Shown here: positions 1-64,000 of the stretch, in pieces
Layout: every line of letters starts with the position of its first letter
Position numbering within the stretch: position 1 is the stretch's first letter
From: Paramacrobiotus metropolitanus
Lineage: Eukaryota; Tardigrada; Eutardigrada; Parachela; Macrobiotidae
Direction: 5' to 3'
Length of the DNA stretch: 64,000 nucleotides
NCBI RefSeq assembly: GCF_019649055.1
Contig: NW_026570223.1
Span: 2,480,001-2,544,000, forward strand
Program-made: the position numbers and the translations under genes
Notes under the pieces: model-generated
The model's database searches: none
What the model was told of the DNA's origin: nothing
What the model saw: the letters and a program-made list of their open reading frames with translations, nothing else

Positions 1-2
1 GG

Positions 3-3000
3 CTTAGGTCGGCTAGCTTCCGTTGCTGCGACTTCCTCCGACGTGTCCATCGGCTCGTCTTCGCCTTCGAGTCCTGGTACCGGTACTTCGTCCATCGGTT
101 CGTCTTGGTGACTCGCCGGTGGGACTACCTGTGTCGGTTTGACAGGTTGTACCTTAGGCTTCTTGGCGGAGGGCGGCTTCCTCAGCTTGCGTTGCGCTTC
201 CGCTTCCTTCCGCTTGTGGAAGTCGTCTACGAAGGACTGAATCATGGCCGTCAAAGTTTGCAGCCGTTCCTGATTCTTTACCGACCACACTGTTGTTGGT
301 CGGAGGATAAATCGGGCTTCCTTGGCGTTGTTCTCCAAGTGTCCGAGATTGATATCGATCTGACAATATTGCGGACTCCGTTGGTCGGTTTCGTCCATCA
401 TCTTCCGAAGTTCGACGATGACAGCGTCCGCTCGCAGTAACTGTGTGTTAACTGCTTTCACCCATTCAAGGTCGGGTTTGGCTAGTGGGGCTGGAGGTGG
501 AAGTCGAACAGAATCGAAGCTCGGTTTCCGAGCCGACTGGATCTTTGTGATCCGAGACGGTCGACCTTCAGCCATGGCGTTTGTTGCCAGGTTGGTCGAT
601 TCCTGTTCTTTGTCCCGTTCCTTCTCTTCCTCATACTCGTTTACCCTTGTTTCCAACCATGAGGTCGTTCGGATTAGGTGTTGTCGAGTCCTCATCGTTT
701 GTGGGGCGTCCGGATGACATAGTCGTCGTATGAACCGGGCATTGTTTCCCCACGCCAAGATGTCTCGATCCAAATCGTTCGCTTCTTGGCTGTTATCTTC
801 ACAAAAGTTTCTGCGGGCCCTCATCTCTGTGATGAGTTCCGCTACTCTAGCCAATAGTTTGACTATATGTGGCGCGACCGTACTCGGCAGTTCATCCGTG
901 TCCGGTATGGCTTCCATGATTCGGGTCGTGGCCGGAGACATGGGCCGATCGGCCATTTCCATCGGTTTCGGTTGGGCCAAGCCTGCTGTTGAGGTCGGCT
1001 GGGATTGAATCCGAGCTGTTGTCGAAGTCGGCTGACTCGAGGTGTTCGGCTGTTGCGAACCGGGTGCGTGTTGTTCCGCTTTCCGTTGTTCCTCGAGTTC
1101 TTTTCGCCGTAAGATTTCGAGGTCGGCTTGCACATCTTGGATGTGCATCCGGGAGACTTTAATTTGATCTTCGATTGCCGTCCGGATGTTGCGGATGGTC
1201 GGATCTGTTCCGTCCATGTTATCAACTTGGCGTTGCAAGCTATCGGCAATCCTTTGTGTACGAGCCAACTTGTCGTTAAGGGCTTCACGCTTTTCTGCCA
1301 ATGTGGGCTCGAGCGGTTGTTGCGAAGCAGTCGGCTGCGGCTGAGTGGAAGTCGGCTGAACCCTTTGTGGGTTAGCCTCTAAAATTTTCCACAAGTCTTC
1401 GACCCGCCTTGAGCAGATGCTATACTGCTGGTCCAAGGCGTCGCGCATTTGCTTCTCCATGGCGTTATTCGGGTCGAGTTCCCGGAGTTGTCTTCCGAGC
1501 TTCTCCATGACGTCGACCGCTTCTCGGTACTGATTCTCGACTTCACCGATGTCGACTGCCTTTGGTTCGGCTGCCTCGGCGAAAGGGAGTTCGACGTCGA
1601 GTCCAGGTGATGGGACTGGAGAAGGTGTTTTCCTACGAGCTGGTACTGGCGCTCCCGCTTTGTTCGGGTTTGCCAAGTACTGCTTAACATGATCGATCAC
1701 CGACTGAAGTGCTTCAATTAGCCGGTCCCGGTTCGGACCTGGCGGTGGAATTCCCCATGAGCCTAGGGTATCGGCCCAATCCAACTCGAGTCGTAGTGCT
1801 CGGTCGATTCGGGTGAGGTCGGTTTCCTCTTGTTCCGTTAGGGTTCCACTAAGTTGGTGGTAAAAGATGTCGGCCAAATCCTGTCCGGCTTGGGTGATTA
1901 TGTCCAAGTTGCCGGGCAGGTTTTCCATTGGGGTCGTACCGACTAGAGTCATCACCGCTGTCGTAGTCGGTGGTGCTCGGCGAGGTGGAGACGGCGTGGC
2001 AATCCGAGTGTACTCGGGTTCCGCGTTGAGGATCTCTGTGATCCGCTCAACTACCGACCTAAGTTGTCGTTCGTCGACTTCGGTCGGTTCTTCCTTGCGG
2101 AGTAAATCGTCTGCCTTTTTCAAGTAGGCTGTCAGGTCGTTCATCATCTGCCGTGCCACTCTCAGAGTTTCGTCGTCCGTTGGCGTATTTTGTACGAACG
2201 TTCGCTGGAGGTCTTCCAGTAAGTCCCATCCATCGCTGATTATGGAGGACATCTTTTCCCTGCGGCTTTTCCGCATTGCCGAGTGCATCTCCGCCGCCGA
2301 TGAGGTCGACGGTAATGCGTCCAAGGTTTCTGTGTCAGAGTCCTGTGGTCGATGTTGACCCCGTGACTCTGGTCGGCGTTGGCTTCGGCTATATTCCCGC
2401 AGTTGGTTTATGCCATTCATTACGAATTGGAAATGAACTCCCGGTTCGACCGTGCCTGGTTGTATCAGGTTCCTCACGAGTTGTATGTGAGTGGCGAACT
2501 CGGAAGTTATCCTCTGCGCGTTCGGCTCGAGTCCTCTTTCGGCGCGTTGTTGAATCCGTTTAAGGATGTCTTCCGCCTCCTGTATAGCGGATCCGCCGTA
2601 GAGGATTATCCGGTCGGATGATGGAGATTTCGCCGTTACGACCTGTGTGGTCGTCGGCGTAGGCGATGATATCGGTGAAGTCACAACGGCATCCGGTAGT
2701 AACGTCGTCGGTTGGACGTTATCCGTCAGTAAGGTCGGGAGTTTCTCCGCCGAAATAGCCGTCTTCACCTGATCCATAACTGTTCGGAGTCGGTGTTTGT
2801 CCACCTCTGTGGTTGGCAAACCATACCGAGTGAGATCTTCAGTTAGCCCTATGTGGGCTATGAGATCGTTAATTTTCCGAACCGGGTCGAATTCGGTGGA
2901 ATCTCGGATTCCGTCGGCTATACGTCCGTAGATTCCTTGGAGAGCTTCTTTGCCGTCGAGGATGGTTTTCCAGACTTCTGTCGTCTGGTCATCCTGTCCG

Positions 3001-5468
3001 ATCTGAAATGCCATCGCATGGTACCGGGGCTGGGGAACCTGTTGTTCGGCTCCTCCTGTTTGGCTCTGGATTATCTGTCGAATCCTCCGGTAATGCATGT
3101 TTAGTCGAACGGCCTGATCATCTGTGGTTATGCCGCCGTCCTGTTCGGCAAGTCTGCGGGCGATTCGTAAACTTCGGTAAAGGTCGTTTACTAACCCTGC
3201 TCTGTTGGTTACGGCGACCAAGTCTCCACCTTGCGTCATCCTCACTTCGTCGAGGATTCGATCTCCCGTTCGGATAGCGGCCTGTACCTCTGCCATTGTG
3301 GGCATTTGTACATTTTCTGACCGATGTTCGGCTGCCTCCAGGTTCTGGTCGAGCTGTGGGTACAGGTTAGCTCGGTTCTGAGCGTTCCGCATCTTGTTCC
3401 GGATTGCGTTCAGTAATTCCAGATTTGTCGGCATTCCGGTCGTTAAGTAAGACCGAAGTCCTGACATGAAGTCGCGGATGGCCCTCCTATGGCTATCGAG
3501 GTTCATTGCCTCGGTGGTTCCTGCCTGTGTATCTTCCAGTACAGTGTCCATCCGACCTGTGACTATTGTAGCCATCCGTAGGAAATCCCGTAGCTCCTGC
3601 AATGTTGGGAGCGGTTCAACGGGTGGCCCTTGTGGGGTCTGCTGTGTCGGGCTCAGTTGGAAGACCGGAACTCGAATTGGTGACAGCCCTTGGCCTACGT
3701 TCCACGTCATCATGGGTGGGGGTTGGCTCGTTGGGACGACCGCTGGTTGGGTCGTCGTCGGCTGTAGGGCTCGGATTTCGTTCTCCTTCTCCGTCAACTT
3801 CTTAGTCCAATGCTCGATCAGTCCGGTATTACCCAGAACGGTTTCAGGGTAATATTCCTTGGTCGGATCGAGTGTAGCCAGGCGCTTCTTCACTTCGTTT
3901 ATTTCGTGAAGGTATTCACTGCGCTTTTGCGCTAAGGCGTCCAGCCGGGCTAGTCGGATTTCTTCATCAATCACCGCCTGTGTGGTCGGTGCTGATGTTC
4001 CCGACGAGCGCAAGTTTTGTTCTTGTGCTCGTATCCGCTTCTCCGCGTCGGCTGCGGTGTCGACTTGTTGATCCTCCTGTCGGCGTATTCTGCGGAATTC
4101 GGCCTCGTAGTTGTCCATGTTCTGAGGAAGGCGTGCCCATGACACTCTTAGCTTTACGGCCTCTTTCATGGCCTCCTCCTTCCGGAGACGTAGTTTTCCG
4201 ATCTCCAGTGAGGGTGTTCGGCCAGGCGTTTGTCGGCCTGCCGAAGTCGACGGAATTGGTTGAGACGTCGGCGTGACAACCTGTGTGGTTATCGCCGGGG
4301 GCCCTGGGTCAGGGTCTCCCAGTCTCTGGCCAACATGCCGAGCTACCGCTTGTTGGCAGATTCGGAGGGTTTCCTTTTCCTCGGCATGGAGCTTTAAGTT
4401 AGCATCGTTCAGATGGTTCTCGTAGTACGACAGTTCAGCCAACAACTTCGTTCTGTATGGAGTGTGGCTCGGATCCATCTGTGAGGTCTGCGTAAGTGCT
4501 TGGCTGATCGTGTCTATGTGAGCACGAGCCAATTTTGCCTGTTGACGCAATTCCTCTTCCGTCCTGCCGTTAGTGTTGATTTCTTGGACGACCGCAAAAG
4601 GTGGAGGCATCGACGTTACGACCTGTGTGGTCGTCGTCGAAACAGGCACTTGTTGGCTCTGTCCTCCGACTTGACTTCTGTGTTGGTTCAGCCGGTTCAT
4701 TAAATGGGTCGTCGCGTTCGGATCCATCCAGAGGTTCTGTTGTCCGGGTGGCCTAAGATGGGTCGGTGAGATCGGTGGCGTAAGCAATACTGGCCTTGGT
4801 GGCGAGATTGTGCCGTCCGGTCTGACCATACTGATCGTTGCGATTTGTGGGGGTGGCATTCCCGACGTTGGCGGGATTGATGCGAATCGCATTGCCGGTG
4901 GGCTGTATGGGAAACTACTCGGCGCCAATGTGGGCGTCGTGTAGATCGGGCCAGCCATGTTGGCCATTCCTGGCGCCATTGTGGGCACCATGTAAATCGT
5001 TACGGGCGTGTTCGCCATCCCCGGCGCCATTGTCGGTGTCGGGTAAGCTGCTCCGGTCATCATTGTTGATGCCGAGCTGGTCGGTCCGACTATTGTAGTC
5101 GGTACCGGCCACTGATAAGATGGCATTTGACCATGTGGGCCTGCTGCCGTTGTCGGAGTCGTCTGACTCGTTCCAGTTCCGAGGTTCCACAGACAGCCTG
5201 TGTTATCGACTGCTGTGTTCGGTGGCAGAATTTGTGGTGGTATCGTTCCACGTTGGGGCCCGACCGTAAGACCTGCTAACACATTAGCTGTTACGTTAGC
5301 TTGAGGGTTGTCTACCTGCGGTAATGGCGTCTGTGTGGCCGACCGCGAATTATCCGATCGCAATGTCGAGCGATGAGTCGGGTAGGGCTGTGATCGGTTC
5401 GATCCGTTACCACTACGTCCGCTGTTCGATCCGCTGGAAGGTGGGTCGTGTCGGCGACGACCTGACAT
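3..5468 (-). CDS. ORF3: giant coiled-coil/Pro-Thr-rich protein downstream of pol (partial)
   Basis: I read the minus frame codon by codon and found no stop from the ATG at 5468-5466 down to the window edge: at least 1,822 codons, open at the 3' end. An in-frame TGA at 5483-5481 lies just upstream, so the ATG is the first possible start. The N-terminal 250 residues are Pro/Thr/Met-rich with near-repeats of APGMAN. The rest alternates long charged helical stretches rich in Glu, Arg, Gln and Leu with Pro/Thr linkers such as PTTTQVV. I see no signal peptide, no membrane segment, no Cys pairs and no zinc finger. It starts 177 bp after the pol stop, the place of env in errantivirus-like elements, but does not look like an envelope protein. 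It shares its linker style with the gag N-terminal region. Alternatives are an accessory structural protein, or the N-terminal part of a second gag in a tandem copy. Confidence 0.8.
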   Translation of the reverse strand, partial: MSGRRRHDPPSSGSNSGRSGNGSNRSQPYPTHRSTLRSDNSRSATQTPLPQVDNPQANVTANVLAGLTVGPQRGTIPPQILPPNTAVDNTGCLWNLGTGTSQTTPTTAAGPHGQMPSYQWPVPTTIVGPTSSASTMMTGAAYPTPTMAPGMANTPVTIYMVPTMAPGMANMAGPIYTTPTLAPSSFPYSPPAMRFASIPPTSGMPPPQIATISMVRPDGTISPPRPVLLTPPISPTHLRPPGQQNLWMDPNATTHLMNRLNQHRSQVGGQSQQVPVSTTTTQVVTSMPPPFAVVQEINTNGRTEEELRQQAKLARAHIDTISQALTQTSQMDPSHTPYRTKLLAELSYYENHLNDANLKLHAEEKETLRICQQAVARHVGQRLGDPDPGPPAITTQVVTPTSQPIPSTSAGRQTPGRTPSLEIGKLRLRKEEAMKEAVKLRVSWARLPQNMDNYEAEFRRIRRQEDQQVDTAADAEKRIRAQEQNLRSSGTSAPTTQAVIDEEIRLARLDALAQKRSEYLHEINEVKKRLATLDPTKEYYPETVLGNTGLIEHWTKKLTEKENEIRALQPTTTQPAVVPTSQPPPMMTWNVGQGLSPIRVPVFQLSPTQQTPQGPPVEPLPTLQELRDFLRMATIVTGRMDTVLEDTQAGTTEAMNLDSHRRAIRDFMSGLRSYLTTGMPTNLELLNAIRNKMRNAQNRANLYPQLDQNLEAAEHRSENVQMPTMAEVQAAIRTGDRILDEVRMTQGGDLVAVTNRAGLVNDLYRSLRIARRLAEQDGGITTDDQAVRLNMHYRRIRQIIQSQTGGAEQQVPQPRYHAMAFQIGQDDQTTEVWKTILDGKEALQGIYGRIADGIRDSTEFDPVRKINDLIAHIGLTEDLTRYGLPTTEVDKHRLRTVMDQVKTAISAEKLPTLLTDNVQPTTLLPDAVVTSPISSPTPTTTQVVTAKSPSSDRIILYGGSAIQEAEDILKRIQQRAERGLEPNAQRITSEFATHIQLVRNLIQPGTVEPGVHFQFVMNGINQLREYSRSQRRPESRGQHRPQDSDTETLDALPSTSSAAEMHSAMRKSRREKMSSIISDGWDLLEDLQRTFVQNTPTDDETLRVARQMMNDLTAYLKKADDLLRKEEPTEVDERQLRSVVERITEILNAEPEYTRIATPSPPRRAPPTTTAVMTLVGTTPMENLPGNLDIITQAGQDLADIFYHQLSGTLTEQEETDLTRIDRALRLELDWADTLGSWGIPPPGPNRDRLIEALQSVIDHVKQYLANPNKAGAPVPARRKTPSPVPSPGLDVELPFAEAAEPKAVDIGEVENQYREAVDVMEKLGRQLRELDPNNAMEKQMRDALDQQYSICSRRVEDLWKILEANPQRVQPTSTQPQPTASQQPLEPTLAEKREALNDKLARTQRIADSLQRQVDNMDGTDPTIRNIRTAIEDQIKVSRMHIQDVQADLEILRRKELEEQRKAEQHAPGSQQPNTSSQPTSTTARIQSQPTSTAGLAQPKPMEMADRPMSPATTRIMEAIPDTDELPSTVAPHIVKLLARVAELITEMRARRNFCEDNSQEANDLDRDILAWGNNARFIRRLCHPDAPQTMRTRQHLIRTTSWLETRVNEYEEEKERDKEQESTNLATNAMAEGRPSRITKIQSARKPSFDSVRLPPPAPLAKPDLEWVKAVNTQLLRADAVIVELRKMMDETDQRSPQYCQIDINLGHLENNAKEARFILRPTTVWSVKNQERLQTLTAMIQSFVDDFHKRKEAEAQRKLRKPPSAKKPKVQPVKPTQVVPPASHQDEPMDEVPVPGLEGEDEPMDTSEEVAATEASRPK
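2631..2659 (-). repeat. Two-part ACACA hairpin in ORF3
   Basis: An inner 6-bp stem (2638-2643 with 2649-2654) closes a TGTGT loop. An outer 4-bp stem (2631-2634 with 2656-2659) stacks across a small internal loop. Confidence 0.8.
4611..4639 (-). repeat. Bulged 11-bp ACACA hairpin in ORF3
   Basis: The inner 6-bp arms 4618-4623 and 4629-4634 close TGTGT. A 2-nt bulge and an outer 5-bp stem (4611-4615 with 4635-4639) extend it. Confidence 0.85.
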
Positions 5469-5644
5469 TGTTGCTTGCTGTCAAGGAGAGGAAATACGGC
5501 GCGTTAGAATTCTACCAACTCCCGTACATTCAACTGAAGATGTTCCGGTCAACTGAAGAGATTCCATTTCGACACCAAAGGTCCATCTATACCTAGCTAC
5601 TGTTAAGCTATCTAAAACTTATTCTAAGTTTTACGGCTATGGCC
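5469..5644 (-). other. Short pol-ORF3 spacer
   Basis: These 176 bp separate the TAG ending the integrase frame (5645-5647) from the ATG of ORF3. No long frame crosses the stretch on the minus strand. It could hold a splice acceptor or internal start for a subgenomic ORF3 message, but I see no clear signal. Confidence 0.5.
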
Positions 5645-8600
5645 CTATGACTGAGTCTGTTCTGTTATGACTGCTGTTTTGGGTGTCTTGGATTTTGCTG
5701 TTTTGACTGGTTTCTCCGAGTCTGCCCGTCCTTCGGTTATTCGTTCGAGGATTTCCTTATGGGCTTCGTCTTCAGCAACTTCAGTTTCCTCCAGCATCTG
5801 TTGTGCTGTCAGCTTCGGTTTCTTAGTTGTCCCATACTTCCGTTTCGGCTTGGTCGGTTCGACTGCCTGGTCGGCTGCTACGACTTCCGTGGTCGGCGCC
5901 GATGTGCTAGGTAAGTCGACCTTCCGCTTTGTGTACTTCCTCTTAGGCTTGGTCGGTTGGACTGCCAAGTCGGCTACGGCGACCTCTGTGGTCGGTGCCG
6001 ACGAGTCGGTTTTCTTAACCGTCCTCTTCTTCCGAGCTGGCTTTGTCGCCGGCTTCGGTTCCTCTGTAGGTCGGTTGGCTGGCTGAACCGGTGCTTCCGA
6101 CTTGTTCTCCGACTCTTTCGGTTTCTCCGTGGTCGGCTGAGCTTTGTTCTCATTTTCGTCCAAGGTCGGTGCTGGTTCGGCAGCTATTACATCTTGCTTC
6201 TGAAGTTCTTTCAGTGCAGGTGTCTCGAAGTCGGTCGGTGGTTTCTTCCGAGGTCGACCTCGTTTCTTTTTCGCCGTCGGTTCGGTTTTGTCCGCTTCAT
6301 TAGTCGGATCCGAAGGTTTCTCGACGGTTTCTTCCGGTCTCTTCTTCGGCTTCCGAGTAGCTTTCCCTTCTGTCGGGTCGGCTGCCGGGCCTGTTGACCG
6401 AGTTGCTGGTCGACTTGTCTCGACTCGGCAATGTTTGACTCGGTCGACGGCTACCGTATCTTCACGTCCGTCTTCGCATCGGAGGAGTAAATTGTTGGGG
6501 CCAACGTATTTGATGACCGTCCAAACTCCGTCGTAGCGTTCCTTCCGGGTTGGGTCCTTGGTCGGGAATTCCACCGTTACCTTATCCCTCGGTTTGAAGG
6601 TCGGATTCGACTTCTTCTTGTTATAGTGCTCGGCATTTCGTTCGAATGCTTCATCAATGTTGATGCGGGCAATCTCATGCGAGCGCTGAAGTCGTTCTTT
6701 GATCCGTCGGATGTATTGTTCTTTATCCGTAAAGGTTTCTGGTGTATTCGTTCCGGCCACTACGTCCTGTGGCATGGTCATTTCTCGACCATACATCATG
6801 TAGAACGGTGAGAACTTAGTCGCGGCATGGACGGCTCGGTTCATTCCGCAGACGACGTAATCCAAGGCTCTGTGCCATCGGTGTCCGTCTTTTACATCGC
6901 AGAACTTCCTTATTCCATCCCATATCGTTTGCATTTGCCGTTCGACTTGTCCTTGTCCTTCCGGATGATGGGCAGTTCCAAGTGTGTGTTGGATGCCGAA
7001 GATCCGTGCGACCTTAGCGAACGTCTTCGCCGTAAAGTGAGTCCCTCTGTCCGAGTGGATGAAGGTCGGCATTCCGTACTTCAATAGGACATCTTTGACG
7101 AAAAACCTTTCGAATTCTCTCGCGGTGTTCGTTTTCGTTGCCCGGGCTACGGTGAACTTCGTCAGCTGGTCGGTTACCACTGCGATATACTGGTATCCCT
7201 TCGTCTCCGTCCGAGGAAGAGGACCTTTGAAGTCCGCGTATATGCGATACCAAGCTTCACCAACTTCCGTCTTTTGGAGTTTACCCGGTGGTAGGCATCG
7301 TTGCTTGTTTGTCATAATGCACTGTCGGCATTTCTCGATGTAAGCGATAGCGTCGCTATTCATGCGAGTCCAAAAATAACGCAACTTCAGTGCCTCGATC
7401 GTTTTCTCCCTGCCGAAATGGTTTCCGGTTTTTCGGTCGTGGAGCGATCGGATGATTTGATTCCGCATAAAGAGTGGTACGACGAAGCAACGTTCCAACT
7501 TTGTGTTGATCGTCTTCAGTCTGTACAATACTCCTTGCGCCATCTGGTAGTGTTCCAGATGTTTCGACTTGTGGTCGAGTTTCTCTGGATTTTCCAGTTC
7601 ATCGATGATTTTGCGTAGTTGCGGGTCTCGCAACTGCGCTTTCCGAAGTTCCGTGTTCGGTTCGGGTGGAGGTGGGAGTGTCTCTTCGACTTCCAACTCG
7701 TCATCCTCCGCCATATTGACGGTCCGAATGGTCGGTTCCGGTATCTCCGGTGCTGGGATGTTTATGACTCGGACCTCTGTGGTACTCAAGTCGTCCCAGT
7801 CGGTTATGACTTTGCATCCGGGGAGAACCGGTGGAAGGGCGATTTTTGGTGGGTTTGCCTTATCCCTCTTTTTCTTCTTGGAGGCGTTCGCCTTCAGACG
7901 TCTAAGAGTCCGTATTGTACAGACCTTAACTTCGTCCTTGAAGTCCTCGAAGTTGGGGACTTGGTCCAACTCTTCGTGTGGATCTTTGTCTTCACTACGT
8001 TCGAGTGGCCATCTCGATAGGGCGTCCGCATTGTCGCAGAAAACACCTGGCTTATACTCGATGGTTATGTCCCGTCCTTGTAAAGCCAGTGCCCATCTTG
8101 TTAGTCGAGGGTTGATGCCAGGTCGGTTCGACTCGCATCGGAGCAGGTTCTGCAATGCTCGATGATCCGTTCGTACGGTGAATGGTCCGTGGTCGATGAA
8201 GTGCTTGAATTTCTGCACGGCCCATACCACGGCCAAACATTCCCATTCGGTAACTCCATAGTTGAGTTCCGGTCCTCGTAGGACTCTGCTGGCGTAGGCG
8301 ATTGGATGATCGTCTTGTGAGATCACCGCGCCTAGTCCGGCTCCGCTTGCGTCACATTCAATGACGGTCTTCTTGGTCGGGTCGAACTTCGCCAGTACGG
8401 GTGCTTCTGTTAGCGCCTTCTTGATGTCGTTGAACTCAGCCGTGTGGGCTTCCGTCCAATCGAGTTTGATATTTTTATCCTTCCGGAGGAGCTCGTACAT
8501 TTTTGACGTTTTCTGAGCGTATCCTCGGATGAATTTCCGATAGTAGTTGGCCAGCCCGAGGAACGACCTAAGTTGCCGTTCAGTTCTCGGGCAGCTTTGT

Positions 8601-9418
8601 TCTGCGATACAGGCCACTTTCTCGTCATCGGTCTGGACTCCGTCTTTGCTGAGGACGTGTCCGAGGAACAGCAGTCTGTCCGTTCCGATCTCGCATTTGG
8701 AGGGTTTGACCGTAAATCCAGCATCGCGGAGGCATTCGAGAGTCGCTCGAAAAGCTTCAAGGAAGTCTTCGAAAGTTTTACCGAAGAAGATGATGTCGTC
8801 GATGTAGGCGAACACACCTTTCTTCCGAGCCGATGCCGTAATTTTATCCATATGCATTTGGAAAGTTGCTGGTCCGTTGCAGACTCCAAACGGCATACGG
8901 TTAAATCGCCACATGCCTTCGGGTGTTACGAAGGTCGTGTAGTCTTTGGATTGTTCGTCCATAGGAATTTGCCAAAAGCCGGACTGACAGTCTACTTTGC
9001 CGTAATATTCCATTCCGGCACATCGGTCCAGTAGCTCGTCCGGATTCGGTAGTGGGTAGTTGTTTTTCTTCGTGACGGCATTCAACTTGATATAGTTGAT
9101 GCAGAAGCGTGTTCCTACCGTGCCGTCTCCGTTCCGTTTCGCGGCTAAGACGACGGGGAAGCTCCATGCAGCCGATGACGGTTCGATGACTCCTTGGTCG
9201 AGCATCTCTTGCACGTGTTTTTGGATGAATTCACGTCCCTTCCAGCTTGTCCTGGTGGGGTTCATCTTAATCGGCTGTGCACCTTGGACATCAATGGTAT
9301 GTGTTACCCCTTTGACGTCTCCGTAAGGTTTCTTCGAGGTCGGAAATACAGTCCGGTAATCCCATGCAACTGCCTTCAGTTTAGCTAGTTGCTCGTCGGT
9401 TAAGTTTTTTACCGATGT
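5645..9418 (-). CDS. pol: Reverse transcriptase-RNase H-integrase polyprotein segment
   Basis: The frame is open from directly after a TGA (9421-9419) to TAG (5647-5645). Counting from the ATG at 9265 (1,206 aa), RT shows VDCQSGFWQ near residue 91, MPFGVCNGPATFQ near 124 and the YIDD catalytic motif at 154-157. RNase H follows with ECDASGAGLG, the Glu in EWECLAVVWA and the Asp in RTDHRAL. Integrase has the H-H-C-C zinc module (CRQC) and a DDE core: Asp in YADFKGPLPR, Asp in FIHSDRGTHF and Glu in HPEGQGQVERQ. A GPY/F-like module with YVGPNNLLL comes next. The last 300 residues are a basic Lys/Pro tail with an AT-hook-like KKRGRPRKK and two near-identical modules. About 50 further in-frame codons upstream of the ATG look like the normal RT N-terminus, which suggests the domain is made as a continuation of the preceding frame rather than from its own start. 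Confidence 0.95.
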   Translation of the reverse strand, partial: TSVKNLTDEQLAKLKAVAWDYRTVFPTSKKPYGDVKGVTHTIDVQGAQPIKMNPTRTSWKGREFIQKHVQEMLDQGVIEPSSAAWSFPVVLAAKRNGDGTVGTRFCINYIKLNAVTKKNNYPLPNPDELLDRCAGMEYYGKVDCQSGFWQIPMDEQSKDYTTFVTPEGMWRFNRMPFGVCNGPATFQMHMDKITASARKKGVFAYIDDIIFFGKTFEDFLEAFRATLECLRDAGFTVKPSKCEIGTDRLLFLGHVLSKDGVQTDDEKVACIAEQSCPRTERQLRSFLGLANYYRKFIRGYAQKTSKMYELLRKDKNIKLDWTEAHTAEFNDIKKALTEAPVLAKFDPTKKTVIECDASGAGLGAVISQDDHPIAYASRVLRGPELNYGVTEWECLAVVWAVQKFKHFIDHGPFTVRTDHRALQNLLRCESNRPGINPRLTRWALALQGRDITIEYKPGVFCDNADALSRWPLERSEDKDPHEELDQVPNFEDFKDEVKVCTIRTLRRLKANASKKKKRDKANPPKIALPPVLPGCKVITDWDDLSTTEVRVINIPAPEIPEPTIRTVNMAEDDELEVEETLPPPPEPNTELRKAQLRDPQLRKIIDELENPEKLDHKSKHLEHYQMAQGVLYRLKTINTKLERCFVVPLFMRNQIIRSLHDRKTGNHFGREKTIEALKLRYFWTRMNSDAIAYIEKCRQCIMTNKQRCLPPGKLQKTEVGEAWYRIYADFKGPLPRTETKGYQYIAVVTDQLTKFTVARATKTNTAREFERFFVKDVLLKYGMPTFIHSDRGTHFTAKTFAKVARIFGIQHTLGTAHHPEGQGQVERQMQTIWDGIRKFCDVKDGHRWHRALDYVVCGMNRAVHAATKFSPFYMMYGREMTMPQDVVAGTNTPETFTDKEQYIRRIKERLQRSHEIARINIDEAFERNAEHYNKKKSNPTFKPRDKVTVEFPTKDPTRKERYDGVWTVIKYVGPNNLLLRCEDGREDTVAVDRVKHCRVETSRPATRSTGPAADPTEGKATRKPKKRPEETVEKPSDPTNEADKTEPTAKKKRGRPRKKPPTDFETPALKELQKQDVIAAEPAPTLDENENKAQPTTEKPKESENKSEAPVQPANRPTEEPKPATKPARKKRTVKKTDSSAPTTEVAVADLAVQPTKPKRKYTKRKVDLPSTSAPTTEVVAADQAVEPTKPKRKYGTTKKPKLTAQQMLEETEVAEDEAHKEILERITEGRADSEKPVKTAKSKTPKTAVITEQTQS

Positions 9419-9421
9419 TCA
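9419..9421 (-). other. In-frame TGA between linker and RT
   Basis: TGA ends the linker segment. The same frame is open immediately upstream and downstream, and RT N-terminal sequence begins right after it. The codon context is CCA TGA ACA, not a known leaky UGA-CUA context. It could arise from CGA by one C-to-T change. Confidence 0.85.
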
Positions 9422-10894
9422 TGGAGTCGATGATTCTCCGTCGCTCCTCCTGGGATTCCTCGTCTTCCTTTCTACCTCAGCCGTGTTGACTCGTGCTTCT
9501 TCGACCTTCTGGTCGTCCGTCATCATCGTGAATGCTTCAGCTCGACCCATCGGTGCACCTTTGCGTAAGGTGACTTCCCGATGAGTGTGGTTTGCCACCA
9601 TGACGGTGAATCGTTTCCCGTCATGCTTGGTTACGCCGTCCATGAATTCGACTCCGTCTCGTTTGGGGTCGGATTCACCTAGGTACATAAGTTTTTGGTC
9701 CGTGGATACCGGTACGTCCAGGACGACTTCTACCATGGTTACGGCTCGAGGAATGAGTTTGACCTTCCGTTGAGATCGAACTCCTGTTGCCTCGAAAACT
9801 TCGAATTGGGGTTTTGGCTTTACTTCCCGAGTAGGGGGCCATGTCTTCGCCACTTTGTGTGGGAGTTCCCATTCGACGAATTCATTGTTGATTTCTGGTT
9901 CATAGACATCAGCATATTGCATGTGGCCAAGTCGTACGCCTTTCTTCAACACCTTCGTTTGGTGAGTCGTATTCTGGATGTTTATCCAGGCCGTGTCGAC
10001 TTGGGGTCGGATGTCGATCTTGGCTTCGATTGGCCGAATAGGTCGGACTACCCGTTGTAGGGTAGAGAAGTAAATTCGTCTTCTCGGGTCCATTGGTTTG
10101 GCCGTCCGTACCTTGATCGAACATGTTGACCATGGTGGAAGAGAGACTCGTTCGCTGTTAAAGACAACTTGTCGGTCTAACGCTTTCGTCTCTACGTAAG
10201 GATCCAACTTCAAGTGGTGGACTTCTGGGCATTTGTTGTCCAGGTCCAGCTCGTCAATCGTCTTGACTTTGGCGACTCGTGCCTTCCATGTGTTGAAATG
10301 CTCCGACTTCTGTTGGTCGGTCAAGTTAGCCAAGGTCGGTTGTTCGGTTGACAATTGCTGAATGACGATTGTTGGAGGTCGGAAATCATCTTGTTCCGGT
10401 TTACCTCCTCCGAATTCCCACAAAGCCTTGAGTTGGTTGAGTTCCTCCTGTTGTTCGGAGTCGACCGGCTTGGGCTGTTCAGTTCGTTCCGGTTGTTCGT
10501 CTATGAATTCTGTGTGAACTATAGACCGCAATGCTGTAGTTAGCCGGACGTCGAAGGTCGGTTCTTCGTCCTCCGATGACGAATCGTCCGAGTCGTTTAT
10601 GCTCGGTTTATCCGTCTTACAGTGCCGGACTGACAGATCGAATTCTTCGTCGTCATCTTCCTCGGATTCTTCCGAAGGTCGATTATCGGAGTCCGTGTCC
10701 GCCGATTCGCTCGTACTCTGTATGTCCGAGTCGTCCGACTGATAATCTTCGAATTCGACTTCCGATCCGTTTTCGGGGTCGACTTCTGGCATGTCTTCGA
10801 ATCCGACCTTTGTGGTCGGTTCGAGTTGGTCGACTTTATCCGTCGGTTGGGTCGGTCGACTTGCTCCGTCCTGATTCTCAAGGTCGGCTGGCTG
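9422..10894 (-). CDS. Protease-RT linker segment of pol
   Basis: The frame is open between a TAG (10897-10895) and a TGA (9421-9419). An ATG at 10792 begins a 457-residue ORF, and the 34 codons before it are also open. The N-terminal 120 residues are strongly acidic, with many Asp, Glu and Ser. Two beta-rich modules follow, each ending in a Leu-x-Lys-Gly signature: VLKKGVRLGHMQY and TLRKGAPMGRAEAF. Modules of this style occur between protease and RT in many gypsy-type pol proteins. No catalytic residues were recognised. It lies in the same frame as the segments before and after it, so a separate protein and a readthrough product are both possible. Confidence 0.7.
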
Positions 10895-10897
10895 CTA
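10895..10897 (-). other. In-frame TAG in a CARYYA readthrough context
   Basis: The sense strand reads TAG CAG CCA. The six bases after the stop match the CAR-YYA context known from tobamovirus-type UAG readthrough. The frame is open for more than 260 codons upstream and 490 downstream. One C-to-T change from CAG would also explain it. Confidence 0.85.
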
Positions 10898-11710
10898 GCC
10901 TATGTTGCTCAGCCATCGGATGCTCGACGGTTGGGGCTTCCGACAGCGGTCTACCTTCCGTTCCTGTTGCGGAGGCGACGGTGACGACGGTCTGTCGTCC
11001 GACCAAGTTAGGTCGTGATGAGCTTTTATTGCTCGTACTACCTCGTCAATATTGTCTTGACAGATAGCACACCGATAAGGTTGATCGGTTTCCTCCGGGA
11101 CTACGTTTCCTTGAGGCTTCGCCGTGCTACTCGCAAACTTCACGTTGGTTGGAGTATGCGGCATAAGAGGTGGTAACGGTCTAGGAACTTGCCGCGTTAT
11201 GGCGGTGTCCTCGCCGTACCGTTGCCAGAATGCAGTCGTCGACGATTCTCCGTGCAACCTTACTCGCTGCATGTAGGCAAAAAGTTGAGAGCCTAGTTCC
11301 TGGCACGGCATTTCGAGCGGGGGTGGTATAGGAAGTCCGTATTCCATATACTGTCGATGGATCGGAATTCGTTCGTCTTCCCATTCCCATGCTTCGTCCT
11401 CTATGTCGTTCATGAGGGCGATTACCGGTTCACACGTTTGTTGTGCGTCCAGTATCTGGTCGGGGGTTATTGCTCCGTTCTGTTGCAGAGTGGTCACTAT
11501 CTCCGACGTCCGTTGGTCGAGGAAGTGTCGAACTCCCGAGAACCAAGTTCGGTACTTTTGTCGTACTTCCTCTCGGTTCATGGCGTCCGCGTCAGCGGAT
11601 GCCTCTGGTATCGGGATAGACTTTAGTACAGTCCTCGCCGGTCGTAATGTACCGTCGCGTATCCGTTTCTGATAGTGCTCTATCACGTGTCCGATGTCAG
11701 ATAGACTGCA
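10898..11710 (-). CDS. Unrecognised pol segment after the protease
   Basis: The frame is open between two in-frame TAG codons (11713-11711 and 10897-10895), about 270 codons. A GTG at 11686 begins a 263-residue ORF, but there is no early ATG, which argues that translation arrives from upstream. The N-terminal half is helical and charged, and a Pro-rich middle follows. Near the C-terminus is a short CAICQDN cluster with nearby His residues that hints at a zinc site without completing a known pattern. I do not recognise the domain. Its position is directly after the protease and before the acidic linker. Confidence 0.6.
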
Positions 11711-11713
11711 CTA
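11711..11713 (-). other. In-frame TAG after the protease domain
   Basis: The sense context is ACC TAG TGC AGT. The stop falls about 15 residues after the last conserved protease block, and the frame stays open on both sides. The downstream bases do not match the CARYYA readthrough context. Confidence 0.85.
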
Positions 11714-13078
11714 GGTAGGAATCGGTGTCAGAATGAAGGTGAATTTCGAATGCAGGTAGTCGCATCCGAGTAGCACTGGGATGTCCGCTTCGGTCGGCTG
11801 GACGTGGAAAGTGTGATGGCTGGTAAAGCCCTGCATTGTGACAGGTGCCGTACAGCAATGAGACACTACAAAGGCGACTTGTCCGCCTACACCGAGTATT
11901 TTGGTGTAGTGTCCGAGAGGTTGGATTGTTAAGCCGTTCCTCTCGCAAAACCGTTGTTCGATGAGCGAGGTTTCCGCTCCGGTATCCAACATCGCCAGTG
12001 TGGGCGTGGATCCGACTTGGATTTCATGTGTCCAAGCTCGAACTGTCTTCGGTTTCTTGTGTGTTCCCTTTTCAAAGGTAACTTCCCGCACCGTTGGTTT
12101 GATGGGGATTAACGACACCGGTCCGTGGTCGGCTGGCTGTTGAATTGAACCTTGTGTAGGTTCAATTCCGACTTCAACCACTTCCTGTACCTCGGGTCGG
12201 TTCATGACTCCGTCCTTCGGTATTTCGGCGGTTCCGAACCGTTGTGCCTGTGACAATATCCGTTCCTCCATTGAGACTTCTGTTGGCCTCAATGTCGACC
12301 ACATATGGTCGAGGTTGAGGAATGTCCGAGAGCCAGCTACCGTTCTGGTCGACTGCTCCTTTGACTGGAAGAGGTCCGCTTCTCCCGGCCGAGAGTAAAC
12401 GGGTACCTGTGCTTCCAATGGGACGGTTTCCCATTGCTCGAATCCTTCCGGTTCTTCGGTAAGGTCGATTGCTGCCATTGTTGCAGCGTATCTATCCGTT
12501 GCGCGTCCGGATGATACATTGGGGAAGTTTCTGTTGCCCCGGTGCGTGGATCGGCGTCCCGGTCCTCCACGTCTTGGGCCTCGTCTGGGCTGCTCGGTTG
12601 AGTTTGTCCTCACCGGCAATCCGGTCCAACTTCCGTGGCCGAGCCGTACTACGTCACTTTGTGTGACGGACGGTGCAGTCGCATTGTTTGCGCTGCTTAG
12701 GTCGGGCAATTCCTGCGTTCCGACCTCCGACGTTCCAGCGCCAAGTTGATGCGCTGGGTCGGTTGCCTCGAGTGCCTGTTGCATCCCGGGCCAAGCTTCG
12801 ACGGTGCCATTGTTGGCGTACACGCCGAGCTGAGCGGCTAACTTCCGAGCCGTTTCCGCCTCCTTTGTGGAGGTCGACATCGCTTTTGCGAAATCCTCCT
12901 CGGAGCTGTTTTCGTTCAGTCCGAGTAGTTGGAGGATGGTTGCTACCTGTTGATAGCCTTCCTCGATCGTCGTAGGAAAGTTCAATTCGTTCCGGTAATT
13001 AAGCGATTGGTTAGTCGGATTATCCTTGTCCGGTGGTTCGGTCGGATGTTGGAGGTCGAATGAGTCACCGGAGCTCAT
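11714..13078 (-). CDS. Aspartic protease-containing pol segment
   Basis: This 455-residue ORF starts with ATG at 13078, overlapping the preceding stop as ATGA. The first 300 residues are low-complexity, with Ser/Thr/Glu and an Arg/Gly-rich patch. The retropepsin-like domain is at the C-terminus: the active-site block LDTGAETSLI is followed about 70 residues later by IPVLLGCDYL, matching the second conserved block (I-L-G-D type) of gypsy proteases. Retropepsins work as dimers and cleave the polyprotein. The frame is the one used by all downstream pol segments, so the protease would be the first processed pol product. The 11-bp hairpin at 12142-12168 lies inside this ORF. Confidence 0.9.
12142..12168 (-). 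repeat. Perfect 11-bp hairpin with ACACA loop
   Basis: Arms 12142-12152 and 12158-12168 are perfectly complementary around the pentaloop TGTGT (ACACA in the element RNA). It is the longest uninterrupted stem of the dispersed hairpin family and lies within the protease ORF. Confidence 0.9.
13075..13078 (-). promoter_or_regulatory. ATGA stop/start overlap between gag-NC and pol
   Basis: The TGA ending the nucleocapsid frame (13077-13075) overlaps the ATG of the protease ORF (13078-13076). Overlaps of this kind are used for termination-reinitiation in some retroelements. A -1 frameshift is an alternative way to join the two frames. Confidence 0.75.
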
Positions 13079-13842
13079 CGACCTTGGGCGTTTCCCGGGG
13101 AGTTACTCCGAGCTGGCCCGTTGTTGGGCGACGCCAAGCCGAAAGGCTGATGTGGCGGTAACGGTTGCCGCCGTTCCGGAGATCCCTGTTGACCTCCACC
13201 GCTATTTCTGCGGTTGCCACCCGACCCATTTCCTGGGCCGGTTTGCCGGTTTCCGTTACCGGCGCCGCCCGAACCTCCACCTTGTTGGCGTTGGCGCGGG
13301 GGCGGCACGACCAGTGCATAGTTCGGGTTGGCCGATCCCAACGGTCCTCCCGTCTGGTATCGCGTATGCCAATCCTCGAACCAACGGCGATTCGGGTTGT
13401 CCTGTACCCGAGTGCCGATGAACGCACATCGTGCTTGGTCGTGATTGCTGAACTTGCAGAAGTTGCAAGTAAAGCTGTCCGCTAGCGACCATTGGAGGAA
13501 CAGTTGTTCCATCCGGTCCACGTAGGTCGTGTATTGCCGAGCACTTTGTTGTGCCTGGGGAGGTCGGTTCCCTTGTTGGTTGCCGCCCCCGCCGCGGTTA
13601 GGAAAGTTGCCGCGACCGCGTTTTCCGCCGCCACGTCCTTTTCCGCGACCGAAACCTCCGCCGCCGTATCCCTGTGTGGGAGGTGGGCCGTATGCGGAGT
13701 ATCCCTGGTTCGGGTTCTGTCCGTAACCAAAACCTATGTTGTTTTGGTTACCACCCGAGCCATAACCTGGGCCTCCGTAGTTGTTAACGGGGGTTCCAAT
13801 TCCAGGTGCCGGGGGATTCAGGTTTGCTGCCGCCGCGCTCGC
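13075..13842 (-). CDS. Nucleocapsid-like segment with CCHC zinc knuckle
   Basis: The frame continues directly after the gag TAA and stays open to TGA at 13077-13075. The first 100 residues are rich in Gly, Asn, Arg and Tyr with RGG-like basic runs, typical of RNA-binding tails. A single zinc knuckle CNFCKFSNHDQARC follows with exact C-x2-C-x4-H-x4-C spacing, near 13,460. The remaining 120 residues are again Gly/Asn/Arg/Pro-rich. No ATG lies ahead of the basic region; the first start-like codon is GTG at 13521. This favours synthesis as a gag extension by readthrough. The role by family is genome RNA binding and packaging. Confidence 0.85.
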   Translation of the reverse strand, partial: ASAAAANLNPPAPGIGTPVNNYGGPGYGSGGNQNNIGFGYGQNPNQGYSAYGPPPTQGYGGGGFGRGKGRGGGKRGRGNFPNRGGGGNQQGNRPPQAQQSARQYTTYVDRMEQLFLQWSLADSFTCNFCKFSNHDQARCAFIGTRVQDNPNRRWFEDWHTRYQTGGPLGSANPNYALVVPPPRQRQQGGGSGGAGNGNRQTGPGNGSGGNRRNSGGGQQGSPERRQPLPPHQPFGLASPNNGPARSNSPGNAQGR

Positions 13843-13845
13843 TTA
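13843..13845 (-). other. In-frame TAA between capsid and nucleocapsid
   Basis: The sense context is CAG ACT TAA GCG AGC. Gag capsid lies upstream and the zinc-knuckle region downstream in the same frame with no other stop. It is explicable as CAA to TAA, or as a programmed boundary. Confidence 0.85.
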
Positions 13846-16800
13846 AGTCTGTTGCTGGACTGGTGCTTGTTGCACCGGTGGCGTCGGCGCCGGACTCCGT
13901 GGTCCGTACTGTGCCGTTGGAGTTTGGTATCCCGGCATCATATGCGGCTGATATCCGGTCTGTTGCGGTATCGCCGGAGGTGGAGCCGGGACAGGTGCAG
14001 GTGTTGCTGCCCGGACTCTGGCGTAGTCGCCGTCGCGTTGTCTGCGCACCTCATACATCTCTTTGCCATTGACGAAGCTCCGTAAGTAGTCGCGGAACTC
14101 GATTGGTGTCGCTGGCATCCTGATTTCCAGGGCTTCCCGTAGTTTGGGTTCGTGGACGTTCTCCTTGAGATGGTACATTATTATTTGATCGGTAATCGTG
14201 GGGACTTGGGACTTCATGAACATCATTGCGTCGTAGTATTGTTCCGGCGTTTCTTCGCCGAAACGAAATATCCGTTTGTTAATTCGGGATATCATGTTCA
14301 CTTCTTTGTTTTTGTCCGCAAATCGTTGCTCGAATTTGGTCAGCCATATGTTGACTGGCCATCCGCCGAGTGGTTCTCCGGCGGCTTCGAGGGTGTGCCA
14401 TTCCTCCGCTTGGCCCTCTAGTCGGGCTACCAAGTCGGACATGAAAGTCTGATCGTCCTCGTACCATTGTTGGGCTTGACGATACAGGCTTCGGATCTGT
14501 TTAAGCCACCCATGAAGTTTGGTGTGGTCTCCATCGAACGGCGGTAAGGGTTGCCGACGTCCGTGAGATATCGCTCGTACCAAAGCAATATGTGCCGGGT
14601 CCTGTGCCGGAGGAATCAGGTGTGCCCCCGGCGCAGCTTGTTGTGCGACCGGGGCGGGTGGCGGGTTGGCATATGGTACGTGACCTTGTTGGTCTTCGTA
14701 TGCCCCCTGTTGATAGGCTTCTTCGTCGTAGCCGTCGTATTCGTCCTGTTGCGGATACCGAGCCTGGGCCTGGTCTTCATGACGAGGCCGTTGTGGCTGT
14801 CCTCCATACTGTTGTGGAGGGGGCGCTCGATTTTGTCTCGGCGCCTGCGGATAGAATCCACTCGGTTGGTCGTAGACTCTTCCGTGCCGGTTGGGCTGTG
14901 TTCCCTGAGCCGGCATCCGACCTTGTATTAGTCGGTGTGGGGGCACCCGACCTTGTTGGTCGGAACTGTCTTCTCCGTTCTGTCCGTCCTGCCGCTGGTC
15001 GGTCGTGTTAAATGACCGAGCCCTCGCTCGTTCAAAGTCGAACGGCGGGTTCTGGCGGAGGGAGTTCGGATTGGAGTTCGTCCTCGGTGGGCGATATGCT
15101 TCTATGCCCGGTCTCAATGGCGGGACTGGGAGACGTTCGGCGTCTATTGCTTGGTCTCCTCTCACGTTAGGTACCGGCGCGTACGTTGTTGTCCGCGTCG
15201 TGTACGAGGCGCTAGTATGCGCTCCGGCAGACGTCGTTGTCGCCACGTTCGACGTTGGCACTCGCGGTGCCGCGGTCGACGTATTGTGTTCCGGTTCCGG
15301 AGCAGCCGGAACTGTTGGTGGTTGTGGGATTGTTCCCACGCTTGGGTCGGTCGTTAAGACTCCGACGAAGTGGGAGGTGTTATTCTCCTTCTTCGCCATC
15401 TCCTGGGTCGGACTAATTCCCCACAGGATGTCACTGATTGTTCGTGACGGCTGTTGATCCTGTGCCATGGACGTCCGGTATGAAGGAGGTTCAACCCGGT
15501 TTCTTTCCCGGTATGAGGGAAGTTCGACCTGGCTTTGTTCCAGGTGTTTCTTCTCCTCCCTCAGACACCGTGTTTCCGTGTCCATCTCATCCATTTGCCG
15601 CATCAACTCTGTGAGATTGCGGGCGGCTTGTTCGCCGAAGTCGTATAGTTCGACTTCGCGAGCTTCCAGGTAAACGATGCGGCTGTGTTGCGCCTCGTTT
15701 ACCTTCCGAGCTTCGTTCAGGCTGTACTCTAATTGAGCTCGGAGCTTCTGTTCCTCCTTGAGGACTTGGTTCAGTCCATGAACCTGGTCGGCTAGCTGAG
15801 CGTTTGCTTCCACCAGGTCGACATCGGCTGTCCTTTGGTTAGGAAAGCCCATGTCCCGAGCGTTCGCGTCGATGAATCGACGGCCCGTTCTGACGAGGAG
15901 GAGTTCCATTTCCGACTCGAGTTCGTCGGTTCGTTGCGTTAGACGGTCGATCTCGTTATCGGCCTTCTTGAGTTCCACCACGTATCTATCGACTTCGTTT
16001 CGATAGACCTCGGCTTCTTCATTGGCCTGGTTGAGTTGCTGGTGGAACGCTCCTGCTACCTGTTCCGACTCGACCAGTGCGGTCTGAACGTCGGCCAGGT
16101 CTTTCTGTGCTTCTTCGAGCGCTTTGTGCGCCTCGTCAAGCTCCTTTTTGATTTCGAAGACGGCTGCTGTTGACCGTTCCAACATGCCAGTAAGTATGGC
16201 AATTTGGTCGTCTTCGTATCGACACGGTAAGTCGGCTCGCTTCAATATGGCGTTGAGCCGGTCGATTTCCCGTTGTTGGGTGGCGATGCCCTTGTTGGCA
16301 TCGGCCATGTCTCGTTCCCATTTCCTCCGTTCGAGCTTATGGGTGTCCTCCGAGTTTCGGAGGGATCCTTCCGCCGAGTCGACGATTTTGTCCGCCAAAA
16401 CGATCTGTGTGATCAGTTTATGGCATCTCGCTCGGAGTAGGTCGAGGTCGTTGATCTTCTCGGGCGGTGTTGCCGCGATCCACTTCTTAGCCGTGTATTC
16501 GAGTGCACTGGCTTGGTATCCGAGGTTCTCCTTATCGGACTTGGGTGGTGTCGTAAAAAATCCGTCCGCACTACTTGGTCTTGACGCATTTGTTGCGTCG
16601 AAGACTTCGTTGGTCGGTGACGGAGTACTGCCAAGTTCGCTGGTTCCGAACATTGGTGGTGACAACCTTTGGTTCAGGTCGACAGGTCGACTTTGTGTCG
16701 CCTTAGTCGACTTCACCGTTTGTTGAGCTTCGGTTGCACGGGTCGACTCGCGTCCGGTTGGCGAAGGTCGGCTCAACGGTGAGATTATCCGTTCGTTCGG

Positions 16801-17724
16801 TGCCGGCATGTTAGTCGGCGATCCGGCTGGGTGAGGGCCGCTTTGTAGCGGTACTTCGGAATCTGTCGTTCCTGCCGGTGATTTGGTCGACTGGACGGCC
16901 GCATCCGACTTTGTGTCGGTTGGTTGCCGTTCCAGGCTAGTCGGTTGCTTGTTGCCGACTTCCTTTTCTCCAACCTCTGTGGTCGGCATTTGTTGTCCGA
17001 CCTTTGGGTTTGGCGAAATCCTTCCGACCTGTGTGGTCGGTTGGACGTTACCGACTTCTGTTGTCGGTTTCTCCATTCCGTTCGAGGTCGGTTGTCCGAC
17101 CTCTTTTGTTAGTGGTAGGTCGACCTTCGGTTGGTCGGCTTCCTTTGCTGAGGGCTGGTCGACCGTTTGTTGGTCGGCTTCCCTAGTCGGTGATTGTTTA
17201 CCGACTTCTTTGGTCGGAGATTTTCGCTCGACCTGTGTGGTCAGCGATTTCCGCCCGACTTGGTTAGTCGGTATGTCCCTGTTGGACGAGGTCGGCTTCG
17301 GCACTTCTTCCGTCCTGTTGGGTGATTGCCGTCCGAGCTCGGTGGCTTTTGTAGCCGTTACCGAGTCGGGAGCTCTGTGTGAGCTCGACTGTTGGTCGGC
17401 ATGAGACAATGTGGTCTCTGCCTGCAGCTGTTCCACATCCCCCCCGGTCGGGTGGGACGGGGCTGCTACGTCAGCTGGGGCTTCCAGGAATGTTTTATCC
17501 CTGGCGTCCTCAAAACTGTCATCCGAAGTTGGATTCGAGTCAGCGAGGAGAATCCGTTCGTTACGTCTCTCCTTTGCTTCGGCCGACTTGGTCGAGTCGG
17601 TTGAGGACGGCTGAGTTTTATCCTGACCGGCGTACCGGAGTGAGTACTTTCCGGTCATATTCGCACGCCGAGAATAGTCCGTGTTGAACTTTCTCGCGTA
17701 CTCGTTTTCTCGAGGATTCGACAT
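13843..17724 (-). CDS. gag: Gag: coiled-coil plus capsid-like region
   Basis: ATG at 17724 opens a 1,293-residue frame that ends in TAA at 13843. Residues 1-400 are hydrophilic with many copies of the word PTTxVG (for example PTTQVG and PTTEVG). Residues about 430-760 are predicted by eye to be a long coiled coil, with heptads of Leu, Glu, Arg and Gln. A Pro/Gln/Arg-rich hinge follows. The retrotransposon-gag (capsid) homology is at about residues 1080-1240, with LPPFDGDHTKLHGWLKQI, a Trp-rich block and LRSFVNGKEMYEVRR. A usual gypsy gag has 300-500 residues, so the N-terminal extension is exceptional. The start is supported by the structured leader with no other ATG-led frame. It should form the particle shell; the coiled coil may add a scaffold. 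Confidence 0.9.
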   Translation of the reverse strand: MSNPRENEYARKFNTDYSRRANMTGKYSLRYAGQDKTQPSSTDSTKSAEAKERRNERILLADSNPTSDDSFEDARDKTFLEAPADVAAPSHPTGGDVEQLQAETTLSHADQQSSSHRAPDSVTATKATELGRQSPNRTEEVPKPTSSNRDIPTNQVGRKSLTTQVERKSPTKEVGKQSPTREADQQTVDQPSAKEADQPKVDLPLTKEVGQPTSNGMEKPTTEVGNVQPTTQVGRISPNPKVGQQMPTTEVGEKEVGNKQPTSLERQPTDTKSDAAVQSTKSPAGTTDSEVPLQSGPHPAGSPTNMPAPNERIISPLSRPSPTGRESTRATEAQQTVKSTKATQSRPVDLNQRLSPPMFGTSELGSTPSPTNEVFDATNASRPSSADGFFTTPPKSDKENLGYQASALEYTAKKWIAATPPEKINDLDLLRARCHKLITQIVLADKIVDSAEGSLRNSEDTHKLERRKWERDMADANKGIATQQREIDRLNAILKRADLPCRYEDDQIAILTGMLERSTAAVFEIKKELDEAHKALEEAQKDLADVQTALVESEQVAGAFHQQLNQANEEAEVYRNEVDRYVVELKKADNEIDRLTQRTDELESEMELLLVRTGRRFIDANARDMGFPNQRTADVDLVEANAQLADQVHGLNQVLKEEQKLRAQLEYSLNEARKVNEAQHSRIVYLEAREVELYDFGEQAARNLTELMRQMDEMDTETRCLREEKKHLEQSQVELPSYRERNRVEPPSYRTSMAQDQQPSRTISDILWGISPTQEMAKKENNTSHFVGVLTTDPSVGTIPQPPTVPAAPEPEHNTSTAAPRVPTSNVATTTSAGAHTSASYTTRTTTYAPVPNVRGDQAIDAERLPVPPLRPGIEAYRPPRTNSNPNSLRQNPPFDFERARARSFNTTDQRQDGQNGEDSSDQQGRVPPHRLIQGRMPAQGTQPNRHGRVYDQPSGFYPQAPRQNRAPPPQQYGGQPQRPRHEDQAQARYPQQDEYDGYDEEAYQQGAYEDQQGHVPYANPPPAPVAQQAAPGAHLIPPAQDPAHIALVRAISHGRRQPLPPFDGDHTKLHGWLKQIRSLYRQAQQWYEDDQTFMSDLVARLEGQAEEWHTLEAAGEPLGGWPVNIWLTKFEQRFADKNKEVNMISRINKRIFRFGEETPEQYYDAMMFMKSQVPTITDQIIMYHLKENVHEPKLREALEIRMPATPIEFRDYLRSFVNGKEMYEVRRQRDGDYARVRAATPAPVPAPPPAIPQQTGYQPHMMPGYQTPTAQYGPRSPAPTPPVQQAPVQQQT
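17364..17390 (-). repeat. Bulged 10-bp ACACA hairpin in gag
   Basis: The inner arms are GAGCTC on both sides (17370-17375, 17381-17386) around TGTGT. The outer AGTC/GACT pairing (17364-17367, 17387-17390) is separated by a 2-nt bulge. Its codon phase differs from that of most other members. Confidence 0.85.
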
Positions 17725-17787
17725 TGTTGTCGAATCAGGTCGGCTCTGGTGGAGCCTTAAAGGTTTTATTAGTTATAAAAGAGAAAA

Positions 17788-17817
17788 TCGAACAATCCTC
17801 TGTGTGAGGATGTTCGA
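17788..17817 (-). repeat. Leader ACACA hairpin, 12 bp with one bulge
   Basis: The inner arms 17795-17800 and 17806-17811 close TGTGT at 17801-17805. The outer arms 17788-17793 and 17812-17817 extend the stem after a single bulged base. It lies about 65 nt upstream of the gag ATG, outside any ORF, so coding constraint cannot explain it. It is a good candidate for a regulatory or packaging element. Confidence 0.85.
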
Positions 17818-18720
17818 TGAAATCAGGAACGTCTTTTGGTTCAGGAACTTCCGAGTGTCGGGAACGTCCGGTGAGATGTTGTTGTTGTTGTTGATGTGTC
17901 TGTTGGTGACTCAGTACACAGGGTTAATATGCAGTACTATGGTACGGTACAGTACGTTATAGTAGTACGGTGTAGTACGTCCTATACTACTGTGCTGACC
18001 AGTGTGACGTAACAGGTTAAGTGGTCTTGCACTTCTGCCTACGTCACAGAATGCGAGCCGCGTGCAAAATTTACAAAAAACGATGAATCACGCCTATGTT
18101 AGGCTATGGGAACTTTCCCCTGCACTCTGATTGGCTGCTTCTTAAGTACTGATAAGCGGTCGTTATGACGTCACAAGGAAGTTCAAGAATTTTCGCGCTA
18201 TTTCCCGCGAGAAAAACAAATTATTTTTGCTCGGCTAGAAAGTTTATCTAGTCGGATTTTTGAGTTTTTAACCGTTAGAAATTAGTTTTATTAATTAAGA
18301 AAATTTCCTGGTGGTCGAAACACCGTTAGAAATCAAAAACAAGAAAGTTTCCGACCTGTTGCCGGTTAGCCTTTGTCTAACTGTCTAGACAGGTTCGTTG
18401 ACCTAGCAGGTCGGTTCTCGACCAAAAGCAAAATTCCGAGTCGGTTTCTCCGTCGGAAATTACTTTTTAACCGTTAAAAAGTTAAATTTTACGGATAGAA
18501 ATCGTTTTCTACCGTTAGAAAGTGAAATGCCGACCTAGTTGCGGCTAAAATCGACCTATAACCGTGACTTTACTAGTGTCGGTGTCGGTGTCGGTTCCGG
18601 TCGATTTCCTCCGTCCGAGGTCGGAAATCCGTCGTTTCCGAATGAAATTCCGCCGTTAAAGTTGCGGGTCGGTGTTCAAACCGATGGTCCCCGTATTATT
18701 GGAGTAATCCGTTCGCGCTG

Positions 18721-18924
18721 CAGACTCTCGTTCGAGTCTGATCCGTCAGTTGGGAGAATTCCGTGCTGTCGGGAATGTGCTCTTCAGTGTGGAAGAGACA
18801 GAGAAACTGTGCTCACCAGCTGGGTGAGAATCACTTCAGTGATCCTCGTTTTCCTCAGCTGTAAGACGGCAAGATCAGTCCGATCAAAGTCAGAGCAGAG
18901 ATTACTTCAGTAATCAATCTGACA
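18721..18924. repeat. Cluster of six to seven short hairpins in the leader
   Basis: Arms that I can pair are 18721-18727 with 18734-18740 (7 bp), 18780-18785 with 18792-18797 (6 bp), 18812-18817 with 18823-18828 (6 bp) and 18830-18834 with 18839-18843 (5 bp, TTCA loop). Others are 18873-18876 with 18882-18885 (4 bp) and 18900-18905 with 18910-18915 (6 bp, TTCA loop, extended by 4 bp after a bulge). They follow each other over 200 bp upstream of gag. Confidence 0.75.
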
Positions 18925-19655
18925 GTGACTTTCAGGTTCCTCACGAGTTCTCCGTAGATGAAGCCTTCACCGTCTCCTCAAAGGTTCCGTGGGAAGGAAA
19001 ACCAGAAAAGATGCTGCTACCATGTAACAGATGTGCACGAGGAGATCACGAGTGATGCTTTATTGACAAATAAAGGGGGAACAATGCTGCGTATAGCAGG
19101 AAAGCAAGAACAATAGCAGTGATGGCTAAAAATAGCAAGTGTGTGCTAAAAGGGTTCTTGAGCGTCTTCCAAGTCGTGAAAGAAGCAACTGGCGGCAAAC
19201 ACGTGCTGTGTGCCATCAGCTGTGTGATGATGCGCAGACTGGACTCTATCCAACGCGAGCGTATGAACGCTGAGTCATACTGCGAGAGAGGAACGAGAGA
19301 GCAAGTGTAGCTCAGTGTATGCGCTGCGTATATCCGCTTCAGCGGATGAGTGCAGTGCAGCAGCACACGTACGTACAGCGAGAGAGGTGGTAACGGCAAG
19401 CAATGGTGCAAGTACGTCCTGTGTGGACCGTACGCACCAGGCGCAGTCGTACGCCTCTGACACTTAATTTCAAACTAAATAAACCTAATATAGCAGTGCA
19501 CATCAGCACGTGTTGTGATGGAAAACCAAGGAAATTAATTTTATTATTTAGAGGATATCAGATCGCAATATTGTACACGTCGACAGCGTTAACGAATTTG
19601 CAACGCCTTCGTTATCAATTTGATTTTGCCGAATATCTTAAAATTTTTATGCATC

Positions 19656-22052
19656 ATGTCTGAATCCATCAACTCCCATCCAGACTGCTCACGGTCAGTA
19701 CAAAATGGGATGAAAATGTGGGGAGGTCGATTCGCGGCAGGACCGAGTTCCAGCATGGATGCGCTGAATAAATCCATATCTTTTGATCAGCGGTTGTGGC
19801 AGGTGGATATTGACGGGAGTGTTGCTTATGCTAAGGTACGACTATAATACATATTAATGAAATTAATTTAAGTCGTATTGCAAAAAATGCAAGTGCTGTA
19901 GACAGTACGTAATAATACATGTTTATGAACTATACTTATGCGCTTAATGTTATTTAATACATAATTATGCATAAATACACATACGTATTTTGTTTTTACC
20001 TGCACTGGCTCAGGACGTATCCCTATAAATTCTACTTTGTATGTTAATCATGACTTGTAGCGCGTTGGTTTTTTGAAACTAGAAACTTTTACATAAAATT
20101 AAATTATGCCGGTGCACAAGCATAAAAGCAGCTAAATAGTAAATTAGCATTTAATTGCACAAGCTTGCATATTTCAGGGTTTAAATCTTGCTGGGATTTT
20201 GAATTCCACCGAACTGAGTGCCATTATTACCGGTCTGAAACAAGTCAAAGAGGAATGGAAGAATGATCAGTTTGTTCTTCAGGAAACGGATGAAGACATC
20301 CACACTGCCAACGAAAGACGTTTAACAGAAATTATTGGTCCAGTCGGCGGGAAACTCCACACAGGCCGCAGCAGAAACGACCAGGTATTTACAAAAATTT
20401 TCGCCTTATACAGAATGCGAATATACTATAATGCGAATGCAATAATTCGTCGATTGTTCATCACCATTACTTTAGGTGGCTACAGATTTACGGATGTGGT
20501 TAAAAGACGAAATCGTAATTATCGAGGGACTGCTGGTAAAAATACTGGACGTTCTGTGTAACCGCGCGGAAACTGAGCTGGACATCGTTATGCCAGGTTA
20601 CACGCACCTGCAACGCGCGCAGCCGGTTCGGTGGAGCCATTTTCTTATGAGCTACGCTGTGAGTTTTAAAAGCGACTATGTCCGCCTTAACAGTCTTCTA
20701 CCGGAAATTGATGAGCTTCCGCTGGGCAGTGGCGCGGTTGCTGGCAATCCTTTAGGAATCAATCGTGAATATTTAGCCAGTTTATTGGCATTTTCCAACG
20801 TTGCACTGAACAGCATGCATGCCGTTTCCGACAGGTATACAACAGTGCAGTTTGCACTTCGCAGTGCATATTATTGATATTTAGGCAGTAATGCACTTTT
20901 TAATTCATGAATGGTCAAAAACTTCTAGAATCGTTTTTTTATCCGTGAATCGTACTATTCAATTGGCTTTTGTAGCAAGCGATTTTGCCATGCTTTTCTG
21001 TTTAAGCGGTACTCTTTAATTAATTTAATTAACTGGATTGATCCATCACCGACTGAATTTTGTATAAACTTTCATAAGTCAGTCGATAAAAATTGCAAGC
21101 GTACAGTATTATTTTGTTCTTTGTTCTTTTTTAAGGGATTTTGTGGCCCAGTTCCTGCAGTGGGCCGCTCTGACCGGAATACACCTGAGCCGGCTATCTG
21201 AAGATCTTATCATATACAGCACAAAAGAATTCCGTTTCATAACCATGTCGGATCAGTACAGCAGCGGAAGTAGTCTGATGCCGCAAAAGAAGAATCCCGA
21301 CGTATTGGAGCTCCTGCGTGGCAAAGCTGGACGACTGATCGGAAATCATACGGGATTTATGTGTACACTGAAAGGGTTACCCAGTACATACAGCAAAGAC
21401 TTACAGGTAGCGCATAATTACACCGCAAAGACGGAAGTTTCAGTGTGCTTACATATAAAATGTTCAGCCAACTATATTTACAGCATCTGCTGCTGTGAAA
21501 TTATCATTTTATACATTTATGCTTATTATGCGTTTGGATACTACGCAGCGAACATCTATATATATTGTGCAGTTCAATATTTAAATATATTTGCAACACG
21601 GTGTAATTTGGTTGTAGGAAGATAAGGAACCTCTGTTTGATTCTGTGGATCAAATCAAGATAATGCTGGATGCCGCGCATGGCGTTCTTGCTACTTTAAC
21701 CATTAATGCCAATGCCTGCCGATCGGCGTTGAGTTTCGATATGTTGGCTACGGATGTGGCGTACTATCTAGTACGTAAAGGTGTGCCCTTTCGCGAGGCA
21801 CATCACATAGTCGGAAAATTAGTAGTCCTGGCAGAGGGAAAACAGTGCCACCTCAAAGATATCGCGCTAAAGGATCTCCAGTCCATTGATCACCGGTTCG
21901 CTGATGACTATGCTCAAATCTGGGATTTTGAAAAAAGTATGGAACAGTACAGTGCAACAGGTAGTACAGCACATGCTGCGGTGTGGCAGCAGATTGCTAC
22001 AATTCGGGAATTTATTATGAATACGAAAGAGCGATTTACCATAGAACAGTAA
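19656..22052 (+). CDS. ASL: Argininosuccinate lyase
   Basis: Cytosolic urea-cycle and arginine-synthesis enzyme that splits argininosuccinate into arginine and fumarate. Exons are 19656-19835, 20178-20384, 20476-20834, 21136-21406 and 21618-22052, all with GT-AG borders and closing phases, giving about 480 residues (family usually 460-470). Visible landmarks are [11 protein letters not shown] at the N-terminus, [13 protein letters not shown], the block [11 protein letters not shown] with its catalytic His, and the fumarase/lyase signature [12 protein letters not shown] with the flexible catalytic Ser loop. The C-terminal [22 protein letters not shown] is also typical. The start ATG at 19656 is chosen because it gives the usual short N-terminal tail; an upstream in-frame ATG at 19620 is possible. 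No broken residue is seen. Confidence 0.97.
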
Positions 22053-22752
22053 CGTATTTTGTGTTTAATATTGCTTTTTCATAACATTCAAGTTTAACAA
22101 CCATTTGGAAAGTTGGTACTTGAGTACTAATAAATTGTATTATGATCGTCATGATCACATATTCGCATAATACTGTTAAATTGTGTCGGCTACTCGGTTG
22201 GTTGCGCAAGTGAGAATTTAGTCAAAATAGATCGGCACATTATTAAAACAACAGTGAATATTTCCCATACGTATCCAATATAATGTATATATATATATAT
22301 ATCTATATATATCCATACGTATCCAATATATGTATTAGCAGTCAATCATATCATCAGATATTCAGTGTAAGTTTAATCAAGACGTTGACACATACTAATA
22401 ATAAACCAGCTAATTACCGTACAAAATAAGCACAACTCGCGAAGACAGTTGTACCCAACGCTGACGTGACGTGACATATCATGCCAAAAACCAAGTTCAC
22501 AAGAAGCCAAAGACTGATGCTTGTGGAGTTGTGTGGTGATATAAATATTTTGGAAATGTTATATTCTGCCTACATACAGGACATAGCTTCATTATCGTTT
22601 CCAAGCCAGCTAAAACAGCTCAGAAGTTGTCTAAACTTAGCTAAACAGTAGTTTTAATTTGCCGGAACGTGTGATATTTCGGTCGAGTTGTGATATATAT
22701 GCTGCATTGGTTGGTAATAATTACGTAACATTCAACGCAGAGTCTGTCTTCT
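22053..22752. other. Intergenic region with AT microsatellite
   Basis: Only the AT repeat near 22,285-22,310 stands out. Otherwise I see AT-rich sequence without coding signal between the convergent ASL and LIM genes. Confidence 0.6.
22267..22330. repeat. TA microsatellite flanked by a direct repeat
   Basis: A run of TA dinucleotides is bracketed by two copies of catacgtatccaatata (22267-22283 and about 22313-22329). This is probably replication slippage or a small duplication. Confidence 0.75.
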
Positions 22753-24495
22753 TTACGCATTCTGAGCCTCGTAGTCTTTTTTGCAGTATGGTTTGCCTTC
22801 CACGTCGTAGAAACTTCCCTTTTCAAAAGGTTGTCGACATTCCTGCAAAAATATCAAGCACAATGGGAACGTTGTTAGAAATATTTTAAAAATAAGCTCA
22901 GCTTTGAATGTATATGAACACAGGTTTCTATAAATGCAGTGGTAATTATTGCAAAAAAATTTATGAAATATGTTTGTCAACTATCACCGTGGCAGTTTTG
23001 CAAAAATGTTCAAAAGCTCGTTTTTTATGAAAGGGTTAACAATAAGACTAGCACAGAATTGTTACAAACGTATATGACCGATTGCCCTATTAAATGGTGT
23101 ACTGATGCCAGCAATTACATTGTGCTGCTTTGAAGAGTTTTAGGTACTTTTTTACCTACACCTTTTCTAAATCATACACATTTCATATATGAATTTCCAT
23201 AATAGTTTTTCTTCAAGATGCTAAAGCACTGTTTGTCATATTTTTTCGTGTTGCAATTGATAGCGTTCTATACAGTAGCTTACGTGGCAGACGAAACAGG
23301 CGGCATGCCATGGTCCTTCTAATGCTGTCACATATGATCCGGAAATGGGTTTGGTACAGCCAGTGCATTTGGGAGCGAATTTATCCGCGTAGCAGGCGTC
23401 ACAGTAGGGCTTATCGTCGCGTGTATGGAAGGATTTTTCAGTAAATTCCTTCCGGCAGCCATTGCATACGAAGCATTGTGGATGCCAAGACTTCTCTAGG
23501 GCGGTAAGGCAAGACTAGGGAGAAACAAACAAACATGCGCTCAGCATTTCTAATTCAAGTGCAAAAATGCCATATAAATATGAAGTGTATGTCTATCCAT
23601 ATCATGTAAACTATCTGAACACACGCTACTACCCGGCCAGGTGGCTTAAATCCACACATTTAAAGTATGATAAATTTCGGTCTGGGATTATTTTGGAAGT
23701 ATGACAAACGAGTTGGAATATGCAAATCTTCCTCACACTTTCATCGCACGTCGAGAATGATTAACTGCCGGTTGGGGCGCATAAGCAGGACAAAATTACC
23801 AAACATTCCTGTTACTAGCACCAAACATGGAAAAATATAAAGTCCAACTTAGAAATAAAATTGCTTTGATATATACTAAAAAGGCTAGTCAAAATTTGAT
23901 ATCTCTTTTTAGTTTACTTTGATTTTAATAAAAGCGCCCCTAGCGTTGGAATAAACGTTTTACGCACATTCAATGTACCAAGAAATGCCACAAGTTTGAG
24001 AAAATTACTGCATTCGAAAACGATCAAAGGCGATAGTTAGATAGTTTATAATTGTACAGTTTATGCAGTTTTTTTGCAATAAGAGGTACATGCGAATCGG
24101 CCTTTAATCATATCTGCACAGCTAACGTTTTATGTACTATGTATTTCGATAGACTTTATTTTTTGCTAAAATATCGCAACACCCCATACTTACGCGTTCA
24201 GGTATGTTTAAGTTTTAACCCTTAAAAAAATGGAAAAACTGTTACACGGTACCTATTTCTTTACATAAATTTTAGTCTGCAGGCAGGTGTGAATCTTTAA
24301 CGTTAATTTTTTTTCACTTACTTATACGAGTAGTAATCACGTAAACAAATTCAGCTTTAGTAACATACGAGTAAGTCGCACTTACGCGGCTATGTTTAGG
24401 ATATCGCTTTAAAATATAGCGCAGCAGATCAAATACAGAGTACTTACTCCTTTAATGGGTTTAGAACATCCGGCACAGACATCCTTATCCGCCAT
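22753..24495 (-). CDS. Two-LIM-domain protein
   Basis: Three exons on the minus strand: 24495-24448, 23514-23284 and 22842-22753, giving about 122 residues with closing phases. The protein is almost only two LIM domains. The first runs from CAGCSKP to C-D-A-C, with the pattern C-x2-C-x16-H-x2-C-x2-C-x2-C-x16-C-x2-C. The second, CTGCTKP to CKKD, ends in Asp as the last zinc ligand. LIM domains are protein-binding zinc modules; the sequence around FVCHECRQPFEKGSFY resembles paxillin/Hic-5 type LIM repeats. A free two-LIM protein suggests an adaptor at actin structures or in the nucleus. Which family member it is cannot be told. The start MADKDVCAGC sits on its own short first exon, so an additional 5' exon is not excluded. 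Confidence 0.9.
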
Positions 24496-27400
24496 TGTAA
24501 TGCTGAAAACTGTAACCACTACGCGTCCCAATAAATCCCGAATAAATAGTACAAGTATCAGAAATCTACTTTCGGACGAAGCCTTGTAAAAGTATTTTTT
24601 GCTGTGAAGGAAAAGCTAATTTTAAAACGGCTTAATGCTCAGTATTTTTGTAAATTTTGCCGGCTGCTGTGCAATTTATGTACCAACCAGATGGGATTTC
24701 GAAAACGAATACATATGCCCTTCGCTCTATTTATATGCCTTTTTATCGCCTGGTGTACGTAAAGTCAAATTATCTCACAGTATGTGTGCGTTTCTACAGG
24801 TGGGAGGAGATGGAATTTTGCAATTGGAAAAACTCGTGAAGAGTTCTGGTTCGCTCGGGATTAGCTGAGCATAACCGTAAATGTGCAGCAAAGTGTATAC
24901 ATGCATACACTTCTGCTTTGTACGCAGCTGCACTGATTTATGCAACATTCAAAATGTCCAAGTGCAAGCACGCAAAATTATCATTAGTTTATTCTCCAGT
25001 ACGCTGTACATTATAACCGGCAACGTTGCACAGGCAGATGTACGCCCCTATGCAATGCCGCAATACGTACATATACAAGGCTTGTAAAAAACAGGGAGGA
25101 GCCGGACTAGCACACACTTTGGATGCAGATCATAAATCTTGGCCATTTTGATTTATTGTTGCTTACACAATATCACTGGCACATGTGAGTGAAAACAAAT
25201 AAATGCTTCTATGAAGAATTTGTTTTGCAGCTGAGCAGAAGTGCAAAGGTCACTTTCCTCATGTTATTCTGATCACAATAATTTGATCCGGTGCTGCACA
25301 CAATATACAATGTGCCAGATTTATTGTGGAGTATAATACAGTATCGTTCATTTAAAGCATATTTAAACAGTAAAATGCATTTATATAATTACTATGAGTA
25401 GAATGGCAAATGATATTTACAACTAGCAACAGTTAAAACGAAAACTTCGTTACATCTGCTGCGTTTTTCAATTTTTATATTTAAAAAAGTTGATTCTATG
25501 CTCATATTTCACCTATTAAGTAAACCACCTAGAAAGATTGCCTATAAAGATTACCTTTCCTATTTCACGGATAAAGACTGTAAAGTGTAAACCTGTTAAG
25601 GTTGCTATCATTTGTCGAAGTTTAAATGCTTTGCTCTTTAAGTTTTTAAAATGTTCCGCTGACGTAAATAAGTAACAAACAAAGTATTAAATAATAAGTT
25701 AGTATTACTTATAACGCAGACATTTGCCCTCGACCGGCAAAACTACAGTAGTCTGCAAGGAAATCTATGCTCGACATTAAATTTTATGTCAGGGCACACT
25801 GCAACAGTACGATTAGGTTGCAGTAATCGGCGGAGTGTGTGTGATTTTGTTATCTGGCCTCGGTAACGATAGGAAATTTAATCATTTGCTAGAAAAGTCA
25901 ATAAAAATTATTGTCATTAATCCTAAAACAATAGCGCCATAACATCGTGTGCTATCGACAATGCGGCATCAACATCTTTACAAACCCATTTATTTGGAAT
26001 ATTGGAGGTACATACGAATCGGTCTTTAATTACTAATGGTAAGTACTAACTGATAGTGTTACAGCTGACTGACTGCATTTTAGGCATCTTTCCTGTGACG
26101 GTAGGCTGCTCTTCGTTTCGGCGCCCAAGTCCTGTTGCTTTTGCTCTTATTTTTTATTTTTTCTACTTGGGCGAACAAACTGTAAATCGCTGGAAATTTG
26201 ATACCAACCAGTGTGATAATAAAGCTGAATTGTATGTAAAACGGTATTGCAATAAGTACTTTAATAGCGAAAGGCCAAATAATGGCGCGCCAGTTATAAG
26301 TGAGTTTGTTGACATAGCGCTGCCGTGTACAATTGGTAGAGTACGTCGAAAAACTACCGGATATTACAAAATAGCTCATACGTTACCTTACACTTAAAGC
26401 CGTTGTTTTATCCACAAAAACCGTTGTCGCTGGTTGACCACTGGGCATCTATTGCACTTTTACAACATATGTACATCAGCCGCCTAACAACCGGCATTTT
26501 GCAATATAGTGTTGCATTATAGTGGTCTCGCACGTTGACCACTATCAAAAGAATTTCTTTGCTTTTCCGCTGCTTGTGAGCATTGTTGCTCCTTTTTAAT
26601 TTCGCAGATTTTGATAAATTTTTGCCTGTATCTGAAACTTTCTGATTTATCCAGCTTCGAAATATGCCTCCACTGTTTAAATTGGCATGTTTATGCGGCA
26701 GTTGCTGCACAGCAGATTTTGTTTTTAAAATGACTGTTTACTTTCTTACTTTACCAGGCGGGTTTCTCTTCTTTCTCGTCAGAAATATTTTTTTTCACCC
26801 ACGCTGAAAAGGAAGCTGCTGTTGGTGTTAGTGTTAGCGACGACATCTACCAGACCTTTGTGAAGACCACAAAGGTCTTATGACCACATTTGATGATTGG
26901 GCAGCGGAAGCCTGATCGCCATAAAACTCCGGATTCGCGCAAGTATAGCAGTTTGCCATGCAGACCCAACAAAACGTGTCTTTCATCCACAAACTGCGAT
27001 TGTCAGTGCGTTCTTCAGCGGTTTTGCCAACGAGCATGCTCCAATACCATGCAACGTCCAGATTCGTATAGAGCGGCATTTTGGCTGGCACAAATGGCGG
27101 TACCGTTGGTATCAGTGGAATAGTCTGGTGTCGTCTGGCGCAATGTCAGAATTGAACTGGTTGACCAAAGCATGTAAAGGTTGTACGTACTTTACATACA
27201 TCTGATCTTTTTGAAATGATGTTGTCTGCGTTCTGCTTCAACCAGAAGCGTTTTGGTAAATTCGCTGTCATTTGTACGTTTGGTTTACTTAAATATTAAG
27301 TTACTTTGTATTAACTATGACGTATAAGTATATTTTTTGTGCTGTTCAAGTTATTTGATATGTAAATGCGCGATCGTGGCATTCTAGAAGCCATATCTGT

Positions 27401-27892
27401 ATTGACTGTACAACCAAGCGATGAACCAAGTAACAAAAAATAAAAATTTATTCGCTTCAAGGCAGAATTATTTTATCCTCGACTTGTTATAGCTAAGTTC
27501 ACACTGCTGCACATACTATAGATATTAACAAGTAAACAGATCCGTGCCATAATTATCCGCGAAAAATCTCAGTGCGTCTGCACGCTCTTTGACATACTCG
27601 TACCATGGAATTTTTGTCTGGATCAGCCAGACAACAGTTAATTAACTTTGTTACATGGTCAACATGTCCATCTTCCCTGGACCGTTCTTCAATACAAGTA
27701 CGAGTATATCAAATAAATAAAATCAATAAGACCTGGAATCGTTTTCTGGATATTTCATTGTGGTTCGCCATGTCTTGCACAGAAGCACGAACACAAAAAG
27801 AAGGAAAATATCGACAATTAAGGTTTTTCACTTTGGAAGAAAGACGAAAAAGCCGGAAAAAGTAGGCATCAGTTACACAACGTAAACACGTC
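24496..27892. other. 3.4 kb without a resolved gene
   Basis: AT-rich sequence with only short open frames. At 26056-26397 both strands carry a frame of about 100 codons: a plus-strand hydrophilic one behind an AG acceptor-like site, and a minus-strand one with two hydrophobic stretches. At 26834-27091 a minus frame with several Cys and Trp is seen. None has family features that I recognise, so I do not call genes here. Confidence 0.5.
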
Positions 27893-28138
27893 TTATTGTA
27901 ATGCAGGAGATGCTAAAAACCGTATACCTTTGGCAACATCGTCGAGTCGTTCCAGAGTGACCTCTGGTGACAGAAGAAAGTGACCTCCGGTCGTATACTT
28001 GGCCATCTTCATATAAGTCGGGGGAAATACGGCCTGACAAAAGCTTCCGGTAGGGTAGCTCCGCCGATCTCGTTCGGAAATGCGCGCGTTCGTTCGGACA
28101 GCAGGCGCGGGATCTCCAAGTGCTCCACGGGCAGCAAA
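27893..28138 (-). CDS. Possible terminal exon of an unidentified gene
   Basis: A GC-richer island follows an acceptor-like tttccag (minus strand) and is open for 82 codons to TAA at 27895-27893, ending in IRFLASPALQ. A second minus frame in the same DNA is open for about 42 codons and also looks protein-like, so the frame is uncertain. No upstream exon could be joined with confidence. A decayed fragment of the retroelement is another explanation, as base use is similar. Confidence 0.3.
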   Translation of the reverse strand, partial: FAARGALGDPAPAVRTNARISERDRRSYPTGSFCQAVFPPTYMKMAKYTTGGHFLLSPEVTLERLDDVAKGIRFLASPALQ

Positions 28139-29033
28139 CTGGAAATACAGTCAGCTTATTAGAAGCACGGTAGGTAAGTACAGTAGATTAGCTATATATA
28201 GATATATGTAGCATTATACTGTAATTATACAAATACGCAATATGGTTAAGGAAAACGAATAAACAGAGCGACTGGGTTGCTGTCACACACTATAATGCCA
28301 TGCTGAAAGTATATAGCGACTATAAAACGTAAAAATTACAAATATTTCGATTGAAACACCGAACATTACTGCATAAAAATACGGAACTCAAAAATGTTAA
28401 TTTCTACGTCTGGTATCCAAAAGCTAACCGAGCAAGATCCACACTGGAAGCTTACTGTTAGTAAATCGGCTTTCTGTTAATAACTCTTTGTGAAGTCGGC
28501 ATGAAGATGTAACAGAATTTGATAACAAGCAGATCTACACTCTGGTCAGCAGATCATCCATAGTAAAGTGTTTGTAATATTTCCATCAGGATACTTTTGG
28601 CCATATTTGATCCTACAGAAAGCAACCTCACTTCGATACTTTTCTCAAAGCCATCCTCACTACCGGCAGCGGTGTCTGTGAAGTGCTTCTGTAGCTCCGG
28701 AACAAACCTTTTCGAAAACGAAAGCATGTGTCGTAATTGCCAGATATCCTGACTCCGATGGCGTTATCAATTTTTTGTTTTATTTTTTGTTTTGTTCTAT
28801 CCAAAGGTGACGAGGTGCAGTTGTAATATAGGTAGACCTTTATTCCTGGATAACATGATCCACAAAATTTTCCACAAACAAATATAACATCCAAAAATGT
28901 AAAGTAGTAAAAGATAATCGTATGGAGTTTTCATACATATAGCCGTTCGACCGTACAAACCTTACTGTTAGAAGTATAAAATAATAGTCGCAGCCCGTAC
29001 TCATAGCATAGACTGTTGATGTTCAACAATGTT
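28139..29033. other. Unassigned region
   Basis: A minus-strand frame of about 60 codons ends at TGA near 28,558 and contains RFVPELQKHFTDTAAG. It could be an exon of the membrane protein gene upstream of it (29,034-30,771), but I cannot join it. The rest shows no coding signal. Confidence 0.35.
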
Positions 29034-30771
29034 TCAGTTTTTCCAGAATAGTACAGATGAAAATGAAGCGCCAAGCGGATAGGTATACTCCGATTTTTCT
29101 GTTAGATGTCCGGATTTTTCCAGTGTTGTTCCCAGCAACTGAACCACGTGGATGTAAGCCGCTCTATGAGTCTGTGAGACTATATCGGCGAAGTAACCGG
29201 CACAACACAGATCATGGCCAGAATAACACTTTAAAACACTGCATTCCAGCCGGTGCACTTCCCACCAGCACCAACACGAAAGCAAGTAATGCGTTCCTTC
29301 CGTCGCAATTGTCACCAGCAGAACTCGGACAGTTAATATCTCTCGAAAAGGAGACGGCCCGATACTAGAATAATTTACCGAAAATGCACTCGCAATCATC
29401 GTTATGTGGATTAGTAAAAACAGAATACGCCCATAAAGTAATATAGATTTCAATGAGTAGCACGTCCGCCGTACTGATGCCGCCAGCAGTAAACCACTTG
29501 GTTTATCCAAAACCAAATGCTGTCTATAATACTCCTTAAACTGTAAAACAAGGTACACAGCGTTTTTTGCCAGGCCGACAATTATCGACAGATTGCCTAA
29601 CGCTATCATCACGCAGAATAAAATACTCAGCGCAGAAGATAAAGCGACCACTGCGGTTAAACAGGGGTTCGTTCCGCTGGGTCCCATCTACAATCAAATA
29701 ACATGGAAAAAGAAATAAGTACTCATACTGCAACAGTATACAACGTTTCATAATGAATACGGTATTAACAGTGAATGTAAATATAGTAATCATAATGTGC
29801 TATTATAATAACAAATATAATAATATGCAATTGTTTTAACGTACTATCAACTTGTAAATACTGCAGTGACAACTTCTAAGCTGTCCCTAGTGGAGTGGGT
29901 TACACACCCGTACCACGATCGGAAGTGCTGGTGGTGTTAACGAATTACTTTAAGATCGCTTATGTAATTAACTCTTAACGAAAGCCGGCAACGGAACACA
30001 TTGTCAACGCGTACGCACACATTTTTATTCAGCTGAAAACATTGGAGAGGTCAAGGGCAAGGGCAAGAGCAAGAATGATTTTAGATCAGTTAGACATTTC
30101 CCAAACCAGTGTAGAAATTCATGATAAAAGTGAACATTCGTACAAGTACACATTCAGATGTTTTCCGCTTCAACTTCAACTAGCACCAATGAAATCCTCA
30201 TCATCACTACTGTAACACTGCCGATCTTATTTGTACGACTACAATACTGTGTACAGTATTTATTAAATGTTGTATCTATATGCAGTATTTAATAGTGAAC
30301 TAATCAATCGTAATGACTTAATGGTCAACCTAACATCATACTCATACATAAGGAATATTATATTTCCGTTATTCAAAATAAGCCCGGGCAAAAAGATAAA
30401 GTTGGAAAAGAAGTAAAGAGATAAACGGTTTAAACTTCTAGAATGACTTAATCGTACACAATTTTAGCTTGCAGCAGCAGAGCAGCTGTGATAGCTATCT
30501 GTACTCTCGCAACTAAAAATAGAGAATGTACCTCATCGAACCCCTGCCGAAATGCGGGAGCGGTAATCACTGCCGTTTTCCATACCATCGCACAAAAAAT
30601 AAACACCCGAACAAGTGTAAGAACAATTTCAAGGGTTACGAGAAGACCGATTAGCGATATTCGTGTCCATTTGTTTCTGATGCACCTTGTATGGAACCTG
30701 GCTAACGAGTTTTTGACTGTGTTGGATACGGTTAACGCCGCGAAGAATGTTGTCGTGTTAGATGAATCCAT
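29034..30771 (-). CDS. Multi-pass membrane protein, chemoreceptor-like (exons incomplete)
   Basis: Two hydrophobic minus-strand blocks appear to be exons of one gene. Exon A runs from ATG at 30771 to a donor near 30,462 and holds two membrane helices (near SLIGLLVTLEIVLTLVRVF and VQIAITAALLL). Exon B begins after a good acceptor (tgattgtag) at 29687 and runs to about 29,034 with at least four more helices, a Cys-rich turn and a hydrophilic tail. Length, helix count and lack of soluble domains suit an arthropod-type gustatory receptor or another seven-helix receptor, but the usual C-terminal signature of that family is not visible. Further exons may lie between or downstream. Identity is uncertain; only the membrane nature is firm. 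Confidence 0.4.
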
Positions 30772-31831
30772 AATTTAGAAGCAAGAAAATATAAGTGGTA
30801 AAGTATGTCATAACCGCAAAAAAAAACATTAGGTATGATAACAAAGGTTCTCGACTTCTCGGACCTACTTTTAAGAATGATACGCTAGGAGGTACGGTAC
30901 TTTCAGTGATGGCCACTTAATGTGACTATTGCTGCCCGATCAATCGATGCACTCTGGAGTCCTGCTTTCCCAGATTTGTGTGCTCGCATCAGTCGCATGG
31001 GCTGCATATCTGAATATGGTTGCGCTCATGCTGACCATTACTTAGTATGTACACGAATGTATCTGTACACTGTTGATATCCCCACACAACCGACATGCGG
31101 CCTGCAAATCCAGACGCTTATGATCGCTAATGTGGAATACGAATGCTTGGCTACAAAACTGGGAAATGTAAGGAATCCAAGCGAAATTTACTGGTCGCTG
31201 GTCAGGCGCGCTTTTTCGAATTAACAAAGCGCTCCGCAATCGGCAACAAGCCTAGCGCCGGGCAACATTACCGTTTACTTCTAGATTTGTTGCGGTTTAG
31301 AATGTATATCCTTCAAAGCCGTATAGAAATTGTATTTAGGACTTACCATTAAATTAAACTGTGTTTACTCAGGATAAACGGACAGTAGCTTTGTTGCCAA
31401 AAATTACCCAGCGTATAAATTTGAGCTGGCCTATTACGCACGTCGATCGGACACAGTGAACTCATAAGTTCCTTCGACTACAGTGTATCTGTGTCTTCTC
31501 CAACCTGTGGCAAAGCACGCGCGTCACACGATAGGTTGATGACGCTGTAAATAGAACGTTGAACAAAAAATTATACGTTAATGGGATGTCATCCAATACT
31601 TATAAGGTGCAACTCTGCCTTACCTGGTCATTATAGGATTTTCAATAAGTCCTGCTTGAGAAACAACATCACCGGAAGTATTTAAAGCGATGCGAAAGCG
31701 AGCACTATAAAGTCACTTGAGGAAGCGTACGGATATACTCGGATATTTACATCTTCACCATGTGAACTAATAAAGTGCAATCCGGCTACGTGATCGGAAC
31801 ACGGCAAGATCCCTTGGTGACCTTTATAATA
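30772..31831. other. Intergenic region
   Basis: I see no convincing gene. A plus frame at 30922-31224 lacks splice or family support and overlaps a minus frame of equal weakness. Confidence 0.5.
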
Positions 31832-32632
31832 ATGACGCCCAAGTGGGTCTGGATGGTCATTCTGCAGCTGATGGCCATGCAGTGCATGCTGTACGGCAGT
31901 AACAAAGCTGAAGCGGGCTTCACGAAATTTTATTTTGCCCAAAACAGTGCCAAACAATTCCTACCTGGTCCTGCCGGACTTCTCATGCACTCGCACTTGC
32001 CACGATGGTCCATTGTACCTAAGGTGCAAGGTAAGCGGGAAGGTAAGTTGCCTTACTTCGTATGGCTTCAAACTTTTGACCTTATTATTTATTTTTATTC
32101 TGGTTAGTTAAATTTCGGACACATGTATTTAATTTCGATTCACTTTCTTCTTTCTTTAATTTACTTTTTTCTGCAGTTAGATATGATGTACTGTTTATAC
32201 AGCTTTCGAAGTGCAGGTTGTTTCTCAAAATATACCTTTTCTTTCGCCAATGAACGCTGAATAAAAAATTCTGTATATCTATATCTACGTTCTCGTACAG
32301 TATGTATTTAATGATTAACATATTATTATGTATGAGTGAAATGATACCGTTGGTCAGTTAACTGAACAATACTGTTGTCTTAAACTCGTAAGTTTCCAAC
32401 CTTTATTGTAACAGTTTTTTGGCAAAGTTGGTTTTTCCAGTGGCAATGAGAAAATTGTTTAATTGATTGTGATTACGCAGCAGGTCAAACCTTCGCCTAC
32501 AGCCCTGTGCCGGCGGGTGCGATAATGGGAAAGTCTGGAACTGTCATCGGAAAATGCGATACACACCAAGAATGCCGGCAGCGCCTCCTCACATACTTCA
32601 ACCGGATTGTTAAAATGAAGAATAATGGATGA
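31832..32632 (+). CDS. Small secreted protein of unknown function
   Basis: Two exons, 31832-32030 and 32484-32632 (or 32481 if the first of two adjacent AGs is used), encode about 115 residues. The N-terminus MTPKWVWMVILQLMAMQCML is a typical signal peptide, followed by a probable cleavage near SNKAEAG. The mature part is short and basic with FLPGPAGLLMHSHLPRW, and one Cys pair in CDTHQEC near the C-terminus. Such size and layout suit a peptide-hormone precursor or a secreted defence peptide. There are no dibasic-bounded repeats, so it is not an obvious neuropeptide precursor. No family is recognised. The acceptor gcagcag is a NAGNAG site, predicting isoforms that differ by one codon. Confidence 0.6.
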
Positions 32633-33629
32633 TCACCTTACAACAAAATCTTGTCCTTTTTTGTGTCCTACACATCCAGAATAACCAGTTTGAATTACGC
32701 ATGATGCATGTAACTGTGCGCCGCCGATCACCATGGAACACCACTTCAAAACCTATCAGCGAAAAATATAGATATGTTCTGATTAATAAGTCTCTGTCTT
32801 CTATTTGGAAGGATTTGTGAATATCTTTAATTTTTAAATGGGAAACTAATAATTTACCTATTTGTCAGGTAAAATGTGAGGGTGTGTGCGTAAAACATAC
32901 TCGAAAGTAAACTACACTGTTACGGCACAATAACTCTACTTGTATTATCAAACGCGCTGCTGTTTATAGATATTGCTTACGGTTGAGCCCAGAAATAAAA
33001 TTGCGTTTACCAGAAATAACGTTTTGTTTGTCTGTTTTTACGCTGTCGTCGTAGTAATGAAAACTGTTAATCTTTAAAACTCATCAAAAATACACAAGAG
33101 CAAAGTAATGACTCTTCGTTTTTAGAACAGCTACCCGCCTGTATGTATTGTACATTAAATTTTTGGTTATGCTGTGATAAAACCCTGCAGTGTATTACAG
33201 TCTTTTATCGGTTTATGTTGCAAAATAACGTCTTAACATCATGTCCGCATATCACACAAGCGCTGAATCACTTGATTTTTCTTTTAATGCACGCCGAGTT
33301 TGTGAATTTCCCAGGTACGAAAAGACGGTAACAAAGGCATATGCAACATGAAATAATATTGATTCATCTTAGAAAATAACATAGCTTTTTGTGATGCTGA
33401 CATAGGGAATATACTAACCCAGTCAGATGTTTGCCGGAGCCGCAGTTTTTCGATCCTTGATGTTGCAGATGATTTATTCATTTTTGATCAAGCAACATTT
33501 TATTATCAGGTTTATGGTATACATATCTTTCAGTTTATATTAATAATAATTTAGCGGTGCGCTAATTTAGTGACAAAGGTAACAGCATAATACAACTGCT
33601 ATTAATTTTAGTAAAATACTATCGACACT
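32633..33629. other. Intergenic region
   Basis: AT-rich and without any frame that I can support on either strand. Confidence 0.5.
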
Positions 33630-36600
33630 ATGAGAAGGAATATCAGCGATGATACTCATCCATACGATGTTCCAATGCCGGTTAACTTGTACACCATCGG
33701 TGCTACAGCTGCCGAGATACCGGCAGCAACTTTTCGCAATGTGAATATTGGGAATCTTCAAACTGGAGCAAGACTCCAGGTTAATCGCCCTGTTTTCAAT
33801 CAGGAAAGGTTAGTTATAGCCTGTAGTTACGTAAGTACTTATTTGTGTTAGACTTTAAGGATTTGTATCGAGTACTTCGTAGTTCGAGCTAATTCAGTTT
33901 TCAATTTTAAACAAATATTATGCGGGTTACCGTATACCACAGAATCCCTGCCCTCTATCTTTTGTAAATAATAATAATATCTAAAATTTGTACTGAAAAA
34001 ATGTGTTATTCCGTTGATTAAATTAATCTTCCTCTCTTTGCCAGCTTTGATTCATCATACGAATTATCTGATCCCGGACTTCCGCTGAATCCGCGACAGA
34101 AGTTATACAAAAAGGGGAAATCTTGGTTCCCACCAAAGATTAAATGGGAGCAGGCATGCAGTGTCCAGTCGGCATATGCCGTGCTGGTTCGCTGGATACC
34201 TATTTTATATTGGCTTCCTAAGTATAACTGGAAAGCTAACTTGTTGGCGGATGTTACAGCAGGTGAGGTAGCATTCGAACAATTCTTTCGTTTTAAAGAA
34301 ACTGCTTAATACTCCAGCAAACTTAAATAACAGTTACATGCATACCAGTATTCTCCCGCACATTACATTTACTCGATACATAGAACAATACAATAATAAG
34401 CATACAACATACAATAAAATACGAAACGAAATATTTGTATGTATTTGCAAAATATTGTGCCAGTGTAATATTTTAGGGGTGACAGTGGCATTCCTCAACA
34501 CTCCGGAAGGTGTAGCGTATGCTCTTTTGGCTTCGGTCCCTGCCATAACTGGGCTGTATACTTCCTTTTTCCCTTTACTGATTTTTATCTTCCTCACCAC
34601 AACGAGACATTCCACCTACGGTAACCTAAACTGAAATGTCTTGCATCTATTATACAACACTAGCTCTTATATGCAGTACGTACTGTACAAAAATTGTGAA
34701 ATTTTTGTGATGATACAGGCACCAACGCTATAATAAGCGTGATGACCAGCAAGCTTGTAATGCAGCATGCTCAAGATTATTTGCTCGTCGAAGAGGTGTC
34801 CCTCGGCGAACAATACTCAAACGAAACGCTATCAGCTCTCGAGACGAGCCAAATACGGGTTGCTTCCGGTGTGGCCTTTTTAATGGGAGCGTGGCAGGTA
34901 ATACACCAGATACCGCTGTAAAAGAAGTTATTATTGTAATTTTTGATCTTTTGTAACACAAAGTATACAAGATTCTTTGTTCAAGATTCGAAATGCTTAA
35001 TACTATGGGATATGCCGACCGCACTTTACTTACTTCAAAGAATTCACAGGCAACAGAGAAACAGTGTTTTCAGGTTCAACAGATACAGTATCGACGAAAT
35101 CTTGAAAATATATTAAGCGTCTAATTAATAGCTGTTTGGGCTGTTGAATAATCGAGATGACCTTTTGCAGCAAAAGTTAATGTTTTCAGCTCATTTTTGG
35201 CATAGTTGGAGCAGGCGGACTTGTGGTTTATTTCTCCGATCAACTAGTGCAAGGGTGAGAGAGGTGCACTATGTCCTTTGTTTTTTATCCATGCGTACCA
35301 TTTTTATACCATTGCATAAAATAAATTTAGATGTTTTGTTGATTTCTAAATGTTGATAGATTTACCTGTGGAGCGGCAGTGCATGTATTCAGTAGTCAAT
35401 TGCCCACAGTGTTCGGCATCCACGGTCTACCAGGATACCAAGGCGCATTCAAGTTAATACGCGTAAGGTCACCTGTTTTCGATTATGGAATTATTATGTA
35501 TATAGAAGTACTTATCTCCGTCTAGACATACGTCGCTTTCTTCCAAGTAATCCACACTACTCACGGCACCACCCTCATCGTTTCCCTGTTATCATTAATC
35601 TTCCTGATAATCATCAAATACGCCATCAACGCCAACCAGCGCATCCGGGCGGTGATTCGTGTGCCCATCCCGGCGGAACTGCTCACCGTCCTCCTGGGCA
35701 CATCCATCTCCTACGCCATGAATCTGCATGGTCGCTACGGCGTCACCATTGTCAACCGGATGCCCGCCGGGTTTCCGGCACCCGCCCTACCCGGCATCCA
35801 CAATATCATGGGCCTAGTGGGTGACACGTTCATTATCAGCGTTATTGCGCTGTCGTTGAGTATTACGCTGGGACTGTTGTTTGCCAATAAACACGGCTAC
35901 GCCATCGATCCCAATCAGGAGTTCCGGGCGCAGGGCGTGGCCAATGTGATTTCTTCATTCTTCCAGTGTTTTCCGTCCTGTGTGTCGGTGGCATGCACGG
36001 CACTACAGGACGGAGTGGGTGGTCGCACACAGGTGGTCAGTATGGTGCACTGTACCATTATTCTGATCGTTATTGTCGCGCTGGGACGCTTTTTGGAGCC
36101 GTTGCCGCATGCGTGTCTGGGAGCGATTGTCATGATTTCCGTGGTGAAATTAATCGCGCAGATTGTCCAACTGGTTGCTCTTTTGAAGGTGTCCCTTATT
36201 GACTGGGTCGGTAACACACTTATCACTTATTTTAATAACAGTGGTAACGAAAAAGTAATAATATTTACGAAAAGGTCACGAGTATATTCTTACTAAAATT
36301 TTTTTTGACAGTCGGTGTTCGTCGCGGTATTTTTTGGAGTGGTCATTCTGGATGTTGATTATGGTTTAGCCATTGGATTGGCATGGTAATTGTATCTAAG
36401 CATGCACGAAGTTACCAAAATTCTCGCAGATGCATTTAGCTAGTACGAGTATAATGATTAGTTTTAAATTACAGTTACTGTTCGGTTTTGATATTTAACC
36501 CTCATGATAGCAGTCGGCTGACGATGCGACTGATCGCATATGTATTAGTTACAATAATTCTGATGCGTAAGCAAATAATAATTTTAATTCCATAATTCTG

Positions 36601-38063
36601 TAGGGCAATACTGACAATTATGCTAAGAATGCAAAAACCGAAAGTGGCTCCCATGGGAAGATTACCGGGAACGGACATTTATCAACGGACAGATGAATAT
36701 ATCATGGTCAGTATGCTCGTGCAAAACTCTTTCATTCCATCAATGCATATAAACTGCAGATTTATTGTACTTACAATTTTACAGGCGACAGAAGTTCCAG
36801 GCGTAAAGATAATAAAGGTCAACGCACCCATCTATTACGCCAATGCAAGTATCTAGATTGTAGTTTAAAGAGATCAAGATAATTATTGAAAAATTGAATC
36901 GTACACTGTATTTTACTTGTTAATATTTTTTTGCAGTTTAATGTGTTGATACTTTGACTGATTTGTAGGCAGCATATATTAAACTCCGTTTATACGCATT
37001 TGCCGAACTCAACAGCCTGTTGCAAAAGCCGACCATTAACAATTCTCGTCGCGGAAACCGTCTGGTCAACGCATCCACTCAAAGCGGTTTTGATCCAACG
37101 GTGGCCGAAAATTATGCTTACGCAGACCGTTTAGACAATATCTCCACGATTGACCGGCAGAAAATGGAGGCAAACCGCCGGCCAAGTTATCAGTTCCGGC
37201 GCAGCTCCATAGCGTTTCGGCAGAGCGCCGGTGCGCCGGCCGTAATCAGTCTGGAAGAATTTGATGATCTACAAAATGACAGCCGCACTGCGGATCAAGC
37301 AGCGCAAACCCGGCATCTGATTGTTGACTGCTCGAGTGTGTCGTTTTTGGATGTCACCGGAGCGGGATTTCTCAAGAAAACGCAGGCGGAATGTGCCGGG
37401 ATGGATGTGGAGGTCCTATTAGCCTGTGCATCTAGTGCGTACACGTACACATACATTGTACACTGAATTAACAATTTAAAAAATAACGTTGGAGTGAAAA
37501 TGATGTTAAAACGATAACGAAAAAAACAGTGGTAAATATCTTACAAATTGCATGGGAGATGTACATGTACAGGTATTTACATGCCTGAACAATTCCGTTG
37601 TCGTTATAAGGTCAGGTAAACACAACCCAAAACATTCCGAATACCTAACCATTATTATTTGTTCTTGTTCTAGAATCTGTTCGGGAAATGTTATATGTGT
37701 GCGGCGCCGGTGAATATATTCTGCCGCATCAGTATTTTGTTACGATTCACGACGCAGTATTGTATGCGGTCAACACGCAGAAACAGCATCCTAACACAAG
37801 AATTCTTCATAATATTAATAATGTACGTACAACATCCTACAATACTTGGCATGTTGCGCCGAAAATTTTTGTAAATTTCTGCTTTACATCTTTTTCCTTA
37901 CTTACTTTTACAGAGGGTGGTGAGATTAACTGCCGGAGTGGGCACATCTCCTCGCACAGAAGACAATAGACCGGAAGATGTTCCGGAGCGGTCGAACGAT
38001 AACGGGAATGCCATCATTTGCAGCGGTCACCGGCAGCGAGCTGCTGGCTACGAAACTATGTGA
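33630..38063 (+). CDS. SLC26/SulP family anion transporter
   Basis: Thirteen exons (33630-33808, 34045-34262, 34477-34620, 34719-34897, 35190-35254, 35360-35462, 35526-36206, 36312-36385, 36604-36706, 36785-36848, 36973-37434, 37674-37822, 37914-38063) join in phase to 856 residues. Landmarks are the SulP entry LLADVTAGVTVAFLNTPEG, a Gly-rich GTNAIISVM block, about 12-14 membrane helices, and a C-terminal STAS domain split by a disordered insert of about 100 residues, with the second part containing LIVDCSSVSFLDVTGAGF. The family exchanges chloride, bicarbonate, sulfate, oxalate or iodide at the plasma membrane. The subtype cannot be read. The C-terminus GYETM is not a standard PDZ ligand. 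The exon 10/11 border is taken as GT-AG with the acceptor ggcag at 36972. Confidence 0.95.
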
Positions 38064-38600
38064 AACTGCACGCGGTCGTCGTTTTTCGGTCTTATTGTTG
38101 GTTAAATTGAATAACAAACAGTGCAGCCAGTTTTCTTCGTTTGTTCAACCGACAGGCGACAAGTAGTTATTAGGTACTGATTTGTTTTCATTCAGCCGCG
38201 CAAGCAGAACCATATTATAACTTCGGAAAAATACAAATTTTATTCTCATTTCAGTAGCAAACAAACCAAACAGCGCGCGCTCAGTTTGAAATACCGTTCT
38301 CCAAATTGGCGAAATTGCAAAAGTGAAATCTACAAGTACACTCCAGATGCATTATCAACAACAAACGAATTCCCGAGCGGAAACAACGCGCATGACTACC
38401 AGCAAAGAATAACAAAAAGGATTTGATCGCTTTTACAACTGCACATAATGCCATCAGACCGTTGAGCATGTAATAACTAGAGATAGTGTTATACTAATTG
38501 TACGAAGTGCCCAAAGGTTAAAATAAAAATACATGTCACGCAAATATAATAGGAACAACACTACTACTTTGGAGTCAATTCGAAATACTGTATTTCCTGT

Positions 38601-41600
38601 TTACATTCTGGATTCCTCCTCGTCCGCGTCGGCTCCTTCCTCCACTTTGTCTTCACGGTGATAATGAGTCTTGGTGTAGTAAAAACACCTGTATAAGTCG
38701 CTGTTCTTGGGTAAAGCAGTGCCGTACATCTTGCAGTAATCCCGCACTAATGCTGCAAACAAAAACGGAACATGTTACAGTGCACACCGCAACCGGGCTA
38801 AATGTACGAGTACGAGGACGAGCTTAGTACATGTGATAGACAAAAAAACTAGGGAGAGAATCTGATAACCATTTGCGTGCTGTGCAACACTGTCAGCCAC
38901 CTTAGGCTGGCGGTAGCCGCGCGCCGTCACGCAGCCGTTAGCTGAACACGGTCTGCTATTTACTGTAACGCACACTCGTATTGAAATTTAAATGCGAGTT
39001 TTGTTTTGGTTTTATAACTTTGTTTATAATTGGTTCTCCGCAAAATTTCCAGTAACCAGTGACTGACATTAATTAACCAATCTCTTGATAGTAATGTTAT
39101 AAAATTACCATCTAAATATAAAGATTCATCTGGCGAGATGTACTACGATGAGAAATTGAGAATATCACCGACGTACGGCTACCTGCCAGTTTGTTTTCTG
39201 CACCTGCGATGGAGATTTCTTTCACGAGTATCAGCGTTGTTTCGGGCCTACCGTTGAGTGAGAATTGTGTGGAGGAACCTGCCAGCGACGTCCTCAGAAA
39301 AAGAGAAAACTTAAAGATTCTCGTCTGCGCGCCGAAGCAGGGCTTATTGCGACTGACAGTAAAGTAATCGCAGCGCTCGAGCAACGGGAAGCAGAAAAAC
39401 TGATGAAGAAAAATAAGCGAAAAAGAAACACTCGTAGCGGACTTAGCGATGTGACAAATACTCCGACTAAAATTGAAAAATCTTTCAGAATGGGTAAAAA
39501 GTGAGTACTCTGAAATTTCACATGTGGTTCTACAAAGTCAAAGTTTTACTGTAAGAAATAAAGCGTGCGGTATTACTGGGGTGATTATTTGTATTAAATC
39601 ATTTAAATGTGATGTATTTACCAGCACTGACAGACCTGGGTGGTTGCCCGTGTTGCACGGGCCGGGCATGGTTATCAGATTCTCTCGCTAGTTTTTTTGT
39701 CTATCATATGTACTAAGCTCGTCCTCGTATAATAATATAAATAATTATCAGATACGGGATTCCACTATTTAACACTACCAACCCAACGCGAGTTTCAATC
39801 GATTCCTGTCAACACTCTGAGTTGTTCCATCCGGTCGCAGTTCAGCAGCAGTGAACAACCTGCGTAAAATCTGTTTGAAACCGATGCGCCAATTAGCGCA
39901 GGCGTTGATGGCTTGCTGGAAAACGAAAACATCACAGGTACTAAAGACCGGCTGAACATATCAGAGAAAATTTTAAAAATGTTTTAGTGGCAATGGCAAG
40001 TAACGGTTCATGAAATCCAAAATTACCTGCAACGACGCCAGGTCAGCGCCAACAGCCGAATTACAGGTCGCGGTTGGTGGAACATGTGACAATTCGAAGA
40101 CAGAAATTCGTCCCCGATGCTTTTCAACCCTTGCTCCAGAGTTCTAAACAAGAAACAAAATACTCGTAAATCGTAAAATAACATACATTCAAACATTTAC
40201 GAACTGTACTGTCAATACGAATTTGTATTCTAGCCCGTTACTGTCGCAACATTCCACTGACCAATTCCGAGTAGTTCAGGCCCATCTTAGCCTTACGAAT
40301 TTTCCGCATCGGTCCCCCAGATCGTGATCCAGAAGAACCCCACAGGCTGTTAAATTTGCCAATCTTGGGCTGTGTATTGATCTCCGGAGAAAAACCCCGT
40401 CCATCCACCGAGAGCGGACGTTGTTGACGAGCATTTTTTACGGCCGGAAGCACCGTCTGAGCCTGCAATGCCACATGTTACGATCGCGAAAACCATTCAA
40501 AAACAGATTCAACATCATTACAAAGCATAATAAAAAATAGAAGGAAAGTTGTCAATTGAATTTATGGAAAAGTGGAAGCGTACCCGAGGTCGGTACTTGA
40601 TACTGGCTTTCAAGCACGCGCGAGGGGTGTTATTACTAACCGTCGCTGATCCCTGCACGACAACTGGACCATTGACCATACCCAACGCATTGCGAGTCTG
40701 CGTAAAATACAAAAATTCCGTAACGTATTTTTTAATATTTCCCATTAAACCAGCTGCACAATTTCAGTCTGTAGCTTACTACGCTATTAGACTTAGGAGC
40801 GTCAACCTGCACCGGCGGTTGGATCGGTGCTTCCCGTTCAGCACTCCACTGTTGTCCGATCTCGGCGTACCACTCCTCAATTTCCTCCGTGAAACGTTTC
40901 CGCAACTCTTGCCGATTTCGGACTACACAGTACATCAAATCAGAACAGGAATGTAGAACTTAAAAGTGTTTTAACAACATAATCCTAACAATTGTAAATG
41001 TTCCAAAATACCTATGTTGTTCGAATTCTGTTGTCCGTAGCCTACAGGGGGCGAATGGGACAATACACTTCCATTATTATTAATATTAGAAGTTTAATTA
41101 CCATAATTTGCCTTACAAGTTTATAACAATCAACTTCGAATTGCTCACTGTGATTTTATCACTAAAGTACTTATGCTAAAGTCAGTTACTTTGCCTAACA
41201 ACGTTCGCAACTCCAGAAAGCTTCCATAATTACGTATAATACTGCAACATTGTGCAGCAGTCGTTTCAATATAGCGCTCAGCAGTTAAACTTAAATGTTC
41301 CTTGATAGAAGATGGCTGTTCATTTACTTTGGACGGAGCAGTTCGAACATGACCTAGTAACAGGCAGTAACAACTACCTACAATTAACAGATCTCGTTCC
41401 AGACTGCCCGTCAATGCCGTAAACAATTTTGGAACAGTGCAAAGTGACAAGCAAATTAAGCAGTCATTTTAAAACCAAATAAAGAATATGACGGAATAAA
41501 ATCTGCTTCGATTTACCTTTATCCACATGCATAACGATGCAGGGAAATTCTGTACTGTTGCTCCCATACTGGCCCATACAGTAGGTGCGCTCGATGATGA

Positions 41601-41727
41601 CATCCTCAGCCTTAACCGGCTTCAGACTGGCCAGTGACACGACGGAAACTTGGCAAGGATGCAGGAACTCCGCTGGCAACTGCCAGAAGACCACGGCACT
41701 TCCCGCGAGCGCGTTATCCATATTCAT
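38601..41727 (-). CDS. Unrecognised protein, about eight exons
   Basis: Exons on the minus strand: 41727-41517, 41353-41190, about 40958-40780 (or from 40922), 40697-40641, 40462-40242, 40143-40027, 39940-39816 and 38752-38601. From exon 4 to the stop the phases close. The exon 2/3 junction does not with the strongest donor and needs a weaker one near 41,174. The protein of about 360 residues starts MNMDNALAGSAVVFW, has a Glu/Arg-rich helix (RKRFTEEIEEWYAEIGQQW), a Ser/Gly/Arg linker, a helical region with QILRRLFTAAEL, and an acidic C-terminus. The C-terminal half faintly recalls a BEN-type or other helical DNA/protein-binding fold, but I do not claim it. No signal peptide or membrane segment is seen. 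Confidence 0.65.
39271..39504 (+). CDS. Basic Lys-rich ORF inside an intron of the minus-strand gene
   Basis: The plus frame is open to TGA at 39502-39504 and encodes a basic helical segment including ALEQREAEKLMKKNKRKRN. No ATG starts it. An acceptor-like cctcag just ahead suggests a 3' exon, and a Cys-containing frame at 39,190-39,250 followed by a good donor (gtgaga) could be the exon before, but the phases do not match. It may be a nested gene or chance. Confidence 0.25.
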   Translation, partial: GGTCQRRPQKKRKLKDSRLRAEAGLIATDSKVIAALEQREAEKLMKKNKRKRNTRSGLSDVTNTPTKIEKSFRMGKK

Positions 41728-42146
41728 GGAAAGGAAATCGAAACGGTAAGAACTTGATGTATGGTAAACTCCAAGAACCCAACTTCTCACAGCCACGACC
41801 TACAAACCATACTCGTATACTCGGCAACAACGCTGAACCAGTAATGCAAGAATCTCTGCAGTAAACTTAAAAACTTGTAAGGACAGGTAGCATCAGTTCA
41901 ACTACCGAACACCAAAATCAACGGGAACAATGGACCAACTAACCGTGAGCTGAAAAAGTAAAAACCCAAAAAAGGTTGCAAGAAAAAATTCTAGCGAAGT
42001 TTAAACAGCAGTGCACTTCCGGACAATGCCACTTGATGCACATTACACGCACGAATGCACGCGCCCAGCGCAAGAGCGAAAGGCACCAAATGCACTGCTG
42101 CGCCCGTGACTGCAGTTAACGTTTAAAAAGTTAGGAAGTATCAAGC

Positions 42147-42176
42147 CAGATCTCAATACTGGAGTATTGAGATCTG
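42147..42176. repeat. Perfect 14-bp inverted repeat (30-nt palindrome)
   Basis: Arms 42147-42160 and 42163-42176 are exact reverse complements around GG. It lies between the divergent unknown gene (start 41727) and ECI2 (start 42356), in their shared upstream region. Confidence 0.9.
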
Positions 42177-42355
42177 CCCTGGAAGTATGAACTTATGGAT
42201 TTGTCTATTGGCAATCCAACTCCAAAAATTTAAAATTGTCAAATCCATATAATTTGGACATTATTTGGTATATTATTCCGTTTTCTTGACCTGTGATTTG
42301 CATTGTTCAGTGGACAACATAACCGTCAGCGTGCTTGTATCGGATTAATTCTAAA

Positions 42356-44660
42356 ATGTGGATTCAGGGTTGTCGTGCGCTGGTTGCATCCAGCAGGATC
42401 ACTTCTGCTTATCGACTCGTTGGACCGACAACCACAACGCGTTTCCCCGTGCGATGTTTTGCAAGTGCCAAGGATTTTGAAAGTGCTAAGGAGCGTCTGA
42501 ATACACTCAAAGAAGATCCTGGACCAGATGTCAAACTCAAACTGTATGGCTTGTTCAAACAGGTGCGTCTGCTGATTTTCTTTGTTTTTGGTTTGTAACG
42601 CTGTTATGGTCATAGTTCAAGGGCTCATTTGGGCTCATTTTTGTTTAATGGTTTTACGTCCGCACACATTCAGGGCAAGAACCCAGTTTTAGGTATTTGT
42701 TGCGCTGCCGCACTGAAAAGATGCTTCTTTATTGGTAATGCATGTTTTAGCTGGTCAGGAAGGTAAAATTCTGCTTAAAAATGCATGCGTGGACGGTATC
42801 TCACTTATTGTAGGCAACAGTTGGACAATGCAATGCTCCGAAACCTGGAATGCTGGATATCGTGGGAAAGGCAAAATGGTCTGCATGGAATTCTTTGGGC
42901 AGTATGTCACAAGTAAGAGTATTTTGTAGAGCGCTCACGGCTTACTATATTAACTTGAGCATTATTATGTGATTGGCTAGCAAGCTGCGAACAGAAACCG
43001 CTGCATTCCTTTTTAATTTATGTTTTTGCTCCCCTTTCACTGGATTTTTAATGTTAGTTGTCTATCAGTCGGAGTCGGATGCAACATCCCGCACCCTATA
43101 ATTAATATAATACTCGAAATACTACTCACCTTACTTGTTAATAATAAGTAAAGACTAAAGCAGTTCTGAAATTTTTTACTGTTTATATTTATGCTGTGTT
43201 ACTGTTACTGGTGTAATTTTCTTCATTTATTCGCATTTCCAATAGGACGATGCGAAGAAAGAGTATGTTAAAGTTGTGGAGGAGCTCGTGAAAAGCAGTG
43301 GCGGAGATAGTGAAGAATCCGCCAAATCGGATTCGCAATCGTCTTCCGGAGGAAAATTCAAAGAGCTCATTTATGAAGAAAAAGATAAAGTTACATACAT
43401 CACCATGAATCGGTATGTCTTTTATAGCTAACAGTCTGTATTCATTGCGGGACAGCTTGACAGCAAACATACAGATATTAGGCTGTCTTATCTAATTTTC
43501 AGGACTTACCAATTATCAACTTGCACAATTACCGAATTGCAGTTGTTTGCTTATTTGTAAGTCGGTATTCTCCGTAGACCCAATAAGATGAACGCTATCA
43601 CCTCCAACATGTATTTCGAGTTTGTCGATGCCCTTGAAATGGCGGCCAACAATAAGAATTATGCTACGGTTATCACGGGTATGCACCCTTCTGTTTCGTC
43701 ATGCGACTCGTGCCACATCCCGCATGACTGATATTTTCCGTGTCAATCCGTTTGTAGGTGCTGGGAAATATTTCTCCAGTGGCAATGATTTATCCAATTT
43801 AATGAAAGTTGGTGGTGGCAGTATGAAAGACATGGCGGAAGCAGCGGCTGTCATGCTAGAGTAAGCGGATACTCTCCTTTTCCTGCATGCTTGAAATGGT
43901 ATACAGTACGTCCCGTTAAATGGTTTTCAGACGAATATTCGCTTGTAGAAAATTTGTCGATGCCTTTATTGACCATCCCAAATTACTGGTCGGCTTGATT
44001 AATGGTCCCTCAATCGGTATTGCCTGCACGACTCTTGGATTATATGATGTTATTTACGCTACGGACACTGTAAGAAGTTAGAACTGAACATAGAAAATGC
44101 GGTAGATTTATCTAATCGTTCAGAAACGGATGTTCACAAAACGCTGCTTTACAAAGGCAACTTTTCATACTCCTTTTACCAATTTGGGACTCACACCAGA
44201 AGGATGTTCCAGTTACACTTTCCCCAAGCGAATGGGCGCAATGAGGGTATGAATCAATATTTTAACTTTTATTTGCTTGTATTACTTTGTATTGTTTCAG
44301 TTATTGATGGCTGTGTTGTTTTCCACGAAGTAGTTTCGTTTGAATCGATAGACCTTTGAATTTTCGTAGGCGAATGAAGTATTACTCCTGGGAAAGAAGA
44401 TGTCGTCAGCCGAGGCCTTAGAGTGCGGTTTTATTACGGAAGTATTTCCGGCTGATTCTTTCCAACAAGAAACGCAGCGGCGATTGCAGAGCTTCGCTAA
44501 GCTGATGCCTATATCTTTGAAGGAATCGAAGACCTTCATTCGCTCGGTGGAGAAAGAGAAGCTCCACCAAGTTAACCATGAAGAGTGCACGAAATTAATT
44601 ACTATGTGGCAAGGCGAAGAATGCATTTCAGCTGCCACTAAATTCCTGTCTCGTAAATAA
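42356..44660 (+). CDS. ECI2: Enoyl-CoA delta isomerase 2-like, ACBP plus crotonase fusion
   Basis: Eight exons: 42356-42562, 42814-42912, 43246-43412, 43578-43678, 43758-43860, 43949-44069, 44157-44246 and 44370-44660. They join in phase to 392 residues. The first 38 residues are Arg/Ser-rich without acid residues, a mitochondrial presequence type. The acyl-CoA-binding domain follows (residues about 38-105, with [14 protein letters not shown] and [14 protein letters not shown]), then a charged linker and a crotonase domain (about 140-390) with FSSGNDLS for the oxyanion pocket and [13 protein letters not shown]. The enzyme shifts 3-enoyl-CoA to 2-trans-enoyl-CoA in the oxidation of unsaturated fatty acids. 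Vertebrate ECI2 ends in a peroxisomal SKL-type signal; this one ends LSRK, so a mitochondrial role seems likelier. Confidence 0.95.
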
Positions 44661-44779
44661 TGTACGCACAGAAATGAAGTGCTCAATTTGGATGAGAGAA
44701 TTTGAAGTTCTAAACTTCTAATTCGTTTAACGACTTAACGTTTTTGTTGTTTTAACTTATGGTTTCAAAATGCAGTAGT

Positions 44780-45215
44780 CGAATAGTGTGACCAGCCACA
44801 CAGCCCCATGTGAGCTATATCAAGATACAGCCTGGCGTAAACAAAATCTTTAGCCACAAAGAGAACTGAGAGAATATCAATTAGTTCTATATTTGGGCAA
44901 TTGGGCATAAGTTGATAAGACCAGAATCGACAGATTTCCAGTCTTCTCTGTATCTCTTGTTATGTCGTTTTAATGTTCTTAATTGAGTGATCTAATGCTT
45001 TGCAAGTTTCCAGAAGTTTCTTAATGTGGATGTTTACCCGAATGTGGCTATATAAGCGCCAAGCTTGCAAGTGCTAGATGGTCCACTCTGGTTTAGTCCA
45101 CTGGAAGTCATCTAGCAGTCACTGGAATTGTGTTTCGTAAATAAAGTCTCAAAATCCACATCGGGATTTCTACGTTAGACTTAGCTACGTACAGTGCCTG
45201 GGGCAGCACATAACG
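44780..45215 (+). mobile_element. Possible solo LTR relic
   Basis: The stretch begins with TGTGACC near 44,788, has a TATA-like tatataag at about 45,049 and AATAAA at 45,139-45,144, and reaches a CA before GTGCCTGGGGCAG near 45,195. This layout is that of an LTR followed by a primer-binding region. No second copy or target duplication was checked, and no coding part is nearby. Confidence 0.3.
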
Positions 45216-45595
45216 CTAGTGGAGTTTATAACGTAACAATAGAAATTTTATGAAGTGCGTCGCATTGTGGGTCGAATATTCTAGCATTTTTGCTGAATGT
45301 GTATTATTGATTATAATGACTACTGTGTTAGTAATAGAATTTTGATTTGCAACTACAAGCAGGTATCTGCAGTGGTGTTATTGTAGGTATCGCTAAATTC
45401 TAAAATATAAATGAAGGGGTTTTGTGAACCACAAGCTTCTCCACATAAAAAGTTACTGTACTTGAAGGTAAAATGAAACCGCAAAACAACGACTGAGCTC
45501 ACTGGATCACTCGAGATTTTTAGGGACAGAAAAATGACAGCTACCTAATATAAAAACAGCAATTAAATACCATAATAACAATTCCACTTTAGGTG

Positions 45596-48500
45596 CTAAT
45601 CACTCCAACCAATTTCTTCGTCCTCATCATCATCGTCCGACGGCTCAGTATCAGAAGCTAAGATCCTTTCCGCAACATGCTGGGAGCTTCGTTTCGAAGA
45701 AGGCAGTAAACCAAACACAATCGCAGCGGCTCGTGAGGTTGGTCCTTTCTGCGTAACGACGACATCTGACTCTTTGGCGATAACTGGCGGCGGCATTGAT
45801 GCAAGCGGCACTCTGGGCGTTGCCGCAATAGGTTCTTGATGTTGCGACGCACCTTTTGCAGCGCGAGATTCCACTGAAGTGGCACTTTCTGCAGTTGCGG
45901 CAGGGCGGACGGGGGCTAATGTTGACTGCGGTGCGGTGAAGGGCACTTGATCCTCCACAGGAGGTGCTGCAGTCTGAGGAGCAGCGGTATTTTGTGCAAG
46001 GGCAGCACTATCCACATGCTGACTCTGAGATGCGGATTGAGTGTTCTGTGGGGTGATTTCCAGTGTCGCAATGGTAACATTCGCTTCGTACTGATTTGGC
46101 ACTTCAATGCATATAAGAACCGGCCTAAAATAACGATAACAAATTAGCACTAAAATCTTGCAGTAATCCAATTTGACGCATACAGTGATACAGAGACTTT
46201 TTTCAAAAGAATAAGTATGTGTTAGTAAATGTAACATGAAGTATCACTATTTTATCAGTTAAAGTTCAAGTCCGCTAAAATTTCAACAGCGGACGCGCTG
46301 CTTTCGAATTTTTTCAAATTTCAGACAGCCTAAATTAGCCTAAAGAGGGCAGCAATTACGGACATATTAGTTGAGAAAATATTTCCCTGTTACGGTAACA
46401 GTAGCGTATCATTTGCAAACAGAAGATCGTACGTCCCGTAATACAAATAAGAAGGCATAAAACTTGAGCGAAATTCCGATTCGAATTAAAGATTTCTGGT
46501 CATAACAGTTCAACGAGCTTACGTTCCGGGCCCGGTAAAATGAATCGAAACAGGAAGACCAGTTGTGCCATGGACATCCGACTGATATGTCACACTAGAG
46601 ATGAAGCTTACAACACCCTAAAATCCAGACATGAAAGCCATAATTATATCGTATTAAACTATTAACATGTACTACTGTAGTATGGAATTAATAGTAGTGC
46701 TTCGCAAACTGCACTTACAACATTTTTCAATTTGTTACCTTTAACTCTTTTAACGTAATAGTGACAGATGTTTCTTCTTGAATGGAGTAATTTTCAAACT
46801 CCTCGATATCCATTTGAATTTGCATCTGCGCAGTCTGCTTCGGATCTGCGATAACATAACAAAGTTATCACTGAACATTAAGAAACCACAGAAAATAATA
46901 TAACATTTTTCATTGCGATATCGCACTTCGCATAAATGACCATCTATGTACGAGTACGTAATTCATACCTGGTGTATCTCCCATATAATTGTTCACAATA
47001 AAACTATCCTTCCGAAAACTGAAAGTGATCTCATCAATATTCGGAGGAAAGTTTTCTATTGTGTCGGTCAGGAGTTTGGCGGATGCAACAGCGTAGCTTT
47101 TGGTATGCTTTTTTGAGAAAGACGAGTACAACGGATCACAATCCATAAATTCCACGCTATGACGGTGTATTACTTCTGCAAAGATATCAAAACTCAGAAA
47201 GCACGGCATCAAACGCCAGAATACCAGCGGTGCAGCATAGCAGTACGCGAACAGTAATTAAGTTAAAATCAGTTCCATTCTATGTCGAAAGTAATATCCG
47301 AGCAATAAACTACAGAAAAAGCAAAACAAATATCTCACTATAAAAACGGCAAATAAATGAAATAATACACAAATAACGCCATTCAAGAAAGAGACTTATA
47401 AAATTTGGACGAATTTTTTATCTTCAAAAAGTAAGAAAACCGCAGAAAACTTATAAATCTAATTACACTTAATGTTAGCACCAGAAAAAATGTTGAAAGA
47501 AATTTAAACTTAATTATTTTAGTCTTTACGATACACACATACTAAAGAACCAAGGTGGTCCATGAGATCATAAGATCCCAAATAGTTAAATTCTCCTGTA
47601 CTCAAGCCAGTTTTCTTACTTGATTTTCGATTGAACGAAAAGCGCACTCGGTTGCCAGCCAAATCCACTTCCAAGCCACAGCTTTCCACCTGTCGATCGC
47701 ACGTGTGGGCCGATTTAAAAACGTTCAGTACGGTCTATAATCAAGATAATTACAGAGTTATTTTCGGAAAGAATTAATTCCAAATGAACCAATGCACTGT
47801 ATCATCTGCACACCCGCATCTGCATTTTCAGTCGACTAATGCCGCTTCCTTTGCTTCTTCGGCCATGGGATATCGAATCCGAACGATACTCGCTGAAAAA
47901 CTCATAATCAAACACAAAGGATCCATACGCAGATTTGGACTGGCTGACGGCGCGCAAAATCATCTAGAAACAGAAAACGACTCCAGGTTTAGATTCGTTT
48001 CTCTTCGGAACAGCAATTATAATCAACCTGATTTGGAGAAAATTCCAAATACAGTTCTTCCCCAATTCGTGACAAAGCCGCAATCGCTCTCGAAAACGCT
48101 GAAAAAGAGCAGAATAATGAGAATAATAATCAGAAATATTCTATACAGCGGCTTCTAGCTATAGAAGTAGCTATGGAATATTAGCTTGCAACCCAACAAA
48201 ATCCAAAGCTGCAAACAGAAAAATATGCTGTAAATAAGCCGAATGAAAAATCTTTTTAATTACTATTACGAGCTTTAACGTCTGTACTATAGCTAAGAAT
48301 ATAAATTAATTATTAATACTAATAATTAACAGAAGCCATAAAATCAATTCAGTGATTCATCAGTTAAGTACTTTTGATACTCCGTTGTGGAATGAGGCAG
48401 TTCATGGTCAGTGGTCGCCGGATCACGTATAAATTCGAACAAAATCAGACAGACGACTGTAACACCGCACTTCGTTAAGATAATCCAGAAAATTTACAGA

Positions 48501-48693
48501 AAACGAAAGAAACAACAGCTGCGAGCCTGCGACAACCGATGATGCAGTTTGATTTGACTACCGAAGTTATCAATGCCAAACACGTTCCGTCATGTTGATA
48601 CAGATACCCGTACGGCCGTACCCACTGAAGGCTGCGTGTAGTCCCGATGACTGCGTAACTATCGCCACTCAATATTCTGGCTTCCAGTCTCAT
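45596..48693 (-). CDS. RAD9A: DNA-damage checkpoint clamp subunit RAD9
   Basis: Exons: 48693-48660, 48098-48028, 47963-47814, 47734-47620, 47175-46969, 46845-46739, 46617-46523 and 46124-45596, in phase, 435 residues (human RAD9A 391). The N-terminal PCNA-like part shows FSRAIAALSRIGEELYLEF, LRAVSQSKSAYGSFVF and HRHSVEFMDCDPLYSSF. The second clamp lobe is marked by TVTITLKELK-type sequence and GPGTPVLICIEVP. The C-terminal 170 residues are a disordered Ala/Pro/Gln-rich tail ending in an acidic patch (PSDDDDEDEEIGW). RAD9 forms the 9-1-1 ring with RAD1 and HUS1, and the tail recruits the checkpoint activator in other animals. The start on a 34-nt first exon fits the usual position of the first strand. 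Confidence 0.93.
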
Positions 48694-48836
48694 AGGGATC
48701 TCTGGAAACAAATACTTAATTAAGGTGAATGTTTGTCTGGAAAGTCCGAAAGTGGCAGCGTACTTTTGTTTGAGTCAGGAAACTACGAAAACAAAATAAA
48801 AGAACCGTTTCAAAATCTCCAAAACATGAGTAGTAG

Positions 48837-49103
48837 ATGTCGATAGAAATGCATTTCCGTTTCACCATTGACGAACTGCAAGGCGTAACGAACGAAGCCT
48901 TCTCTGTGAGAAACTGCTGCAAGCTGGGAAAAGGATTCCAGCTGCAGGGGTCTATACTACTGCAAATTAAAAATAAAACGAAGGCGCAAAATGATACGTG
49001 GTTTGCGGGCATGGCAGCCAATCAGCGCTTGCAGGGTACAGGCAACCAGTTTAACCCGTCCCGCCTGACTAATCCATATTCCACTGATCTTCCGGCATGC
49101 TGA
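48837..49103 (+). CDS. Hypothetical small ORF
   Basis: An ATG-led frame of 88 codons ends at TGA and contains FRFTIDELQGVTNEAF and a Cys pair. It lies head to head with RAD9 and upstream of BTF3. I recognise nothing in it. It may be chance or a small unknown gene. Confidence 0.25.
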   Translation: MSIEMHFRFTIDELQGVTNEAFSVRNCCKLGKGFQLQGSILLQIKNKTKAQNDTWFAGMAANQRLQGTGNQFNPSRLTNPYSTDLPAC

Positions 49104-49239
49104 CAACATTTATGCGGAATGTAAACGGGCTCCTTCAATAATTTTGGAAACCCCGACAAACTGGCTTTACATTGGGTTTAGAGTTTTCGTTGCACAATCC
49201 AAAGAACTTGGAATTCATGTTATAAAATCTCTTGTTTCT

Positions 49240-49308
49240 TTATGTTTGCTTCTTGATCGCGTTTCTCAGTTCGTCTTTTACTTGTGCGACTTATCGCCTT
49301 ATTGATCA
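49240..49308 (+). other. Probable 5' UTR exon of BTF3
   Basis: A donor gtgcgt follows ttgatcag at 49308. The coding exon of BTF3 starts right after an acceptor (attgcag) one base before its ATG, so an upstream noncoding exon is needed. The 5' limit is a guess. Confidence 0.45.
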
Positions 49309-49395
49309 GGTGCGTACTGGGTTAATTTATGGTTATATAATAATTATGATCTTAAATTACATACATCAAATAAATTTTGTGTTTGAAATTGCAGC

Positions 49396-49920
49396 ATGGC
49401 CGATCAGTTAAAGAGCTCTACCGATGAAAAACCCAAGCCCAATACCCCTTCAGAGCGCCTCCAGCAGCTGCAGAAGCTGCAGGATCAAGTGCGCATAGGC
49501 GGTAAGGGTACGGCACGGCGCAAGAAGAAGGTGATGCATCATCCGGTCGTCAAGGACGATAAGCAGCTAATCAACACCCTGAAGAAACTGGGCGCCAATC
49601 CCATCCCGGGTATTGAGGAAGTTAATCTGTTTAAGGACAACAACACGGTGACGGTGATTAAGAATCCTAAGGTGCAGACAGCGCTGGCCTGCAATACATT
49701 CTCCGTGGCGGGCACCGCGGTGGAGAAGCCCGCCAGTGAAGTGGTCCCCAGCTTCAACGTCAACAGCATGCATCCAGATAATCTGATGCAGTTGCGTAAT
49801 CTGGGCAACCTGCTGAATCGGGCCCGTCAGGAGGGCAAGATGGGCGGCGGAGCCAGTGCGCCGACGGCCAATGATGACGATGTGCCCGTGCCGCAGGAGA
49901 ATTTTGATCAGAATGCCTGA
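49396..49920 (+). CDS. BTF3: Nascent polypeptide-associated complex beta subunit (BTF3)
   Basis: A single coding exon of 174 residues. The N-terminal ribosome-binding signature shows KLQDQVRIGGKGTARRKKK, followed by the NAC beta-barrel domain with LKKLGANPIPGIEEVNLF and VIKNPKVQTALACNTF. The C-terminal tail is Gly/Asp-rich. With NAC-alpha it binds ribosomes and shields nascent chains, controlling SRP access. Length is close to the 150-200 of the family. The codon bias is strong (GC-rich third positions, CTG, AAG), as expected for an abundant protein and unlike its AT-rich surroundings. An AATAAA at 50126-50131 lies 205 bp past the stop. Confidence 0.97.
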   Translation: MADQLKSSTDEKPKPNTPSERLQQLQKLQDQVRIGGKGTARRKKKVMHHPVVKDDKQLINTLKKLGANPIPGIEEVNLFKDNNTVTVIKNPKVQTALACNTFSVAGTAVEKPASEVVPSFNVNSMHPDNLMQLRNLGNLLNRARQEGKMGGGASAPTANDDDVPVPQENFDQNA

Positions 49921-50125
49921 ACCGGAGTCTGACGGCTTGCAGCAAATGGCTGGCAACATTCGTGGTGTATGCGATTTTTTTACGTAAAAAAACACCTAAC
50001 TAATGTTGCTCTGGGTCTAATGCGTTGCGGTTACTTTCATGTTGGATAATGAATGCTGGAGAAGATTGCGTCTCCGTTTGGATTAATAATACGCTTTTGA
50101 CACTTCTTTGTAAGTCGGTGATGTC

Positions 50126-50131
50126 AATAAA
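50126..50131 (+). terminator. Poly(A) signal of BTF3
   Basis: AATAAA in a suitable place downstream of the BTF3 stop codon, followed by a T/G-rich stretch. Confidence 0.6.
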
Positions 50132-51291
50132 CTTTCAGTAAATTCGTACGTGGACGCTTTTGCCTCATATGATTTCCTGGTTTTTCTCATTTTTTGATAG
50201 TTGATACATTTTCATTTTTCAGTAACGCAGTTCAGTTTACAGTGTTACAATATCATTTGAGAAAACACTGATGTTCCAAAAATTCAGGTGAGGTTTTAGA
50301 TTTCGAATAGAATTTCAATGGGGTTTTAATAACGTTTAAATTAATAGGGTTTCAATTTAAAGGTTAATAATAAAAATACAGTAAGCAGCCAATACTAATA
50401 CACTGAGCCATTCATAGTGACTTTCATACAATAGCGGATCGACAAAAGTAGCACGCCGGCGACCGGACGGGCAAGTCTTGCGTCAGAACGGGGTAGTCGG
50501 ATGCAGAATTCTTTTCCTAAAGTATGATTAAATCATAACTGTTACTTTGCAATTTGCATTAGACAATTTACGCTCGCATTAGACAAAGGTTCGGAGATAC
50601 AGTCAATTGGAATTGAACTGAGTGTCGACTGGTCAATCTTCTTTTAAAGAGCTTCTTTCGAAATTTAAGCCGCTCACATACATAACCCTTTTAGTGTTCT
50701 TTTAAGTATTTGTACAAGCGCATGTTTACAGCAATAATTTGCTTAGCAGTAAATTTATCTACGAAATGACCACAGCCGTTTGAACTAATTGTAAAGCAAA
50801 CCCGAATTTGTTGTTGGTCAAAGCTGTACACAACTGACCGCTGGATCGCACAGGGAGAAGCAGGTACATAGTGAGTGGCACAGGGCATGGGGTCGTAGTC
50901 TAGGCGTAGGGGAGTTCGGTAGGGGAGTACAGTACCAGAAACAGGAGGGGGAGGCTGCCTTCACTGCTTCACCAGTCAAAAATTTCAAAATGTTTTATTT
51001 TGAAATCCAAATTTGAATGCTTTGTGATTTTATTAACGTTTAAAAGTTGCTCTGTGCGACCATCAGCATGAAATTTCGTTAGTTTTTTCATTATTCTTTC
51101 GTTACATTTGGAACATGCCTTTTCGTTAACTACATATTTTGAGTTAAAGTCTTACAGACAAACTTACTATACCAGAATAGCATATGCAAGGATTTATGCC
51201 ATCTGTCAATCTGTTACTGTTACGAACAGCAAACTGTCACGCACTTTTGACTTTCTGAAGCCTCTTTCGAAGCCCTGATTTCTACTTCACA
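50132..51291. other. Intergenic region
   Basis: I see no gene between BTF3 and VPS29. A minus frame of about 65 codons at 50,691-50,888 is unsupported. Confidence 0.5.
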
Positions 51292-52949
51292 ATGGTAAGG
51301 TGCGCTCTGGAGCATTGCGTGGTTCGCTGCATATCTGCGTTGCAATATTGTCCCGCATTTCTCAAACGCCGTATTCAGTACTGTAATTGACAGCCGTGTA
51401 CGATTGTTTCAGTTTGTTCTTTATATTTTGCAGTTGGTGTTGGTCATTGGAGATTTTCACATTCCCTTCCGATCATCGGGACTTCCGGGACAGTTTAAGA
51501 AATTACTCGTACCGGGGAAAATTCAGCATATTATCTGCACCGGAAATTTGTGCACGAAAGAGACGCTGGATTATTTGCGCAGTCTTGCTGGAGATGTTCA
51601 CGTGGTGCGCGGGGACTTCGATGAGGTGAACCGTAAACTTGGGTTAGCCTAGAATTATTAAGAAAAACTAAAAAGTGTTTATTAGAAACAGCGCTTTCCG
51701 TACGTCGGGATACTAGCAGCATTGGAATTTAGGTAGATTCTCAAGCATAATATTATTGTGCAGTTTCTAATTTTACTTGTTATTTGCTCATGCCTTTTCA
51801 TACAGTTTACTTTCAAGTTGGCTAATCTGCAATGATTTCTGTATATTTTTATTATTTTGTTTTCTGCATAGATCAGGGTTATCATGCTAAATTCGCTAAA
51901 CTGATTATAGTTATAGAATATTTTTTGTCCTGAGAAATTTCTTGAATGGGGCATTTGTGAAATATTTCTTGCATTCAGTATTATCATTTTGTCTTTAATT
52001 ATTTTAATTTAATGGTAAACGTATATAATATGCTGTATATCCTATATAGTTACTGTTAATACTTTCTTACGGTACTTTGAAGACGGTACGGTACCTTTGA
52101 TATGCTTAAAATTTAACGGCTTTCGGAATCTGATTATCTGCATCGACTGCTTGGTACCTGTCATTTACCGTTCGAAATTTCCTGATGAATTATTAAATTT
52201 TAAAATGTAGTGACGTAACGTTGTGACATTCTAGCAAACAGATTGGTTTAAAATTTTTGAATGCTGATGCTTGCTTGTAGGGAATTATGGCATTTTACCT
52301 TTGTTTTCGTTTCTACCTGTACAAATTTCCGGTTTGAGCGTAAAACTGTGGAGAGTGGGTAACTGTAGAAGGATCACCGGTTGGTTAATTGTTTGTTTCA
52401 GGGTCTAAATTATCCCGAGCAAAAGGTTGTTACCGTCGGCCAGTTCCGAATTGGAGTATGCCATGGACACCAAATCATTCCTTGGGGTGATATGGAGAGC
52501 CTGGGTAGTTTACAGCGTCAGCTGGATGTTGACGTCCTGATAACTGGGCATACTCACCATTTCGAGAGTTTTAACCGCGATGGGAAACTGTTTCTAAATC
52601 CCGGTACGGCAACCGGAGCGTGGACCGGTTTGAAAGCGTAAGTCAACTTAGTGAAGTATTTCTTTAAGTTAAAGCATTGCTTTCTTACTATTGCAAAAGT
52701 TTACATATATGATATGAGTAGAAAAATACACAGATGGCGTGCACACCTGTCTGTACGGATAACACTTTTTTGCATACCTCTGAATAGCTTTTGAAAGTTA
52801 TTTTAGTTAGTATCTTTGTTCGTTTTAGGGAAGTTAATCCGTCATTCGTGCTCCTTGACATTCAGTCGGCAACTATCGTGATATATATCTACCAGCTCAT
52901 CGGCGATGAAGTAAAGGTAGAAAGAGAGGAATTCCGGAAAGCAGTGTGA
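51292..52949 (+). CDS. VPS29: Retromer subunit VPS29
   Basis: Four exons: 51292-51294 (only the ATG), 51434-51625, 52402-52637 and 52829-52949, in phase, 183 residues (human 182). Landmarks are [49 protein letters not shown] and ITGHTHHFE. The fold is a metallophosphoesterase that has become a scaffold in the retromer complex, which recycles cargo from endosomes to the Golgi or plasma membrane. The start-codon-only exon is inferred because the second exon begins exactly at the second codon of the family and cttcacaATG is directly followed by the donor gtaagg at 51295. Confidence 0.95.
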
Positions 52950-53424
52950 TTTTTTATTACAATTGAAGTTTAATGATTTTTTTGCACCAGTTTAATCGTG
53001 ATTGGCAATCACTGATTGCCATTAAAACATTTGTACGTTTCTCCAGATTCCTATTAAATTTTGGTAATTGTGCATTGTTTTATTTTTACTTAATTTATTT
53101 AATTTTTTTTGTTAAATGTTCCGATGTTTTACGTAATGAAAACGCTTCCGCTCCAAGAGTTAGAAAACTTACTTTAACGTTACTGTGGACCAATTGCGCG
53201 TGTGGTGCTTTTCCTTGGCAGATCATCATAATTATAGCAGAACCCTTTTAAATGTCAAAAATGCAGTATGCATTATATTGTTCTCTCTTAACACGGCCAC
53301 CTAAACCCGTTATCGAAATTCATTTTAATTAACATCGTGTACGCGTCGTATGATGCAGAAAAAAATCACGTTTGATAGTCAAGTTATAATCAGTAGAAAA
53401 ACCTGCTAATAACAAACAGTCACT
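52950..53424. other. Short intergenic region
   Basis: This separates the convergent VPS29 and the disordered-protein gene. No feature was recognised. Confidence 0.5.
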
Positions 53425-55014
53425 CTAGAACCGCAGCCGATCCAGCTTTACTTTGGGCGTAACATCACTGGAATCTTCGTTATCTCCACGATGTTCGCGC
53501 GCTGTATTCAGTTCCGCATTTTTCTTGGATACTTCGTCGAGTTTGTCTGACATTTCATCGGACACGGTGAACAGCGCTTCATAATCAGCTGTCCCGGTGT
53601 CAAAATCAATTCTGGCAAAGCGTTTTTCGATTTCCCGCTTTACTTCCTCCATGTCTTGATCGGGTTTGATAAAGCTGGTCTGTGGTTGTTGTTGCTGCTG
53701 CTGTTGGCGCCGTTTGCGAGATAAAAGCGAGGTGGAAGAGAAGGCCATCGATGACTGTGGGCGGGGCATGTCGGGAATAGCGTCTAGCCCTCCCGACAGA
53801 GAACGGGCCGTAGCTGGAGCAAATCCCAAGGATGATTGCGAGCGCGGAGGTGCGCCGCCTTGATCGCTGAACATCAGCTGTGAATCATCCCGCGAAAGGC
53901 TCCTTGCGGAGAAACCATTGAGGCCACCTCCGGTTAGCCCGCGAATCACAGTCTTTCGGTCAAAGTAGGTTTCCAGGTTTTTATACATTGAGCGGGTAAG
54001 GGGATCCTGTGCAAGAATTCGAGAAATCCATCAGTGAATATTACTCACAAGTGAATAGTGAATATCCATACATCGAAGTGACCCGACTGTGAACCTAATG
54101 TGCTGTTTAGTATGGCTCCGTATAAATTTCGGACACATGTCCTCTTTTCGGACATAATGTAAAACATTGAATCCTTACCAGTAGAAATCAAGCCTATGGG
54201 GCTCAGCATCCTTCTCATACTTCGTACACAAACCGAATTATCGGCTCCGCGCCTCAAAATGATTGCATAGTGTGTGCGTATTAAAAATTTTAAGTAATTT
54301 TTAGAGTACATAATATAATGATTATGACATACTGAAAAAGAGAGGGTAGAGTTCGGAGTCACGGGCAGAAACGCAGGATTTTCTGTGGAATAACATTCCA
54401 TGCCGCCTAGTTTTCAAACTGCTTGGTGTACTATGTTACCACTCCATCAGTATACCACCAACCTGTAGGAAAAGCAGCTTTTTTGAACTATCCTGTGGCT
54501 CGTCCTCATCTTCTTCCACATAATTAGGCGAAACACTGCGATATCTCCGCGTATTCCGCGGTGACTCTCGCACGTGAAGAACCTCATACCTTTCGCTTAG
54601 CGATGAATCAAATAAGCGTTCTTTGAACGCCTGCCAGGCGTATGATACAGGCGTGAACATTTCCCCATACTGATTATACCGTGACACCATTGTCGTATCA
54701 TTATGAATGGACGCATCATAGTATGGCGTGTTGTTAAACCCACCGCCGCGTCCGGCTGCTGACCTTCCCGGTCCCACACTGCGCGATCGCTGCCGGTAAT
54801 CCTGTCGTTTGTGGCGAGCGGATGTACTGCGCAGTGAATTAACACTCTCCATACTGGCGAAGGCCGAATCGGCATCCTTCGGTCGCCGTGACCCCGCTGA
54901 ATCATTCTTCCGCGAGCGATGCGTGGATGCCGAAGAAAATGACCGCAACGATGTCCGAAAACTATTGGCCACATCTTCCGGTGCGGCCAGCGGGGAAACT
55001 TGGAAGGCGCTCAT
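53425..55014 (-). CDS. Disordered Ser/Arg/Gln-rich protein of unknown function
   Basis: Two exons, 55014-54463 and 54006-53425, join in phase (acceptor ttgcacag) to 377 residues. The first half is Ser/Arg-rich with SVGPGRSAAGRGGG and an aromatic patch (YDASIHND, FTPVSYAWQAFKERL). After an acidic stretch comes DPLTRSMYKNLETYFDRK, then Ser/Gly/Pro-rich sequence, a run of eight Gln, and a charged helical C-terminus (EEVKREIEKRFARIDFD). No signal peptide or membrane segment. It could be a cytoskeletal or muscle-associated linker; no family was recognised. The ATG at 55014 is the first in frame. Confidence 0.75.
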
Positions 55015-55502
55015 AATCGACGGGAAAGTATTAATGTGTCAACAGACAATTATCATAGAATTCCACGACAAGATGTATGCGTCCGTGAATTTCATCTGCA
55101 CAACGCTGTTAAGGACGTAAATAACGTTGACACACCGTTGCCCATGCAAGGTGTACCGGAAGCGTGCATTAAGCACACCTATTCACGGACAGGTGCCAAA
55201 ACGCTTTCGATCGCCCTGCATAATCAAACGGAAACGATCGATTCCCATCAGTTACTCCGTCGTAATTCTGTCGTATCCTTTTCCCAAAGTAACTGCAATT
55301 TTCTCCGAACGTTCTGAAGACAGGTAAGCATGTCTGGAGTTCAACGCTCAAGCGGCGAAGATCAGGCGAAAAAAAGAATAAATCTATGCTAAGAAAGGTA
55401 CGTCGCAAGGATGTCTTGTGAATCAGCAATTTATCAACGGGAAACACACAGAAAAACAATTCGCGTATCGCCGAAGTACAAACTAGTGAAGGAAGACAAT
55501 AT

Positions 55503-57595
55503 TTATAAATACAACCGAATCAATTCATCGCTCACAGCGGACGGAGTTAAAATACCCAAATCAGTGAAAAGGAGGGTAATATAACTAGGAGGAGTGTAAT
55601 CGGAATATGGGTGCTCCTTGCTCAGATCTTCTTTGTGGCGCAACAATGTCGCTTGGGTGTACTGCGGCAAAAAAATCAAATTACTTACTTGTTATTAACA
55701 TGACAACATTAAGAACATTAAGAAACATTCGTACAGTATAAATCCAGCAGACAGCGCAGTCGATGGCAAACAATACTGCCTGATCAAACTATTCGTACCT
55801 TAAAATGATTGGGAACATCGCGCTGATTGAGCGGGAATAATCTGACAAACTTAAAGCTCTCCGACAGAACGAACACCGGTTTGTTGTGTTCCTTGGCCGC
55901 AATGGCCACCGTGAAAGATCCGATCTGCAAAGCAGTACGTACGATGACTGACTCACTTTAAGTATAAATCAAATGCAGGCGCGAAAGTACTTTATTGATG
56001 ATTCCGCCGCTTTCCACCACTCCTTCCGCACCAAGGATCACCAGATCGACTTTCTCCATGATATAACCCACCGCCGCGTCCAGTATTACAGTGGAAGGTA
56101 TGCCGCACTCTGTCATGGCTTCGTGCATTTTAACGCCAGACTTGTCGGGATTGGCTTCCGTCACGTACACATGAAAGCGCTTTCGGTGCTTGAAAGCTTC
56201 CTTCAGCGCTTGCAGTACCACACGAGATTTGGAATGCACCAAGATTGTCTGTAAAAAAAACCGCTTGGTAAATCTGACAAAAAGGGGTAACCACAGACCA
56301 TCAATTAATTACCGTCTGTCTCTCCCGAAACGTATAAGCATGTATAGAACTAGTAAGCCTCGTAATAATAATACGCAGGTAACAGGTTCCCTTTAAACTT
56401 TATTAACTACTCACCTCAGCAGCATTCTTAAAACTCGTGTTTAACAAGAAGCGCATTTTATTCTTTAAAATTAAACTGAGAGAGAGCTTCACAGCAATAC
56501 AATCTTCGATATTCCACAATCCACATTATGCGATACTATGCCACACCTAACCGTTCTTATTGATAAAATGTAATAAAAAGTGCAATCACTGCGATGGCGT
56601 TACTTAATATCGGTACAGTGTACACAGTACACTGTATTTTCATGCCATATGCAATTTAAAAAAACCGAAGCCCGTGAAGTAATTAATCGTACTTAATTAG
56701 AAAGTAATACTCGTAGGAGAACGGTCATACGACTCATACCCAATATGTACCACTGTACGTACGTACACAAGGTACACCGGATGGTAAAAACGATGTCCAT
56801 TTCAAAAATGCTTTAGAGCAGCAATCATATAAAATAAATAACTCACCGCGCCGTCCTGAATAAACGGATGGAAATATTTGGCAATTTTATCACGAGATCC
56901 TGCCACGTTCCGTAGGAAAATGTTCCCGCGCTCAATCAGTACCTCCTTACACTCGTCAAAATTCTACAGAATGAACAACAATTTAAGAACTGTAAATGCC
57001 GTCAGATATTATTGCAACTTTTTTACTATTAAAATTTCCGCGATCTGAATGTATAAGATACGCTGACTGAATTTCATGATAAGTACAGGTTTTGTGTCTG
57101 CCAGCAATCAAAATTACCCCAAAATAAAGCAAAGTCTGCATACTAAGCCCAGTTTTACCGAGTGGTCCAAGGCAGCCAAAGTGATAAATCTGAGAAACAA
57201 TTCACATCCAGACGATATGGAGGTTCCCGTAATATAACTGTCGGCTGCGCATAGTCGTTCTATCGCATCCTTAAGATTCTTTCGCAGTTCCACCATAGTT
57301 TCAGCTGCAGCCCATAACGTAAAACATCAGCCAAATGACAAAGCACACATCTGATGCAATAGTCAGTACAAATAACCACTGTGCGCTACTTGGTTTCTGC
57401 CATACTCGTACCTGAATTGAGCTTGAGAAACTCGATCAAAGTCTGGATGGCCGCCACAGCTGGCGACAAATCGGGATTGTCTTTCATCGTGCTTAAGAAA
57501 TACCTCTGAATTTCTGCAAGTTGAAGTAAAAGTTGAGCATAACAAGTAACGCAAATCGTGGACGACGGGAAATAAACATTACCAGACTTATCCAT
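55503..57595 (-). CDS. EIF2B1: Translation initiation factor eIF2B subunit alpha
   Basis: Seven exons: 57595-57583, 57513-57412, 57304-57159, 56963-56847, 56248-55991, 55924-55799 and 55661-55503, in phase, 306 residues (human 305). The helical N-terminal part shows [15 protein letters not shown]. The Rossmann-like C-terminal part shows [57 protein letters not shown] and the terminal [20 protein letters not shown]. eIF2B is the exchange factor for eIF2; the alpha subunit is regulatory and senses eIF2-alpha phosphorylation. The first exon encodes only MDKS plus one base. No deviation from the family is seen. Confidence 0.97.
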
Positions 57596-58857
57596 CTTGA
57601 GTCAGCTGCGATTAAGAAATCGAAGTCAGCCTCCCAGACACTTCAGTTTTCTCTCACGCGTTAATGATTTTCAATCGGAAAAACAGTTGTAAATAAAAGC
57701 AAACGAACAATCCGGGTGCAAGAAATTCTTATTAATGATCAAACCTGTAACGCAAACCACGATAAATAACTGTAGATGCAATATTTCCCAACGAAACGAA
57801 ATGATTCTGTAAAGACTTAGCAAGCCATGGACTTAGTAACTTAAGTACTTATAACTTCATGCAAATGCACCTACACTAGTATGCGCCACTATAAACAATC
57901 AGCAAGCACAATACTAGTACTCGTATGTTCATGTGCCGGTGGCTGCGGCGTTTAACAGTGCACTACTGCAGCCGGTGATTTGTATTTTACAGTGATTTTG
58001 GACCATCAAAAATATCAGATCTTTAATAATTTGTTGACATTCATGCTTGCAAACATGTTGTGAATTCGGAGTAAACGGCACCGGCTGTAAGCAGATGTTT
58101 TGTTGCAGTTACGGTGGCTACAAGCCATTCTGATTTATTATTTATAACTGTTTATTGGCGGCTATTCATATTCTGTTTATTATGCATAACCCGTACCGGC
58201 CGGCGGCCACACTTCATAAGCAGCCCAACCAGTAAGTACTAGTACTTCTAGTTCATATCAATCCATTTTTTACGCATTCAGCGTTGTAATCGGTTACTAT
58301 AACATTGAAAACAACATAAATTCCTTTGTCCGAAAGGTGAAAAAACCAAGGCCCCAAAGGGGCGGGAGATCTTCAATAGTGGCTACTGGCTAGTCACACC
58401 TGCTGGAAAGGAAATGGAGAGAAGGTGCACCTTAAACCAACCTCGTGCGTTTATAATAATATTATGATTCCCAATCATCAATTGTTGACTGCTCTTGAGC
58501 TTTCGCACCCCATGTGACAGCCTGTGCAAGATCCACTGATTGGTTTTCATTATCCTTGCTCGTTGCCAATCTTTCTCCTGTCAAAGAACAACAACTGCGC
58601 AAAGCAAGCAAAATTAAGAAATGCACACTATTGAGATTTTAGAATATCTTTTCAACAAAAGAAACGTACTCGTAAAACAAATTTCATAATTTGACCAATG
58701 CATGAATCGCTTCGTGAAAAATCAATGCTAGTATCGCTCCTATTCTAAAATACCTACACCGCTTACAATTCGATATTCAATTGACCTTATTATTCATATG
58801 CATAATTGACATCACAGTGTTTCTTTCATTTTAAAAAGTATTGTACAAGATATCATC
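57596..58857. other. Intergenic region
   Basis: AT-rich and with no supported gene. A short GCCCC-AAA-GGGGC hairpin lies near 58,352, in a locally GC-rich stretch of unknown meaning. Confidence 0.5.
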
Positions 58858-60427
58858 CTACAACGCACGTATTAACTCCGCGATTGCGCGTTGTGTTCTT
58901 CTTTCCAGCTTTTCCAAACTTTTCGCAACATCACGCTTCAAATCCCAATCGGGTTTCCTAGGTGCCAGATTCAGGAGTTGCTAAAAAAAGCAAGGAAGGG
59001 CGTAAACCTGCAACAGCACTGAACCACTACGCAGAAGTACGACATACAACTGCATAAATTCCTGACGGTAGAAAAGACAGCAATTGCTTTCGCGAAAGAT
59101 TTTCGAGTCTGGCTACAAAAGTGGTTTACATTTGCTTAAAAAAAGAAAAGAACAGCGGCCCCCGTCAACAATAGTATTCATTAAAAATTGATCAAAACAA
59201 GCATGCGTGTAACGGTGTACACTGTACAGTGAACGCAACGCTGGAATATGATCACAAGTTCAAAACCCAATCATGTATACCGGAGATTTAAAGGTTTAAA
59301 CAGCCCATTTCAAACACTCATATCGCCGGGGTAAATTCGCGAGGTGCAAGCAATCCTTACCACATCGTCGACGTTCTGAGATTTTTCTCCTTCTCCACCT
59401 ATTCCAATATTCTCCGATAGCCCTCCATCAGCAGCTGCCTCCAACTGATCGCGTACTAGTGCGTTTACTGCAACACATAATAACCAAATGAAATCCAAAT
59501 GAGTTGAGGCTTTCCAAAAAATCACTCTCGTCTCACAAAACCCAAATTAGGTATTTTTCTATGTTATGCGCCATGAGTAGATGACGAAAATGATTCAAAG
59601 CCGAAGTATAATGATATTAGACTATTAGTAATCAAACTCAAATAGCGAATACTAATCTAATGCACTGCGCACTGTGCGCACTAATCCACTTACTAGTAAC
59701 TAAACTCCTTAAAATACATACAACTTTTCTTATTGTTAACGCAAACACAGCTATCATCAGCTAAATGCTATTCATTTCGTTCTAAAATTTAATTCGTATT
59801 TAAAAAATTTTGCAAACTTTTATTAATAGAAGTATCATTTACGTTAGTCTATCCGTGCATTGTACTGTACATCGTACATACCATCAACAGGTACAGCCTT
59901 CGGCAGAACCGCGCCTTGAAGCTCTTCGCTTTTTGGGTTATAACTCCGAAACTTTGGCCTAAGCAAAAAACGACAAAAGTCCAAAGGTCGTACAATTTCA
60001 CCGAACGCTAAAAACACAATGCCTGGAGAATTAAAGATAAAAACACAAATACCACCTCCGATTAACAAAATACCTTAATAGAGTTAATAGTAAATACCTT
60101 CAAATTTCGACTCGCTGGTATAAATGTAACTCATCTTAGTTATGATTAATGATTTGCATAAATCGCTTGTTATGTATTTCAGTGGAAATGCGTTATCGTC
60201 CATAACTGGCTTACGAATAGAGCTACCAGCTAACGATGTAAAGAGAATTCGACTCACTTTGGAAGAACAGGAGCTTCTGCCTCGTCGGCAGGCCTTTTTG
60301 AGCGGGGAGAACCAGGTATAGCTTCAGTGCAATCGGACGCTTCGTCCATCGTTTGTTTTCTCATCGCTTTCAGACGTTCCCGTCGTTTCTGAGCCTCATC
60401 TTCCAAACTTCCCACACTGTCTGCCAT
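58858..60427 (-). CDS. CCDC12: CCDC12 / spliceosome-associated coiled-coil protein
   Basis: Four exons: 60427-60258, 59958-59882, 59467-59361 and 58980-58858, in phase, 158 residues (human 166). The N-terminus shows LEDEAQKRRERLKAMRKQT, then FRSYNPKSEELQGAVLPKA, VRDQLEAAADG and the highly conserved C-terminus LNLAPRKPDWDLKRDVAK with LEKLERRTQRAIAELIR. The family (fission yeast Cwf18) belongs to the spliceosome core and acts in the nucleus. The ATG at 60427 gives the expected short N-terminus; an in-frame ATG at 60472 would add 15 residues of no family character. Confidence 0.95.
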
Positions 60428-61359
60428 ACTCACAGAATCGCAACCGGCAATTAAGAAGGTCCAATGTGCCAAAAGCTGAAGCTCTTGATAACACGAGTTC
60501 GTCCAATAATAACCGTCTACACTCTACAGTCTACACTCGTCTAAACTCTACACTCTACAGAGTCTACACGACACTACTCGTGCGGAATTCAGTGTTTACG
60601 AACGACAAAAGATGTCTCCAGCTCCACAATCAAACCAGCAGAACGATCGCTAACTGCTCAAAAACAGGTTCAGAATCTTTAGAGTTTATTTAAAAGTTAG
60701 AGTCTACTCAGTTTAGGCAGGCACAAAATGTTAAACATAAGGAATGCAAAATTGCTAATCCACACTCGTCGAGCTTGCAAAAAGTTTGGAAGCTGGAAGG
60801 TGTCAAAACAAGCTTGAAACCGCCACCCGGACCAATCACTTTTGTTTCGGGGTCAAACAATCAATTTATAATAATCAATTTTATTTCGAGATTTACTTTC
60901 GCGGGAAAACTTTTGCACTTGCCCTTTGCAATGAAGAGAGACAATTTTCTAGAGCATCGAAAACTCCAGATTCAAAATGAACTGGATACTGGGTAGTTCT
61001 TACTATTACAATTAGTAATTACAGACTTATACAGTACTGTAACTTCAGTATCTCTAGGCGACAATCTCATGATGGTTTCTGATGCGTTATTCTCCCAAAG
61101 CACAAACACGCGTCAAATACTCGTACATCGTTATACACATTTCCTTATGCCAGGTGTGCACTTTAAGTTTTCTCGAGATCGCAGATGCGTATTGTCCGTT
61201 CCAAAAGGTGAAAAACAACAACACAAATTATTAACCATTAAAAATACTCACAATTAAGTTATTGTACTAATAAAAACGTCAGCTGACACACAAACAGTCC
61301 TCGCGGTATTTACAGGACAACATTTACTTCAATATCACATCGTCCAGTGGTATTCAGTT
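60428..61359. other. Intergenic region
   Basis: Several plus-strand frames of 60-80 codons occur here, none with homology or splice support. A ctctacactctaca-type near-repeat lies at 60,520-60,570. Confidence 0.5.
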
Positions 61360-62377
61360 TCACTTTGATTTTGCAGCCTGTGCGTACGACTTGCTTCCAC
61401 TGCTCTTTGAGTTCGAGGGCGAAGATTTGGCTGCTTGAGCATAAGACTGTTTACCCGTATCACTCTTGGTCTGGGGCAAATTTTTCTTGTAGTCATCATC
61501 CTTTTTGGCCTTTCCATCCACAGCCGAGGTGGCACGCGCTGGTTTGCCTCCTTCACTCGAACCGGCAATTCTGGGTTTACCCTTGAAGATGCTGAGCAAC
61601 AACAGGAGAATATTCACCACGTAGGTAGCAATGCACACTGGACACCATTCTTTCAAGTTGAAGACCAAATGGTAGGCCAAATAACATGAAACCAAGCACG
61701 AAATGAAGGCCAGATTCAATTGTACCAAGGAGGCTTTAGCGTTCCGTGCGTAACCTACAAAATTAAAAAAGTGCTCAGCGGTTACTTACTTCTAAACTCG
61801 AAAAAAAAGATAAAACCAGCAACCGCAAACTACAAACTGGTCAAAAGCAGGCATGTAGGTTCTACTTCTAAAAAAAATTATTTACGGTGATTACGTACCT
61901 AAGCAAGCCATCAATGCGTAGAACATAATCCCATACAAAGTATTTGGTTGATTCAGCATGTGGCTCTCGCCGAAAACCGATCCCAAAAATCCAAAACCCA
62001 TGCCGTATCTGCAAGCAACAGCTTAATTCAACCAAGACCAAAAACTACTCTGCTAAACACAAATACAAATTAATAAATACAAATTACTCTGCTAGCTAGC
62101 TGTTTGCCAATTCAGCGCGTGAACATCGTTCGTATATTTTTGAAGCTGAAAAGCATAATTAAGACGTTCAGCTCAAGCACCTTGATGACAACGCTTTGCT
62201 GCACCGAACTTCTTTATTGAAATCGCACAGAGGTTTAAAGCTGGGATCTTGATGCAACCGGATCTCCACGTAATATCCATATGCAGAAATCCCGAGCCCG
62301 ATTAGACTAACGACAACAGTCAGGTGACGAAGCCATCGCCGGTCTCCCACAATCTTTGGTTTCTGTTTGGAAGCCAT
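61360..62377 (-). CDS. VKORC1: Vitamin K epoxide reductase with extended C-terminus
   Basis: Three exons: 62377-62181, 62008-61899 and 61754-61360, in phase, 233 residues. The ER membrane enzyme reduces vitamin K epoxide for gamma-carboxylation. The luminal loop keeps the relay pair in CDFNKEVRC, followed by [14 protein letters not shown]. The CxxC active site is in [10 protein letters not shown]. Four membrane helices are visible. Human VKORC1 has 163 residues; here about 70 extra hydrophilic residues follow the last helix, rich in Lys, Ser, Ala and Gln and holding the word SYAQAAKS twice. The tail should face the cytosol. A usual KxKxx-type retrieval signal is not clear, although the protein ends AAKSK. 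Confidence 0.93.
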
Positions 62378-62620
62378 AATTCTGTATTTATTCTTTCCCT
62401 TCTGAAAGAATGCCGATCAAAGTTACAACCACACTATACTGTATATTTGAGGTATAAGCAATCCTTTTTTAACAGAAAGATTCTGATGATAAGGAGCACA
62501 GATGAACTCCATTTTCAGTTGACTTACAAGTACAAAAGGAAGATTTCCGCGGCAAAATGTTACCGTGTGACGCGAGATTTACAAACGCGCTCTTGAAGTT
62601 GAATCAATAAAACAGAAATA

Positions 62621-62875
62621 ATGGCTGATCACGAATATATTTTTGTACAAAGCGAGTGTGATCAGATTTGCCGAAGAAAGAGCGTCTTATTATGCCATGG
62701 GAATCCTTCTTTGAAATGTGATCGGGAATCTGATCAAATGCCAAACGAGGAATTTTTTGTCAATCTTTTTCGTCTTCCAACTCAATCAATGAATGACTCA
62801 CGACGGAGGCGGAGTCTACCGGCGTGTCGGGCGCGAGATCGTAAGATTATGACCATACTACTAGAACATTTCTGA
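62621..62875 (+). CDS. Hypothetical small ORF
   Basis: An ATG-led frame of 84 codons with several Cys residues and an Arg-rich run (DSRRRRSLPACRARDRK). It lies between the divergent VKOR and phosphoglycolate phosphatase genes. No family is recognised and it may be chance. Confidence 0.25.
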   Translation: MADHEYIFVQSECDQICRRKSVLLCHGNPSLKCDRESDQMPNEEFFVNLFRLPTQSMNDSRRRRSLPACRARDRKIMTILLEHF

Positions 62876-63061
62876 AAATAAAAAGTACTTAAAAACCGAA
62901 AAAACGTCGTTAAAAAAACATAAAAGTTTATACCTATCACCTATGTCCTATGTATTTAACATTTCAATGCTGTCCGCAATAAGAAGAAATATAAATTTTG
63001 TTCGAACTGAACGGCTGTGATTTCCTGTTGATCCTCATTCACGGGGGCGAGACGGCCAAAA

Positions 63062-64000
63062 ATGGTGGCGGTTCCCCTGGATCTCCAAAATTTTGAATGT
63101 CTGTTGAAGAATCACGACAGCTTCCTCTTCGATTGCGATGGTACGAACATGGGATACGACGTGATTTGCAGTGCAGTGCTTATTTAGAAACAACCCATCT
63201 GTCTGTTTATGTCCTTTATTTGCGTATTGGCAAATGTTGTAATGGTCGCTTGAAAACTAAAATCGGTAGTCAGAGTAGTACTGTTACTTGCGTAAGCACT
63301 TTTCTACAACTTCTCATGGATTTCAGGTGTTCTGTGGCATGGAAATACCTTGATTCCCGGTGCTGCCGAGGCGCTGTCGCTTTTGAAAGCTAAGGTGAGA
63401 AGTTTGAAATTTATAAGACGTTGCGCGGCTTATTTGCGTCGCACCGCTTAATTAAACGTGAAGCGATACATTTTTCCTAAAAGATCGTATAGCCGGTGAG
63501 TCGGTGACCATCACGCGTTGAGCTGATGATTTAATGACACAAGATTTTTTAACAGGGCAAGCAAGTGTTCTACGTCACAAACAACAGTACTTCCACCAGG
63601 GAGCAGTATGCCGAAAAGTGCCGGAAACTCGGTTTACCAGCCGAAAAGGTAAATTTTGCATCCCTGCAAATTCAAATTTATGACATTACTGTACCGTCGA
63701 GGTGTAGGGTGATACCCATACCGTGTACAAACTATCGCAACCGAAATGCTCTTCAGATTTATGAACAGGAAATAATTTATCATGCTGCAATAGTTTTGCG
63801 TGTGATAATCGTGGCAACAGAAAAAATCACAGTTGGCTTTATTTTTTGCAGAAGGAGATAGTCTGTACGGCTCATTCCGCGGCACTGTACCTTCAAGACT
63901 TGCTACGCCCAACATTCACATGCCGTCCGAAAGTTTACCTTGTTGGATGCGTTTCCATTGCGGATGAACTTAATGCAGTTGGGATTGATTCCGTTGGACT
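63062..64000 (+). CDS. PGP: Phosphoglycolate phosphatase / HAD phosphatase (5' part)
   Basis: Exons 63062-63140, 63327-63394, 63556-63648 and from 63852 off the right edge, in phase so far. Motif I of the HAD superfamily, FLFDCDGVLWHG, contains both catalytic Asp residues. Motif II is in VFYVTNNSTSTREQYAEKC. The start of the cap domain appears as KEIVCTAHSAALYLQDLL and VYLVGCVSIADEL. These fit the animal PGP/4-nitrophenylphosphatase (chronophin-like) group, cytosolic enzymes that remove 2-phosphoglycolate and other toxic by-products. The DG junction is split by the first intron. Subfamily cannot be settled without the C-terminal half. Confidence 0.93.

Follow-up and report, generated by a model that had tools for sequence, protein, structure and literature searches.

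Dispersed packaging signals similar to those of satellite tobacco necrosis virus (STNV) have been proposed for MS2, HBV and enteroviruses. In STNV itself, selection in vitro (SELEX) with the coat protein yielded the loop ACAA, and the motif AXXA, carried in loops of 4 to 6 nt and indifferent to the stem, was described in ca. 30 copies (PMC3593212, accessible part). Such signals are a matter of dispute: the evidence in STNV was obtained by selection in vitro (PMC3593212), and later the packaging signals proposed for STNV-1 showed no discernible role in vivo (PMC6475782, accessible part). Among LTR retrotransposons, Burro of planarians is a gypsy-like element of ca. 30 kb that contains very long reading frames and an internal region of up to 25 kb (PMC6431247, accessible part). 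Cer1 of Caenorhabditis elegans encodes CERV, a large protein that has no known relatives in retroviruses; it colocalises with the nuclear genomic RNA, whose export requires it (PMC10309623, accessible part). The RNA of yeast Ty3 has structured regions along its length, and sequences for annealing of the tRNA, for dimerisation and for packaging have been described at its 5' end (PMC11381356, accessible part). The accessible parts of these three reports mention neither dispersed hairpins for Burro, nor a dispersed hairpin code for Cer1, nor a series of shared-loop hairpins for Ty3. Among open-licence PMC articles on LTR elements that are giant or from tardigrades, or on shared-loop hairpins of retroelements, no title or abstract opening described such a signal.

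Here, we describe dispersed hairpins in a tardigrade element of this kind. The stretch analyzed (the window) comprises 64,000 nucleotides of the Paramacrobiotus metropolitanus genome (C3:2480001-2544000 in the 169.8-Mb assembly), and the minus strand of its positions 1-19462 carries the first two thirds, counted from the 5' end, of a Ty3/gypsy LTR element. As in STNV, many short stem-loops lie along one RNA, with a conserved loop and a free stem (PMC3593212, accessible part). The differences are that the carrier is a 30-kb retroelement, that the signal is evident from the natural sequence compared with shuffles and is accompanied by covariation, that related families differ in loop class, and that the binding protein is a putative one. 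Burro resembles the tardigrade element in being gypsy-like, of similar size (30,010 bp here) and in having giant reading frames (ORF3, with its two open pieces of 1826 aa and 1400 aa), but it belongs to a different host phylum and its internal region is shorter, up to 25 kb versus ca. 29.1 kb (PMC6431247, accessible part). The MATH, BIR, ankyrin and Env-like domains gave no match at an E value of ≤0.1 when the nine open frames of our element were compared with Pfam.

Paired LTRs with TG...CA ends, a target-site duplication and a primer-binding site (PBS) after the 5' LTR are the marks of LTR retrotransposons. The two LTRs were 100% identical (441/441 bp), the 30,010 bp were flanked by a 4-bp target-site duplication (TAAG), and the 5' LTR was followed by TGG, the start of a putative PBS. 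Given the identical LTRs and the duplication, the insertion looks recent. Pfam searches of the separate open frames gave the order protease, reverse transcriptase (RT), RNase H and integrase, which is that of Ty3/gypsy. The parts of the element are as follows.

1..19462, minus strand: Ty3/gypsy element, window part, with Pfam RT, RNase H, integrase and protease; runs left to C3:2469453
19022..19462, minus strand: 5' LTR, TG...CA; the 441-bp match takes in one base past the CA end
L059 2453-2893: partner LTR, identical to window 19022-19462 over 441 bp
13846..17772, minus strand: Gag-like open frame, 1309 aa; two homologs found, both in P. metropolitanus
13078..13842, minus strand: Gly/Arg-rich nucleocapsid-like piece with one CCHC knuckle
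11714..13102, minus strand: open frame with aspartic protease (Pfam)
9422..10894, minus strand: open frame, no Pfam match above the cut-off
5648..9418, minus strand: RT, RNase H and integrase open frame (Pfam)
3..5480, minus strand: ORF3, first 1826 aa; no Pfam match above the cut-off, no transmembrane-like stretch (hydropathy)
L043 5800-9999, minus strand: ORF3-adjoining open frame, 1400 aa, across the window edge; no Pfam match above the cut-off

L043 is the next 10 kb of the element beyond the left edge of the window, and if the two open pieces of ORF3 are one frame, its product exceeds 3,000 aa. Since it had neither a Pfam match above the cut-off nor a transmembrane-like stretch, it is no evident Env. 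Protein searches, in which only the candidates sharing most words were scored, gave a single homolog of ORF3 (P0121, in the same species; query, residues 700-1300), and the two homologs of the Gag-like frame listed above (query, residues 400-900). For the RT-integrase frame, at least 39 matching places were obtained, with 37 candidates scored. A tblastn search of viral contigs found no relative. A fourth open frame of 713 aa, without Pfam matches, lies downstream of ORF3 (L043 3395-5533, minus strand). The frames of the window copy are parted by stops (minus strand: 13843 TAA, 11711 TAG, 10895 TAG and 9419 TGA), which may reflect decay, readthrough or assembly error; many other copies had zero stops inside the RT-integrase match, unlike the window copy with its identical LTRs.

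Along the sense strand of this element we found short hairpins with the loop ACANA (TNTGT on the plus strand). Between positions 442 and 17817, where the original prediction had 25 sites with at least four closing pairs, ten of them with stems of at least 6 bp, 28 of 148 TNTGT words on the plus strand had at least four Watson-Crick closing pairs, and 11 of these 28 had stems of ≥6 bp. By the same rule, 30 of the 157 sense ACANA words in the whole element part of the window (1-19462) were hairpin loops, as were 15 of 84 in L043. The sites in the window are listed below.

438..450, minus strand: ACANA hairpin, 4 bp
539..553, minus strand: ACANA hairpin, 5 bp
820..836, minus strand: ACANA hairpin, 6 bp
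1200..1212, minus strand: ACANA hairpin, 4 bp
1359..1373, minus strand: ACANA hairpin, 5 bp, outside main codon phase
2030..2044, minus strand: ACANA hairpin, 5 bp
2638..2654, minus strand: ACANA hairpin, 6 bp
2844..2860, minus strand: ACANA hairpin, 6 bp, outside main codon phase
4278..4290, minus strand: ACANA hairpin, 4 bp; compensatory changes among copies
4618..4634, minus strand: ACANA hairpin, 6 bp; compensatory changes among copies
5980..5994, minus strand: ACANA hairpin, 5 bp; compensatory changes among copies
7496..7508, minus strand: ACANA hairpin, 4 bp
9296..9308, minus strand: ACANA hairpin, 4 bp
9850..9862, minus strand: ACANA hairpin, 4 bp, outside main codon phase
10803..10819, minus strand: ACANA hairpin, 6 bp
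12142..12168, minus strand: ACANA hairpin, 11 bp
12652..12668, minus strand: ACANA hairpin, 6 bp, outside main codon phase
12859..12873, minus strand: ACANA hairpin, 5 bp
13669..13681, minus strand: ACANA hairpin, 4 bp
16119..16131, minus strand: ACANA hairpin, 4 bp, outside main codon phase
16402..16414, minus strand: ACANA hairpin, 4 bp
16583..16599, minus strand: ACANA hairpin, 6 bp; hairpin in 4/12 copies, 7-nt loop in two of these
16688..16700, minus strand: ACANA hairpin, 4 bp, outside main codon phase
16905..16919, minus strand: ACANA hairpin, 5 bp
17024..17040, minus strand: ACANA hairpin, 6 bp; hairpin in 11/13 aligned copies
17230..17242, minus strand: ACANA hairpin, 4 bp; hairpin in 6/13 copies
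17344..17356, minus strand: ACANA hairpin, 4 bp; hairpin in 5/13 copies, compensatory changes
17370..17386, minus strand: ACANA hairpin, 6 bp, outside main codon phase; hairpin in 9/12 copies
17795..17811, minus strand: leader (noncoding) ACANA hairpin, 6 bp; 9/9 copies holding the site, compensatory changes
19416..19428, minus strand: LTR ACANA hairpin, 4 bp; present in the partner LTR (L059) too

Noncoding hairpins were present in the leader, in the LTRs and in a stretch toward the 3' end that lacks a long reading frame, and the RT-integrase frame was sparse in hairpins (3 in 3,771 bases). Within window 1-18000, 29 of 151 ACANA words lay in hairpins (28 within coding frames, the other in the leader), compared with a mean of 0.55 and a maximum of 4 in 300 exact dinucleotide shuffles of the same stretch. 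Shuffling synonymous codons within its seven in-frame pieces gave a mean of 0.97 and a maximum of 5 in 1,000 shuffles, versus the 28 coding hairpins observed, and for stems of ≥6 bp, a mean of 0.19 and a maximum of 2, versus 10 observed. Chance is thus ruled out as the origin of the ACANA hairpins by both kinds of shuffle, and this minus-strand scan confirmed that the observation is real and stronger than first claimed. On the antisense strand of the element, no ACANA word was in a hairpin (0/14 in window 1-18000 and 0/9 in L043, 0/23 in total), and in the rest of the window, both strands taken together, only 5 of 555 were.

As predicted, about three quarters of the coding hairpins (21 of 28) shared one codon phase, and many of them encode TTxV. 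Look-alike palindromes could therefore have been by-products of repeats at the protein level (TT[QEK]V peptides) or of DNA duplication, and 29 neighborhood matches at an E value of ≤1e-3 among 990 hairpin pairs, several of them between overlapping neighborhoods, would be in keeping with this; the peptides TT[QEKD]V number four in the Gag frame and five in the window's part of ORF3. However, codon shuffles keep the peptides and yet give about one hairpin, seven coding hairpins were in other phases (codon shuffle mean, 0.40; maximum, 3), 40 of 45 stems were distinct, and compensatory changes were found among copies (see below). Hairpins confined neither to one phase nor to coding DNA contradict a peptide or duplication origin, to which we give almost no credence, and the earlier argument that protein constraint is insufficient stands.

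The loop, like the pairing, showed signs of selection. Mean pairing at distances 3 to 8 from the loop center was 0.450 for ACANA and 0.316 for ACANT, where 0.241 is expected by chance, and since ACANC (0.239) and ACANG (0.256) were near the chance value, the last A of ACANA matters. The closing pairs of the 45 hairpins were C-G in 37, A-T in 5 and T-A in 3, and never G-C. Folding energies, calculated with 75 nt of context on each side, predicted a mean pair probability of ≥0.5 for all 44 hairpins tested (median, 0.99), versus 57 of 132 control hairpins with other 5-nt loops and the same stem rule (medians of 0.12, n = 79, and 0.23, n = 53). ACANA may be only the clearest of several loop classes in the window element: other 7-nt loops numbered 68 versus 24.0 in codon shuffles, and 9-nt loops, 49 versus 22.3, an excess that is partly nested in the 5-nt hairpins. 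Loops of 4 nt with the sequence ACAA were also in excess (window 1-18000, minus strand, 5 versus 0.53 in codon shuffles). Perhaps the 4-, 7- and 9-nt excesses are further forms of the same signal. Against Rfam, window 1-20000 reached the gathering threshold of 50 bits with no family; its two weak matches scored 24.5 and 23.8 bits.

We then compared the stems among copies of the element. The leader hairpin (17795-17811) was kept in 9 of the 9 copies holding the site, in a 7-nt version in two copies of family D (see below). Among its six distinct rows, two-sided changes affected two adjacent pairs, in three rows each, and a third pair, in one row; 94% of the cells were paired. None of 500 shuffles reached its covariation score of 0.467, although rows that are related can score above shuffles of this kind. 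Two other measures, the count of pairs with two-sided changes (matched by 76/500) and that of further pair types (498/500), were not above the shuffles. In the pol, gag and 3' zones, 29 of 38 two-sided stem changes, scored between reference and copy, still paired, versus 12 of 46 when the partners were slid by one or two positions, in counts where the copies are not independent events. The loci numbered 25 in the pol, 10 in the gag and 7 in the 3' zone; family D was left out, as were L046 and L052, which had no match to the element, and gapped or >50% different segments were dropped. One-sided changes broke a pair in 59 cases and gave G-U in 30, and some hairpin sites were missing or had altered loops in some copies. 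The covarying stems that had been claimed thus found support in the compensatory changes, both in the zones and in the leader, while the conservation of individual sites did not hold throughout, with one-sided breaks and losses as well.

Loop class is a family property, judging by the sequences compared. A tree of pol pieces gave ((A,C),D),E, with P0002 outside, at moderate support and with long outgroups. Family A is that of the window element (ACANA, 30/157 and 15/84), and ACANA was also the loop of family C (31/281). In family D we found no ACANA five-loops (0/237), but 32 of 84 [AC]ACANAA words were seven-loops (17 distinct), and L053, the sole D copy matching the 3' zone, had five hairpins, all with CACAGAA loops and on five different stems. 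At site 17034, where by-eye reading gives PTTQVG in family A and PTTEVG in a D copy, codon differences turn the 5-nt loop into a 7-nt one, a change that the peptide explanation does not predict. Family E used CAAYA (13/53, 8 distinct; antisense, 0/5) rather than ACANA (2/47) in two homologous 6-kb stretches, the ones in which CAAYA had been noticed; an independent 3-kb stretch had 2/10 CAAYA, reached by 0 of 1,000 Markov shuffles, and 1/11 ACANA. The 5 kb of the P0002 family had none of the three classes (ACANA, 0/38; [AC]ACANAA, 0/8; CAAYA, 0/20), from which it follows that a loop code is no general need of such elements; some odd loop lengths there were above Markov shuffles, with no common loop. 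Shuffles in these comparisons among families were first-order Markov rather than exact dinucleotide. The single ACANA class of the original prediction, which covered about two thirds of the element, holds for family A and has to be widened by the further classes of D and E.

Inverted repeats are also dyads in DNA, and a dimeric DNA-binding protein might have been their target. Nevertheless, the loop is asymmetric and strand specific (0/23 in reverse orientation), the half-sites vary (40 distinct stems among 45), and in family D the loop-adjacent position was unpaired in all 15 distinct sites with four outer pairs, which makes DNA-level sites very improbable. Instead, a reader that acts on the loop in the RNA is suggested by the strand specificity, by the noncoding sites, by the covariation and by the specificity of the loop. 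The repeated RNA-level signal that had been predicted is borne out by these features, by the compensatory changes and predicted folding, and by loops that are specific to families.

We propose that, in the genomic RNA of this giant Ty3/gypsy element, the hairpins together form a recognition code that is repeated at dispersed sites. Each site would be a short hairpin, usually closed by C-G, with a stem free to vary and a loop fixed within the family. A protein encoded by the element, either Gag/nucleocapsid (NC) or the large ORF3 product, would recognize the loop at ca. 45 places per RNA, a number that suits a reader multimerising along 30 kb, and only the family's own RNA would be compacted and packaged into its own particles. 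Such a code, read by an element-encoded protein that selects, coats and packages its own RNA, has in our judgment an even chance of being correct. An RNA code in natural sequence is indicated alike by the shuffles, the covariation, the noncoding sites and the different loops found in sister families. It thereby becomes possible to test by what means a retroelement distinguishes its own RNA from the RNA of close relatives, and how an RNA of 30 kb is handled.

The nature of the reader was considered in the light of the family differences. Many host proteins read hairpins in a loop-specific manner, and with the element-encoded reader so far putative, a tardigrade RNA-binding protein acting in localization, stability or translation could also use these sites. 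One host reader does not predict different loops in co-resident families, however, and host sequence in the window had only 5 of 555 ACANA words in hairpins, so that we regard this as unlikely. Since families within one genome differ in their loop, we favor a reader encoded by the element. The zinc-knuckle region, compared in four other copies, was very similar in A and D despite their different loop classes, and was more divergent in one of the two copies from family C, whose loop class is that of A. Given that the knuckle region does not track loop class, the CCHC knuckle alone is no obvious reader in these copies, and as a covarying reader it was rejected. The zinc-knuckle or host reader first envisaged is thus weakened on both counts, the host version fitting the differing loops less well, while the reader may lie elsewhere in Gag or be the product of ORF3.

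Nuclear export with protection is our second choice after packaging. A nuclear element protein, perhaps the ORF3 product, might coat and export unspliced RNA without any direct packaging role. Cer1 needs the large CERV for export of its genomic RNA (PMC10309623, accessible part), the ORF3 product is large, with no Pfam match above the cut-off and no transmembrane-like stretch, and hairpins are spread along the whole RNA. As an LTR element with a large novel protein, our element resembles Cer1, whose CERV acts on its own genomic RNA (PMC10309623, accessible part), the likeness of ORF3 to CERV being one of size and novelty; we see this alternative as possible but doubtful. Extending the preferred reading, packaging of own RNA through a loop code, we suggest tentatively, and with rather less confidence than in the code itself, that co-resident giant retroelements may use different loop codes as self-identity tags, each family's protein coating only its own class and barring rivals from its particles. 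Families would then diverge by switching loop class at many sites, either by loss of the closing pair, from 5 to 7 nt, or between ACANA and CAAYA.

Host gene exons in the window include one of a Lyase_1 family gene (argininosuccinate-lyase-like by eye; 20476-20874, plus strand), ca. 1 kb beyond the 5' LTR, and one of a sulfate permease family gene (35526-36293, plus strand).
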